Source: Scedosporium boydii
Taxonomy: Eukaryota; Ascomycota; Sordariomycetes; Microascales; Microascaceae
Direction: 5' to 3'
Length of the DNA stretch: 64,000 nt
Assembly (NCBI GenBank): GCA_002221725.1
Contig: NJFT01000017.1
Location: forward strand, 62,001 to 126,000
Position numbers and translations under genes: made by a program. A model generated the notes under the pieces. The model was given only the letters and a program-made list of their open reading frames with translations. It was not told the origin of the DNA and did not search any database. This document shows positions 1-64,000 of the stretch, piece after piece (positions within the stretch are counted from its first letter, which is position 1; every line of letters begins with the position of its first letter).

Positions 1-101
1 GGGTACATCGAGTTGGCGGGCACGTCACCGACATATCGAGTCGAACATATGCTTACAGTTACTAGTTGGGGTCCATTTGTACGCATCACTCAATTCTAAA
101 G

Positions 102-1306
102 ATGACCGCTCCGATCCCAAGAGTTCAACAGGCCGCGTTGATCGAAAATCCCGGCGAGAATGTCAGGATACGGATCCGTCACGATATCCCAGTTGGTGAG
201 CCTGGCCCGCACGAGGTTCTAGTCAAGCTAGCTTTCACCGGGCTCTGGTAAGTTATGACGCCATTCTCATTCTATTTTGGACCGGCATCCGGTTGATGGA
301 TAGCTCCCGTGATCTGACAAGATATCCCCCGAATTTAGCGGTTCCGAGGTTAGGGCGCTTCACGGATGGGGTCCGTACAAACCGATCGTCGGCCATGAGG
401 GAGTGGGAATCGTTGTCAAGGCCGGGCCGTGTGTCGCGGAAGCCATGATTGGTCAACGAGTAGGGATTAAGTGGCTGTACAGCGCCTGTGGGGAATGTAA
501 GATATGCCAGAGGGGTTTCGAGAACAATTGCCCGAAGCAGGTTAACACTGGCCGCGGGGTCTTTGGAACCCTGCAGCAATACGCCGTGGCCGATGCCCGG
601 TATGTGACGAGGATTCCTGATGGAGTTCCCGGCGAAGTCGCGGCGCCTTTGCTCTGCGCTGGCCTCACTATGGCGGGCGCTATTAAGAAATTGGAAGATG
701 TGGCAGACAATGACTGGGTCGTGGTTTGTGGTTCTGGAGGTGGTCTCGGTCACCTCGGGGTCCAACTGGCGAGCAACAGCAGGCTCGGCCGCTTCCGAAC
801 CATCGCCGTTGATTCGGGGGAAACTAAGCGCGACCTGAGTTTGAAATGCGGGGCTGAGCACTTTGTGGACTTTGCTAGCGAGGATGTTGAAGCGAGAGTG
901 AAGGAGATTACGGGAGATGGAGCAGGAGCTGTTCTCGTGGTTGCCGGTTCCGAGGCTGCGTTTGCCATTGCCCCAAAATTGGTGAACAATATGGGAGTCA
1001 TCGTCGGCATTGGCCTCCCTCGAAATGATTTTACCATTCCGTTGTCTGCAACTCTTTGTTCTGCTCGAGGTGCCTCTCTCCGTCCGTTTGATCGAAGACA
1101 CGAAGCTAATCTACTCTCCAGCCCTTACCGTCACTGGGGTCGCGACAGGTACTGAGAAACAGATGGAGGAACTCCTGCAACAGGCTGCGAACGGGGACAT
1201 AAACCCCTCACTCGAAATTCTAGAGTTTGACGAGGTGCCAAATATATTTGAAAGGCTGAAGGAAAATGCCGTAACGGGACGAGTTGTAGTTAAGATCCCT
1301 CAATGA
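102..1306 (+). CDS. Zinc-dependent alcohol dehydrogenase (MDR family)
   Basis: Exons 102-247, 339-1069 and 1122-1306 join to 353 residues. The enzyme should oxidise alcohols or reduce aldehydes with NAD(P). Seen in the sequence: the catalytic zinc Cys at residue 49 is created across the first splice, followed by GHEGVG with His68/Glu69. The structural zinc cluster is Cys99, 102, 105 and 113 (C-x2-C-x2-C-x7-C). APLLCAG supplies the third catalytic ligand, and the Rossmann motif is GSGGGLGHLG. Both introns have canonical ends (GTAAGT...TTTAG; GTGCCT...TCCAG) and keep frame. I chose the ATG at 102 because no upstream in-frame ATG exists. Length and order of motifs match fungal cytosolic ADHs of the yeast ADH1 type. 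The substrate cannot be read from sequence. Confidence 0.92.
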
Positions 1307-2675
1307 CGCAGCAAAGAACACGCGTGCTTTGGCACTCATTTTTTCAATACATCCGCCACACTTCAGTGAACTCAACGGCAAATAAAATTCTTCAAAACCG
1401 GGGAAACTACCTTCATTAACATACAGAGATAGAAGACATGCTTTCGTACAGATCGGCTAGGCTGTAAGCGGCGTAGATAGGCGTGATGGGGAAAGCTCAC
1501 TCTCTAAAGAAAGAAACAGAAGAAGAAAATTTGTAGAGACAATCCCGCCCAGCTCGCTCCAAGAGTTATTGCAATGTAGTTAATTGGCATCTGATATTTT
1601 TAATCAGTCCTATAGCCGACAAGTAGCATTCTCGGCTTTCTAGCCCGGGAGTCCGGGCTCAAGCATTTGGTGATGACGAAACAGTGTTGCGGTCAGCATT
1701 TTCGACATCTACTCTTACTTGCTTCGGTCCTCAACACAAACTAGCACCAGAAGTTGAGGCCGGCGAGCATGGTCTCATGCATCTGGGCCTCAGGCGGCGA
1801 AGTTCATATGCCCATCGTTTCCAACTGGATATGATTATCTTCTTTTCTATGCCCCGTGCCAAGGGCCTCCTTCGGCTTTGCAGGATAAGGTCGCCTTGGC
1901 CGAAGGGGTGGGGGCAAAAAATATGATACTATTTTCAGGTGCTGGAAGTCCGGGTAATGCCAAATAGATAAGCGGACGACGCAGCAAGAATTTCATTTCC
2001 TGCCATCCGCAGGATGCACGCGGAATAGGCCCAAAATAAGTCTCGCCTAGGGGACTGTCGCTCGTTTCTTCACGGGACACGGAGCTCGGGGCAGACTTTA
2101 GGCGTACTATAAAAAACCAATCTCATTCTCAGCCCGGCCCAGCTTTCTTTCAAAAACACCAGGACGGGTTTCAAAAGAAGATGAGGTGATTAGCAGACCG
2201 TAAGATTTGTTGCCTTTTACGGGTCTCGACAAATAGCCGAAATATGTTTGCTGGGGCTAGATGGCAGCTATCTCGAGGTTTATCCTAAACAATGGAACGG
2301 TTATTTAGAGACACGGGAGAGCCAATGCAGAGCGAAGCCGGGTATAATCTAATGATGCTAATAATATATACAAGAGTCCAGTTTTCCCATTTGGCACCAT
2401 GTTGTGATAATGGGAGGATTGCGCCGACATTTAAAGGGAGGGGGTCACCATTGCGTTTTACTAGAATTCATACCCTACGTTGAAACCCTATTTCCTTGCT
2501 CCCGTTCCCTGAAACATCGTCTTGACATTCTTTACTATCTCAGCTGTTGCGTGGCTCAGCACCCTTTGTTAGTTCGGATTAGTCTCCTCCAGCTTTCATT
2601 TATCCACCAAGCCGCCCGGACAAAATCGCATCTGAGAGCCTCAAATAACACGGGCGTCGCCCACTAGCTCCATCA
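1307..2675. other. Intergenic, no gene seen
   Basis: Open frames here are short, lack family resemblance and have no splice-compatible partners. The stretch should hold the ADH 3' end and the promoter of the repeat protein gene that starts at 2676. I see no RNA gene or repeat of note. Confidence 0.6.
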
Positions 2676-3131
2676 ATGACCTCTCCTCGCAAGCTCCTCC
2701 TCGCGCTAGGCCTCGTCCTCATTCCTGTTATTGCGCAAGACGTGACCGTTACCGTCACCCAAAATGTCTACTTTACGGCTACCGAAATAACAACCACCTC
2801 TGTCCCAGTGTCAAGAACACAATACGTTAGAACGGTAGAGACAGTGACAGTGACAGCAGGCGGCGGCGGTGGGGGCGGCCTCGTATCGACCGAGACAGTG
2901 ACCGTGACTGTTGAGGGAGGCGGCGGTCTAGTTTCTACAACTACCGAAACAGTGACTGTGACCGAGAAGGGACCCGCGTCCACGAAAACAGTTACCGAAA
3001 CCGAGACCGAGACCGAGACTGAAGTAGAGACGGTATATGACGTCGAGACCGAGAAAGTTACTGTCACTGTCACTGTTGGAGGAGATGGCCGAGGCATCAC
3101 AGTTGGTCGTGCCCAGCCTACAGGGGCTTGA
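2676..3131 (+). CDS. Secreted Thr/Val-rich repeat protein
   Basis: This single-exon frame encodes 151 residues. Residues 1-20 form a clear signal peptide (basic start, Leu/Val-rich core, cleavage likely after the Ala in VIAQ). The remainder is almost entirely alternating Thr-Val-Thr-Val units, broken by two Gly-rich linkers near residues 62-68 and 80-84 and by a Thr-Glu dipeptide run near residues 108-117. Alternating Thr/Val favours extended beta strands and offers many O-mannosylation sites, which suggests a cell-wall or extracellular protein. No GPI-type hydrophobic tail is visible, and the C-terminus is short and polar. I recognise no named domain. The start has a good ATG context (CATCAATGA). 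The low-complexity code could mislead gene finders, but the signal peptide supports a real gene. Confidence 0.6.
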   Translation: MTSPRKLLLALGLVLIPVIAQDVTVTVTQNVYFTATEITTTSVPVSRTQYVRTVETVTVTAGGGGGGGLVSTETVTVTVEGGGGLVSTTTETVTVTEKGPASTKTVTETETETETEVETVYDVETEKVTVTVTVGGDGRGITVGRAQPTGA

Positions 3132-3473
3132 ATTCCTGGTCCGACAGGCCGGTCGCAAAACCAGGACTCGGTAGGATTGGAGGAATAATCGCGACTGGAC
3201 GACCAGTCAGCTTCGCTACGATATTAAATCTCTGTTGGTTGAAGAGCGGTCCTGGAGAAAGCCACATGTGTCGGGTAGCATTAATATACATTCAATCAGT
3301 ATCTGTAATTCTATAAAATCTCTTCTTGTTGATTCTTGGTGCCTTCTTTCAACGCACAGTTGAGTGGCATGAATCAATAACCTGTCCGCTGAACAGCTAG
3401 GCTGCAACTCGGTTCAGATTAGGATAACAAGGTCCCCTTGCAAATGACAAGTCCGTGTACTTCGTCTGAGGCA
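3132..3473. other. Short intergenic region, nothing seen
   Basis: This gap lies between two converging genes, so it should hold both 3' ends. No coding or RNA signal was found. Confidence 0.5.
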
Positions 3474-4415
3474 TTAACACCACATAAAATCCGAGAAGCG
3501 ACCGAGAGCTGCGGTTTCATCACCATCAAAGAGACCGTGGACTGCGTCCCATCCTTCGCGCAGTTGGGCTACGGACAACCATTTCTGCCTCTTACTTTCA
3601 ACTTCCTTGAAATTCTTACTATCCTCTGGCGGAAGTAACCCACAAAGCCTCAGAAGTTCGTCGGGCGGGACTGTTCTTTTGTTATTCTTGACGACGTATC
3701 TTGCAACTGCCGATGCGAACAGCGCTTTCATCGGCTGCTTTGGCTCGCACTTTTTCTTCCTCAGAGTGCGACTAGGCTGAAGGATATACTCCTTGTGGGC
3801 GTAGCGATCGCGCTCGACGAAATGAGTAACAATATAAATCCACTTTTCATCCCAAGCAAGGACGCGAGTCCAAAGCTCGTAGGCTTCGTACGGCTTTATC
3901 TCCCTTCGCCAAACGCACTGGGCGCCGCCTAGTATTATGACCATGTGCCGAGGCCCTGGGAAAGGGTTGAATTGTTTCCCGAACAGCACGAGGGCAAGAT
4001 TGCTGCGCGACATGTCGAGGTCAGTGAAGTAGGTCGAATTGGACTTGTGTAGGTTGTAGTCGCATTCGAGCATCGGGGCGCGGGTGGCGCTGACGGCGGA
4101 CAGGAAGAGACATCGGGGACTGAGATATTTGGCTGGCGCGGGATCGGTGATGCGGCGGATGATCGTGCGAAACGTCCGGACCTGTTGAAATTTAGTACTT
4201 AGGTTGATGAGCGTCCAGATGATGATGCCGGCTGCGCGGAAATTGGGGAACTCTCAGATTCCACGTACATGCCACATAAGCGGGAGGGTTTTAAGATTGA
4301 GGATGAGAGAGAGGACCAATACTGTTCTCCAGGTCAGAAGAAAGAGCGCACGCTCGAAGATGAAAGCAGCCCATGCCCATGCTCCAAGGGCGAGCACTGA
4401 GAGAGCCGAGCTCAT
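3474..4415 (-). CDS. THEM6-like thioesterase-fold (4HBT-type) membrane-anchored protein
   Basis: Exons 4415-4269 and 4181-3474 (phase 0, GTACGT...CAACAG) give 284 residues. An N-terminal hydrophobic stretch (about residues 5-45) is followed across the splice by a basic segment. The conserved body begins LECDYNLHKSNSTYFTDLD and runs through REIKPYEAYELWTRV and WDEKWIYIVTHFVE. These are hallmarks of the animal/fungal THEM6 (UPF0670) group of 4-hydroxybenzoyl-CoA thioesterase-like proteins. The fungal C-terminal extension carries a degenerate YVVKNNKRTVPPDELL and CGLLPPE segment, as in homologues I remember. A membrane-bound acyl-CoA thioesterase role is inferred; activity is unproven for the family. 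Another in-frame ATG lies at 4496. I prefer 4415 because it gives a compact membrane anchor. Confidence 0.82.
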
Positions 4416-5879
4416 TCTGGCCAGGCGAGTTGAGGTTGTTGAAGAGACGAGGAAAAATCTAAAGGGAAAAAAGCAGATACCTGATAATTTATCCATACTG
4501 GCCTCGTCGCTGATTGACTCTTGACCAACGAAGTGGGCATCGAGTAGCGGTTTTGAGGTGGGTAAGGGTTGGTCTAAGCCGCAATGAAGGATCAGAGGAA
4601 GCCAGGAGACCCCCAGCTATTTGTGGAGGAAGAGTAATGGTTGGCGTCTTTGCTTACTCCTTTCGTTACTCAGCATATTATTATCGATAAATAATTGCGT
4701 CGTATATTAGTACTGCCATGCAGTCGTTTCTACCGACGTACGATGTACTTGCTGACATTTCGACAGCCGGTCTTGGCTGGCCTCCTGGTAATGCTTCATT
4801 GCCGCTGGTACCAAGAGGCAGAATTAGACAAGAAAGCTTGTAGCTCAGCTCCAGAAATATAACAAGCTCATTGGCAGGACCAAGTTGAGTGTGAATTTCT
4901 CCCTATCTGCTTTCTTCGCTAGTGGCGGTGGTTAGGGCTGGCGTTGACGTCTTCCAAGCCCACCATTCTGAAGCAGGGACAGGGAGGTCTACCGGTGAAC
5001 CGAAACTCCCTCGATAGGTGAAGCTTAGAAAGTCGACAGCATCTGGTAAACCCTCATCAACCTTCCCATGTGCCGAATACTAGTTAATCACATCGAAATT
5101 AGACACCATCCAATCTTGAGGTATCCGTTACAGAAGACGCCCACCAACGAAGATTCGTGAAGCAGGGACGGCATCGATATCATCTATCTAAACTGCCGCC
5201 TGTGAAGGCCAAGGCTAATATACCTTGGTCATGTCATATTGATGGTGACCTAAGTGTTCGAACAGAAGTGTGGCATCTTCTCTTCTACCATGCTGCTGAA
5301 TCGCTAGCTCAAGAGAGGGTGGGATCCCCCCTTAATTGGCTGTGACTGAATCATCACGAGTCGCAATTCATGAGGCAGGGTAAAAAAATGAATAAGTAAA
5401 AGGGGAAGCGAGGGTGATATTTTATAGGTTCAGAATATGCCGGGACTATATCAACACAATTAAGACGACCTGCCACTATCGGTTTCTACTTTAACTTCCT
5501 TTTTGACGATAATAATTGGTGCGCCTTCATAATAGAATGTGGAGAAGCAGTTATGAATATATTAGGACGATAGATCTGCCGACTTGGCCTTCGCCAATAA
5601 CAGGATAATGACAGGTAGGATGTGGAGGAAGACTAACAACGCACACCGAAATGGCAAGACAACCTCAACAGCGACTAAACACAGCCAGTCCATGATATAG
5701 CCACTAGATTATTATCTCATCTGTATTAACCACACGTTCCTTGTTACCCTATTAACTGGGTTCGGCAGTTGTATGATCGTGGGTCTATATATATCTGGTC
5801 GGCGAGCCCGTTGGCAATCCCAGTTTATTGTTTCCCCCACCGCCAAGTTTGCCGCGCACGATCTGTCAGGATTGCCAAA
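4416..5879. other. Intergenic, TATA-like element near its right end
   Basis: No gene is supportable. A TATATATAT run at 5786-5794 lies about 90 bp before the ATG of the DUF1996 gene and is a plausible core promoter element for it. Other frames in this stretch are short and unlike known proteins. Confidence 0.5.
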
Positions 5880-6980
5880 ATGAAGCAACTACTTTTGAGA
5901 ACCGCCTCTCTGGCATGGACCGTATCGGCTTACACCGATATTCGACACCAACGGTTTATGGTCAAGAATATTGATCCCATCATCTTCCCTGGGGAATATG
6001 TGTCACATATGCATTCCTTCTTTGGTTCTGACGCAGTCACCAAAGATATGCCTACCACGGAAGAGTTGCAACAGGGGTGTCCGTCAGGCGAGAACCCCAA
6101 CGACTTGTCTATCTACTGTACGCCCCTCCTGGTCATTCCTCTGCCTTGAGTACTCTACTTTGCTCGGATGGCAACTAAACATAGCTTATACAAGGGATCC
6201 CAACCCTCTATTATGTCAAGGGAGACGAGTTCGTCGAAGTCAACCCCATGATGTTTAGCACCTATTACGAAAACATCGACAAGGCCGAGATTCCCTTCCC
6301 CAAGGACTTTTTCGCCATAGCTGGAAATGCCACCGCTAAAAGCCAGTCCGATATCGACGAAAACATAAATGGTCTCACTTGGTGGTGCGAAAATGGTCCC
6401 GAGGACAGGACGAAGAGACCTCGGGCCACTTTCCCCCAAGTCACCTGCTCAACTCACATCCAGGCCATTCTCCGATTCCCGGACTGCGTGAATCCCAGCG
6501 ATATCACCGAGTACGGCTATGCTGCAGCGTCTGGCGGAAATTGTCCTGCTCCTATGAAACGAATGCCTCAGCTTCGCTTCTCGATCCGATACGATGTTCG
6601 GAGTCTCATCCCACAAGGATGGAATGGACCGCCACCTCTAAAGCTGGCCTGTGGGGAGGTACGCAATATTTCACGCGATGCTACAGATCTAGCAATTGTT
6701 ATACGAAAGTATCAGGCTGCTAACGAACCGTGTACAATTAAAATAGGTCGGAGAGGGCTACTGCCTTCATGGAGACTTTATCAACGGGTGGTTTGATGAT
6801 GCAGCGCAGAATTTGATGAAGGCAAAGGACCGCCGGCAATGGATGAGAATAGATGGGGCAAAGGGACAGGGAAAGGCAGGAAGCCAATGTAAGGCGAAAG
6901 ATGCGGATCCTGAGAACGGGACAAGTGACTACAAAAAGAGTTTGGACATGATGGGGAAAATGCCCGTAAGCCAGGATTGA
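5880..6980 (+). CDS. Secreted DUF1996 domain protein
   Basis: Exons 5880-6117, 6195-6658 and 6747-6980 join to 311 residues. A short signal peptide (residues 1-16, ending VSAY) precedes the DUF1996 hallmark, in which the protein reads DPIIFPGEYVSHMHSFFG at about residues 31-48. The first splice rebuilds a Trp codon to give IYWIPTLYYV. The second joins CGE to VGEGYCLHGDFINGW, both strongly conserved in the family. Later conserved parts are WWCENGPED, PDCVNPSD and PQLRFSIRYDV. DUF1996 proteins are abundant secreted or cell-surface proteins of ascomycetes and basidiomycetes with no settled biochemical function. Many carry C-terminal WSC or cellulose-binding domains. This one ends soon after the core and has none. 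Confidence 0.9.
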
Positions 6981-7192
6981 ACAACACTTGAGGGTATGTA
7001 AGTTCCAACTGCAAGGCGTATCGAGTCCAGACTACGTCAGAGAAGAGAGAGTTTTCGCATCGGGGTGAAATGAACATCAATTTGAAATTATGGTTCATCA
7101 CAACCTTGGCTTATCGCTTCATCCTTCATCAGATGGTACCTGTTTCCAGGATCTTAGGACACTTCCTTTATAACATTCCTCGGGCCCATGAG

Positions 7193-10100
7193 TCATGAGA
7201 TGTCACCGTTACCGTCTCCCCCATTGACTTCCAAAGCAGTCGCCTGCTTCGCCAAGCCCCATCCGTCCCTCAATCCATCGAGCCATGTCGAGATGGGGAC
7301 GACGTCTCCGCCAACACGCCTTCCATCTTCAAGATGACCACCAACACGCACATTCCCCAACAAAGGCCCAAGATAACTCTCTCTGTCCCACTTGGGAAGA
7401 TACAACCAGTCGTGAGTCTTGTTACACACAGTCCCCTCTCCTGGTTGAGGCCTGAGCTTGTCCTCCTTCAGAAGCTGCAGACATTCGTTACAGAATCCTT
7501 TGTCGAGACAATACTTGCAGAGATTTATCGGCATCTCAAAATCCCACTTCCTGTTGCATGGACCATCGCACTGGAACCCAAATGTCGAGAACGCTTTTAT
7601 CTTCGAAAACTGGGCCAGCTTCGACTGTATTCCCTCGCAAGCGGCTTTGAGCTTTGTTTCCTCCTCACCGATGTCCGTAGAATCGGAAAGCCTCTTTTCG
7701 AGTTCCTTGGAAATAAACCCGAACTGCTCGTCCAATGTAGTTAACGATGCGTTGTTGCCGAGGGCGACAAGCAGTTCTCGACTGAGGCTCTGCTCTGGGT
7801 CAGTCTCGAAGTCTAGCACCCAGCTCATGACCGTTGTCCCGCCTGGTAAGGGTAAGAGGAGGGAAAATCCGGAGAGGGCATTAAGTAGGTCGCCGCGTCT
7901 CATCAAAATACTCGCGAGATTGTAGTAGCCTTCCCAGTCGTTTTCATCTGCGTCATCCGAAAGCATCTCAAAGGCAGATTCAACGATAGCCTGCGCGAGG
8001 GCCCTAGAATCAGAGTCATTGCCGCTGATGGAGTAATAAGATACGAGGTAGGATTTTGATGTGGTCAAGTCATGCTGTCTCTCGGCCTTGACGAGGGATT
8101 TGAGTTTCTCAAGGTGCTCTTGCTGATTCGAGGGGTCTTGTGAGGTTCTCGCCTGCTCAAAATAATGCGAACTGAGCAACGTGCTGGCCAGGTGAAGATG
8201 CCATGCATTGTACCCGGTATCAAAGTCGAAACACTTGCGCCAGCAATCAAGGGCAGCGGCTCTAGACGAGGCGGCTTCGGCTTCGGCGTTGTAGTGGTAG
8301 ATGGCAATGCCTTTGTAAAGCTGTGTCACGGTCAAAAAGTATAAATTGTTTTCCTTTTCGGCTTTGCGTATTATATCATCGATCGCCGAGAGAAGATGTG
8401 TGAAGAGTTCGGAGTTTCGAGATGCAACCGACAGGAATTTGCCAACTGTAGCGCTGGGATTCCTGGACATCAGCACCTCGATAACTAGGCTGAACCAACT
8501 TGTCTTTCCCGGCGTCGTCTGGCGCGCAGAGAGGTCGAGCAACAACTCTATCGCGGCCGGTTCGTCATCATTTTGGAGCAGCGCCAGGAGCAGCTCCGAG
8601 AGTACAACGTCGTCTTCTGGTGCCAAGGCAAGCGCTTTCCGCATGTATTCAATAGCCCGCTTCGGCTGCTGGAGTTCGCTGTACCACTTTGCGAGCTGAA
8701 TGTAGTTCTTGCCGAGTCTCGCCTCATCTTTGGGATCCTCGCTCTCAAGGATCTGAACCGCCTTGTCCACTTCTTGACAAGCCTCCAGGAATTTCCCGTC
8801 CCTTGCTAGTGCGTTGGCTAAGCCTTCTAGGCATATTGCGCTCGGGTTGCCACGGTCAATTGCCTTCTTGAATTTTTCGATTGCTTCAGCCACCTCATCC
8901 AGTTCGTAGTGAGTCTGTGCGAGGCGTTCGTCCCAGACGGAATCTGGCTCCGTGACACCAAGTATTCCTTGACACCAACTCGCCACCTCATCAACGGTAC
9001 AAGGGTCCTTCTGTTGGGAACCCTTGGCGCTGCCCGCATCGCTGCCATCATCCCCAGTTTCTGGAGGATCACGTTCCTTCGGAGGTTCCTAATAAATAGT
9101 GTTAATGCATCCAATTCCAGCCCCTGGACGCGAAGGGATAGATGAGAGACAGAGAGAAAAGGGGGGAGGGGATTTGCATACCATTCCCAAATAGTCCCGA
9201 AGCCACAGAAATGCCTGCTTGACCTCCCATTCCCTATCCTGGACCCAGTGCTGGGCGACTGTTTTCATGACCTTCATCAACAAAGCATGATACGGGTTGC
9301 TATCGGAAGCAACTTCTTGGAGCCATTCCCGATCCAGTCTTCCAAGATGACGAACGACGGATGGCTCCTTGAGCCACCCAAGAAATATGTCCAGTTCGTC
9401 AGGGGTATGATACCAAATCAGATCATGGCAGCTATCCCAATGGGTTTCAATCACTTCGCCGGAAATAAAGAGCGAGAAGAGACCGTCACCGATCTCTCTC
9501 TTCTCCAGAGGAGTGAGGGCGTCGAGCTCGGTGGCCTTGTCCAACGCTTCCAGGTGTTGGGGAAGGAAATTGAGTAGGTAACTCCCCAAAGCTTGTGTTT
9601 TGGGGTTTGGTGGCTCAGCGAGAAGATCAAACGTACGTCGCACTATCGTGAGGTGCGCGTCAAATTCGTTTGTTTGAATAGTTCCCTTGACATTTTGGTT
9701 TTCCTCGAGTTCTTGAAATCCAAAGTTATCCTGGGCAGTCTTCTGCATGAAGCTCCATAGGAAAGATTGCACGCTTGACAAGTCCGCCTTGGTGATTGTG
9801 ATCGTGGCGCTAAACTTGGGCGTGTCATCTACATTTCGCGGTTCGGTCCTCTCTTTCTTAAGCAAGTCTTCCATGCCATCAATGATACTCACAAAACCGT
9901 TGCTGTATACCTCGAAGATGCTCGCATATTTCCCCTTCAGCTTTTTTTCCAACTGGAGCATAGATCGAGTTTTAAATCGCAGAAACTAAAAGGATTTAAG
10001 AGCGTCAGATTGAGAGATACTCAAGTTACTGTGACCAAAGAACACACTGGGGGCGATCTCACCAAAGCCGCATTGAGTTGCTCGATATTGAAATAGACAG

Positions 10101-12055
10101 AACCAAATATTACCCATATCAGCAGCTCGTTCAATTCATTGATTTCATCTGGCCGCAGCGTGTCCTCCAGTTTCTTGAGGGCGATTTGGGAAATAGCCTT
10201 TTCATCCTTGTTCGATTCCTCAAGAATCGTGTCGACCTCGGATTCCAGGCCATCGGCCGCGACAACAGCCTTAATTTTCTCCAAAGCACTTCTCACTTTG
10301 TAGTAATTTCCTCCCAGCTCGGTAGAGAGCGTCTCTCGAATTTTGTCTCGTATTCTGGTCGAGTCCTCATCATCATCTTGGAGAATATCGTCGTTCTTGA
10401 GCTCGTTGTCAATGTAAAGGCGGATATCGCCGTCGTTATGTTTCTCAACGTCGATCTTGGAGTAAACCAGATCCTGACCCATCGCCTCAAGGGTGCTAGG
10501 TCTTACTGATAAGAGGACTCGGACGGGAGATTGGGCAGAGCCGAGCGTTTCCAAGACGGCGAAAAACTGCTCTCTACTTTCCTTGTACGATTCGGGTAGA
10601 GACGCTAGGCCGTCGATGACCAAGTAATGTGCCACTCTTCCTTTCGGGGTACCAATGCCAAAGAAATCCCAGAGCTCTTGGCAAGAGGCATCCCGCATGA
10701 ACTTCTTGATATCCTCTTTGGCATCGCAGCTCTGCGATACTCTCTTGGCGTAGGCAGAGTCAGCATCAGCGAACTGCATAGCTATGCATTTCAGCGCGGT
10801 CTCGATTGGCCGTTTGGTAGTGTCGTTCTTTTCGATGCTGCTGGGGAAAAAGTAGCTGGCAACCAAGGTTCGGGGTGACTGCCTGTTCGGGGCCTTGTAT
10901 ATGGCTCTCAAGCGGTGGACGACGGAAGACATGACGAATGATTTTCCAGTATTGGAGTCCCCAGTCAAGAGAAAGAGCGCATTGGCTTCGGCGTCATCTC
11001 TTTCTGCCCATTTGTGAAAGTCTGGGTGCTTCTCGCGGTCCTCAAACCAAGCCGCCGTGTCAGTAACGCAATCACGGTAGAGGTTGTCGCAGATGGTTTT
11101 GGAATCCTTAATGATGCTGTCTTCAAGGTCGACTTTGTCTTTGATATTTTGAAGGTGGTTCCGCCTCATCTCATCCGACTTGCGCTTGTCATCTGCGTCT
11201 TTCAGATGGGCGACGTAGACGGCAATTTCTTCAATGCGCAGGCCCGTTTCCGATGCTTTGCCTAGAATAGTGGTAAGGCTGCTGTTGGTTTCGAGCACGA
11301 CCTTGAGAGTCTGCGTTGCTTGAATCGAAGTGTGGGCCGCCGTGAGGCTTTTGAAATTCTCAATCTCGTCCTTGACGCCGGAGTCCTTGTCCAGAAGAAC
11401 TAGGCTGACCGCGACCTTGAATTTCTTCCACCGCCCAGAATCTCGCAGCTTTATGGATAGCGAACAAATATCGACGAAACTTATCATGAGCTTGTGAATA
11501 GCTTGCTTCAACTCGGGTTCAATTTCGTTAAACTGTTCGATTCGTTCATAAATTCTGAACATGCTGAGGCCGGGACCAAGAGTTTCAAACAAGCCATCTA
11601 TTGCCTGGTGGAAGGACTGGAGCTTCTCCGGAATGTCCAGGAGCAATGAGAGTGCGTTGAAACAGAGGCTCGACGGAGGAAACACCTGCAGGCCCATCTT
11701 AGTAAGAATACACCATCAATGATAGCAAGAAGTGAAGCGCAGGTTCACCCACCATATCAGCACCCTGCGCGGCCACGCCGCCAAGGAGTTTCAGGCAGCG
11801 AATAATATCGATGCCAAATTCCTTGGCTTTTTCAGTACGTGACGACGTGTTAAATGAGGAATTCGCCATCACTGGTTGCTGGCGCTTCTCAATCACGCCC
11901 ACACAGTCGTCCAACGTCTTGGGCGGTTTCAAATCGAGCGACAGGCCGGTACGATCCGCGAACCTCGCCGAAGCATCCTGCCACATGCTCTTCATCGTGA
12001 GATCTTGAGCCTTGTAGGCCCCATCTTCCGCGTCCATGGCGTCCTTCTCGGGCAT
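7193..12055 (-). CDS. Goodbye-domain STAND NTPase with TPR repeats (fungal NLR-like)
   Basis: Exons 12055-11753, 11697-10063, 9985-9182 and 9088-7193 (all phase 0) give 1545 residues. Residues about 20-140 match the fungal STAND N-terminal Goodbye domain (MWQDASARFADRTG start). A helical linker follows, then a P-loop domain with Walker A GDSNTGKS (347-354) and a Walker B-like LVIDG (460-464). Tetratricopeptide-like helices fill about 950-1350. A C-terminal Cys/His cluster (1421-1473, several C-x2-C pairs) looks like a small zinc-binding module. The architecture is that of fungal NLR-like signal transducers, some of which act in non-self recognition and programmed cell death. Ligand and output of this one are unknown. 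The domain between P-loop and TPR I leave unnamed. Introns at 11752-11698, 10062-9986 and 9181-9089 have canonical ends. Confidence 0.85.
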
Positions 12056-13907
12056 ATGGGGATGTCTCACGCGACGACGAAAATTTTGAATCAGTCGCGA
12101 CCGCGCTGAGGTCACTAGCAACGTGCTGCGAAGCCCTAAGGTTCGTTCGGGGGTATGCGCGACGCTACTGCGAAGCGAAGGAATGTGCAATGCTGGCGCT
12201 GTTGGAACCAAAATGAAAATGCACTGAACTGCCCACTCGCGAGGATCGTGGTGGCTCGACTCAATCAAGAGAAAGCCGTTGAGGCTGCCCGATTTTCTTC
12301 CTCGCCCCTCGTCGATCCCTTGCTCTAATAAACACGAAGTACCCTAACAATATTTCTTCGAGACCCCTGCCTCCCCTCACTCAAACTGTCATCCTCACAC
12401 TCGCAGCGGCCCAGCATCTATCCACGCTGGCAGTCTGATCCCCTGTGCACAGGGGGTATAGACCAATGGAGGGCCAAGTGCATGCTGACGTGAGATTCAG
12501 CTGCACCATGGACCAATCAACCTGGTTAGGGGAAATTAGTTGGCGATCCTGGCTGCTCCTTCGGTCTTCATACATCCGGAGCGGTTTTACCCGCCCACAC
12601 ATTCATCAATTCTCAGGTGTCAGCCAAATCGATGCGTTTCTGTTGACGGCCGGAGACGCCGAAAATATTACAGGCAGGCATAAGACGCGAGTCCAGAGAA
12701 GATGGATATTCTGGATTGATGTTGCTTAAGTTTACAGGATGAAGACAGGATGGAAGTGGGAATAATTGAGAGAGCGGCAGGATCTTGTGCGAGTTAAGGC
12801 AAACCGCATTGAGCAATGACGGTCAAGATTAAGAATACGGTTCTCGAAGAACGGACCACTTCGTGAGAACCCACGAAGTAGGCATCAACCTCCGAGCCTG
12901 CCTCTACTGGAAGGATATTATTGAAGAATCGTATATCAAAATTGGGTTCTTCAATAGCGGGCTACCAAAGAGGCAAATCAGCCTTCACCCAGCTGCTAGG
13001 CCCATCCAGCTTGGGAGAAGGAATTCGACATTGACAAGGTTGAAATGGAGATGTTAAAGACATTTAAACCTACGAATCGGACAAAGACTTGGAGCCGTTA
13101 CGGAGGGGGCTAGAAGTGACAGACCTCATCTACCTACGTTTTCTCGTCCATGGACAAGGCGCCTTAGCGCATCTCAGTCCCAGCGGCACTCAGGTAGAAG
13201 ATCCAAAGAGAAATTGGAGACAAAGCCCAGAACCGAGGGCTATTATCCAGCCATCGCACCTGGTAAAGTACACCGCGCAGGACCGCCGTAAGGACGCATT
13301 ATATGATGCCTATGTTCCCTAGCTACTGGGAGTTTGGCAAGACGTTATTACGATTTCTCCAGGGTTCTCTTCCCCAGAAACCAGAAATCCCGACGCAGAT
13401 GCTATGGCTGCACTGGAGTCTGATCTGGCAAGCCGGTTGACGATATGCGCATGCGGCATGCGGCAAGCTGAAAGGTGGCGAGGAGCTCAGTACTTAAATG
13501 CACCGAAATACTGAGCAAGCAATCTTTGCTGCAAACGCATTCGCAGATGAAGTCCTTGATGGCATCGATAACTACGATTCGCATCGGCGTCTCGGGCAAC
13601 ATGTTCCGCCACCTCGAAGATCTGGAGAGCCTGGAAGCTGAACTCTCGGTGTATAGAACCCCTGTTAGCTGGTGAGATAGCGGGCTTGATCTGCGAATAA
13701 ATCTACAGCCCTGAAAGACTTCGATGAAACTGTCACAGGTGACCCGATTTTGGAATTTCGTTAACGTCATCAACAATTGTTAATTGCCTATCTTTTAAAA
13801 AAATAATCCCCAAATGAAGGCAACACTATTATCCTTGCTCAAACCTAATTCCCCCCTCTGAAGAACGGGGGCTCTTAAAAGGCGATGGAGGAGACGAAAA
13901 AAATAAT
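12056..13907. other. Intergenic, no gene seen
   Basis: The 5' flank of the STAND gene and a long stretch without supportable coding sequence. Frames on both strands around 13400-13780 are uninterrupted for up to 124 codons but resemble nothing I recognise and shadow each other. I do not call them. Confidence 0.5.
13897..13903 (-). terminator. RNA polymerase III terminator of tRNA-Ser
   Basis: Seven A on the + strand give TTTTTTT on the transcribed minus strand, starting five bases past the tRNA 3' end. This is the standard Pol III stop signal. Confidence 0.8.
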
Positions 13908-13996
13908 CGATAGCAGCAGGGTTCGAACCTGCGCGGGCGAACCCATAGGATGTCGATTCTTCAAGTCCTACCCATTAACCACTCTGGCATGCTACC
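13908..13996 (-). tRNA. tRNA-Ser(UGA) with an 8-nt intron
   Basis: Read on the minus strand, the acceptor stem GGTAGCA pairs with TGCTATC (one G-U). The D-stem is CCA/TGG. The anticodon stem TAGGA/TCCTA encloses CTTGAA, an 8-nt insert and A, giving anticodon TGA at 13963-13961 and an intron at 13959-13952, at the canonical position one base 3' of the anticodon. A long variable arm with GGG/CCC pairing marks the class II serine type, and the T-arm is GCAGG-TTCGAAC-CCTGC. The discriminator base is G. An 8-nt intron is at the short end for nuclear tRNAs. Confidence 0.9.
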
Positions 13997-14438
13997 TTTG
14001 TTGTTCGTGTTAGAAAATTCGCTCATATTCTACTTCGGACGATATACTGTGTGGGAACAAACGTTGTTGACCAGGAAAGGAATTTCTTGGTGGAAACTAG
14101 GAAAAACGGTGCCCGACTTGGTGCGAGGTTCGGCAGCTCAGGCCAGCCGGGCCGCCAACATCCTATGTCTCTGTGCTGACTAAGTGCGTGGCGGGATGGG
14201 AAAGTACGAGCGAGAGAAGTAGTGAACACGGCGGATTGGCATTGGCTTTAGTTTTACAATGCGATTGAAGGGATCTAGATATAGGACAGAAGCGAGGAAA
14301 ATTGAGAGCAAGGGAGGATCCCGCATCGACTTGAGGCACGAGTAATAATTATACACCTCCAGAAGGGATGATCCACTATTTTTTTCTACATACTTGCATT
14401 TCTTGAATGGTGAACCTTGACCGATAAGAATTCTTGAT
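13997..14438. other. Short intergenic region
   Basis: It holds the upstream flank of tRNA-Ser and the 3' flank of the flavin oxidoreductase gene. Nothing else was recognised. Confidence 0.5.
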
Positions 14439-15824
14439 TCAGCCCTCCATGGACTGGATTTTCCCACTGTACCAAGCCTGCGAACGGGGTTAGTCAATGG
14501 AGTAATGTCCCTACGCCGCCAATGAAGAAAACGTACACTTTCATAACCTGCACCCACTGACCTCGGGCCAAGCTGTTTCAAAAGCCACGGCGTGTCCACC
14601 TTCTTTGCGCACACCTTTGCCCGTTCGTCGGTAATCTCGCGGTTGAGGATTATGTTTCGTGGAAGGGACGGTTCAAGGACTGCCGGCCGTCCAATGCCCA
14701 CGATATCGCATACCCCCTCTGCGACGGCGGCCTCCATGCCCCCGCGGGTGCGGAAACCACCTGTAACCATGAGGACGGTATCGGGAAGGCTCTTCCTTAT
14801 CTCTCTGGCAAAGTCCAGGAAGAAGGATTCTCGGGCCGCTGTCCTCTTGGATACCTGTGCATTCTGCCCCCCCTCGTGTCCTCTCATCATCTGGAAACTC
14901 GTCAGCAAATGCATTCATTTGGGGTATCTTGGCCTGCAAATAGAGATGCCCTGTCCGTACCATGGGATTTTCATATGAGCCGCCACTGATCTCCAAAAAA
15001 TCCAGCCCTGCGCCTGCGATGGCCGTAGCCTGCTCGATGCAGTCGGCTAACTCGGTATGTGACTGCGGCGTGTCGGGTTGCTGATCTGCTGAGTTGAGCT
15101 TGAGGCCTAGGCAGAACGTCTGCGGCACCACAGCGCGAATCGCTCGAATGATGTCGACCACGATCTTTGTCCTCGCTTTCGGAGATCCGCCATAAGCGTC
15201 CCCTCTCAAATTTGTTTTCGCTGACAGGAATTGGGCGAGGAGGTATCCATGTGCGGCGTGTATTTCGACCCCATCAAATCCTGCGGCAGCAGCCAAGCGT
15301 GCCGAATTGGCGAAGCGTTCTACCACGTCTTCAATATCCGATATCGACATCTCCCGCGGCGTGCCAAATATCAGCTTGGACACGGCCTTCGAGAGCAGGC
15401 CAGGTCCGAAATCTAGGGGCACGGCACTTGGGGCAAGAGTTTTGTCCATGAAGCCTCGCTTCCCAGCTCCCAGGGGGCTCTGTCGACCGGGATGGTTAAG
15501 CTGCATGATTGCAGGCGTGCCCTTACGACGAATTGTTCCCGCAAGACTCTTGTATGCCGCCAGCACCTGCTCCTCTTGAGATAATGCCGGGTCTATTGAC
15601 AGGTCGTCGCTCGCACCCAAATATCTCATGTTTATTTGGACGTGGCCCGTGAGGATCATTCCCCATCCCCCATCGGCCCAAGCACCATAGCTACGGGAAA
15701 ACTGAGCTGACCCCGGGAGCTTTTGAGAGTCAGCCATTTGCTCCGTCATGGCTGCCTTAGCCAGTCGATTGGGCAAAACGAGGCCGCATGGTAGCTTAAC
15801 AGGCTGGCTGAGCGGAGAGGTCAT
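14439..15824 (-). CDS. NADH:flavin oxidoreductase, Old Yellow Enzyme family
   Basis: Exons 15824-14961, 14890-14537 and 14477-14439 (phase 0 throughout) give 418 residues. An FMN-binding TIM barrel is expected. Seen: the N-terminal strand LPNRLAKAAMTEQMAD, MQLNHPGRQ near residues 107-115, the family signature HAAHGYLLAQFLS followed by NLRGDAYGGS, and the C-terminal phosphate-binding parts MVTGGFRTRGGMEAA and DIVGIGRPA. The last exon encodes only 12 residues (AWYSGKIQSMEG), which restores the usual family end. Enzymes of this kind reduce activated C=C bonds with NAD(P)H. The physiological substrate is not readable. The predicted product is full length and no damage is seen. Confidence 0.92.
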
Positions 15825-16711
15825 GATAGTGTTGAACCGAAGAAGATGATGTTGCTGTAATTAATGTTGGGACTCTGATGGTATGCATGTACTTTGGCGG
15901 GATATCGATGTTATGAAAGGAGACGTTGAGGGCCCTTCCCAGGAGGCGCGGTGCTCGTTTTTGATCCATGTCTGAGCGGGAACGGACACGGACACACGAT
16001 CGTGGTGGTTCGGAAATCGGCCTTTTGATTCTCCCGCGCCGACCTTGATCAGCCTATTTCTTTTTGGATTCTGCACACGGAATGGTTTCCACCAACGGTC
16101 CGACGTGGTTGGGTGTTGAGCTCACGGGACGGGAAGACCAATAATACTTTATACCATTTTGAATGGATTTATAATGCTAACAAATGCTAGAGCTTACAAT
16201 TGGCTCCGGTTCCGATGCATTACTCTCCGGTCAGGAGAGTGAATTTGTAATCCTATAAGATTGTAAGACAATGCTACTACGAGATTGCGAACAAGAGACA
16301 CGAAATTCCCAAAGCCACCTCTAGTTCTAGGTTCCACAGCCTTGAAAAAACATTACGCCTGGGAAAGAAAGATAGAACTTAAGTCATAGACTCAGGTGAT
16401 TAGCCTTTCGACCCACGCTCGAGCATTCAGCCCCCCGTTAAGCGCGAGGCCCATCTGGCTATCTGGCCATGTTAGAGGTGAGTTTGAGTTACCGGTAATA
16501 TTGTGCTCGACTTGAATCATATTTGCCAAAGGAGTAATAGAGCTCTAGGAGCCACGGATGATCACTCTGATTCACCTAACTTGCTCCAAGAGTGACAATA
16601 ATCGATCCAACGAATACACAGACGTGGCATGATATGGCCGCAAGAGTTTATATTCGTGCTGTACGGGTTATTAGGTTTAGAAACAAAGTTGCGTGGCCAT
16701 TACGGATAACC
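15825..16711. other. Intergenic, nothing seen
   Basis: It lies between the start of the flavin oxidoreductase gene and the end of the pyruvate decarboxylase gene. No coding, RNA or repeat signal was recognised. Confidence 0.5.
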
Positions 16712-18460
16712 TCATTTTCCATTAACAGCAGATGCTCCGTTGTCCCGAGCCTTTTGCACTTCGAGGAGGTGCATCAGTGGACCCTTGGGTGCATCTTCTC
16801 GATCAACCATCAGTTCTATCATCCTCAGGCCCTTTCCGTCCTTGACTCGGTCGTCATTCATGATCTCGTTCAGCTCCCCCCAGGTTGTAGCCCTACCAGT
16901 ATACGCGTCTTTGGGAGCTCCAAAGAAGCTGGGTGCCTCCAGGTATCGCCAGGGAGTGACACCATTGTACTTCTGATTCCGGCCGTGAATGCATCTTTCG
17001 ATGGTATATCCGTCATTATTTAGGAGAACGACCACAACATTTAGATTGTGGTGAATGATGGTCGCCAATTCTTGGGCTGTCATTTGAAAACTCCCGTCTC
17101 CGATGAAGAGGATTGTGCGCGCGTTCTCGATACCAAAGTAGTTGGATGACTCACTCAACTCTCGTTGAGCGAGCGCGGCTCCCTGGGCACCGGGAAGCAT
17201 ATATCCGATTGAGAGCCATGTCACTGGCGTAAAAAGCCGAGTATGTTTCGGCAAAGGCATCTCTCGAACGCCGTAACCAGCGGTGCCAGTCTCGCCAAGA
17301 ACAATGTCGCCAGGGCGTACAAAATTGGCTAGAATGCGCCACAGCTTGTCTTGGGAGAGTGGTTGATCACTGGCCACATCCGAAAAGGAAACTTTGTATT
17401 CGCGAGGTAGGTTGGGATCGCGGCCCACGGACTGCAGTTTGGATACGTCGAGGTCCTCAATGAGCCGGGTCAAGATCTGTTTGGCGGGGATGTCTCGGTA
17501 GAGATCATTCCCAAGGTCCACCTGGGTGTCAGTAAAAGAGATGGTAACTTCTGCTCTTGGGATGCTGGTGTATGCGAACGTGTTGGTGGAGCTGAAGTGA
17601 GGACCAAGACACAGTATCAAGTCGGCCTCTTTTACGAAGGTTTGAACCGCAGGGTCGTCAAATCTTCCCTGGTAGATTCCGTGGAAATTCGGCACATTTT
17701 CGTCCAACAGACCCTTTCCAAAGGCTGACGCCCAGGTGGGCCAGTTTGTAGCTCCCACAAGCTTCTGTGCAATGTCAACAACCCCCATGGGTCTAATCTC
17801 ACCATCGACGAGGATGATGGGTTGTTTCGCATTGTAAATTTTGTTGAGGATTTTGGCAAGCACATTGTCCAGCTCTGGATTCAGGCTGAGTTCATGGACG
17901 CCCTCAAGGGGTAGTTCCAGCCTCTTTTCATCAACCGGCGCTGACACGAGGTCCACGGGGAATTCAAGATAGACCGGGCGGCTATGACGAAGGCATTGTC
18001 TCAAGACGTCATCGATCTGCTGGGGGCTTGTGCGGGGGTCCCAGAGCCGAGTCTGCGCGACCGTTACATGGGCGTGCATTTGTGCGAAACGCTTGTACTC
18101 TCCATCATTGAACGTATGGTGGATGAGAAGTCGTGAGTCATGAGATTCCCTGGCGGGTATGCCAACAATGTGCACCACAGGAGCTCGTTCGGTGTATGCC
18201 CCGGCGATGGCATTTATCGCGGAGAGTTCACCAACGCCGAAGGTTGTGACGAGAGCACCGAGCCCTTTGATTCGTGAATAACCGTCTGCGGCGTAGGCAG
18301 CGTTGAGCTCATTTGCGTTGCCCACCCACAGCAAGCCGGAGGGTTCGACATAGTCTAGCAGAGTGAGGTTATAATCCCCTGGTACGCCGTGGATAGACCC
18401 GACACCTAGTTGTCCGAGACGACGAAAAAGGTATTCTGCAAGTGGTATGGTCGAAGTCAT
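16712..18460 (-). CDS. Pyruvate decarboxylase (ThDP-dependent 2-oxo acid decarboxylase)
   Basis: An intronless frame of 582 residues, the usual length of the family. It should decarboxylate pyruvate or a related 2-oxo acid to an aldehyde in the cytosol. Catalytic residues sit at the yeast PDC positions: Glu51 (NANELNAAY), His114-His115 (IHH) and Glu489 (GYTIE). The ThDP/Mg site runs from GDG (454-456) to NN (481-482). Because both active-site histidines are present, I favour pyruvate decarboxylase. Indole- or phenylpyruvate decarboxylase remains possible, as the two overlap in sequence. There is no N-terminal targeting signal and no PTS1 (ends VNGK). Its neighbours do not form an obvious operon-like set with it. 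Confidence 0.93.
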   Translation of the reverse strand: MTSTIPLAEYLFRRLGQLGVGSIHGVPGDYNLTLLDYVEPSGLLWVGNANELNAAYAADGYSRIKGLGALVTTFGVGELSAINAIAGAYTERAPVVHIVGIPARESHDSRLLIHHTFNDGEYKRFAQMHAHVTVAQTRLWDPRTSPQQIDDVLRQCLRHSRPVYLEFPVDLVSAPVDEKRLELPLEGVHELSLNPELDNVLAKILNKIYNAKQPIILVDGEIRPMGVVDIAQKLVGATNWPTWASAFGKGLLDENVPNFHGIYQGRFDDPAVQTFVKEADLILCLGPHFSSTNTFAYTSIPRAEVTISFTDTQVDLGNDLYRDIPAKQILTRLIEDLDVSKLQSVGRDPNLPREYKVSFSDVASDQPLSQDKLWRILANFVRPGDIVLGETGTAGYGVREMPLPKHTRLFTPVTWLSIGYMLPGAQGAALAQRELSESSNYFGIENARTILFIGDGSFQMTAQELATIIHHNLNVVVVLLNNDGYTIERCIHGRNQKYNGVTPWRYLEAPSFFGAPKDAYTGRATTWGELNEIMNDDRVKDGKGLRMIELMVDREDAPKGPLMHLLEVQKARDNGASAVNGK

Positions 18461-19405
18461 GATTGATGATGAGATGGGTATGAGTATGTGTGAGGTGAGT
18501 CAGGTGTGAGTGAGCGTGAGTATACGTGTGTGCAAGTCTTGTTGTGCAGAAATACGTATTTGTGTTTGTGCTTTGTCCAACATCACGATTTCAAACGACT
18601 GCAACCGCGTCTCTTTATATCCGGCGCTTAGTGTCGGTTCCGTGACGGGTGCCGAGGCATCAAGGTTAGAATCGGTGTTAGGGGGTCACGTTGGTGACAC
18701 GGGGATGTGCGGGGTCTCTCCGATTGCCCCGGTCACTGGAAAGCACCGGAGCCTGGTAACGCTCAGACCCTGCCTAAACCGAGTGAACTCCTCGATACTT
18801 GCTTCCACTTACCATATTGGACCATGGCAAAGGCTCGAATCCCAACTAGCTGGGATCTTGCCGCCTCTAATACAGCTTCGCCTGCGCCCTGTCGCTTAGA
18901 TGCGATGCAACTATTTCGGCTCAGGGTACTGAGCTAGCATCTCGATTGCTTTTTGGGGAATAACCAGTTGTCCGAGTATTCAGAAATGGATACCGATAAA
19001 CGAGATCTGCACCACCCTTCTTTCCTTGAGAGTGTGACGATACTTTATGTCGATAGCATCTGAATTGGATTTTCAACAATAAGCAATATAGTAATTTAAT
19101 GCTTTCCATGAACACTTTGCCCAAGGTTCGACGGCATCCCTCCGCACCATAAGGGCCTGTCCTGCCGTCTATTACTACCTAGAGATGGTGCCACCGACTT
19201 TGATGAGGGGATCAGTTACTCAATATTTAACAAACTGGTTTGACACTGCTAATTATTCGGACTCTGGAGCCCTAACAGTATGCGAAGCTCGCCTTCGCAT
19301 CCCCCCACTGACGTCACTTGTCAATCCAACGGTGGTTTGTAAAAGTGCACCCACTACTTGCCCCATATTAGCACTCTAGCGCCACTCGCTCTTCAAGAAA
19401 CCATT
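18461..19405. other. Promoter region of pyruvate decarboxylase and spacer
   Basis: A TG-rich leader (18465-18540) precedes the decarboxylase ATG on the minus strand. Such GT-rich 5' leaders are low complexity and I assign no function to them. No other gene is visible up to tRNA-Val. Confidence 0.5.
18614..18619 (-). promoter_or_regulatory. Candidate TATA box of pyruvate decarboxylase
   Basis: TATAAA on the minus strand, about 155 bp upstream of the decarboxylase ATG. Position and sequence fit a fungal core promoter. No transcript start is known. Confidence 0.4.
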
Positions 19406-19495
19406 GGTTCGGTGGTGTAGTTGGTTATCACGCTTGTCTAACATCCACAAGGTGCTGGACACAAGAGGTCCCCGGATCGAGCCCGGGCCGAATCA
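19406..19495 (+). tRNA. tRNA-Val(AAC) with a 16-nt intron
   Basis: The acceptor stem GGTTCGG pairs with CCGAATC and the discriminator is A. The anticodon stem CTTGT/ACAAG encloses CTAACA, then a 16-nt intron at 19444-19459, then C. The anticodon is AAC at 19440-19442. The T-arm is CCCGG-ATCGAGC-CCGGG. Removing the intron leaves a normal 74-nt tRNA. T-runs at 19501-19504 and 19506-19512 provide the Pol III terminator. Confidence 0.92.
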
Positions 19496-19500
19496 TCAAG

Positions 19501-19512
19501 TTTTCTTTTTTT
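19501..19512 (+). terminator. RNA polymerase III terminator of tRNA-Val
   Basis: A T4 run and a T7 run separated by one C begin six bases after the tRNA 3' end. They lead into about 110 bp of very pyrimidine-rich sequence. Confidence 0.75.
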
Positions 19513-19986
19513 CTCTTCCTTGTTTCTTCCCCTTTTCTTCTTCTTTTTGTTATCCCCTCCCTTTCTTTTTCTTTCTTTCTTTTTCTTTTTTACCCTCTTC
19601 TGTTGTTTGTTTATTTAATTTTACGTTCTATCAGCTAGCTACGTTTTCATTTCTTGGCCACTGTGCCTGCAAGACCGGAGGTGCGATTGCCCGAGAGACC
19701 CAACGTGCGGAGAGTGCGGGCTTGGCACCTTGTTGTGACATTCTCTTGATGAGCACGCCAAACCGGATCTAAGCATGTCGCCCCGCAGAGGGGAAACGAG
19801 ATGGACGGACCGGTAGACGCACTTGATTTCTAACCGAGGAGAATGAGATGAGAAAGTTAACTTGATGTAGCATCTCTATCCTGTCCGGCCTGCAGCGATG
19901 AAGGAATTATATTATATCTGCTTAAAGCTATATTAAAATGGTGTAGATTGAATGTAGAGTGGTAGTCGAAGCAAAGTTACGATGCG
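19513..19986. other. Pyrimidine-rich spacer, no gene
   Basis: The left part (to about 19620) is a degenerate CT/T-rich tract on the + strand. The rest is ordinary sequence with no gene signal. Confidence 0.5.
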
Positions 19987-22900
19987 TTAGACGATATTCA
20001 GGGTCATTGGAGCGACGAGATGTGTCTCGCCAAGAACACCCTTCAAGACTAGAACCAGCTCATCAATGAGACCGAGGAATTTCAAGTAAGCGCTCAGAGT
20101 CAAGCAGAAACGGCGATAATCCTCGTTACGAATGAGGTCCGGGTCGTGTGCGAGGTCAATAACGGGATGGTGTTGCTGCCAGTACTCGAATGACCGTTTG
20201 ACGAGCGGCGCAGGCAGAATTTCTGGCAACGGGTCGCCCGTTTTTAGCGCCTGTTCGCATATACCGAGTACCGCCATGATTTCACCAATCGTTCGATGGT
20301 CAAGGATTCCTATCAGCCGTGCAAGTCGGTCTTGGTATTCGAGTGGTAGTGTCCCTGAGAGCGAGAGCAATCGGCCAAGATTGCGATTCATGCCTTGGCA
20401 GAGGTTCTTGACCAAATCGAGGCTCTCGCTGTCGAACTTGGAACTTGAAAATTCGAATCGGAGGAGGTCGATCAGGTCCTCGAGCATTAGCAACGACTCG
20501 TTCATTTTCAGTGAGATGGTTTCCGCTAAAAGCCCCCCGTCTTCAGAAGGCTGGCCCCAACAGGAAAGTAGCAACGCGTAGTGGTCGGATAACGTCCGAA
20601 GCGAGTGTGAGAGAGACTTGGAAATGTGTCTCGCCGCTGACGGAGGGCGGGGGAACAGTTCAACGACGGTGGCCGCGGCTATACCGACGAGAACGAGCAA
20701 CAGACGTCTCCAGAACACGTTATATCCTACTCCAATACTACCGTGCTGGGGGATGTGGCTGCGAAATTCACGTTAGCTTCGCTCTCTGCTCTCTCCTATC
20801 CACTCACTTGCCGGGAACAAAAAGGCATCAACTGATTGAACACGGCGTGTTTTCCACTTACTGGTTATCGAAACTGTAACCCACGACCAGCACAAAGGTT
20901 GCACCGCCCATGATTCCTCCTTGAAGAAGATGGGGGGGCAGATACAGACGGACCCAAAGTAATAGCACAAGCATAACCGCCATCACGGCTGAGTCCGTAG
21001 GGATTTCCCGGCCCTGTTCCGGAACCGATATACCAGGCGGCCAGACCCAAGACCCCTCCCACGACGGTTCCGATAACACGGGAAATGACGGAAAATGTGA
21101 AGTCGGCCATATACAGAACCAATCCGGTTTGCGCCATAATCAACGCCCAAATGCCTTTTTCGCGATAGTAAAAACCAGCAGTCTGAGGGAGTAAGCCTGG
21201 GATAGAAACTGCTATTGTGACGACAACCATCCGAAGGGCATAGAGTCCGTCGTTGCAGGTGAACCAACGGAATATCCCGATTATGGCCCGCCCTAGTTTA
21301 CTCTGCCGTGGAGTGTAGTGACCGCGGCTGATTCGCAATCTTTCCTTGGCCGCTTTGGTCCGGTCCTCCAGCACGTCTTCTGGATCATCCTCACAGCCTG
21401 GAGCCATATCTGGGACTCTCGAGTTCTTCCCAAAAGCCCAAGAACCTGCTTTCTTCAAGCCGGTCGGCCCCCATAGGCGCGCCTTGGGGGACTTGTCAAA
21501 AGTTGTCGCGACGAGTTCAAGGAGGGCCTCTGTCTTATCCATGGTACTAGCCACGTGCTCTTCGAAAACCATTCCAACAACTAGTCGTCGGAGCCGACTG
21601 GCTACAGCCGCGTGGGAAATATCGGGATCCTCCTCGGGGCTGAAACGAGGGAGATAATCGTCAAGCAGTGCCTCAGTCGTATCATGCACGAAGGAAGGTC
21701 GCGTCTTACGCAGCAGCGACAAGGCCTCTTGACACCGCCGGGAGAGTTTCTCGCGCTCAGCCGCGGACGGTCTCCAGTACCAGCGTCGGCGGTTTACCAT
21801 GCAGATGCAGTCCTTCGCAGCGTCCAGCCCCTCTAAGCACGCAGCGATCGCGCTTGAGCTGGTACTGGTCAGCTGCTGTAAAGTCTCCTCCCGAATAGGT
21901 TGGTCATCCGGACACTGGAGGCCCTTCATCATTTCCCCGAGCTGTAACAGTTGCTGGCTGCCGATTTCGTGCTTTTTCTCGTCGATACTCGAGCCCGAGT
22001 CATTGACCTTGTCGGTATACTTCTGCATCGCATGTACAATGAAGGCCTCCCCCGATATCCGACTAGTATGAAAGTCCAAGAGAGATAATATGGATGCCAT
22101 GACCTGTTTTACACCCTCGGTTACTTGCTTGACATCGTTGGGTCCCCAGCAAGCAATAGCGAAGTCGAGTGGAAGGAAAGCAACGGCCGGTTCCATTTTG
22201 CGATACTCCTCGATAAGTTTGGATTTCGTTTTGGACAAATGCCGCAAACTTTCACTCTTGCCATCCTTCTTGCCTCCTAGGGTTGACGAAGTGAAAAGTA
22301 AGGGCACCTTGACAAGGTCGAGTAGGTCCTCCACGCTGTCAAGGACCACATGCGAGGTTGACCTTGGGAAGAAGAGTATTGAGCAAACCACGCCCAGTCC
22401 GGCACCGATCGCGGCGGGCTTCACAATGGACAGGGGCAAAGTTCCCCTAAAAGACGGTAATACGGGGGTGAAAAGGAGGTATAGGTCGATGACAATGGTG
22501 GCAAACAGCTGTGTAAGAGCCAACTTGGGATTGCTAGCGCGAAGTCGGGCCTATCGCCAATTGTCAGTTGCACGAAAGAGTTTGGGAATAGGCGAGCGGG
22601 AGTAAAATGAGAACGGCACGACACCATGAGATAAATAAAAACACACGAGAGGCAGCACGCAACTACCGACACGCGTGTATCGAGCATAAACCCCTCATAG
22701 ATCAGTTGCTGCGCAGCATAGTTGGGCGACATCCCCGTGTCGGAGGCTTGCTGGGCGGCGGCCTGTTGGAGGGAAGCTAACTGCGCTTGGGTCTCCGCGT
22801 CCGGTCTGGCTGCCAGGGCAGCCTTCATCACGATGGAGCCCCATCCCCAGGCCAGACAAATTCCAATGAAGAGCGAGAGATATCCAAGGACATGGATGAA

Positions 22901-23245
22901 GACTATTCCAGCTGGGGGAAGGATTAATAGAACGAGACTGTAAGGGTATGTCGTTAGTAAATCCGGCAATGACCCAATCTTAAAAAAGCGAGCAGACATT
23001 GGTTACCTCGAAAAGAACGTGGCAGGCCCGATGTTAGTGAGGATGGGTGTAATAAACATGAAGATGGATGCTACCCAAGCCGCTATCCAACAACGGAATA
23101 AGATCTTGAGATCCCGGGCGCTGAAATGATCCAAAAAGGCGGGTAGTTTTCTCCTCCTCCGCTCACCATCATCAGCCCTCGTCATCACGGGCGCTACTGG
23201 TGGTAGTCCGCCATCTTCCTGGCGGGTCATCTCATCAGACGCCAT
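19987..23245 (-). CDS. ArAE/DUF2421 (BRE4-like, fusaric-acid-resistance-like) membrane protein with apparent frameshift
   Basis: Exons 23245-23007, 22937-22625, 22550-20862 and 20758-19987 would give about 1003 residues, normal for this fungal family of putative ER or plasma-membrane aromatic-acid exporters. Seen: a first membrane block (IAAWVASIFMFITPIL to YLSLFIGICLAW), then TQLFATIVIDLYLLFTP and a long cytosolic region. A second block of helices follows, including WYIGSGTGPGNPYG and LVLLLWVRLYLP, and then the DUF2421-type tail. Between NPYGL and AVMAVML (about 20987-21000) the reading frame jumps by one base. The only splice that would repair it is a 37-nt intron, too short and removing the conserved Gly-Pro-rich segment. 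Either the allele is broken there or one base is wrong in the sequence. The third-exon donor and the GTGTCG donor at 22624 are less certain. Confidence 0.8.
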
Positions 23246-25589
23246 GGTTCTGGCTTCTGAGGGGAGAGACGGCCGGGAGCGCCTGCACTAGGAGCGACTT
23301 GCTTTCGAGCGGGGAACTGACCAAGAGGGACAAAAAAGAAAGCAAGAAAAACAAAAGAAAAATAAAAGAGAGAGATCGGCTACGCGCAGACCACAGCGCA
23401 AGCTGTCTATCAAGCATCGGGAAGGTGAGGGGAGCTTTCAATGCCTTGGAGCTTTGTACCCAAGCCAGCTAGATATACCTTCGGTGGAAGGATGAAGCTC
23501 CAAAATTTGCGAACGCGTCACCGTATCGGGCATTTTCACTATCCTGACTCGAGACGCTGGCCTGACGCTAGCTCGGGCTGGTCTCCGTTCCGCCGCTGTG
23601 ACCCACAAGATCAGCGGGATGGCCTTCCTGTTTTCGCCCGCATTTGCTGAGACCTAAGATAACCGCGGGTGGGCGGACCTATGAGAGACGAAGACGTGGT
23701 CCTGGGCGATCCTGCAAAAGCAATTTGTCGGGGATAAGCACAATGAATGAAAGCCAATCGTGATTTTCATCACCTTCAGAACCTGATGACGCTGCACCGA
23801 GGCATAGAAGAGCCAACCAAGCGGTCCTCGCTTAGTCCTCCTCAAAGGCCCCGCCTGGTCGCAGAAAGTAGTAATTTAAGCTGTTGACATTTCTGGGATT
23901 ATTTCAAGGATTCCCTGTATGGTTACGCAACCGATTTCAAGCAAGAGCTTATTGCCTCTTCACCAGAGTGGGTTTCGGAGCGCGGGATTCGGGAAATCCG
24001 AACTCCTTCATCGGAGACAAACCCTTGGTGTTCCGACTCCAGAAGCGGATTCATGAGAACCCCGGGCCCGGATGTTCCGAGAAAATGGTGGCTAAGGAGG
24101 AGAGTTCAGCATCCCGGCTTCTGGAAAAGCTAGAACTAATGACCTCTTCATCCTTTTTCGCTCTTGGAGATCCAAACGAGATGATCTTCTTTCACATGTC
24201 AGTGATCCAGATCGGCGTCGGTGCTCTCGGCGGCTTAATTACTTGTGGGGATTAAGCTCATCTCCCGCGGTTTGAGAGCCTTGGCATTCTATGCCGTTCT
24301 ATGAATTTTTCCACTACAATTCTTGGCTTGCCGTGGGACCCGAGGGATGTACAGAATACACGAATACACGGAATACGCGGTGAGAAAATCGGTATATATC
24401 CCAGAATTATGAAACGCTTGCGGACGAAACTCGAGCGAGTTAATCTGCGAGTAGCGAGGGGAAGTGGGCACGACCTCTGATCCTGTAATGTTCTAGATGA
24501 CCCCTTTTGGCCTCACGATGTGGTGACTCCACAGGTCTGACGGTCCTAGCAACGCCCTAGTGGCGCGAGCTCAGAGTGAGATCTCAAGAATATATATACA
24601 GAACAGAGAAATCAAACATTAGGCCATGCCCAGCGCGGCCAGCAGCATCGAGAATTCTAGATCCTAGAGGACAAGTTGTGAGCAGGATTCTCTCTATGAT
24701 CTACCTCCACTAAGCCAGCAAAAAGAAACCAAATCTCGCTCGTCGTACGGTTTATAAAGTAGAAAGGGAATGCCGGCATCAATACCGCCTTTGGGAGGAC
24801 ACTGATTTTAATTGGAGTGTAAGATGGGCCCTCCCGCTTGTTCCCGCACTTGAACCTGGGGAGAAGCTATTTGTTAGTGTAGAGTCCAGTCTTCCCCAGA
24901 CCCCACATAACGGGAAGGTGCTTAGGTCGTCATTCTACGAGCACAGCTGGGGCGTACGGTGAGTTATCTTTCTTGGATATCATGGGGCGCTACTTAGCGT
25001 GACAGAGTCCAAAGTTCCAAAGATAGGTCCAAGGATAGGGGTACTTGAAAGAGTCTACTATTTACCTCGTGCTCCTTGTAGGCATGGGAAAGCGATTCAT
25101 TCAGCAGCTGAGCCACTTGCTCAAGGCACCTTGGCTTCGAGATAGACTGGGGCGCCGCCATCCTCGTGTTCGAGAATACTGACGGAAGACATGTTGCGAA
25201 GACTCTCATCAACGAGGTCATGGCCCCTCACGAGTACAATATTAAGAAGGCATCTATCTACCTTTAGTGTCAGGGCCAAAATTCAGCCGTGAACAGAACT
25301 CCGAGTCGTACAGTTTCCCGTGCTAGGCAGAATGCGCAGTGATGAATTAAGATGTAACCAAGTCAGATGGCATTCCATACCCCTCAACTACCGTCGAGCT
25401 GGATCACCAGGCTAAAATTTATGCTCCAGGTTCGTCTTGATCGAACGGTTTGCAGGCATATTGGGGCGAGAATACATGTTGATGATGAATGGGTGGATTG
25501 GACAATCATTTATGTTTTATATCTAGGCAGTGCAGTTTTCACTTTATCCGCGGAACTGATCGGTGAAGACATCCGCCCCCGGTAAGACC
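23246..25589. other. Long intergenic stretch, no supportable gene
   Basis: A 123-codon frame (23884-24255, +) and several shorter ones occur, but none has a recognisable domain, signal peptide or splice partner. I leave the stretch as spacer, including the promoter of the transporter gene. Confidence 0.5.
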
Positions 25590-26212
25590 TCATTGTCCGT
25601 TCGGCTCCCAGCCTTGGGGTGCTAATTCGACGCCAGTCTCAACGAAACCAGGCGCAACTAAAGTACGTCGTCAACAAGCCGTTCTCTTAAAAGAGCGGGG
25701 CAAGACTCAATTTGCTTACCCGTTGTCCCGACCAGTGTCCAGTCCCCGTGGCTCCTCGCGCTCTGCCACTCCCACTTCGCAATAGGTACCTGCGGTTGCT
25801 GGCCCCTGAAAATGTCGGGTCCCAAGGTGACGTTTCTGACGGGCTCGCTCTCACCGGGCCAAAGAGAGAGCGTCAGGGGCGCACCAGCATAATAGTGCCA
25901 GATTTCGACAGCGTCCAAGCGGTGCCATAATGATGAGCCCACCGAACCCTCGAGAAGGTAGTAAATGGCAGTGCCAACAGAGCGGTTGTTGACAGTGTCC
26001 GGGTCCCGGAAAGTCTCTGTGAAATACCCCTTTTCCGGATTCGGGATAAGGCCGAGCCGAGCGATGACGTCCTTGGCCGGGCGAGCCGAAACAGGGATGT
26101 AATGGTCTCCATTCTCGCGACCCCATCCCGTTGGAGTGGATCTCCCGAGAACTTGCGGTACCAGGAGAACACCAGCGAAGAAAAAGGCCAGAGAAGTCAG
26201 TCGAGCCATCAT
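25590..26212 (-). CDS. Cupin_5 (DUF985) protein with signal peptide
   Basis: Exons 26212-25720 and 25657-25590 (phase 1, GTAAGC...TTTAG) give 187 residues. Residues 1-23 are a hydrophobic signal peptide (FFFAGVLLVPQVLG). The cupin_5 core shows HPxx-like spacing in GYFTETFRDP, AIYYLLEG, SSLWHRLDAVEIWHYYAG, WEWQSARSHGDWTLVGTTVAPGF and the typical end GVELAPQGW. This fold resembles plant/yeast YML079-like cupins of unknown activity. The second exon supplies the conserved VAPGF strand, so the splice is well supported. Secretion is unusual because most members I know are cytosolic. ATG codons at 26212 and 26209 are both possible starts. Confidence 0.85.
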
Positions 26213-27000
26213 TTATGCGGGCGTTGTGAGTGACGAGTTATGGATGGTGGTTTTTGTTTTCTTTTTGAGGGAGCCTCTCAACGAGCTGAGAGAGAGGAAG
26301 GAGTTAAGAAGGCATAAGTCGACGGGATTCAAAATTCATCACTGTCCGGGCTATCCGAGCTGGGAGGTAACATAGACTGCTGACATCCCGCTTCCTTTTT
26401 TTCGTGGGACGAACCATCACACGTGGATAAGATTTCTGCATCGCCTGATCTTGCCACGGAAAAAGACTATTTCCTCGCAGGGAGCAACACATACTTTGCG
26501 AAGTACCCTAAGAGTCTAAAATCTGACACCCAGTACGGATTGCAGCTGCAATTGCTAGCGCTGTGTTGCATCCTATTAAGTCGCACTACGGGTCTCGCTC
26601 AAGGTTTAAGAACTGTGCATCTCTATGAAAGCTCTCGCTGAACGGCATGAAAGATGGATAAAGATTCTCGTGTTCATTCTCATAGATCTGAATGTCACTG
26701 GCGCTTTATTACTTGGCCAGGAACTGACTTCGAAGGTCAAGGCATGATAGACGCGGAGATACGGGAACGTACGGTCGCTCGACATTCGACAAAATAAACG
26801 AGCCACTTTTTTTCGACATTATCTTTTCCAAACACATTTTCTCATCAACATTAAGAAATCACATTTTCAAGTATATATAAGTTTAGTAGAATTTTGAGAT
26901 TATAAATATATGAACGAATTATAGCCATCCCAAACCCAGTCCCAGAAATAAGCCTCCGAAAATAGGATAAATGTTACCCATATTCAACTTTAGAGAAGGC

Positions 27001-27004
<4 letters not shown>

Positions 27005-27060
<56 letters not shown>
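27005..27060 (+). repeat. Homopolymer A56
   Basis: Fifty-six uninterrupted A residues inside AT-rich sequence. A poly(A) tail of an old retroposed element would look like this. I see no target-site duplication or reverse transcriptase nearby, so its origin stays open. Exact length is error-prone in any assembly. Confidence 0.9.
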
Positions 27061-27062
<2 letters not shown>

Positions 27063-27154
27063 AAATAGAAAAATATTTGTTACAACGGGATATAAAATTT
27101 CTACCTTCGGTAAAGAAGAATTGATTTTTACACTATTTAGAAGATGGTGTGTTT

Positions 27155-27196
27155 TGGTGTAATTCCTTAAGCAGCTGGTGTAATTCCTTAAGCAGC
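27155..27196. repeat. Perfect 21-bp direct repeat, two copies
   Basis: The unit TGGTGTAATTCCTTAAGCAGC occurs at 27155-27175 and again at 27176-27196 with no mismatch. It lies about 95 bp past the A56 run. Confidence 0.95.
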
Positions 27197-28121
27197 TCGT
27201 TTATTTTGCCGCCCACTGTACGCCACACTGCATCAGAAAAAGAGACTGGGAATAATGGCAAATTGCTGCCATGCCGAGTCTCGGTTCCTAGAAAGTAATC
27301 GTGCTTAGTTTCCTACGAAGTAAGTAGAGAACAGGATTAATAGGCTATGATATATTTCGCTCGCGTTGAAGCAAGACATTAATATACACTAACTATGGCA
27401 GCTGTCTTTTTAGTAAACGCAGAGTGTAAGGCAAGTAACTCCATATTGATTCTCGATTTGACGTTGTAGAGGCGGTGCCAAATCTCCGTGGCGATTCCCA
27501 AGAATGCCTACTCAAAATCTTGACTGAGGAGCGCGTTGCTACGAAGGCTTCAATATTGGTGACACAGCCACTTGGGAATATAACTCTGCTCGCCTACGAT
27601 GAGATGAAGGGTGACGGGGGCGACGAAACATCAATTGGCCCATATTTCGTGTTTTTTGAGTTGGCACTCGCTAAATGGTTGGAAGGGGAACTGGTATGAA
27701 TGGATTGACATGCAACCGCTCCGGGTGCAATGAGCTCAAACGTGGCGTCTATCGTCTATCTCCACTCGCATAGGAAGGAACCCTGGGAAGAAACGTGAGC
27801 ATCGAAACTTAGGCGGACTCGGAGCTATTGAGATGGAGGCTGGCATCGTAAAGGCATCGGCCTGTTCGGACACGGCTTCGGTTCCGGGTTTTACCGTGCT
27901 TCTACAGACACCCCCATAATCTCCACGCGGCATCCTGCCGTCCCCACTCCTTTTTGGCTCTCCAAGGCTCGCTCTTTCGGTCAGACCCAGAGGCCAAGGA
28001 TTTACACTCCCTGTATACTGAAGTAGCGTCGGTCTTTTTCTCTCCTTTTCTAGATGGTGCTACCAACAAGTATTACGACTTACTTGCAACTCCACAACAC
28101 GAGGACTCCCGCACTGAGTAA

Positions 28122-28136
28122 GCCGTGTAGCACGGC
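28122..28136. promoter_or_regulatory. Everted GCCGTG / CACGGC element upstream of the first regulator
   Basis: GCCGTG at 28122-28127, a TAG spacer and CACGGC at 28131-28136 form a perfect inverted pair, about 190-200 bp before the regulator ATG. The half-sites match the motif found in cluster promoters, here in everted CCG-N7-CGG order. Binding by a Zn2Cys6 protein, perhaps autoregulation, is inferred. Confidence 0.45.
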
Positions 28137-28322
28137 GCACCAGAGTCGACGCCACGGAGTCGGTCCCTTTCCAAAGTGGCAACACTAGCCTCCATAGAAG
28201 AGATGCACCCCCTTCCAGACAAACATGTGCCACCCATTTCCAATCCAGACGCAGATGCATCGACCTAATCAGTCCTCGGACAAAGCAAAAAGGAGAAAAA
28301 TAGAACCTCTTCTCTCGTAGTG

Positions 28323-30807
28323 ATGGAAGCTGAGATGAACATGGAACCTAGAGTCGACCCTTGTGCCGAGGGCAACACTTCCAGCCCGCAACCGTCCAAG
28401 TCACCATTGCGAACCGACGAGGCTGATATCGAAACATCAGTGCCGACCCTGACACCTGGTTCCCCAGAACCCAAAGGGCCCCTGACTCAGAAGCCCAGAT
28501 CACGTCGAGCACGTCAAGCATGCCTCGCATGCCGTCTGCGTAAGGTCCGATGCGATGTCGTGGAGAGGGCGCCGTGCGGTAACTGCAGGTGGGGCGATGT
28601 TGAGTGCATCGTGATGAAACCGCGTCGCGACAGGTAAGCAACTTTGTTCTTTTTGCCTTTACGCTGTCCCTGCCCCATTGAATCCTGGCCTCAAATCCCA
28701 ACCCTTTTGTCAATACCCAATCGAAGCCTCTGTGATGATCTCCCATGCCCGTCTTCTCTGTGCCTGAAAGATACTAAGAATCCTTGAAGCAGACGTACTA
28801 GACGCACACCGACAGCTACGGAATCCGAAACGACCACCATATCCAATTCCGCGGCATTCTTACCTCGCAATACACGAGAAGCCCTCAAATCTCCCGAGCC
28901 CCCGAACGCATCCGTTCTAAACCCAAATGCCACCTACAACCATGGCTTAGTACCGTTACCGGGATTCATCAAACCGGTAGAGGTGGACCTCGCTACAGAA
29001 GACATGGCCTTCCTCCAATCAAAGGGAGCATTGTCGCTGCCCAGCCTCAACTTCCAGAATGCGCTATTGCTATCCTTCTTCGAATTTGTATTCCCATATC
29101 TTCCGATCGTCAATATTGACGAGTTCCTGCATTGCGTTGGGCAAGGCGATGGGACAGCGGGCCAGATTAGCTTGTTGTTGTTCCAGGCCATTCTGTTTGC
29201 TGGGATCAGCCACGTAGAGATGGAGCATATATGGGAAGCGGGCTTTAGGACACGGAAATTGGCCTATAAGACTTTCTTCCAAAGAGTCCTGGTTAGTTTT
29301 CACCTTTGCCCCTTCATATTTGCCGTCCCAACCTTCTCTCTATATGCCCCAACCCGAACAGTTCGGCTTCACTGTTGATTTTCGGACTTATCAACGATGC
29401 TAACTAGCATCCATTACTTCGCAGCTGCTTTACGACTTCAACTGCGAGACTGACCGCCTCACACTCGTCCAGGTCGCACTACTCCTGACGCAGTGGTACG
29501 AGTCTCCTGACGATCACCGCAATTCCTGGTACTGGGTCGATGTGGCTGTCTCACAGGCTTTTGCGGCGGGGCTCCACCGCGACCCAAGCCTTGCCATGCC
29601 ACTCGCTCCTTCCGCAGAGCAGAAACTTCGGCGGCGCGTCTGGTGGTCATGCTTCATACGGGACAGGCACATCTCTATAGCGATGCGGCGGCCACCTAGG
29701 GTTCGGGCGGGTGACTCGAGCGTGGCGATGCTAGACGAAGCCGACTTTTGTTTGGACCAGATGCCTGATGGGACCCGCCTGGAAGTTCCACTAAAGTCGA
29801 TGTGCTCTTATATCCATGATGACCACAAGCAAGCTGTGCTGGCTAAACTCTGTGTAGCCATGGCGAGCTTGTGTCGATGCATGAAGCCGTACTTGAGAGC
29901 GCATTCCTCAATCTTTCGGGAGAATGGCGGGGATGATACGTCGGACGTCTATTTTCTTCTCAAAATCGATGATGATGATGCCTTCGCATCCTGCAGCCGG
30001 GACCTTTGGGCATGGTTTAATTCATTGCAGGACTGCTGCAGACCTCGTCGGCTGACCCCGACCGATGTCGACAGAGATGATAACGCAAGCGTGGCGCTTA
30101 ATCGAACCATGTTGCATATGCTGTACTTTGCGGCGTTGTGCAATCTTCACCGGTCCCGGTTCACTTCACTAACACGCAATCCGGATGCACCACTGCTAGA
30201 GCAGGAGATCTCCAAGACCTGCATGCAGGAGGCGGCGAAGCAGATTTCTAGCATGGCTGATGATATTAATAAGCTGAACCTGGGCCGGCATCTACCCACG
30301 ATGGGGGTTACCGTCGCGGTCGCTGCGGCCGCCATCCATCTTGACGAGGTGAAGGGGCGGATTCAAGCCGATCGGGAGGCCGCGTATAAGGGGTATTACC
30401 ACTGTCGGCAACTGATGGAGTCAATGGAGGATATCTACACCGCGGCGAAGCTGGCCAAGGACGCAATGGAAATGGAATGGAGCTTTGTCGAGCGGCGCGA
30501 ACACGGTTCCCGGCGGAAGGCTGCTGATAGACCAGGGGCTTCAGAGAAACCGACCTCTGCGTCCAGCTTGTCAGGAAGCCGCCCGATCTGTGAGAGCGCC
30601 ACGACTCCTCCAGACGGACCTGCGGAGAGAAGCTTCTATGGCGTTGACTTGTCTGGGTCGAGTGATGAGACGGATAAGGATACATATATAAATCTAGGCT
30701 TGCCAACGCCGGATAATCAAGTTTGTGAGGCTATGGACTGGGTCGATCTTCTTCAGGGAGAGGACTTAGGGTCATTTGATGATCTGATGACCCTGTCCGG
30801 AGCTTAG
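28323..30807 (+). CDS. Zn2Cys6 transcription factor with fungal-specific middle domain
   Basis: Exons 28323-28633, 28793-29291 and 29425-30807 give 730 residues. The binuclear zinc cluster is Cys67, 70, 77, 85, 88 and 95, preceded by a basic stretch. The first intron lies just after it, at phase 2. The fungal_trans middle homology region starts near FFEFVFPYLPIVNIDEF and includes SQAFAAGLHRDPS followed by LRRRVWWSCFIRDR, a hallmark of the domain. The C-terminus is acidic (GEDLGSFDDL) and could serve as activation segment. It stands directly left of a second Zn2Cys6 gene and the acyl-CoA catabolic genes, so it is a good candidate pathway regulator. The ATG at 28323 is the first in frame (the preceding GTG codon is not a start). 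Confidence 0.92.
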
Positions 30808-32333
30808 GTATAACGAGGCAGTGTTCCGACCTGTAGATAAAAGGCAACCAAGCAAGTTAGTAGGTGCTAGGAGTAGGAAGTGTTATACGGCAGGTGCTGT
30901 GGTCATAAAGCGACTGACGTACGAGCCCATGAACTTCTGTTCTCATTTTCTCTTTATTCAATTTCCTTTTCCTTTTGTCCCTTTTTCCCTTTCCCTTTTC
31001 ACTTCAGCACACAGTGGTTAAATCAATAACACAGAGGATTAGCCAGGCAAACACCCCGCCCCCAATCATACCGCTATTAGTATTTTCCTCAACCTGAGCG
31101 ATTGCTGGACGTTAGAGATCGCGTGATGAACCCAGTATTAGATTATGCAACTCTGTAACACGCCTCACTCATCCAGCTGTTGGTGCTGATCATGTAGATT
31201 CAGACGAACTAGGAGCCCACCAGAGCGAGGCCAGGGAGTTTAGTTTACTTCGTACGTACATAAGATTACAAGTATACAAGGTTTCCGCGACACTGTCAAA
31301 TTGCGGGGAGTTCCTAAAGCCTCTTGCTACCGCGGCACGCAGAAAGGCGGGATGTAGCACCAGGGTAATGACCTTGGGGATAGTAAAAACGCAGAAGATG
31401 CTAACAATAGATAATCCGCAGCCAAGTCCTACTACGTCTCAGGGGCCCTCGCCGAGTATAGCGAGGAGAGGGCCAGGCACCGGGATCAGATAAGTACGTC
31501 ACCACTTTTACAAGGTGCCTATACAGGGTATTTTCCGAATCCGCCCTTTGGATTTTAAACCTTCCCCCCCAAAGATACATTTGGGTATGTACCAGTCTTC
31601 TTCGTGCTTTGCTCGGCTACACTTAACCAATTAAATGTCTTCCACCTTACCGAAGATTGTAGTTGGCCCCACTTCGACCCCTTGGGATCGACCACACTAC
31701 GAAGTACAAAGTAGTGGAAATGAAGGTTGGATACCACTACCAATAGTGCGAATCAATGGAAGTGCCATCGACCGCACGAGTGTACAATTTTTAGAACGAA
31801 GCCCATATTTAAGCTTTGAAAGGCCAAGGCTATCAGGAGTCATTACTTTAAAATAGCCAGGCTTTGACGGCTTCAGAAGTTGGGGAGATGGGAAAGCTAA
31901 CTTCAGGCTCTAGACTATAAGTACATGGGGATTCGCAAATATTCCCTCCCCGCAAGAACCCCGCATTCTGTGAACCTTGTTAGTTTACTAGTACGTAGTT
32001 TATAAAAGGGTGGGGTGCACTATTCCCTCTAAGAGTCTAGTCTCCCCTACATTTTCCAGCACGATGGAGTAGTGCAGGTGGCAAAAATGTCTGGTACTTA
32101 ACTGTAGAGAGTCCCGACCCCTGTAATGTTTGGAGAGACCAAAGGCCTGGTGTGAGCACATCCCCCCCTCTCCTTTTTTTTGCTTTGGTTCCCTCATCAT
32201 ACCCGACCCATCCAGCTTGCTGGATCCTCCTTCTGTTTTGTCTTAAATAACCTTTTTGGGTCCTATACCCACATTAGAGGGAGCCCTCTATTGATTACCG
32301 ACCAACAAAAAAGAACTTGCCCCTTCTTAAGCC
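30808..32333. other. Spacer between the two Zn2Cys6 genes
   Basis: No coding, RNA or repeat element was recognised. The right end must hold the promoter of the second regulator. A CGGCACG-containing stretch near 31334 resembles the cluster motif only in part. Confidence 0.5.
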
Positions 32334-34938
32334 ATGTCAGATGTGGCAGATGATTCTGATGGTAACGAGGGGCGCAGGAAGAGAATACGACAGGCGTGTC
32401 TGAACTGCAGGTATGCTAGAACATAAACCTCGTCTTGTCATGTTTCGGTCTCAGTCTCTGTCGACCTAATGCAGCCGAGCTACGTAGGAGGAAAAAAGTA
32501 CGATGTGGCGGCGAGAAGCCGGTCTGCAATTTCTGTGATCGATTGTCACAGACGTGCATATATGCCGAAGATGGACGAAGCCACCCTCGGAACTCTGCTA
32601 CTCTCCAGAGCACACACGAAGATTCCAACACCCTCGTTGTATGTTTGTTCCAATCTTTAGGACTCATTCACTCTCGCATGCGGCATGTCTATATGTCGTC
32701 GATGCAAGGCAGTCAAATATTCTCTGGCATGCTGACCGATTACCGTTTTTAGGAAGCCTTCTCATCTAACTTCTCTGCCCTCGAGGATAGGCTGTCCAGA
32801 ATAGAGGGCGTACTTGATAGGTATGATGATAAGGACGAACAACTATAAAAAGAATCGCGTTCATTTTATGCCTACTCTCACGTCTCTCTTTCGACCCATC
32901 CTGGCCCTATCTAACTCTCATTACCTTTACTGACGCATTGAATAGGTTGGTCCCCGTGCTGTCATCTCTCACGTCTTCGCAGCCGGGACCACAGTCACTC
33001 GCCGAACCGTCCTCAGTGCAGTCAATCGTTAATAATCAACTGCAGCCACCACACCACCCGGGAAATGCAAGTGATCACGGTGCCACCCTCCCCCCGTCTC
33101 TTCCAACTGCGCCAGAGGCCACGCTGCCACCTGTTCACACTCTCCTCCTTGCCGCTGACATTTACTTCCGTTTTTTTCATAACCAACCCTACTCTCTATT
33201 TCACGAGCCGACATTTCGCCAGCGTCTTGTTGCAGGGGAGCTTCCACCGTACCTTGTCTGGGGCCTTCTCTCTTCGGCACGGCGGTATTCCACATTGCCC
33301 GATCTGCAACTGAGTGCCACTGATGATGCCACGTACTATGCAAAGAGGGCATGGGAAGCCATGAAGCTGCCATGGGACGGCGCCGTGGCGGACGAGGAGG
33401 TTGTTCACGTGATTCAGACTATAGTATTAATAGTTAGCATTGAACATCCAGGCAAGTTGTTTCTAGTCTCGGTTATCGTTTCCTTTCTCCTTTTGATCTC
33501 TTCTGCAGGTTTATATTGCCCTGTCCTACCTATATCGTCATCTTCGCCGTAGAACTTGTATCATAAACTTCTTTCGCTCCTAGCTGACCCCTCTCACTCT
33601 CTTCCTAGCTGGAAACTGCGCCTCTGCTTACATGAAACTTGGATTTGGCCTTAGACTCGCCATGTATTCCAACATGCACGTGGAACCCGAAGAGAATCTC
33701 TCTGTCATCTTACGCGAGGAGCGTAGAAGGGCCTTCTGGTGTCTCTACATGCAGGACAGACTCATCTCTCTTTCGAGAGAACGATTCTCTGTAATCCAAG
33801 ACGAGACATGCCGAGTACGGCTCCCTTGCTCGGAGGAAGCTTGGCGACAAGGCCGAGAGGAAATGGCGCCCACATTGGAGTGTTTTAGTCACGACTACTT
33901 AGAGCAGGAGGCTGTAGACTCTTGTTGCCCTCTGGCACTAATTATCGTTGTTGTGTCGGTCTTGGGTCGTGTGTCTCGTTATATACTACAGGAGAAAGGT
34001 TCATCACAGGTGAGCCCACCGTGGTCCCCTGCTTCGCCGTACACTACTATATCGTCCACACTCCTGCAACTCGAGCTCCATTTTGGGTTGAATGAGCCGG
34101 CGATGGAGAGCCTGGAGCGGAGATGCTATGCCGGTGGAGCCGTCGATGAACACCGAGCGGGGTCCTTCATATATGCCAAGGCCGTGTTTCACCTCTGCCA
34201 CTGCCTCCTCCATCACCCTTTTCTTCTCCAACAACGCCTGCAGCAGCTGAAGCAAAAGGCACCCCCAAGCTTTCTTCGAAACGTATGGGATACATGCCGA
34301 ACCCATGCAAAAAACCTCATGGATGTGAAAGATATGAGGAATCATAATATTACCATCCTCACCTCTTTATACGGTTACTGCACCATGGTCGCTGGTACTA
34401 TCCATATCTTGTCCATGAGTGATGAGAGGGCAGAGACTCGCCAGGCGGGCTTGACTCATTACAAGGCGGCATTGCAATTCTTGCACGAGTTGTCCTGTTA
34501 TTGGAAGCATGCAGCCCTAATGGTAAACACATCAGTACACGAACTTGGACGCAGATTCTGCTTATTTTCTAAACGTACACTAACGGAATATCATCGCATC
34601 AGGCCAGCCGACTGGAGCGATTCTACAAGCTGAGGGAGGATCGACGCCTGATCCTCGATCCTTACAAGCAAAATACCGGTACTGGACAGTCACCTGCCGA
34701 CTTGAAGACCTTGTGGCAGAGTGTGGACTACACAGAGCTCTCGACGCCCACACGGCCGGGTAGTCCGTCCACTGGGAAGACGACTGACCTGGTGCCCATA
34801 TTCTTCGAATCACCGAGTCGGTTCTTTGAGTTTTCTGACTTCAATGTCATCGGAAATATGGCCGATACTTACGGGGGATTTTCTCTCATCCAGGACTCGC
34901 TGGTTTCCGGGACGCTACCACCCAGTGAGGCAACATAA
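32334..34938 (+). CDS. Second Zn2Cys6 transcription factor
   Basis: Exons 32334-32410, 32488-32638, 32753-32820, 32946-33451, 33609-34522 and 34603-34938 give 683 residues. The first intron splits the zinc cluster codon-exactly and yields Cys22, 25, 32, 39, 42 and 49. A short linker and helical segment (AFSSNFSALEDRLSRIEGVLD) suggests a dimerising coiled coil. The middle homology domain includes ERRRAFWCLYMQDR. The fourth intron begins with GC (33452, context CAG/GCAAGT) and ends in CTAG. It joins SIEHP to AGNCASAYMKLGF, the expected family sequence. Codirectional with the first regulator and about 1.5 kb from it. The next gene, acyl-CoA synthetase, is convergent. The target genes are inferred from context only. 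Confidence 0.9.
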
Positions 34939-35541
34939 ATTGCAGTCTATGCTATGATTAAGGTAAAAAGGAATCAGGGATAAGGCAAGGGCTAATTAGA
35001 TAAGTAGATTGTAAGATCGAAGGGAATGACTATTGATTTCTAAACCTCCCCTTTTGTCTTTTTGAGTTTGGTTTTGAGTTTGCTATATACGACAATTGAC
35101 CACCGGGTACGGCAAGGTGCAGATGAGTTGCATGGCCACATCACATGCATAAACTTGCCGTTCAGAGACACAAGGCGCACCCAGTCTTGTCAGGCACGGC
35201 AACGTTGAGACTCTCTCTAAAGTTTCAGGCCCGCAAGCGGGATGGGGACCCTGTATTGCGCCATGCGCCATGGCACACTTGATAGACCAATATAGTGAAG
35301 GGAAGTCGGTACCAGGCCATTTTTATGGCGTCACCCCGCTAAGCCTCTTCTAACTAACTAATCTTCGGGATCTTGTCACAGGTTCAACGCCGTCTGTGAC
35401 GTTTTCTCGAGTTATCTATTGGGACTTGACAATACTATCTAATACTTCATTGTTTTTGATTTCTCGTACCTCCCGGTCATCCCATCTCCATCCTACTCTC
35501 TATCTCAACTATTCTTTATAATCCTTAATCCATGTCTGGAT
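34939..35541. other. Convergent 3' spacer
   Basis: Between the 3' ends of the second regulator and the acyl-CoA synthetase. It contains one exact GGCACGGCA at 35193-35201, although no promoter is expected here. Nothing else was seen. Confidence 0.5.
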
Positions 35542-37611
35542 TCACAACTTAGCCGCAAGGGGGCCATTAGTCGCTTTCAACAGCTTTTCGCCAGCCTCAC
35601 GCAAAAGGTCCTTCCGGATCTTGCCCGTCCCAGTAGTAGAGTACGCAGGCACTGGCTCACCGGGACCAACCCAGATGGCATGCTGTGGGGCCTTGTGCGA
35701 CCCCAGCTCCTCCTTCACCCAGGCCTGCAGCGTATGCAAGGACGGCTTCTCGTGCCCGTCACGGAGCTGTAGGAAGGCAGAGACCGCCTCGCCATATTTT
35801 TCATCTTTGAGGCCGACGACGCTGGCCTGGCTTATTGCCGAGTGCCGCAGGAGCCGTTCTTCAATTTCAAGGGGATAGATATTTTCGCCGCCTAGATTTG
35901 CGTCGACTGTGTTAGAGGTATGTCGCCTATAAAAGAAGTTGGTAGACCGAAGAGCTATTGAGGAGGGCGAACGAAGGATAACTTACCGCGGATGATAATA
36001 TCCTTGATACGGCCTGTGATGCGGCAGTACCCCTGCTCGTCGATAGTAGCTTCGTCACCAGTATGCATCCACACCACGCCGTCATCATCTCGAATCATAA
36101 CCTCGGCCGTCTTCTCGGGATTCTTAAAATAGCCTTGCTGTAGGAGATAGCCGGAGACACAGAGTTCGCCGCGCACGCCACGAGGTACGATGCGGTTGTC
36201 AACGTCGACCACCTTGGCCGTCACGTGGGGAAGGACCTGGCCCACGGTCTCTAGTTTCCGCTCACGAGAGTCGGTAACTGCGGTCATAAAACTGGCTGGC
36301 GACGTTTCAGTCATGCCTATGCGGGTGCGAAGGATATTAGACAAAAAGCCAACTTAATCTCTAATTGTGAAAAGCTTGGGGAGTGGTAAAATTGTTACCG
36401 TAAGTGATGGCCGCGTGTTTATATCCAAGCCTTCTCTCAATCTCGTCGAGGAGAGCGGGCGGGATCTTGGCGCCTGCGGCAATGCCTTTGACCAGGGTGT
36501 TGATCTTAACGCCAGTTCGGTCGAGCTCCTTCATAATAGCAGTGAACATGGTGGGGACGCCATGCAGCACAGTGCACCGCTCTCGTACAAGCATATCGAC
36601 CACTTGGGTGGCGTCGAAGTCGCGGCAAGCGAATCCGATGGTCGCACCATGGGTAAAGGCCGCCAGTAAGCCTGCAACAAGACCGAAGCAGTGAAATAGA
36701 GGGGGGGCGCAGCAGATTATGTCTTTATCTGTCAATTGAAGATATTCGCCAATGATGAAGCCGTTGTTTGTGATGTTGCTGCCACGGAAAGTAACGAAAA
36801 GTCAGCACCATGCCTATATGAAAAGGTCGTAGGAACTATTTCACAACGTTTCGACATACAAGTGGCTCAGCATTGCGGCTTTAGGGGCCCCAGTTGTCCC
36901 ACTGGTGAATTGAAAGTTGACAAGGGAGTGGACATCGACGGACTCCTCGAGCTGCTCCAAGGATGCTGGCGATACCTCTCGGCCAACAGCTAGGACATCG
37001 CCCCAGGTCGGTTCGGCACGCGTTGGTAGCTCGTCCCAGCGCATCAACACGACATGCCTGAGGCTACCCCTGTTGCGTCGTATATGTTGCAGGATGGGGA
37101 GCGTTGGTCGCCGGTTAACAATATCTGAAACAAAGAAGATGCTTGGCTCTGTACATTGACGTCAGCAATAGCGATTTTTGAGATTGTGTTCAGCGATGAA
37201 CTTGGGTTACTACGAACCGGTATGTTCGAGTGCACGCAAACATTCTGCGAGCGTGTAAGTCTTATTTAGAATGACAAGTACCGCGCCTATCCGCCCAGCC
37301 GCGAAGAACAGATCAATGAATCTTTCGTCATCGCCAGAAAAGACGGCTACGCGATCACCCTTGAGCACACCAAGGGCCATGAGGCCGCGGGCGAGCTCCT
37401 TGGAGCGACGGCTCACATCTCGGAAGGACAGGCGAGCGTTCGTCCAGCTAGTGAGAATGGCATCCTTGTTGCCGTATTTCTCTGCCTGTTGGTCAACTAG
37501 CTGACCTAATGTAAGGTGGAAAAGGTCCGGCTTAGAAGAGCCGCGGACAATCGAGAGTTGCTGGTTGAGAGGGGCCTGCGCCTGGAGCGCGGACGGCAAG
37601 GGGGATGACAT
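35542..37611 (-). CDS. Peroxisomal acyl-CoA synthetase (AMP-binding), AtuH-like role
   Basis: Exons 37611-37218, 37148-36860, 36778-36399, 36316-35987 and 35891-35542 give 580 residues. It should activate a carboxylic acid to its CoA thioester with ATP. Seen: the AMP-binding P-loop FTSGTTGAPKAAMLSH, with the second intron following immediately to give SHFNITNNG; PPLFHCFGLVAG; TYGMTETSP rebuilt across a splice; the hinge part TGDEA...[21 protein letters not shown]; and the catalytic Lys in TGTGKIRKD. The protein ends AAKL, a canonical PTS1, so peroxisomal import is likely. It resembles medium-chain and 4-coumarate:CoA ligase-like enzymes; the acid cannot be told from sequence. It is divergent from the SKL-ending hydratase gene, with an 840-bp shared promoter region. 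Confidence 0.93.
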
Positions 37612-38451
37612 GATGAGCCTCGTCAGCGATGGGAGAAGAGTCCCCTGAACCTACAGAGACGAGGGGAATTGAAACCAAAGAACACAAAGCAACCAAAAGA
37701 AAAAAGAAGACAAATGAACGAAGAAAAGAAGACCTGTCGTAGCGGAATCTAATCAGGGTACTCTCTCATTAAGGCTACTTTGCAGATACAAACTTAACTC
37801 GGTGCATCGAAACCTCAAATTGTAAACTAAATAGTGGAAGATTAAATTACGATTTCTCATATGCCATCCTGTCCTATTCCCGTACAGGTCTGCATGTATG
37901 CCCATGGACCAGGAGCAGGGTGCCGGGAACGGGCACGGCTACATCTCCGGGTCAAGCTGACCACGGTTCCGCTTTCCCGTACCTAACACTTTGACAAGAC
38001 CGCCCCCAAAAAGCCTCCGCTCTAGCTTTCCTAATTTGTTTCTCATTGCTTGTCAATTTTTTTTTTTTTTTTTTTTTGCCCATCTCGGCTATTGCCGTAC
38101 CGTGCCGTCACGCACATTCGCGGTATCGTAATTCAGGAATCCGACCCATTTACCTGGCTGGGTCTGTGAGAGAGATCTTACCGCGACATACAGCTTCTAC
38201 ATACATTTTCCTTCCTGACAACCACTATACTGTTGATAAGAGTAAATTTCGGCTTTACTTCTTTTGACCGCTTTTTAGTTACTCCCTTGGACCCCCTAGA
38301 ACCAAAGACAAAAGCAGATTTAGTACCTCAAATCTGTCTAATCTCTAGGCTTTACGAATTCTTGTTTATTGAAACCTCTTATCATTCATGTCCACTATCA
38401 CAAAACCTTTTGCCTATTTATACGATTACTAGACTACTACTGGAGGAAAAT
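37612..38451. promoter_or_regulatory. Divergent promoter region, acyl-CoA synthetase and enoyl-CoA hydratase
   Basis: The 840 bp between two divergent cluster genes contain GGCACGGC (37932-37939), a one-mismatch copy of TGCCGTGCC (38093-38101) with a neighbouring GTGCCGT, and a T21 run at 38057-38077. Poly(dA:dT) tracts disfavour nucleosomes, so an open bidirectional promoter is plausible. Function is inferred. Confidence 0.5.
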
Positions 38452-39497
38452 ATGGCTACCAAAATCACTCCGCCTTCTACTAAATACTGCATCATCTCGT
38501 TTCCATCTCCGGGCATACTCCTTGTTCTAATCAACCGGCCGAGAAGCCTCAATGCCCTGAACACCGAGGCAAGTTATGAACTAGACGCCGTGTTCCGGTG
38601 GTTCGATGAGGAGCCAAGCTGTCGCGTGGCAGTATTGAGTGGCGTCGGGAAGGCGTTCTGCACGGGAGCCGATTTGAAAGGTATGTGTGTGGATGCGTAC
38701 ATTTCGTTCATTGCCTTTGTCGCCTCTGTCATAACGTTATAGCCTTGAGTTTCCTTTTTATTTTCCTATCACCACAATTGGCAAGCAAGAGCATTAGACA
38801 TCGCAATATATGAGCTGGGCCTGCGATTTGAAGAACGGAAGCCTGTTGCATTTCCCCGTTCTACTTTCCATCAGGGAAGGAGTTTTAAATCTAACACACC
38901 CTCTCTTCAGAATGGATGGCCAACAACAAATCCGGCATCCGCATGACCTTCCCCCCGGCCGGCTTCGGCGGCATCTCCCTCCGCCAGGGCAAGAAGCCCA
39001 TCATTGCCGCTGTTAACGGCCCTGCGTACGGTGGCGGATGTGAGATGGTTGTCAACTGCGACCTCGTCATCGCCGACGCCGACGCCACTTTCTCCCTTCC
39101 CGAGGTGCGCCGCGGCGTGACGCCTTTCGGGGGTGCGCTACCCCGACTCGTACGGACGGTGGGGAGGCAGCGGGCGACAGATATGGCGCTGACCGGGAGA
39201 ATCATCTCGGCCGAGGAATTCAAGGATTGGGGTGCGTGTAATTGCGTGGTGCCACGCGGGCAGAGCGTGGATAAGGCTCTAGAATATGCGCGTAAGATTG
39301 CAGGAAATAGCCCTGATGCAGTAATTATTACGCGAGAAGGGTTGAAGATGGGGTGGGAGGCTCTAGGAGTGTCTGATGGAAACCGGCTGTTTGTCGACGG
39401 GTGGAGCAATCGGATCTACGATAGCCCCAACATGCAGGAGGGGTTGGATGCATTCACAGAGAAGAGGGAGCCACGGTGGAAGGATAGCAAGCTATAG
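38452..39497 (+). CDS. Peroxisomal enoyl-CoA hydratase/isomerase (crotonase family)
   Basis: Exons 38452-38680 and 38911-39497 give 271 residues. Crotonase-fold enzyme expected to hydrate 2-enoyl-CoA in beta-oxidation. Seen: the first oxyanion-hole segment GKAFCTGADLK, continued across the splice as EWMANN; the second segment NGPAYGGGCEM; and both catalytic glutamates of the hydratase family, in GGCE and LPEV. It ends DSKL, a perfect PTS1, so the enzyme should be peroxisomal. The single intron is long for this window (230 bp, GTATGT...TTCAG). I found no extra exon in it. It is divergent from the acyl-CoA synthetase and convergent with the acyl-CoA dehydrogenase gene. Confidence 0.92.
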
Positions 39498-39862
39498 AAT
39501 TACACAGGAGTGAGGTCGGCCGTGGCGACACTAGAGAGTGTGTATGTAGGCTACCATCAACGTTCGGCCACAGAAGGTCAAAGAATCGACCGCCCGCAAA
39601 CGGGTGTGCCGACACGAACATGAGGACGCGTGGATCTCGCGAATTATTGCCAAAGCGTGAATAAATATCAAGACGGCCGTGTTGCTGTTCGGGGAAGCAT
39701 ATGAACTGATAGCTACATACGCCTCCTCCGACATAACTTGGAACCTGAATGGTAATGTAGTCACTGCATGCTGATGAAAACTCTCGACGCATTCCAATTC
39801 TACACTTGCATCAATCTATTTAACACGCATTCTGTACATGCAACTTGTCTAAGTCTGTCTTC
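39498..39862. other. Convergent 3' spacer
   Basis: Spacer between the ends of the hydratase and acyl-CoA dehydrogenase genes. Nothing recognised. Confidence 0.5.
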
Positions 39863-41688
39863 CTATAGCTTCGCCGAAGCGAGTGCTTTAGCCTCCTGGT
39901 TGAGAGAAAAGTCGGTTAGAATCTCCTCACTCCCGCCCCCAACCACCATGACACGCAAGTCACGACTGATCTGCTCGATCCTAGCACCCTTCCCACTCTT
40001 GGAGTACCCAAGTCCTCCCATGACCTGTTGCGCTTCCCGGTTTACCCGCTCGAGGGCCTGACAGGCGAGCACCTTGCAATTCGCAATCAGCCCACCAACG
40101 CCAGCGGGCTCGGATGCCGGATCCCGACGTTTAGCCTGGCCTAGCATGTGCACGAGGTACTCGAGGTAAGCATGTGCAGAGTCAATGGAGCGACCGGCCA
40201 TGGCGAATTTAGCACGGATGATCTGGTTGTCTATCAACAGCTTGCCGAACGTCTCACGTTTGACGGCGTGGAGGTAGGCGTCCTCAACGCAAACGCGGGC
40301 AAGGCGGAGGGCGGTACAAGCGAGCCAGGTCCGTTCGTGGTTAAAGTCTATCGAAAAGTGAAATGGATAGGATTCAATTAGCGCGTGGCTTTTCTCCAAG
40401 ATACAAGGTTCAGAAAGCATGTGTCAAAGTTGTAAGCGCCCATGAAACTTGAAGGGGCATGAGAAGTGCATGGGCAGCTAATTTGGTCGGATCAGAGAGG
40501 GACTTACTTGACATAATAATTCGAAATCCCTGATTCTTCTCCCCAATCAGGTTCTCCGCAGGTACCTCAACATCGTCAAATTCAATATAAGTGGACCCTA
40601 TAAGCATCTAATTAGCAAGGCCAAATCATTCTTGGTACCTGCTCGCTCTAATCAGTAGACAAGCTGGGGGGAGGGGGAGAGAAGACAACGCTAGAAAAAA
40701 AAAAAAAAAAAAAAAAATTCAGTTATCCAAGCGGCGAGTGTGGACCTACCACTAGCAGAAACGCCAGAGTTATACAGCCTCTTCCGCTTCACACCTGGTA
40801 CAGTGAGTGGAATGATCAGCACCGAGATACCGCCCTGACCTGGTCCCCCTGTCCTCACCGCGGCAGTGCAATAGTCTGCCCACAGCCCGTTGGTGATCCA
40901 CTTCTTCGCCCCGTTGACGATATACTTGTTACCCTTCTGCGTCGCTGTGGTTGTAATGCCAGCCACGTCTGACCCGGCATCCGGCTCCGTCACTGCAAGG
41001 CAGAAGCGAAGCTCCCCGTTCAAAATCCCCGGAAGATAGTTGTTTTTCTGCTCGGCTGTGCCGAACCGCACGATGGGCGGGGCACCGATAACGTTGCCGC
41101 AAGCGAGGCCGAAGACGACACCTAGGTACCCGCAGCGGGCGATCTCGTCCATGAACACGAGATCGTGAAATTCGTCCCATTCTTGTGGGGGGATGTCGCC
41201 GGGTAGGCGGAGGTCACCGAGGTAGTCTACCGCCATGGGAAAGAGGGAGGCGGCCATAAAACCGCTGCGGGCGAAATGGCGGATAGCCTAAGGGTTCGGT
41301 ACCGAGAAGATTGTTAATACACGTATATGAGGGATATGACTGTTCATTTGAGAACAAGATGTGTTTGGGCGGTATGTTGTATTACGTTCGTGTTTCATGC
41401 GGCCGCCGCCGCTTGGGGACACGCCGTACAGGGGAAGACGGGGGCATCTTGCGGTGGTCAGGGGGTGGGGTAGCATGCATGTGGGCAGCATAGGGGGATA
41501 TTGTTACGCACCTCAAGCGGCACTGCGCCATTCTTCTCCCACTCTTCACAGTTCGGTATGATGTGTTCATCAACATACTCCCTAACAGCTCGGCGGAGGC
41601 GATGGTGACTTTCATTGTAGTAGGGACTCCCACCACGAGTGTACCAGAGAGGTTCGGAGAAGGGCGCAGACGAAAATGATTGGGCCAT
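39863..41688 (-). CDS. Peroxisomal acyl-CoA dehydrogenase, AtuD-like role
   Basis: Exons 41688-41512, 41287-40750, 40597-40508 and 40347-39863 give 429 residues. FAD enzyme expected to introduce the alpha-beta double bond in acyl-CoA. Seen: family signature CLAVTEPDAGSDVAGI, NGAKKWITNG, the segment IEFDDVEVPAENLIG, FNHERTWLA rebuilt at a splice, QVMGGLGYSKSG, and the catalytic Glu in VGGGSEEILTDF. It ends SAKL, a PTS1. The use of a dehydrogenase rather than an acyl-CoA oxidase in a peroxisome is known in filamentous fungi. Open frame continues upstream of 41688 but without an ATG, so I start at MAQSF. The second intron carries a 23-base A run on the + strand. In bacterial atu clusters AtuD dehydrogenates citronellyl-CoA. 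Confidence 0.92.
40695..40717. repeat. A23 homopolymer inside an acyl-CoA dehydrogenase intron
   Basis: Twenty-three A on the + strand (T on the coding strand) in the 152-bp intron 40749-40598. As a pyrimidine run it could help splicing. It is probably length-variable. Confidence 0.9.
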
Positions 41689-42875
41689 TGGAAGTATTCT
41701 CAGCAGCCTGGACGAGTTGGGATTCACGTTGTTGAGCCGATTTTTAGACAACAGGGATGCCAAAAGTTATTGTCAGGTTAAGAATAGATGTGCGAGGTTT
41801 TTACATCGCATTTCAGCAATATCGGATGAATTAAATGTCCCATTGGTGGTTTAAGACCGGAATCGCCAGACAGTGTGCCGTCTCAGGGATGGTGGAAAGG
41901 GTATCTCTACTGACTAGTACTGAGGCACCAGGCACGGGATTCTGTTGCCGCTCTTTCCCGCGCCCCAACAGCACACCCGGCAAGATCCACGGCACGGCAA
42001 GATGCCGTGCCCAGGCTGTTCCTTGAGATGAGCAAGGATCCAACTATTCTTCAGGGGTATCTCTTCGCTTTTCCCGTCTAAACCACACGGACTAATGAAT
42101 TAATAGTACGAAGCGGGAAGCATAAAGTTTTCACAGGCCTGTCAAGTACCCACCCCACTGCACCTCTGACCCTGGTCAGCCCAAAATGAAAATAGAGCGT
42201 TACCGGTACATGACGCCAAAGTCAAGAAATTCCTTCTATAAGCACCTTCTATATTTTCCACTTCCAGCCCCCTCTGAAGATTAACTTACAGAGGGAGTAG
42301 TCCTACATTTTTCCCCCCGTCATATAAATAATAGTTAATATATATATATATATATAAAAGAGAGAAAAAAATAAGGAAAGAAAGAAAGAAAGAAGAAGAA
42401 GAAGAAGGAATTGATGTAACTGCTGGTAATGATGGGGAATGGTGATGTTCAATTGCGTTATTTTAGTATTGTTTCCTTCTGTATACTAGTCGAGCCTTAG
42501 TTATGTTTAAAATGTACTTGGAAATAGTACTTGGGTCGATGTAGCTTTTTTGTTTGGTTCCGGCTTACAGGGGTGCGGCAGCCCCACATGTCCTGCAAAG
42601 ATGGCGGTAAATTTAAAGGGGTATGACAGTAGTTTAATGCGACGCAAGCCAAGATGAGATGCTACACCGACTGCGTGCTGAGGATGCTAAAAGAATGCGA
42701 CGTCATACGTTGTGGAGTGGTTGGACACAGAGCAAGTTCTTAATCCCGTTTGTTACAAAAACTAGACTGGAAAGTGACATTTAGGCAACCCGAGATACGA
42801 ATGCTTACATCCAATTCTTTCTTTCCATCCCTCCTCGTGGACACAGGCCCTCGGTAACAAAACCAGATCCCCGGC
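41689..42875. other. Promoter of acyl-CoA dehydrogenase and spacer with simple repeats
   Basis: It contains a strong palindrome (listed separately), a near copy GGCACGGGA at 41931-41939, a (TA)9 run at 42339-42356 and a GAAA/GAA-rich stretch at 42373-42410. No coding sequence is supportable. Confidence 0.6.
41991..42011. promoter_or_regulatory. Perfect inverted repeat, candidate Zn2Cys6 operator
   Basis: GGCACGGCA (41991-41999), a 3-nt spacer and TGCCGTGCC (42003-42011) are exact reverse complements. The inner part reads CGG-N7-CCG, the classical layout of a Zn2Cys6 dimer site. It lies about 310 bp upstream of the acyl-CoA dehydrogenase ATG. Binding by a cluster regulator is inferred. Confidence 0.6.
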
Positions 42876-44905
42876 CTATGTCACATACCTGAATAAGGGT
42901 GACTTGTCTCCCATTTCCACCAGTTCCGCTGCAAGAGAAGACTCGTTGTTAGAATCCGTGGAAATTCCTATAAAAAGAACAAAAAAAAAGTAGAGAAGAG
43001 TGGACCGCGATGCATCCTTTACGGCGCACCTGCACATACCTTCAGAATACCTAGCCAACACTTCGTCCTCCGACATCCGGGCCCGCTTCTTGTTGATAGA
43101 AAGGGTGGCAAAACGAAGAATGAATATAGACACCATTCCCGCCACTAGGATGCCCAACGAGAAACCGTAGCCTAGCCAGTAGTGTGGCGCCTGCTTCGCT
43201 AGGAAGATGTTGGAGCCAACAGCACCGCCTAGGTTCCCCAGAGTCATGAGCAGGGCCATGCCAATGGCTCGTTTAAACGAAGGGGCAAGGTTGTTTCCAA
43301 TCCAGGTGATGACGCCGATCACAGCGGGATAGAGGCCTCCCGGGATGAAGAAGAGGAAGAAATACGTGAGCCCGGGCAGGCGTGGGTGGGGGATGGAGAG
43401 AAGACCAATAAAGCCGATAAGGGAAATGCTGAAGGCGATTGTAATAAATTGCCACCGATTCTGGCGCTTGTCGGCTAGGAAGCCCAGGTAATAGGTGAGG
43501 CAGGCGCCGACAAAATAGACGGGTACGGTTAGAAGCTGTGCCTGGGCGGCGGTGTAGCCTAGTTCGTGAATAATCGTAGGGGCCGCGAAGCTGAACCCAT
43601 AGATGCAAACGCTGTGTCCACGATGAATTCGTTAGCCAAATTTTCGTCATGCGCCTTTTGTCTCCCAAATCTCTTCAATGGGCAGAGGCCCATCACTCTA
43701 TGGTTGTATTAGGTGTCGATAGGGATTAAAAGGAGATGGATTTCCGCTCACCTGTTTCCCCAGAACATCACGACTCCCAGATAAATTTTCCAGTCGAGGA
43801 GCGCTTCCCACAAGTACTTCCACTTAAAGGACTCTTTAGTTCCTACACGGCCAGCCGCCGTGCCCGAGTCATGCGCCAAGCGATAGTTGACGATGTCCTT
43901 CTCGGCTTGCGTGAGGAACTTGGCCGCATCGGGAGAATCTGGTAGTACCCAAGGGACGCTCAAGCCAATGAGAACCGTAAATATTCCTTCAAGGATAAAA
44001 ATCCATCGCCAGCCATTCAGTCCGCCAATGCCTTCCATGTGTTGGATCCCGAAAGCTAACAAGCCTGAAAAGGCTCCGGCCAATGAGGCGGCCGAGAAGA
44101 ATAGGGCAAGTCGTGTCTGCACCTCCCAGCGGCAATACCATGTAGTGAGGAGGTAAGTAGCGGCTGGGAAGAAGCCGGCCTCGGCCAAACCGAGCATTAC
44201 GCGGGTAGCAATTAGACCGCCGTAGGATTTCACGATGCCCTGAAGGGTGAGAACCTAGATAGAGAAGAGGGGCACAGGTCAGAGATAACCCAGAGATGAA
44301 AGGAGAAGACGAAGAGACGCAATGGCCAAAATGATATGTCGGGCTCTTCACGGGAGTTGGGTTGGGGTTGGAGAGTGAACATACCGTGCCCCAACATGTT
44401 ACCAAAACCATGATCCAGATGGACGGCCGTATAAGTTTAAGTACAATGTTGCTCGGTACCTCGAATAAGGCATAAGGAAAGAAGAGAACGGTTAGAGCCA
44501 TGTTGTATTGAGCCCCTGTAAGGTTCAGGTCCGTATTCATGCCGGCCACTTTGGCATTGCCGATGTTGGACCTATCCATGAAGGACAGGACATACAGAGC
44601 CGTCAACAACGGCAGGAGGTGCCAGTCTATCCGGCGTCGAATTCTTCCAATTTCCGCGTCATCGATTTGTAGAGCCTAGTAAGTCAATATTGAGAATCAC
44701 AAAACATGTCTGCCAGCGAAAAGTCTAAAGGGTCCGTTCAACGAGGCGGGGGAATGGTGCGCTACTTGGGACGTTCAATTTTGGCAGGGAAGAATAGGGA
44801 GGGAGGGAGTTGTACATTTGTAGACTGCTCTGCTGAAGAGACTTCGCGTCTCTCCATATGAGAGACGCTCTCGGCCAATTCTGAAGCCTGTTGCTTCTCG
44901 CTCAT
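42876..44905 (-). CDS. MFS transporter, anion:cation symporter family (Tna1/Dal5-like)
   Basis: Exons 44905-44816, 44675-44385, 44254-43752, 43611-43040 and 42928-42876 give 502 residues with about 12 predicted membrane segments. Characteristic parts: RRRIDWHLLPLLTALYVLSFMDRSNIGNAKVAGM in two blocks, LFFPYALFEVPSNI, GLAEAGFFPAATYLLTTWY, GWRWIFILEG, WVLPDSPDAAKFLTQAEK and the end MGDKSPLFRYV. This fungal ACS family imports organic anions such as nicotinate, allantoate and other carboxylates. Placed inside the acyl-CoA gene cluster, it is a good candidate importer of the acid substrate, which is inference. The last intron (111 bp) is a multiple of three without a stop, but splicing gives the conserved SEAELVEMGDKS sequence. 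The short first exon encodes the cytosolic N-terminus and is less certain. Confidence 0.92.
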
Positions 44906-45992
44906 GTTGATTCCTTATGGATGGGGCTGAAATCGGAAGTCGAGGGGATGGCTGTGTCTTTCTAAAGTGGTAAAAATGCCACTAATAGAGTCATATACGA
45001 TAATGCGCAGGACCGTTGAAGACAATATCTGGTGCGAGGGAAGACACCAATATGAAGAGTTGAAGTAAACGGAGGACGTGTGCAGGTGAGGGCCCGACCA
45101 TGAAGATAAAGCTGAATTGTCACAGACTCAATGGAGGGACAAGAGATCAATACGTATATATATAGATGTAAGGGAGGTGTAGGAAGACGAGGGCCTGGGC
45201 TCAAGACGAGTGATATCGTAACATCGGCTAGAAGAGCCTTAGACACCAAGAAAAGGAATCCGGGGAACGCATGACACTCGCATATTAACGACCCACTAAA
45301 AAAGCTGGGGTTTGACTCCATTACTCCATTCTGCAAGTGTGGGCAGTGAGCGACGGGTTTCGAACGGCACCTACCCGTGTTAGAGCCGTGTGGACAACCG
45401 GGTGCGGGGGAGCAGGGATAGTGGATCGGAAATACTGGGGTAGCGGGGAACAGCGTGGCGTCAGTGGGCAAGCGGGGATCCCTGAGAGGATCTATCTAGT
45501 GTAAGTTTAGTTAAGGTAAGTGGGATGTATTTACCGGGTTAGGTAACTGTGGGGTGGAGAACATCTTCTAAACCAGATATTAAAGAAGCTAAATTAGACT
45601 TCTCCCTAATCTGGTTAAGCACACACTGAACCAGTCTCTAGATCCCGGCCAATCGATCCTACCTGGGACGACTCGTCTTACGAGTCGTGCGTGCCATAAT
45701 GATGGATTGTGAACGTGGGTTGCTCGGGGATCTGTCCCTCGCCTCGACCTACTCTTCGCTCGCGTATAGTGGTATCACTACATGTATGTCACCTGTCCAG
45801 GAGCCGTGCAATCTGCTTTAGGTGTAAATCTGAGAATCACCACCACCATCGATGTTAACATTGAACTGTGTATCGAACGGCTTCTCAGTTCTATTCCCCC
45901 AAGTAATTCTCGTCGGCCACCTCAGATGCGTTGCGCTTCAACATCACCCATCCCGAGTCATCTACAAGTCACGGCAGTAACCGCCACTATGA
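44906..45992. other. Promoter of the MFS transporter and 3' flank of the MaoC gene
   Basis: No gene is supportable. A 169-codon minus-strand frame at 44962-45471 shows no family resemblance and sits in the promoter. An imperfect AGAGCCGTGTGG near 45384 resembles the cluster motif. Confidence 0.5.
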
Positions 45993-47291
45993 TCACAACT
46001 TTCCCCAGCCGGCTTGAGTCTTATCATTTACGACTCGAATCACAGCCCGTCCATCACTCAAGCACTTGCGCCCCGTACTCACCACTCGCGCAGCCCATCG
46101 GATCTCCTGCCACCCATCCGCGTCGGGTTTCCCCATTCGCCAGAAGTCTGTGTGGACCGCGTCACCCGGCTTGACGGGACCAGCAAACTTGGCCTGAAAC
46201 TCGCGGAAGTTCGCCGCGTCGCTTCGACCCAGCTTCCGGAGCAGGTCGTGGGCGATACGATTATAAGCGTATACACCATGCATGATGATGCCACCGTAGC
46301 CCATTTCGATACCAGGCTCCGGGGTTGCATGGAGGGGATTGTAATCCCCATTAAGTCTGTGTTTATATCTTACGTGTTAGCTTAGCCCGGTACTACCATA
46401 ATAGTTGACTGCAGAAAACCCAGTCGAAGAGAACGATTAGGCAAATAGATCGTGGATGTGCATGCGTAGTGCGTCTGCTATGAATAACAGGGATACCTTA
46501 CCGGTACAAATGAGCACTCTCCCTGGCAATCTGCATCTTTAGTGTACCATCGGGCGGCCGAGTCTCTGGTGTCGTGAGGGACGGCTCACTTGTTCCACGC
46601 GGTCCACCCCAGCCGCCCTGTCCGACGTAGAATAGGCTGCCGATATTGCGGGCATACACCTCGCCAGACACAGCATCTACCAGGGCGTCCTCGGATTTGA
46701 CTACCGTGCCAGCCTTACCCTTGTCGTACACACCCAGGACCGTTGTTCGAAACTCAAAGTCGCGGCCGGCAGAAGAGACGGGTAGCGTTTTGAGCACCTG
46801 GATTAGCCGTCGACCATCGACCAGACGGCTAGGATCTAGTTTAGGTACCCCCGGAATCGATACGGACGGCTGAGTCGAATAGAAGTCGATCACATCTTGG
46901 TTGTCTAGCTTGAATACTAAAGAATGAGCTCCGTTTTAGCAGACATACTGTAGAAAGTCCCTCCCGCCGGACCGTAAATATGCCCGAGTACTCACTTAAA
47001 GCTAGCGGGAAGGTGGGAAAGGGGGCAAAGCGCTCATTCAATTCCTAGACATTGAGATGTTAATCTGGAGATGTACCCGAAAAACAACACGGACGAGAAC
47101 CTTGTTTCGTTATCCAACAGTTGAGAGAGAACAGAAACAAGACTGTAAGGTATTAAATTGGGGTGACTCACGTAGATAAACTGGGGCTCGTCAACCTTAC
47201 ATCCGATGCTGAGGTTGAAGAGGAGTGCATCCCGCTTTAACCAGGACACCTTCCTCGGTGGGAATTGAAACCCCACGCCTGGATCAGCCAT
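45993..47291 (-). CDS. MaoC-type (R)-specific enoyl-CoA hydratase, double hotdog
   Basis: Exons 47291-47172, 47044-46996, 46916-46502 and 46356-45993 give 315 residues. It resembles the hydratase-2 part of the peroxisomal multifunctional enzyme: an N-terminal hotdog (VSWLKRDALLFNLSIGCKVDEPQFIYELNERF in two exons, FPTFPLAL) and a C-terminal hotdog carrying the hydratase-2 motif YRLNGDYNPLHATPE, rebuilt exactly across the last splice, with catalytic Asp and His. GPVKPGDAV follows. It should hydrate trans-2-enoyl-CoA to (R)-3-hydroxyacyl-CoA. It ends WGKL; GKL is only a weak PTS1 variant. In the multifunctional enzyme the dehydrogenase domains are fused; here the hydratase stands alone. One exon is only 49 bp long. 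Confidence 0.9.
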
Positions 47292-48146
47292 GTATATATA
47301 GAAACCTCCTTTCAAAATTCTGTGTAGGTCCGGGGCACAGTAAACAAGTGTTTCAGAGCGAATGCCCAGCACTGCAGGCCACTCTATCACGACTGATTTT
47401 CAAAATTTTAGTTAGCTTGTAGATTGAAATGAGTCCTGGCGGTCGCGGGAGGGTCTTTTAGTAGCCCAATACAAGTAAATCCCTAACTGCGAAGTACTGT
47501 TAAATGTATCCACATTGTAGCGTATGGCCGGGATTGGGCGGCCTGGTGCGGCGAACGTAGCCGGGTCATGCGGAAGTAGCCCATCTTCCCGCCGGGTGGG
47601 CTCGGGAGTAGGCCAGGCTCAGGAAGGTATGACCTGAGGTGTCAGAGCATTGGAGTAACTCTACGAAGAATGGATTGATGAAAGTTATTATCGAAATCGT
47701 TAGCTTCAATTCTACCCATACCGCAACTTTTGGGATTCCTCTCAATCTCGCATGATCAAGAACATTATAGAGCTGCATCGGCTCTTGGAGATATTGATGC
47801 CCAAGTTCAATGTATCCCTTTAATACAAGGCGAGGACCACTTCAATACGTGAACGCAGGTAGCAACATGGAGGTCGGTGACAGGGTTCGAATATGACAAG
47901 AATAGGAGCAACAGACCGCATATAATACTAGTATATGGGAAACGCAATATCATACTATGGGATAAAGAAAGGCCAATTCAACGCACCACCTTCTTTTACA
48001 TGGATATATGTGAAATCGATTGAAAATATCTCTGGTCCTTGATCATGGCTTTGACGGCAATGGTTACAAGTATGCGTGGCAAGTTACATGATTCTATTGT
48101 GCGCTCCCGCGTCCTCCGGGCCGGAGTATCCAATTTATGCCCCTAT
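47292..48146. other. Intergenic, promoter of the MaoC gene
   Basis: No coding or RNA signal. GC-rich sequence near 47535-47600 has several CGG/CCG triplets but no exact copy of the cluster motif. Confidence 0.5.
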
Positions 48147-50335
48147 TCAAAGTCTGGTATGAAGGCCCGTGGTACCTGGCAGATTTAAATACACCGCCGA
48201 TAAAGCCAGTTGTGCATACGACTTTGCTTGCCTTTGAGATGGAGTTCCATGGTTAGCGTTTATGCATTTCAAGGCAGTCGTTGAACGACACAAACCGACA
48301 TACCTGTCTAGTCGGAGGCTTGAAAGGCCTCCGCCGCCGAGGGACTTCGTCAAGACGAAATTGACGCTGTGTACACCTGGCACCTCAAACCGCGTCACCG
48401 TGCCACCCGGCGCGATAAAGTGCCTAAAAGCGGAGAAGATTACTTCAGGAGTAAGTTGCTCAAGCAGATATGGGTAATAAGATGGATCCTTTGCGACAAT
48501 GGCAATGTTTGCCGTATCCCCTTTGTCACCCGATCTGCCGAAAGCGATATCGTAGAGCTTGATACGTGCTGGATCCATGCCTGCAAAACTGCTGCCTTGC
48601 AACGGCAGTGGTGATGACGTGGATTCGTCAGCCTGGACCCTAGTTTGCGCTGGCTCGACCGGCTGGCAGCCCTCCACACGTAATGGAACTGCGATCGGTG
48701 CGGCGTCCAATCCCACGTGCACGACGGGTACCACACGCTCGCGGCGCACTAGAACGCTGCTCGCAACGAAATTGGGACTACTCTTAGGTCGGCCCGAGGT
48801 AAGGAGACATATTCCAGGGCAGCTGTTTGTAAGGAACGGCGCGGTCTCCTTACTCAGGATGTCGAGCACACCCCGGTGCATATGGCGCGCCGCCACACGT
48901 AGAACAACTTCGCGCCGCTCGTTACCGTACACCGCGGTGGGGGAGAGACTAAACTCGGCGCCAATAATATGCACCTCGCTGTCATCTGCGGCGATTGGTG
49001 GGACGTAACCCTTGTAAACGGCAGCCGCCAGCGCGTTTGTTCGGTCGAGGATGGCTTTACCTAGGACCTTGGCTTTGCTCACAGCCTCCTCACCACAGAC
49101 AAGAATATCAGCGGCTATGCGATAGCCTCGCTGCTCGACGCTGGTGCACTTAAGCCATGGCGTGGGAACCTTACCACGGGCGCCACGAACAGAAACGACG
49201 TCAGATGCCGCTTGCTCGAGTCGCACCTGGGTCATGTCGAGAACCACATCAGGAAGAACGTAATTTTCCGGGTCTAACACTTCGTATAGCATTTGCTCAC
49301 ACACGCTGCGACACGTCACCACTCCGCCGGTCTTGTCGGGCTTGGAGATGGTGAAGCCATTATCCTCAAAAAAGGTGAGGATCGGGTAGCCCATATTCGC
49401 CCACCCGCCGTGGGGACTAAAGGCTGACGATTTCCAGTCCGTGTAATTGCCGCCCGTGGCTTGGGCGCCGCACTCGACGATGTGCCCGGCCAGGGAGGCG
49501 CTCGCGATGCTGTCGAGGTTGACAACGTCGTTGGTGTACTGCCAGCCAAACTCGAACGCTAGAGGGCCAACTACAAGAGCACTGTCGACGCATCTACCAG
49601 TGACCACGATATCGGCTCCCTGACGTAGTGCTTCCGTGATAGGCTCCGCGCCGATGTAGGCGTTAATGCTGAGGGGTTTCTTCTCGCTTCGACCATCTGG
49701 AATACCGTCCTCCACAACTCCAGCGCCGCTCAACGGATCAAATCCATGGAAGGCACCACTCCCTGCCAGGACATCAACTTGTGGGTACAAGTCATCACCA
49801 GACACAGAAGCCACCTTCAGCTTCCGGCTCACCTTGAGCTTGTTGAGGCGGGCCACAATTGCATCTTTCAGACCGACAGGGTTCAGGCCACCCGCGTTCG
49901 TCACGATCTTTAGTTTCTTTTCAAGAATTAGATCGAGGTTGGGGACGAGGACTAAATCAAGAAACTCGGAAATGTAGCCTCCATTAGATGTAGACTTCTT
50001 CGTCTTGGTAGCCGAGGTAGACCGGGATGATCGAGCAAGGAGGCCCATGGTTAGTTCTGTGAGATGTGGGACAGTTAGTGAAGTGGTAGTGTACAACGGT
50101 GTGATTATCGGCTCATATGTCAACCACAAGACGAAGCGAAGGGGAAGCCACCTGCGAGATAGTCGGCAACTAGATAGTCGAGTTGAGGCCCGTCTGGCTC
50201 GAGAAATTGTTTAACGGCGGACGGGGAATCTCCCCAAAAGGCACTACCATCGTGTGTCAATTATCTGCACAATAAACAAGGTGTACATGCAGTTGGGAGA
50301 ACAAACCTATAGCACCCGATTCTTATTTGCTTCAT
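48147..50335 (-). CDS. atuA-like: AtuA family protein (DUF1446, acyclic terpene utilisation)
   Basis: Exons 50335-50307, 50243-50152, 50056-48304 and 48231-48147 give 652 residues. The start was reconstructed over two small exons: MKQIRIG, then AFWGDSPSAVKQFLE, LDYLVADYLAELTMGLLAR, matching the DUF1446 N-terminus. Further conserved parts are KIVTNAGGLNPVG, ADIVVTGRCVDSALVVGPLAFEFGW, LAGHIVECGAQATGGNYTDW, GYPILTF and, in the C-terminal DUF4387-like part, LYDIAFGRSGDKGDTANIAI. AtuA is required for growth on acyclic terpenes in Pseudomonas, but its reaction is unsettled. Its gene here is flanked by the MaoC and the carboxylase alpha genes, the same company as in bacteria. It ends HTRL, not a standard PTS1. 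The last splice (GTATGT...CAAAG) gives DRQAKSYAQLAL. Confidence 0.93.
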
Positions 50336-51100
50336 CGCGTTCGAATTATGTCACAGGGGTCAGTAGGGGCTTAGATCTAGGACTGTAATGGTGCGGTGAT
50401 TCAATAATTTGTTCCGTACACTACAAGCCTGGATGGAAATATATATGCACCTCCTCTCCGATGGTATATACGGAATCGAATAGCATTTACGACTCACTCG
50501 ACTTGAAAAACTTAGATTACCGTGTGGGTGTGGAGCGGGCGGCAATCATCTCCGGGTTACTTCCGTGCTGGGCTGGACGCGCAAAGCGGCTTTGATTCCG
50601 ACTTCCGAGTGTCCATTAAGTACACTTCACAACCCCTCACCCTCTTACCAGACACGACTTCCCATCCTACAATACTCTCTAGCGGGAGAGGAGGAACAGC
50701 TTAACACAACATATTGCGGAATTGCTATGTTCCCGATGATGTGGAGGCGGGCCAATTATCCCGTAAATGAAAGAAATGAAAGAAATGAAAGCCGCATCGC
50801 CATGTGACGATCCATTCTGTTCAATGCTCAATGCTAGCTACCCGCAGTATTTTGGTTCCATCAATAGATGCGAGCCATTAAATTGATTCTATAATATCCC
50901 GGCGTAATTAAGTTTTGGCAGCCTCAAGTTGCATGGGCCTCATGGCTAGCCCACAACCGCCCAGAGAGAGAGACTGGATAACGCATACCGTAGAGCGAAG
51001 TTGGAAAGGGAATTAACTATCTTAGTCTCCTGCCTCTCCCCCGTGATCCTAGTAAGAGAAAATCCATGATTGGGACCGGCTAGCTTGAATGGAGATGCAT
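50336..51100. other. Promoter of the AtuA-like gene and 3' flank of the carboxylase gene
   Basis: No coding sequence is supportable and I found no exact copy of the cluster motif here. Confidence 0.5.
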
Positions 51101-53580
51101 CTACGTAAACGTACACAACGGTGCACCCTCGTTGACGGCCTCACCTTCTGCAATGCTTGTCTCGAATAACCCATCCATACCGGCAGAGATAGCTATTTCC
51201 ATCTTCATACTTTCAATCACCATGACCACCTCGCCCGCCTTCACTTTATCGCCGGTTTTTTTCAATACCTGCAGGACCTTGCAAGGCATCGGCGCGTTAA
51301 TTACCGCGTCGCTAGCCTTCCCGCCGCTCGTAGTGGTCGGTCGCTGGCTCTCAAAGTACGACAGCGGTGAGTAACAATGGAATTCCATAGGGCCGCCAAG
51401 CACCGGGAAATGGCAAAGCAAGCGCAATGCGCTTCCCGTGTCCTGTTCAATCGCTACAGATAGCGGATCTCCCGTCGCCACGTACGCGAGAACCTTGCTC
51501 TTGTTGATCGATGCCTCAATCCGGCCGATATTCCACGGTACGGACTCGGACCACCCAACCACGTCGATAACTTTGCTCTGCGCCTTGTGTACATATACTG
51601 CACATGTCAAGGACTTTTCCTCTAATGCGCCGCTGCGGATAGCTACGCTCAGCATGTTGTAGGCATGGGTGGCGTCCAGAAGGCCAGATTCGTCGCTGGT
51701 TGCGTCGTCCGCCTTTGCCTCTGGCTTCGGACCTAATTCAGGCACTGGCGCGATCTGCACAACCGCCTTATTCGTCTCTCCGCCATCGAATCCCCATATG
51801 CAGACCTGAGAGTTCATGCTCGTGTCCTGCTTCGCATCGTAGACGGCAACAATATCGCATAACTGGTTCACCCTGTCGAACCTCTGGTTTCGGAACCCGC
51901 GACGAATGCTTCCGAAAATAGGGCGGGGGCCCCCAGCGGCCACCTCCTTTCGCTCCCGGGAATTCCGTAAAAATAAGCCCGGGATTATGCTTAGGAGATT
52001 CAGCGGCAATCCTAGGCCGGAAGAATATGGATTTTGCAGGAGGTCGTCGAGATTCGACTGGATAAACGATGTCGTGTAATCGGGGCGGCGGAAAGCAGAG
52101 TGCAGGAGGCACGCCTGTAGGAAGAGTTGGTTGGTGGTGACACCTAGACAGGCTGTGTCCGCGAGAACTCTCGCCATCTGCTCGATTGCTGCGGCGCGTG
52201 TTGGCGCCCATACGACAATCTTTGCGATCATGGAGTCGAAATAGATCGAGACTTTGGCGCCGCTGGAAATGGCCGTTTCGTAGCGTATACGTTGTGAGCC
52301 GACCGGTGGCAGCGGTGGCGCCCATAAGCGAACCAGGCCGTGCTGGGGAGCAAAGTTGCGGGCTGGGTCCTCGGCGCATAGCCGGCATTCGATAGCGTGG
52401 CCGTTCTGCGGGACCGAGTCGAGTTGCTGGAGGCTGGCCAGTTTGCCGCCAGATGCGACGTAAAGCTGCAGGGCCACGATATCAAGTCCCGTGCACTCCT
52501 CAGTAATAGGATGTTCAACCTGCAGTCGCGCGTTTACTTCGAGGAAGTAGAACTGGCCTGTTGCAATGTCAAGAATGAACTCGACTGTCCCAGCACCCTC
52601 GTACCGCAGCAATCTACCAATGCGCGTTGCGACGGCACATATGGCCTCCCGCTGACTGCAGTTAAGCCAAGGACACGGGCTCTCCTCGATCACCTTCTGG
52701 TGCCGTCGCTGGACGGAACAATCACGTTCCCACAACGATATGACATTGCCGTACTGGTCTCCCAAAATCTGTACTTCGACGTGCTTGCCCGCTTCAATGT
52801 ATTTTTCTAGAATACAAACGTTCAAACCAAACGACCGTTGGGCTTCAGATTGGGCGCGCTCAAACTCAGCCTTGAGTGCCGACCGATCGTGCACGATGCG
52901 CAGCCCACGGCCACCGCCGCCGGCCGATGCCTTGATGATGACGGGGAAGCCGATACGTTCGGATTCTCTCTCCAAGTCACTGAGTTGTATCCCCTGCGAT
53001 GACGACCCGATATACCCAGGAATCAAGGGCACGCTTGGCTCGTGCTCGCTGAGGTATTGTTTAGCTTCGCGCTTATCGCCGAGGGTGGTGATGGCAGACG
53101 AATTCGGGCCGATGAAGATGATGCCGGCTTTGCGCACCTCATCGGCGAACTGGGCGTTTTCGCTTAGGTAGCCGTAGCCAGGGTGGATTGCATCGGCTCC
53201 CGTCTGGAGAGCAACCTGGATGAGAAGTTTGATATTCAAGAACGGATTACCACCGGGCTGGTCCACAGAGCCCAGGTTGATGGCATCGTCTGCGTCATGC
53301 ACATGTCTTGACGTTGCATCTCTGTTGGGGGTAAAAAGAGGGTAGTGGTTAGCGAGTGGGATGAAGATGATTAATACGTGCGAGGTGAAAAGTCTGTGGT
53401 TTCTTACTCTTCAACGTATATAGCAATGCTTTTGACCTGTAGCTTACGGCAGGTGGAAATAACGCGACAGGCGATTTCTCCCCGGTTGGCGATCAAGATG
53501 CGGTTAATTCGTCTCGTCCCATTTTCCTGGAGAGGCATCTGGGCCACCCATAACGGCTCTTGTTCGGATATGACGACCAT
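51101..53580 (-). CDS. Biotin-dependent acyl-CoA carboxylase alpha subunit, AtuF/MccA-like
   Basis: Exons 53580-53408 and 53321-51101 (phase 2) give 797 residues. It carries biotin carboxylase and biotin carrier domains in one chain. Seen: [14 protein letters not shown] (about residues 28-41), [10 protein letters not shown], the ATP-grasp glycine loop [11 protein letters not shown], and [22 protein letters not shown]. The C-terminal carrier has the biotinyl Lys at residue 764 within ESMKMEI, instead of the more common EAMKM. The likely substrate is a beta-methyl enoyl-CoA such as geranyl-CoA or 3-methylcrotonyl-CoA, fixed by the partner beta subunit encoded 2.4 kb away. The N-terminus holds several Glu and is not a clear mitochondrial presequence. 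The C-terminus (CTFT) is no PTS1. Confidence 0.93.
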
Positions 53581-54167
53581 GTTGCTCTCGAGAAAACTAG
53601 CCCAAGGATAAAGACGCTTTCAAACTGTATAAGAATACTCTATGAACAAGGCGTTGATTGGGAATAATAAAAAAAAAATTCAGGTGTCCGCGGGTTAGCT
53701 AATCTATTTCATTGAAAAGGCGTCAAGCACTGAGGCCCTTCGATAATAATAATCAACTTAATATTTTAGTATATTTGTCTAAGTAATAACCCCAAATCCT
53801 ATCAAGGAATGGATCTTGATATACGGTTGACAGCGGCCTCACCAAGCCGGGTCGGCTGTTAAATGCCGTGCCCGTGGATAGACCGGCCCCACTGAGATCT
53901 ACCTGTCAATTCTCGAGTCCGCTTAAGTTTGGCAGGGCTTCTCAAGGCAAGCCGGCAAGCCGACAAGGACTAGTTGGACTTCGGAAATGGTGATTGTGTG
54001 GACAAATACATGTAGGCATCGAGAAGCAAGCCGGAGGCCACAAGAAAACGTGGATCCATCAAGAAGAGCAACGATTCAGACAACCCACAACCCACACCTT
54101 AGGAACAAACATAGGGACACCACCGACAGTCTGATACGATCTGTCCCACCATCGGCAGTAACCCATC
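53581..54167. promoter_or_regulatory. Divergent promoter region with exact TGCCGTGCC
   Basis: The 587 bp between the carboxylase alpha gene and the AtuE-like hydratase contain an exact TGCCGTGCC at 53864-53872, almost in the centre (284 and 296 bp from the two ATGs). Co-regulation of the pair is inferred. Confidence 0.5.
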
Positions 54168-55025
54168 ATGGCGAGCCCGAAATTGGAATGGAGCTTGTTT
54201 CATCACCAAAACGACATCGATATTTTCCGCTCTGGCACGAATCTCAAGATTTTGCTCCGTCGACCCCGGAACGGGAATGCACTCACGACCGACATGGTAA
54301 CCCAAATTACTGATTGCTTCCGCTCCGTGGCCCAAGACCACACCATCACACGTATCGTCATCGCGGCCGAGGGCCGTTTCTTCTGTACCGGGATGGATTT
54401 GGGCAAGTCAAGTACAGCCGTCAGTAAAGGAGGCGACGCTGCATCCAACGAATATGAAAAGTTTGTCAATCTATTCCAGGCTATCCAGGACGCACCTCAG
54501 GTGACCATCGCTTGCATCAACGGCCCTTGCTACGCTGGAGGCGTAGGGCTCGCCTTCTCATGCGACGTGCGCCTCGCGATCGCCTCGGCCACCGCCAGCC
54601 TCAGCGAAGTGAAACTGGGACTCTGTCCGGCCATCATATCCAAGTATCTAGCTCGAGAGTGGGGGCTGGCCTTTACACGCGAGGCTATACTCTCAGGGCG
54701 GGTGATATCTGTGGCCGAGCTTCGAGACCTTGGGACGGTACACGGCTTAGCTGCGGACCTGGCAGGGCTGGATAATCTTCTCGAGTCGTACCTCATCAAT
54801 TTACGCTCTTGTGCACCACGCGCGTCGGCCATGTGTAAGGATGTAATGCGAGCGGCTGCTGGTGTTCGGGGTCATGAAGAGCAGGACAAGGTCATTCGCC
54901 AAGTGTTTGAAACCATGATGGCTCCAGACTCGGAATCAGTCATTGGAGTGCGCAACTTCCAGTCAGGAAAGAAACGGACAGATTGGGATGCGTTGGCACA
55001 TCTGCAAGGAGCAGCTAAACTCTAA
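54168..55025 (+). CDS. Methylglutaconyl/isohexenylglutaconyl-type CoA hydratase, AtuE-like, PTS1
   Basis: Intronless, 285 residues, crotonase fold. The first oxyanion segment is GRFFCTGMDLG. The second reads GPCYAGGVGLAFSCD, followed by LSEVKLGLCPAIISKYLAREWG. The GGVGLA-x-CD form without Glu at the first catalytic site, plus SEVxLGLxPAxIS, is what I associate with bacterial LiuC/AtuE hydratases, which hydrate the glutaconyl-type product of methylcrotonyl- or geranyl-CoA carboxylase. The second Glu (SEV) is kept. The protein ends AAKL, a PTS1. It sits between the carboxylase alpha and beta genes, which fits a step right after carboxylation. Choice between methyl- and isohexenyl-glutaconyl-CoA as substrate is inference. 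Confidence 0.9.
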   Translation: MASPKLEWSLFHHQNDIDIFRSGTNLKILLRRPRNGNALTTDMVTQITDCFRSVAQDHTITRIVIAAEGRFFCTGMDLGKSSTAVSKGGDAASNEYEKFVNLFQAIQDAPQVTIACINGPCYAGGVGLAFSCDVRLAIASATASLSEVKLGLCPAIISKYLAREWGLAFTREAILSGRVISVAELRDLGTVHGLAADLAGLDNLLESYLINLRSCAPRASAMCKDVMRAAAGVRGHEEQDKVIRQVFETMMAPDSESVIGVRNFQSGKKRTDWDALAHLQGAAKL

Positions 55026-55981
55026 TGGGGTCTACATGTACACAGGGGCTTCGGCATGACAATGTCTCCTGTCAGAGGCATACGAGTTGGGGCACATTTA
55101 GACAATTGTTCTCAATAGGAACGAAATACGGCGACTCAAAATTCAACTGTCAATAAGATAATCTCCTACGAGATTGGGGAGCCTGCAACCAATAGATCAG
55201 ACCATCTAAACTCCTCGGACTCTACATGTGGGAAAGTCTAGCCACGTCGAGCACTAATGTGTAGGAGCAATGAAACATGTGAATCCAGAGACTGGAGAGG
55301 GGAAGATGAGGGTTGGATTGATGAGAATCGAGTGCCGATATTGGTTGGTCGGGTGGTTCAGGAACACTACAAAGCGCCAAGGAAATCCTCTTCCATGAGC
55401 CTTAACTCCTCCTTTTCACATCAATCCAGCCAATGGTCTTGTCTGGCCGTAATTTGCCTTTGGGCAGAGCGCGGCTTCGATGCCGAGTTAAGCCGTGCCT
55501 CTGTTTCTGCTGAGCCACCACCAAACTTGCTCACCCAAAAGCGGCCGGCCCGCTCTCTGGCTATCCGTGCAGCTCATCCATGCATCAGGCTCGTGCCTCC
55601 CCGCAAAAATGTAAAACCACACTAAAAAGACGAGGTCGATGCCTGTGCATGAAGCAATAATACACGGATGGAAACAAGGTTAGCGGCTATGAGAAGGTAT
55701 CCGCCGGTTCTGTGGCCGTGGTAAAAGTGAAGCCAATTGTTCTCCTCTCGCGTCGATTGAACTCTAGATTCTTTATTATTTTCTTCAGGCTTTCACCTCC
55801 GAACCCCAGCTTACATTACTCCTGGGCCCCACGTTATTTTGCATCCCCATTTACTTCCACGCTGGGAATTCCTGTGCTTACTTTCCTGTTGAGGTGAGGG
55901 TGTTCAATCCAACCCATCTACGCTTCTCCTCCAATTTTCGAGGTACCTTCCTCCGATCCCTAGAAACCGACCTTTTTGAAC
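55026..55981. other. Promoter of the carboxyltransferase gene
   Basis: It contains AGCCGTGCC at 55491-55499 (one mismatch from the cluster motif), about 485 bp before the carboxyltransferase ATG. Frames here are short and unsupported. Confidence 0.5.
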
Positions 55982-58407
55982 ATGGCCGCTTGCCTTTCCT
56001 ACCCCGTCGGTGTGGCCAAACTGAGCCTACGGCAGCCCATCTTCGACGACAACCGCAAAGCTTGGGGACAGGTCCTGGAACGGTTCAACAATGCCCTCGA
56101 ACAGGTCTGTTCCGAGGGCACCTCGGCATCGCAGCAGCGACACCAGTCTCGAGGCCAGCTTCTCGGTATGGCTTTCTCTCCCTCTCCCACACAATAGGCG
56201 TTTTCCCATTCTCGCCTCCTTTACGCCCACCAATCGGCGTTTTCTAACTTTCTGCATTAGCCAGGGACCGTGTAGCGTTGCTGCTCGACCACGATTCCCC
56301 TTTCATGGAGCTCGCTCAGTTCGCCGGCTTTGGGCTCGACTCGTCTCCCTGTGCTAGTCTTGTAGCTGGTATTGGGAAAGTTAGGTATGTGCAATCAAGG
56401 CTTCTCGAAAGCAGAATGCCAATTTGGTCCCGACTTCGCTTATGTCGAGGCCGGGAGACAAGGGGGACTTGACCAACTTGTATTGACTAAATGCCTACGA
56501 CGGAAGTGGCGTGGCCTGTATGATTATATCTCACATTCCATCCATTAAGGGAGGGGCTTGGAACGAGTATACCAGTAAGTCAAGACCCTTTCTCGACGTA
56601 CACGCACTAGGCCGTTTCCCTCGGTCTCTTTCTGTTCCTCCCGTGCCTTCGCCGATGATCCTATAAAGCGTGCGATGCTGATTTCTAATCTCACTACAAC
56701 CAGTCTTGAAGCACAACCGCGTGACGGAGATCGCAACGGAAAATGGCCTGCCAATTATTGGTCTTGTACAAGCAGTGAGTGTTGCCGTAATCCAACCTAG
56801 AATACGTCGTGTTTGCCTTGTGGCTCGAAAAGCCTCTTTGGCTCATCCGAAGCTATTCATGAGCTTTAAAATTTTTTTTCTAGGGGCTCAGCTTCTCACC
56901 TTCCCTCGACTCAATAGGCAGGTGCTTATCTCCCGCAACAATTCCGCGTCTTCCATCGCGCAGGCCAAATGTTCCGAGACCTTGCGCGCCGGAGCGCTGC
57001 CGGCCAGTTCTCGTGCAGTGTCGTCTTCGGCTCTTCGACCGCTGGAGGGGCGTACCTCCCCGGATTATCCGACTACACCATCTTGGTGCAAAATCAAGCA
57101 CAGGTTTTTCTTGGGGGTCCTCCCCTGGTAAAGATGGCCACGGGCGAGGTTATAGATGCCGAGACTCTAGGAGGGGCCAAGATGCATTCCACCGTTACGG
57201 GGTTGGCGGACCAGATCGCTGTAGATGAGTATGGTTTTATGCATTGCTCCTTTCCGACATTCATGTACCTTCTTCGCTGTGTGAAACAACCCCCATCTGA
57301 CTATAGGCGTTTTCTTGCAGGTTTGACGCAATCCGCAAAGCCCGCGAATGGGTCAAATCCATCCAAGTCCCCTTCCAGCTGGCACGGCGGCCCATGGGAG
57401 AGCCCCTAGCCCCACGCTATCCTATGGACGACTTGCTATCGCTGGTTAACCCGGATATCCGTAAGCCCTTTGATATGACCGAGGTGGTGCTGAGGCTAGT
57501 GGACGACTCGCGGATGGCCCTTTTTAAACCGACATACGGCAAGAATTTACTGACGGCTTGGGCCGAGATCCACGGTATGTTTCTCACATGAGCATCCCAC
57601 AATATATTTCAATTCATTTGTCGGCGATGTCAGCGGAACAAGACTTCCTTGAAGACTTGGAACCAGTCTTTGACCACGAAAAACTGACGTAATGTAAAAC
57701 CGCTCACTAGGACACCCAATTGGCATCATTGGCAATCAAACGCCGGTGATCCACGCCGACGAGGCATGCAAAGGTGCCCAGTTCATCAGATTGTGCAATC
57801 AGAGGTACTATCGACTCCCTCTCTATACCATGATATGCTCTCTTGTCAAGGGCTGACCAGACGAACTAGATGTATCCCTATAATCTATCTTCACAACGTG
57901 ACCGGATTCATGGTTGGCTCTGATGCGGAACGGCAAGGCATTATTAAGAAAGGGGCTCAGTTCGTTGCCGCCGTTAGCTGCTCAAAGGTTCCTCAGATAT
58001 CCGTCATTCTTGGGTCTTCTTACGGAGCCGGCAATTATGCCATGTGCGGTCGTGCCTACCAGCCCCGATTCCTATTCGCATGGCCCTCGAGCCGCTGCAG
58101 CGTCATGGGACCCGACCAGCTTGCGGGTGTCATGGAAATCGTGCAGTCTGGAAGTAGAGCCAGGAAGAATAATGCCAATAAGAGCGACGCTGCTACTGCC
58201 GTGCCTAAAGAGCCATCTAACAGCCACGAGAAGCAGAGAGAGATGGTTGAACGGGAAAGCGAGTCGTATTACACGAGTGCCAACTTGCTAGACGATGGGA
58301 TTATAGACCCACGGGACACGCGCGACATCCTAGGAATGTGTCTAGACGTGGTGACTATTTCGCCAGTAAAAGGCGCCGAAAGCCACCAGGGCCTGGCACG
58401 GCTCTAG
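55982..58407 (+). CDS. Acyl-CoA carboxylase beta (carboxyltransferase) subunit, AtuC/MccB-like
   Basis: Eight exons: 55982-56165, 56261-56384, 56507-56574, 56704-56774, 56918-57228, 57321-57574, 57711-57804 and 57870-58407; 547 residues. Signature parts: [36 protein letters not shown], the carboxybiotin site [55 protein letters not shown] and the C-terminal [19 protein letters not shown] followed by [11 protein letters not shown]. It transfers CO2 from biotin of the alpha subunit to the gamma methyl of a beta-methyl enoyl-CoA. The sequence around the first site differs from the mitochondrial MCC beta form I remember (IAVVMGS). It ends LARL, a PTS1 variant, which suggests peroxisomal location. 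Splice choices were fixed by phase and by conserved sequence; the small third and fourth exons are least certain. Confidence 0.92.
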
Positions 58408-59066
58408 CTCTGGGGGAGGGGACTCAGGGGAGGCCCTGGTCTACACGGGCTTTTTTTCTGGATGTGCAAATCCGCCGCATTTTAGAACTCCTAGCTTAGA
58501 ACCAGATTGATCGAATAGGTGTCAGCACGACGGACGCCGCTCTTCTTTGAATGCTAAACACTATAAAGACCGGCGTCGGAATATTGGGCTAAAGCCTGCT
58601 GGGGAATAATAGGGTCTTCCCTATTGAAACTTGGTGTGGATTAGATCCCCGCCGGCCCTCCAGATTAATCAGAGCCTCAAGACCGATGGAGATGATAGCT
58701 ATGTTAAGGAGATGCGCATTAAATACTTGGAAGGAATATATTTTATTTCAGACATTGGGCACGTCAATCAGGTGGCTTTGAAGAATTCGGTAGAGTCACC
58801 GAGGCTTACAATTTGGCTTCGCACTCGCGCGGATTGTCACTTGGAAATCCATGTCACCGCACTGGCCTCTACAAGGTAGGCTCGTGATAATTATCTCTGA
58901 GAAGGGTTTTATTAGTGACCGCACAGTTAAAGGCTAAGGTTTACCTGGCGCGCAACAATAAATTCAAATTCGAACTCTGCAATCTCCGTAAGGGATTCTG
59001 GAATAAGTACGATAAGCTGCTGCAAACATAGAGATTGACTAGTAACAACAACTGCAGCCACTGCAT
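58408..59066. other. Right border of the cluster, no gene seen
   Basis: It separates the carboxyltransferase 3' end from the nitrilase 3' end. An 82-codon frame at 58631-58879 has no recognisable features. Confidence 0.5.
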
Positions 59067-60287
59067 TTAATTTACGGCCACCCCATTAAGAGCTCTCTCC
59101 TTATCACCTGCCTTGTTCCCAACAAGAGCGATCTCCTCTGGCTGTTTAGCTAGAAGCTCCTCAAGAGTTTTGTGTGTATCGATAAGGTGTGTGTTGCCGG
59201 TAGGCGTGTGGTAAGGGGTGGTGTGAGGGCCGTCTGAAACGCGAGTAACATAATTCTTCGGCTGGTCATCGACGACGAGGCGTAGCAGGTCGGGTCGCGA
59301 GTAGTGACCAACACAGTCGGTCAAGTTCTTGGCAACATCGATCTTATCAAGGTCAATGTCGCAGTAGATGAGGCCATCGTACGTTGGATCAGTAGGTTCT
59401 GTAAGCTGTCTGCCATCTGGCCCGAAGACCGCCGCGGCGCCGCAACCGCTGCTGAGCAAAAAGCTGTCCTTCTTGGCGCCGGCTTGGCCTTCACTGTTGA
59501 GGCGGGCACCCTCGGCGGAGAGGGGCTGGTTGGTACAGAGGACATATACGGCACCTTCTATAGCGTACAGGCGGCTAGCAGTGACCTCGTTGGCCTCGGA
59601 AAAGACCGAATAGGGTTCAGGGGCATGGTTGCCAGGGTACTCTCCGTTGGATGGTCAGGCGGCGATATGGACTTGCTCGCCCTGCGCGTAGGTGTGATAC
59701 TTCAGTAAGGGCTGAAGATGCTCTATGCGTGCCAGAAAATCATATTAGCTTCTAGTTTGCAGGCACGGAAAAGCAAGGCCACGACAGAACTCGCCCCAGC
59801 AGTTTAGCATGCCAATCCTTCCCAGGGGCATTTCCACCACCGTCTTGAGAGAATCGCCAGTCGAGTCGCCAAAGATTGTCCGCTCAACGTGGGTGGGCTT
59901 GGTTTTACGTCGATGGAGAAGAACGTTTCCGTCTGGGCCTATGAACATCTGGGCGAGATACAAACTGTTGCCAGCACGCTCGCTAAAGCCAAACGAGACG
60001 TAAATCTTATTCTCGGCCGCAGCCTGCCGGATCTGCAGCATCTCATCGCCGTATGCCGAGATGCTGTTGGCCATGTATTTCTGGACTAGAGGGAGGTTTT
60101 CCGCATAGTTGCCAGACCAGAGAAAGTTGGGGTAGCCTGGGACCCAGACCTCGGAGAATTCGATAAGGGAGGCGCCATTCTGCTTGGCTTCACGAATGAG
60201 GCGGATCGACTTTTCGATGGCCGCCACCTTGTCGAACCAGCAAGGCTCGCTCTGGCATACGGCAGCTTTCCACTGGCGGATAGACAT
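59067..60287 (-). pseudogene. Nitrilase family gene with a premature TGA
   Basis: Exons 60287-59795 and 59722-59067 would encode 382 codons of a carbon-nitrogen hydrolase. The triad is visible: Glu in IEFSEVWVPGYP, Lys in RRKTKPTHVERTIFGD, and Cys in MLNCW, completed to CWEHLQPLLKYHTYAQGEQ by splicing. At codon 187 (59657-59655) a TGA stands where the family has Trp in the AAWPS motif, and the frame then continues intact with family sequence to 59067. The change fits a single G-to-A transition on the coding strand. The intron starts with GC (59794) instead of GT. Without readthrough the product loses the C-terminal half and is probably inactive. Cyanide hydratase or aliphatic/aryl nitrilase are possible ancestors. 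An upstream ATG exists at 60371. Confidence 0.85.
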
Positions 60288-62172
60288 TCTGACTTGGTAA
60301 ACAGGCTGACAAGAGACAATGAATGAATTGGGAGTGTTGAAGGTGGTATGGATAGCATGACCTTTCTCCATTTAGTCGTGCGAAACCTCAAGATTTTATA
60401 GACGAGCCAACGGCCGTATCTGTCTGGGGGAGTTGTCACATAGGGGTACATAGTCAAAGCTGGATAGGCATTATCCGGCCCTGAACTACTCCTTCTAAGT
60501 CTCACAGGTTCATTTAGGGACGCGCTTGGTGACAAACCCCTTTCGTCGCTTTATTATGGATCCATAAAGTCGGGATTACTGCACCTAGCGTGTGGAAACA
60601 TGGCTAGCGCCAAGCTTGATAGTCGCTAGATTTCTGCAATGGGACCAGCGTTATCATCTCTTACCCCAGACGCTAATGTAAAGTGTGGAATTGGATAAGG
60701 CTATGTCTGTCTGTCGATACTATCGATACGGCGTCGGGTAATGCTTAGCCGACGCGAGTTCTCGTAACAAGGGTGTGCCACGATTCGGCGCGATGCGTTA
60801 CGGACAAATCACAGCTCGCCGATTGTCGAGCGAGTGGTGGGGTTCATGCTACATGCCCCGGATACTGCTTAAGCGGAGCCTCCACTTGCGCTAACACTAG
60901 CTGCTTCCAGAAGGGGGAAGCCTGGATTGCGGGGTTCCGCAGGGCCGGGAGACCTTCTTCTCTAATCTGGGGAAGCAGAGATGTCCTAAAGGTGATTCTT
61001 CGCAGCTTTTCAAGGTACTTCTATATTTCTACTTGATATCTGGGCACGAGTGGATTCCTAATCTGTAAGATACCGGATACACCGCCCCACTCTGATGTGA
61101 CACGCACACGAAGAGCGAAGCTGAATGTTTGGGCGTGCCTGCCGAGTATCTGACCACATCTTCACAAGCACGCACTACCTTCATTTGACGAAATGCTCCA
61201 ATCGAGAAATAGAGATACGGCTTTTGGGCAAGAGTATGGATTACTCGCCCGAATCGACTACATTGAGAGATCAAATTGCTAGGCGTAGCTGTGTAATTGC
61301 AAGCAGAGGAGTGTCAGATGAGACCTAGCTGCAACGCTTGGTGGGATAGTGCTTACCCGTCATAGACAAAGGATGATCTATGAGAGATTTGGAACGCCAA
61401 CCACCACCATCGTAGCATTGGCGGATACGATAGGGCACAAGAAACCCCTTTTGTTGTTTATGTCGACGAGATGCATGATCAAGCAGTTAAATTTCAGCAG
61501 TCATTAGCATCCAATTTTGTAATGCGGGAAGGGGGGTGTGTTCCAGGCGAACGGACGTACTCTGTGCTGCGGACTCAGAATAATCGAATCCAGCGGAACG
61601 GTGAGCCCCCTTGCGTCCTGTACCCTCCATCTGTGTGTGGCCCATTTCCAACACCTGCCGACTACACTTTGAACTGGGACTATAAGCCGCAGCTGCCCTT
61701 TGCGTAAGTCCAATTCGGCCTGTTCTTTGGGTTCGAACGGTGGTTTCATTGGAGACCACACACCGAGTTCGCAAGAGTTTGACATGTTTGACTGCTCGTC
61801 GAAACTTATTGGCGCATCTTTTCCTCCCTTGGTCGAGTATCTTCCCGACCCCTCGGGGCATGGAACTTGAGGTATTTGTGATCGCTAGCATCAGAGAACT
61901 CAAAACACGTATTAAATACGCGATTTTCGACGCCGCCGTCCACATCTCGGGAGACTAAATATTACCAACGAAATTCCCGGTGATACATCGCGGAGGCTCC
62001 GGCTGGGCCAGTAGAGAGGCCTTTAAAGAAAGTACTTGACCGTCAAAGACAACCGATTGGATGTCACGGCCCGTGTCATAGGTCTCGGAAAGCAGAACGC
62101 TGTCAAAGAATAATAATAATAATGGAAGGGCATCCCTTTGATAATACCGCCCACCTGCTTTTCTCGCATCTC
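60288..62172. other. Long intergenic stretch, no gene seen
   Basis: Frames up to 152 codons occur on the minus strand around 61490-61950 but overlap each other in different frames and show no domain, signal or splice partner. I see no RNA gene or transposon here. Confidence 0.5.
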
Positions 62173-63944
62173 CTAGCACTTGAACTCCCAAATAACATCC
62201 TCCCATCCCATCCGTCTCTTTATCTTCACTCCCGGATCCTTATCGCCCCAGTCAGGCCGTTGCATAGCGGTCCCCGGAAACGCATTGGAAGCGGCAGGTA
62301 CGGTTGCTCCCTCGACATCGAAGCCGGCGGCAACGGCGCCCACGAAAGCCAAGTTTTCTGCCTGAGCGAAAAACCGGCCAGGACACAGAGTACGCCCTCC
62401 ACCAAAAGGGATCATGGCGCCCCTCCTCTTCTTCTCCTCCAGGTTCGGCGTGTCGATGAACCGTTCGGGTTTGAACTCGTGGGTGTCGTTCCCCCAAACC
62501 GATGGGAGTTGGTGAGTTACTATGGTGGGCCACTGTACGTTAATGCCCTTCCGGAGGAGGTACTCCCGACCGGTGGCAGGGTCACGGAGAGTTGTGTCGG
62601 CCATGACTCTTCTGTTGCCCAGCAGGTCCGAGTACTTTCTCAGAGTTTCCCTGTAGCATGCATACAACGTCGGGCATTCCTTCTCGAGGCGAGTTATGTC
62701 GACCGTGGCGGTTCGGCGGCCATTGCCAGGGTTTGTCTCAGTGACTGACACCGACTCAACTTCGGAGCGGATACGATTGACCAGATCCTTGTTCGAAAAG
62801 ACATTTAAGAAAAACCATATGAGCGTGGGAATAGTGTTGGAGGTGCCCACAAACGGCATGGAGAACTCAAGGTCAGCAAGTTCATTGTCGGGGATACCCA
62901 GGCGACGTTGAAAAGCTGCGCGATTCTTGATAATGGCAGCAACGTCATCGCCTTCATCGAAATGACTTCTGTAAAAGTTCCGTAGCTTGGCCTGGCCGCG
63001 CTTCCTTGCGGCGAGGGACTTGGGTGCGACTACGTTTTGGGCTATCCCCAGAGCTAGCAGCGCCACGCCTTTCTCAAATTCCCTAATGCCATCTGTTAGG
63101 CCTTGCGTTTTGGGCGGGTATTACCAGCGGAAACGAGTTGGAACCTCGAAGGGGGCCGAAGGGAACTTACAGAAAGTCGGGCACGTCCTCGCTGGTGAAT
63201 GGATTGTTTTTGCCATACAAAGCGGTCATGGTCGCCAAGACCATCAAATTTCGGAGCCAGTCTCCCACGTCGTCAACTTTTAGGTCCTCTCCGGCTCGGA
63301 TAGAATTGAGAAGTTTGGAAAGGTCGGTGAGAGCCCTGGCGTTCATGCGGAAAACGTTCTCACCCGACAAAGAGCTGTGGATGACCTGAGAAGCTTCCTC
63401 GAGCCTGCCCGGCTGGGAGAAAATCTCAACTTGGCGTTGGGTCATTCCCATGGAGCCTGTGGCGAACTCGAGGGTGAATGGGTCGAAAGACAAGTTGCGG
63501 TTGCGCATGGCAGCGCTGATGAGCGCTGGGTCGTTGATGACGTAGATGTAGCCATTGAGCATGGGGAGAGAGCAGATGGGCATTGACGTTTCCTTGCTAG
63601 CTATGATGTTAGAATTCTTGGTCGTAGAGATACGTAAAAGCAAGACGGAGAGAGAGTGAATTTCAGTCTGTGATACATGCGAAATCCAAGGCCAAACATG
63701 AAGCAGAAGAAGATGATGATGATGAGGAGATGGCATACTAAAGACGGTCAAACAGCGAAGTGTGCTCTCGGATGAAGGCAACAAGATGGCCAAAAAAGGG
63801 AACTTTAGGCTTTAAAATAGGGGGTTCTCGAATGCCGACAGTGGGAAAGACGAGGCGATTGAGGAGGTAGAGTGCCGCCGGAAGGGCGGCAAGGGCAGCG
63901 ATGGTTCCAGGCGTCCAGTCGGACGTGAGAAGATAGCTCGTCAT
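62173..63944 (-). CDS. Cytochrome P450, CYP7/CYP8-like clan
   Basis: Exons 63944-63739, 63596-63171 and 63082-62173 give 513 residues. A membrane anchor (about residues 12-34, TPGTIAALAALPAALYLLNRL) precedes a proline-containing hinge. Seen: the I-helix region FVGTSNTIPTLIWFF, ExxR as ETLR in the K-helix, the PERF-type segment KPERFID, and the heme loop PFGGGRTLCPGRFFA with Cys444. The I-helix lacks the usual acid-Thr pair and has Asn-Thr-x-Pro, as in CYP7A/CYP8A-related proteins such as prostacyclin synthase. Substrate unknown. The second splice uses the acceptor at 63083 (GGCATTAG), the only one that keeps the frame. The gene is complete, starting 57 bp from the window end. Confidence 0.9.
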
Positions 63945-64000
63945 GTCGAGATCGGACGCCCACTGGGTATATTAATGGGAGATGCGCGAGGAAGTTTAAC

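Follow-up and report, generated by a model that had tools for sequence, protein, structure and literature searches.

What do eleven adjacent genes lying at 28323..58407 of a 64,000-nt stretch of the Scedosporium boydii contig NJFT01000017.1 (the window) accomplish together? We rebuilt the eleven gene models by hand, with splice sites predicted from the sequence, and none contains an internal stop; the outer limits given in the preliminary description fall exactly on the start codon of TF1 and on the stop codon of CTB, which encodes the carboxyltransferase. The expected Pfam domains were found in all ten proteins scanned (all except TF1) and the Cys6 cluster of TF1 was read from its translation, so that the eleven genes announced in the preliminary description are indeed present:

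28323-30807, plus strand: TF1, Zn2Cys6-type regulator (exons 28323-28633, 28793-29291 and 29425-30807)
32334-34633, plus strand: TF2, Zn2Cys6 regulator (Pfam Zn_clus and Fungal_trans); five exons, the fourth intron being the sole GC-AG intron
35542-37611, minus strand: ACS, acyl-CoA synthetase (Pfam); C-terminal AKL at 35545-35553
38452-39497, plus strand: ECH1, SidH-like crotonase (Pfam); C-terminal SKL at 39486-39494
39863-41688, minus strand: ACAD, acyl-CoA dehydrogenase (Pfam); C-terminal AKL at 39866-39874
42876-44905, minus strand: MFS transporter, probable organic-anion importer (Pfam MFS_1; sub-cutoff NCBIfam matches to organic-anion permease models)
45993-47291, minus strand: HYD2, hydratase-2 (Pfam MaoC_dehydratas and MFE-2_hydrat-2_N); C-terminal GKL at 45996-46004
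48147-50335, minus strand: AtuA with a fused AtuA_ferredoxin domain, proposed acetate-releasing lyase (Pfam, fold match); C-terminal TRL at 48150-48158
51101-53580, minus strand: BCA, alpha subunit with biotin carboxylase and biotin carrier (Pfam); no PTS1
54168-55025, plus strand: ECH2, AtuE-like crotonase (Pfam); single exon, C-terminal AKL at 55014-55022
55982-58407, plus strand: CTB, carboxyltransferase beta subunit (Pfam); eight exons, C-terminal ARL at 58396-58404
56942-56974, plus strand: pocket stretch of CTB, without the MCC insertion or Phe; Ala codon 56960-56962 at the position of GCC Gly162

From these parts, the locus is probably a regulated catabolic cluster, its genes presumably expressed together, for 3-methyl-branched carboxylic acids, most likely acyclic isoprenoid ones, run inside the peroxisome; isoprenoid acids are our best guess for the substrate. 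In the order that we propose, the MFS protein would import the acid, ACS would convert it to its CoA ester and ACAD would yield a 3-methyl-2-enoyl-CoA. Because the methyl branch blocks ordinary beta-oxidation, BCA and CTB would then carboxylate the gamma-methyl group, ECH2 would hydrate the resulting substituted glutaconyl-CoA, and AtuA would cleave the tertiary 3-hydroxy acid into acetate and a 3-oxoacyl-CoA, the latter passing to a general peroxisomal thiolase while HYD2 and ECH1 would serve later beta-oxidation turns. Such a pathway, if true, would explain how fungi pass the methyl branches that stop beta-oxidation, and would bear on fungal growth on plant terpenes.

The obvious point of comparison is the Pseudomonas system, atuABCDEFGH with liuE, as set out in the available part of PMC4097962. 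The fungal cluster holds counterparts of AtuA, AtuC, AtuD, AtuE and AtuF and a CoA ligase (by domains, with ECH2 assigned to AtuE by score and ACS and ACAD at the domain level only), and the chemistry inferred for it is the same: gamma-methyl carboxylation, hydration and acetate release. However, unlike the Pseudomonas system it has peroxisomal signals, fungal regulators and an importer, it lacks a LiuE-type lyase, and its carboxylase is not GCC by overall score. Moreover, among the ten Pfam-scanned proteins we found neither counterparts of the alcohol/aldehyde dehydrogenases AtuB and AtuG nor an HMG-CoA-lyase-type protein. The set is thus atu-like, but the word "complete" used in the preliminary description was too strong. 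Its mapping of AtuH and AtuD onto the ligase and the dehydrogenase likewise holds at the domain level but goes no further, as neither ACS nor ACAD reaches the cutoff of a specific NCBIfam family (no cluster protein passes the cutoff of any NCBIfam model) and the solved relatives of ACAD are general acyl-CoA dehydrogenases. The role of AtuH is itself doubtful in Pseudomonas, according to the accessible portion of PMC3667196.

The two crotonases behave differently from one another. The best solved relative of ECH2 is 4zu2, annotated as a putative isohexenylglutaconyl-CoA hydratase (103.7 bits, next 87.7), ahead of human methylglutaconyl-CoA hydratase, 1hzd (58.6 bits), and its AtuE-like role is therefore retained. 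ECH1, in contrast, departs from the earlier role mapping, its closest solved relative being SidH, a mevalonyl-CoA hydratase (7oeq; 272 bits, next 152), although it sits in a different gene neighbourhood from SidH. This likeness raises the idea of a biosynthetic cluster, in which SidI/SidH-like chemistry would make the branched acyl side chain of a natural product, and fungal siderophore synthesis does have peroxisomal ligase/hydratase pairs (PMC3709128, in the part available). We consider this very unlikely: Pfam showed no synthase, transferase or tailoring enzyme in the ten proteins scanned, a catabolic role suits AtuA, a carboxylase and an MFS of the importer type, the same catabolic gene kinds occur in bacterial loci, and the genome carries another SidH-like gene on contig C40.

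Is the carboxylase simply the leucine enzyme? The preliminary description had made this reading depend on the genome lacking another MCC pair. A separate mitochondrial-type MCC is in fact encoded elsewhere in the same genome, its beta subunit on contig C104 and its alpha subunit on contig C67, which argues for the independence of BCA/CTB from the leucine MCC; the mitochondrial leucine enzyme is accordingly rejected as their identity. Identity is 43% between the C104 beta subunit and CTB and, over the aligned part, 41% between the C67 alpha subunit and BCA. Mitochondrial MCC shares with BCA/CTB the two-subunit architecture, but differs in having the pocket Phe, the insertion and mitochondrial-type leaders. 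Indeed, in the alignment CTB lacks both MCC Phe191 and the MCC three-residue insertion, which are found in the genome's own C104 beta subunit, and no mitochondrial leader was seen when its N-terminus was read by eye.

The opposite assignment, to geranyl-CoA carboxylase, does not fit fully either. The features described for GCC beta are the absence of the three-residue insertion, Gly162 and an N-terminal helix extended by ~30 residues relative to PCC beta (PMC4673880). Like the Pseudomonas GCC beta subunit (5ikl; PMC4673880), CTB has neither an MCC-type insertion before the pocket residue nor the pocket Phe, but it carries Ala in place of Gly162, ends in ARL, and scores lower against GCC (421 bits) than against AccD1 (468) or MCC (455). 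Judged from its sequence, CTB is not classed as a geranyl-CoA carboxylase because the pocket residue is Ala instead of Gly. The earlier mapping onto AtuF and AtuC consequently stands as regards a GCC-like pocket, with Ala for Gly, and not as regards overall score, which is nearer to AccD1/MCC than to Pseudomonas GCC. Gly does occupy the pocket position in the genome's own paralogue on contig C23 and in 105 of the 120 relatives among the matches listed. In our tree the fungal CTB clade is separate from the bacterial, MCC and GCC sequences; PfGCC groups with MCC on a long branch.

These scores leave some room for a second, peroxisomal leucine/isovalerate pathway, in which isovalerate would be activated and follow the ordinary methylcrotonyl-CoA route, since isovalerate would also need a ligase, a dehydrogenase, a carboxylase and a hydratase and the carboxylase is nearer by overall score to MCC/AccD1 than to GCC. 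The genome nevertheless has a separate set of IVD and MCC with mitochondrial-type leaders, CTB is without the MCC Phe and insertion, no HMG-CoA lyase gene was found among the ten scanned cluster proteins, and the score of ECH2 against AtuE exceeds that against the human methylglutaconyl-CoA hydratase; we therefore judge such a pathway to be quite improbable. Unlikely, too, is the same peroxisomal gamma-carboxylation acting on other 3-methyl-branched acids (phytol- or polyprenyl-derived, for example, or natural-product side chains) rather than on monoterpene or sesquiterpene acids. Nothing here fixes the chain length, as a small pocket residue merely lifts the MCC block and ACS and ACAD fall in no specific family above cutoff, but the nearest solved relative of ECH2 is a putative isohexenylglutaconyl-CoA hydratase, which points to C10-type intermediates.

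Where would the reaction take place? With strict PTS1 defined as C-terminal [SAC][KRH][LM], five of the eight cluster enzymes carry the signal (ACS, ECH1, ACAD, ECH2 and CTB), for a binomial P of ~1.1e-11 calculated from the composition of all eleven cluster products, and the remaining three (HYD2, GKL; AtuA, TRL; BCA, TFT) miss it. The peroxisomal aim proposed earlier is thus supported, as predicted targeting. A C-terminal AR[ILM] is found in 116 of the 120 CTB relatives among the matches listed; in three Aspergillus entries CT is fused to BC and this end is absent. Plain inheritance of the AR[ILM] end was rejected, as all 80 bacterial relatives end in FR[MLP] instead, without PTS1. As none of the 120 alpha-subunit relatives among the matches listed has a PTS1, BCA, devoid of an import signal of its own, may enter the peroxisome attached to CTB. 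This split of the signal, present on beta and absent on alpha, renders piggyback import directly testable, and a biotin-dependent acyl-CoA carboxylase in peroxisomes, if true, would be an unexpected addition to the metabolism of this organelle.

The last step is that of AtuA, which carries the fused AtuA_ferredoxin domain. Its fold matches citramalate lyase subunit A (9erq/9evf, structures identified by their PDB titles); at 16-18% identity to subunits A and B the likeness is one of fold, with a best single-domain i-Evalue of only 0.026 for 9erq and, for 9evf_B, an E of 0.071 and a probability of 0.97, given without the range of the match on AtuA. The lyase step in Pseudomonas is assigned to LiuE, not AtuA, in the available part of PMC4097962. 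The citramalate-lyase fold nonetheless supplies a concrete, testable candidate reaction. We put forward tentatively, at rather less than even chances, the joint proposal of a full fungal peroxisomal gamma-carboxylation route for isoprenoid acids, with a carboxylase imported piggyback and with AtuA as the acetate-releasing 3-hydroxy-3-alkylglutaryl-CoA lyase of both fungi and bacterial AtuA-carboxylase operons.

The bacterial AtuA-carboxylase sample consists of 80 loci (L027-L106) selected with a pair of peptide patterns, including PPLVKMAT, where the MCC sequences examined have PPLVKAAT instead. AtuA, BCA and ACAD lie near CT in 70 of the 80, and the CT has Gly at the pocket position in every one. 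These actinobacterial loci, of candidate function only, thus place relatives of AtuA, BCA, CT and ACAD side by side as in the fungal cluster, but their CT, unlike CTB, ends in FR[MLP].

Carboxylases of this family occur widely among ascomycetes, and the cluster is therefore one instance of a common ascomycete system. We found no description of it in the literature searched. In thirteen named species the CT and BC locus tags adjoin or lie close together (listed names read by eye, with no denominator). The alternating gene strands might suggest that unrelated genes came together by chance, which we regard as scarcely credible given the PTS1 statistics, the recurrence of the same gene kinds in bacterial loci, the AtuA, BC and CT tags lying within three numbers of each other in Fusarium torreyae and F. 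sarcochroum, and the second AtuA-BC-CT trio that the same genome carries on contig C23.

The eleven genes of the cluster, which lies in the window C17:62001-126000, were modelled manually from reading frames and splice sites. None of the models contains an internal stop, and their introns are GT-AG throughout, except for one GC-AG intron in the regulator gene TF2 (window 33452-33608, + strand). Expected Pfam domains were found in all ten cluster proteins scanned (TF1 stood outside the scan), and the nearest named relatives of the carboxyltransferase beta subunit (CTB), among the matches listed, come from Fusarium nematophilum (80%) and Ilyonectria destructans (79%).

The preliminary description had proposed a fungal peroxisomal, atu-like cluster for isoprenoid acids, a reading that would fall if the genome held no other 3-methylcrotonyl-CoA carboxylase (MCC) pair. 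In this genome of 42.9 Mb in 442 contigs, carboxyltransferase (CT) domains are found on C104, C121, C23 and in the window, and biotin carboxylases (BC) on C67, C56, C23, C166, C121 and in the window (gene names for C121, C56 and C166 were assigned by eye). On contig C104 lie an isovaleryl-CoA-dehydrogenase-like gene and a gene for an MCC beta whose sequence includes PDREHFGR; the products of both appear, in our reading by eye, to have mitochondrial-type leaders. On C67 there is an MCC-alpha-like gene, and its product begins with the leader MRSIARNQLPFHPLRRRLLSTA, also of mitochondrial type by eye. A separate mitochondrial-type MCC pair, C104 beta and C67 alpha, is thus present, and the window pair stands apart from the mitochondrial leucine enzyme.

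A second trio of AtuA, BC and CT lies at a contig end (C23:1-10000), with 53%, 52% and 56% identity to the window proteins, respectively, over the aligned parts; its CT ends in SRI and its AtuA in ARL. The remainder of this locus (L017) falls outside the contig. The genome also holds a third AtuA, on C94. This copy (L020-L021, C94:33001-53000) is more distant, and its neighbour looks CoA-transferase-like by eye.

What kind of carboxylase is the window pair? According to PMC4673880, MCC beta has Phe191 and a three-residue insertion, and the beta subunit of the Pseudomonas geranyl-CoA carboxylase (GCC) has Gly162 and no insertion. By residue counting along the alignment, human Phe191 is located in DRDHFGR, and we read the GCC pocket Gly as the residue following FVE in 5ikl. 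In the CTB pocket, VFHRAGQMF, both the insertion and the Phe are absent, and Ala stands where GCC has Gly. This position is Gly in 105, Ala in 12 and Thr in 3 of the 120 listed CTB relatives, and Gly in 80/80 bacterial relatives (best 80 of 582, a sample partly picked by the pattern PPLVKMAT). The overall scores of CTB against solved proteins rank AccD1 (468 bits) before human MCC (455) and GCC (421). In the CT tree the fungal rows fall on one side of a branch (97/97) and include the C23 CT (100/100); the C104 protein and MCC form one group (100/99), and PfGCC, the GCC row, is placed beside MCC on a long branch (99/93). Because the fungal clade does not fall inside the set of bacteria sampled, the tree gives no sign of a recent transfer from that source. 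From these sequence features, CTB is called GCC-like in its pocket, and not a geranyl-CoA carboxylase.

Most of the enzymes carry a peroxisomal signal at the C-terminus (strict PTS1, [SAC][KRH][LM]).

C-terminal ends of the cluster enzymes
Strict PTS1: ACS (acyl-CoA synthetase) AKL; ECH1 (crotonase-fold) SKL; ACAD (acyl-CoA dehydrogenase) AKL; ECH2 (crotonase-fold) AKL; CTB ARL
Beyond the strict motif: HYD2 (hydratase-2) GKL; AtuA TRL
No PTS1: BCA (biotin carboxylase alpha) TFT

The chance of a strict PTS1, from composition, is 0.0029 per protein, which gives P ~1.1e-11 for at least five of eight enzymes. The motif derived in Histoplasma, [A/S/P/H/C][K/R][L/I], is dominated by AKL, SKL and ARL (PMC13343957), and a wider consensus quoted in PMC12316961 takes in TRL and ARI and leaves GKL outside.

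These signals recur among relatives. The 120 CTB relatives listed of 7999 scored, all fungal wherever the organism is named, end in ARI (60), ARM (32), ARL (24) and GRK, ARF, QCK or LRD (1 each); three of the last four are of odd length or flagged partial. Bacterial CT controls (best 80 of 582) end in FRM (76), FRL (3) or FRP (1), and the genome's own mitochondrial-type MCC beta in FRM; fungal AR[ILM] and bacterial FR[MLP] differ by a single residue change at -3. Three Aspergillus entries of ~1300 aa (P0205, P0222, P0238), with CT and BC in one protein and no AR[ILM] end, count against this conservation; they are either merged gene models or true fusions. Among the matches listed, a strict PTS1 is found in 0/120 BCA relatives and in 57/120 AtuA relatives (AKL 21, SKL 20), and 52 of the 74 listed AtuA relatives whose model reaches the last exon end in [SACP][KRH][LMI]. 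AtuA relatives from early-diverging fungi, algae and amoebae (P0289-P0360) often end in SKL or AKL; a peroxisomal AtuA may be an ancient eukaryotic trait.

The gene set itself recurs in bacteria. In a single genome scan, the top 80 among 582 confirmed stretches (mostly actinobacteria, 47-51% identity) have around CT, on the same strand and within 9 kb, BCA in 79, ACAD in 74, AtuA in 72 and ACS in 44, absences being upper limits because several of the loci span less than 20 kb. AtuA, BCA and ACAD occur together in 70/80 of these loci, and a crotonase, on either strand, in 57/80. Fungal order was judged by eye from locus tags in the names of listed CT, BC and AtuA relatives.

Locus tags in Fusarium
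F. torreyae: 010687 AtuA, 010688 BC, 010690 CT
F. sarcochroum: 1133 AtuA, 1132 BC, 1130 CT
F. nematophilum: 000781 AtuA, 000784 CT

In the first two, one tag separates BC and CT, which, by position only, is the place of ECH2 in the window. CT and BC tags lie at most three steps apart in thirteen named species: F. torreyae, F. sarcochroum, Exophiala bonariae, E. spinifera, E. xenobiotica, Rhinocladiella mackenziei, Cladophialophora psammophila, C. chaetospira, Capronia epimyces, Penicillium sp. IBT 16267x, P. citrinum, Cercospora kikuchii (tags in hundreds) and Elasticomyces elasticus.

As for the accessory enzymes, ECH2 scores highest among solved proteins with 4zu2, putatively an isohexenylglutaconyl-CoA hydratase, at 103.7 bits; the next match reaches 87.7 and the human methylglutaconyl-CoA hydratase 58.6. 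In NCBIfam the gamma-carboxygeranoyl-CoA hydratase model ranks only tenth for ECH2 (92.6, cutoff 426). The top solved relative of ECH1 is SidH (272 bits, next 152), which, judging by its name, we take to act on a 3-methyl-branched acyl-CoA. A second SidH-like crotonase (L138, C40:201001-203000) has a C-terminus, KREPRWKDSKL, identical to that of ECH1. Pfam places HYD2 with hydratase-2 proteins of the MFE-2 type. ACAD has relatives ~50% identical on C187, C97 and C44, the C44 copy ending in AKL; two relatives (L134 on C97, L136 on C8) show an apparent cytochrome-b5-like N-terminal fusion by eye. The Pseudomonas ligase AtuH is dispensable (PMC3667196), so ACS is assigned from position and domain only. 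Grosmannia clavigera reportedly uses monoterpenes via beta-oxidation genes, many of which share a single region of its genome; the word carboxylase is absent from that text (PMC4368105).

Four further genes, named by eye from their translations, lie outside the cluster in the window; the Old-yellow-enzyme-like model shifts frame close to its end and may be mis-modelled.

Genes outside the cluster
14673-15824, in stretch 14673-18499 (-): Old-yellow-enzyme-like
16712-18460, in stretch 14673-18499 (-): pyruvate-decarboxylase-like
59067-60371 (-): nitrilase-like, immediately outside the cluster end
62173-63736 (-): cytochrome P450-like
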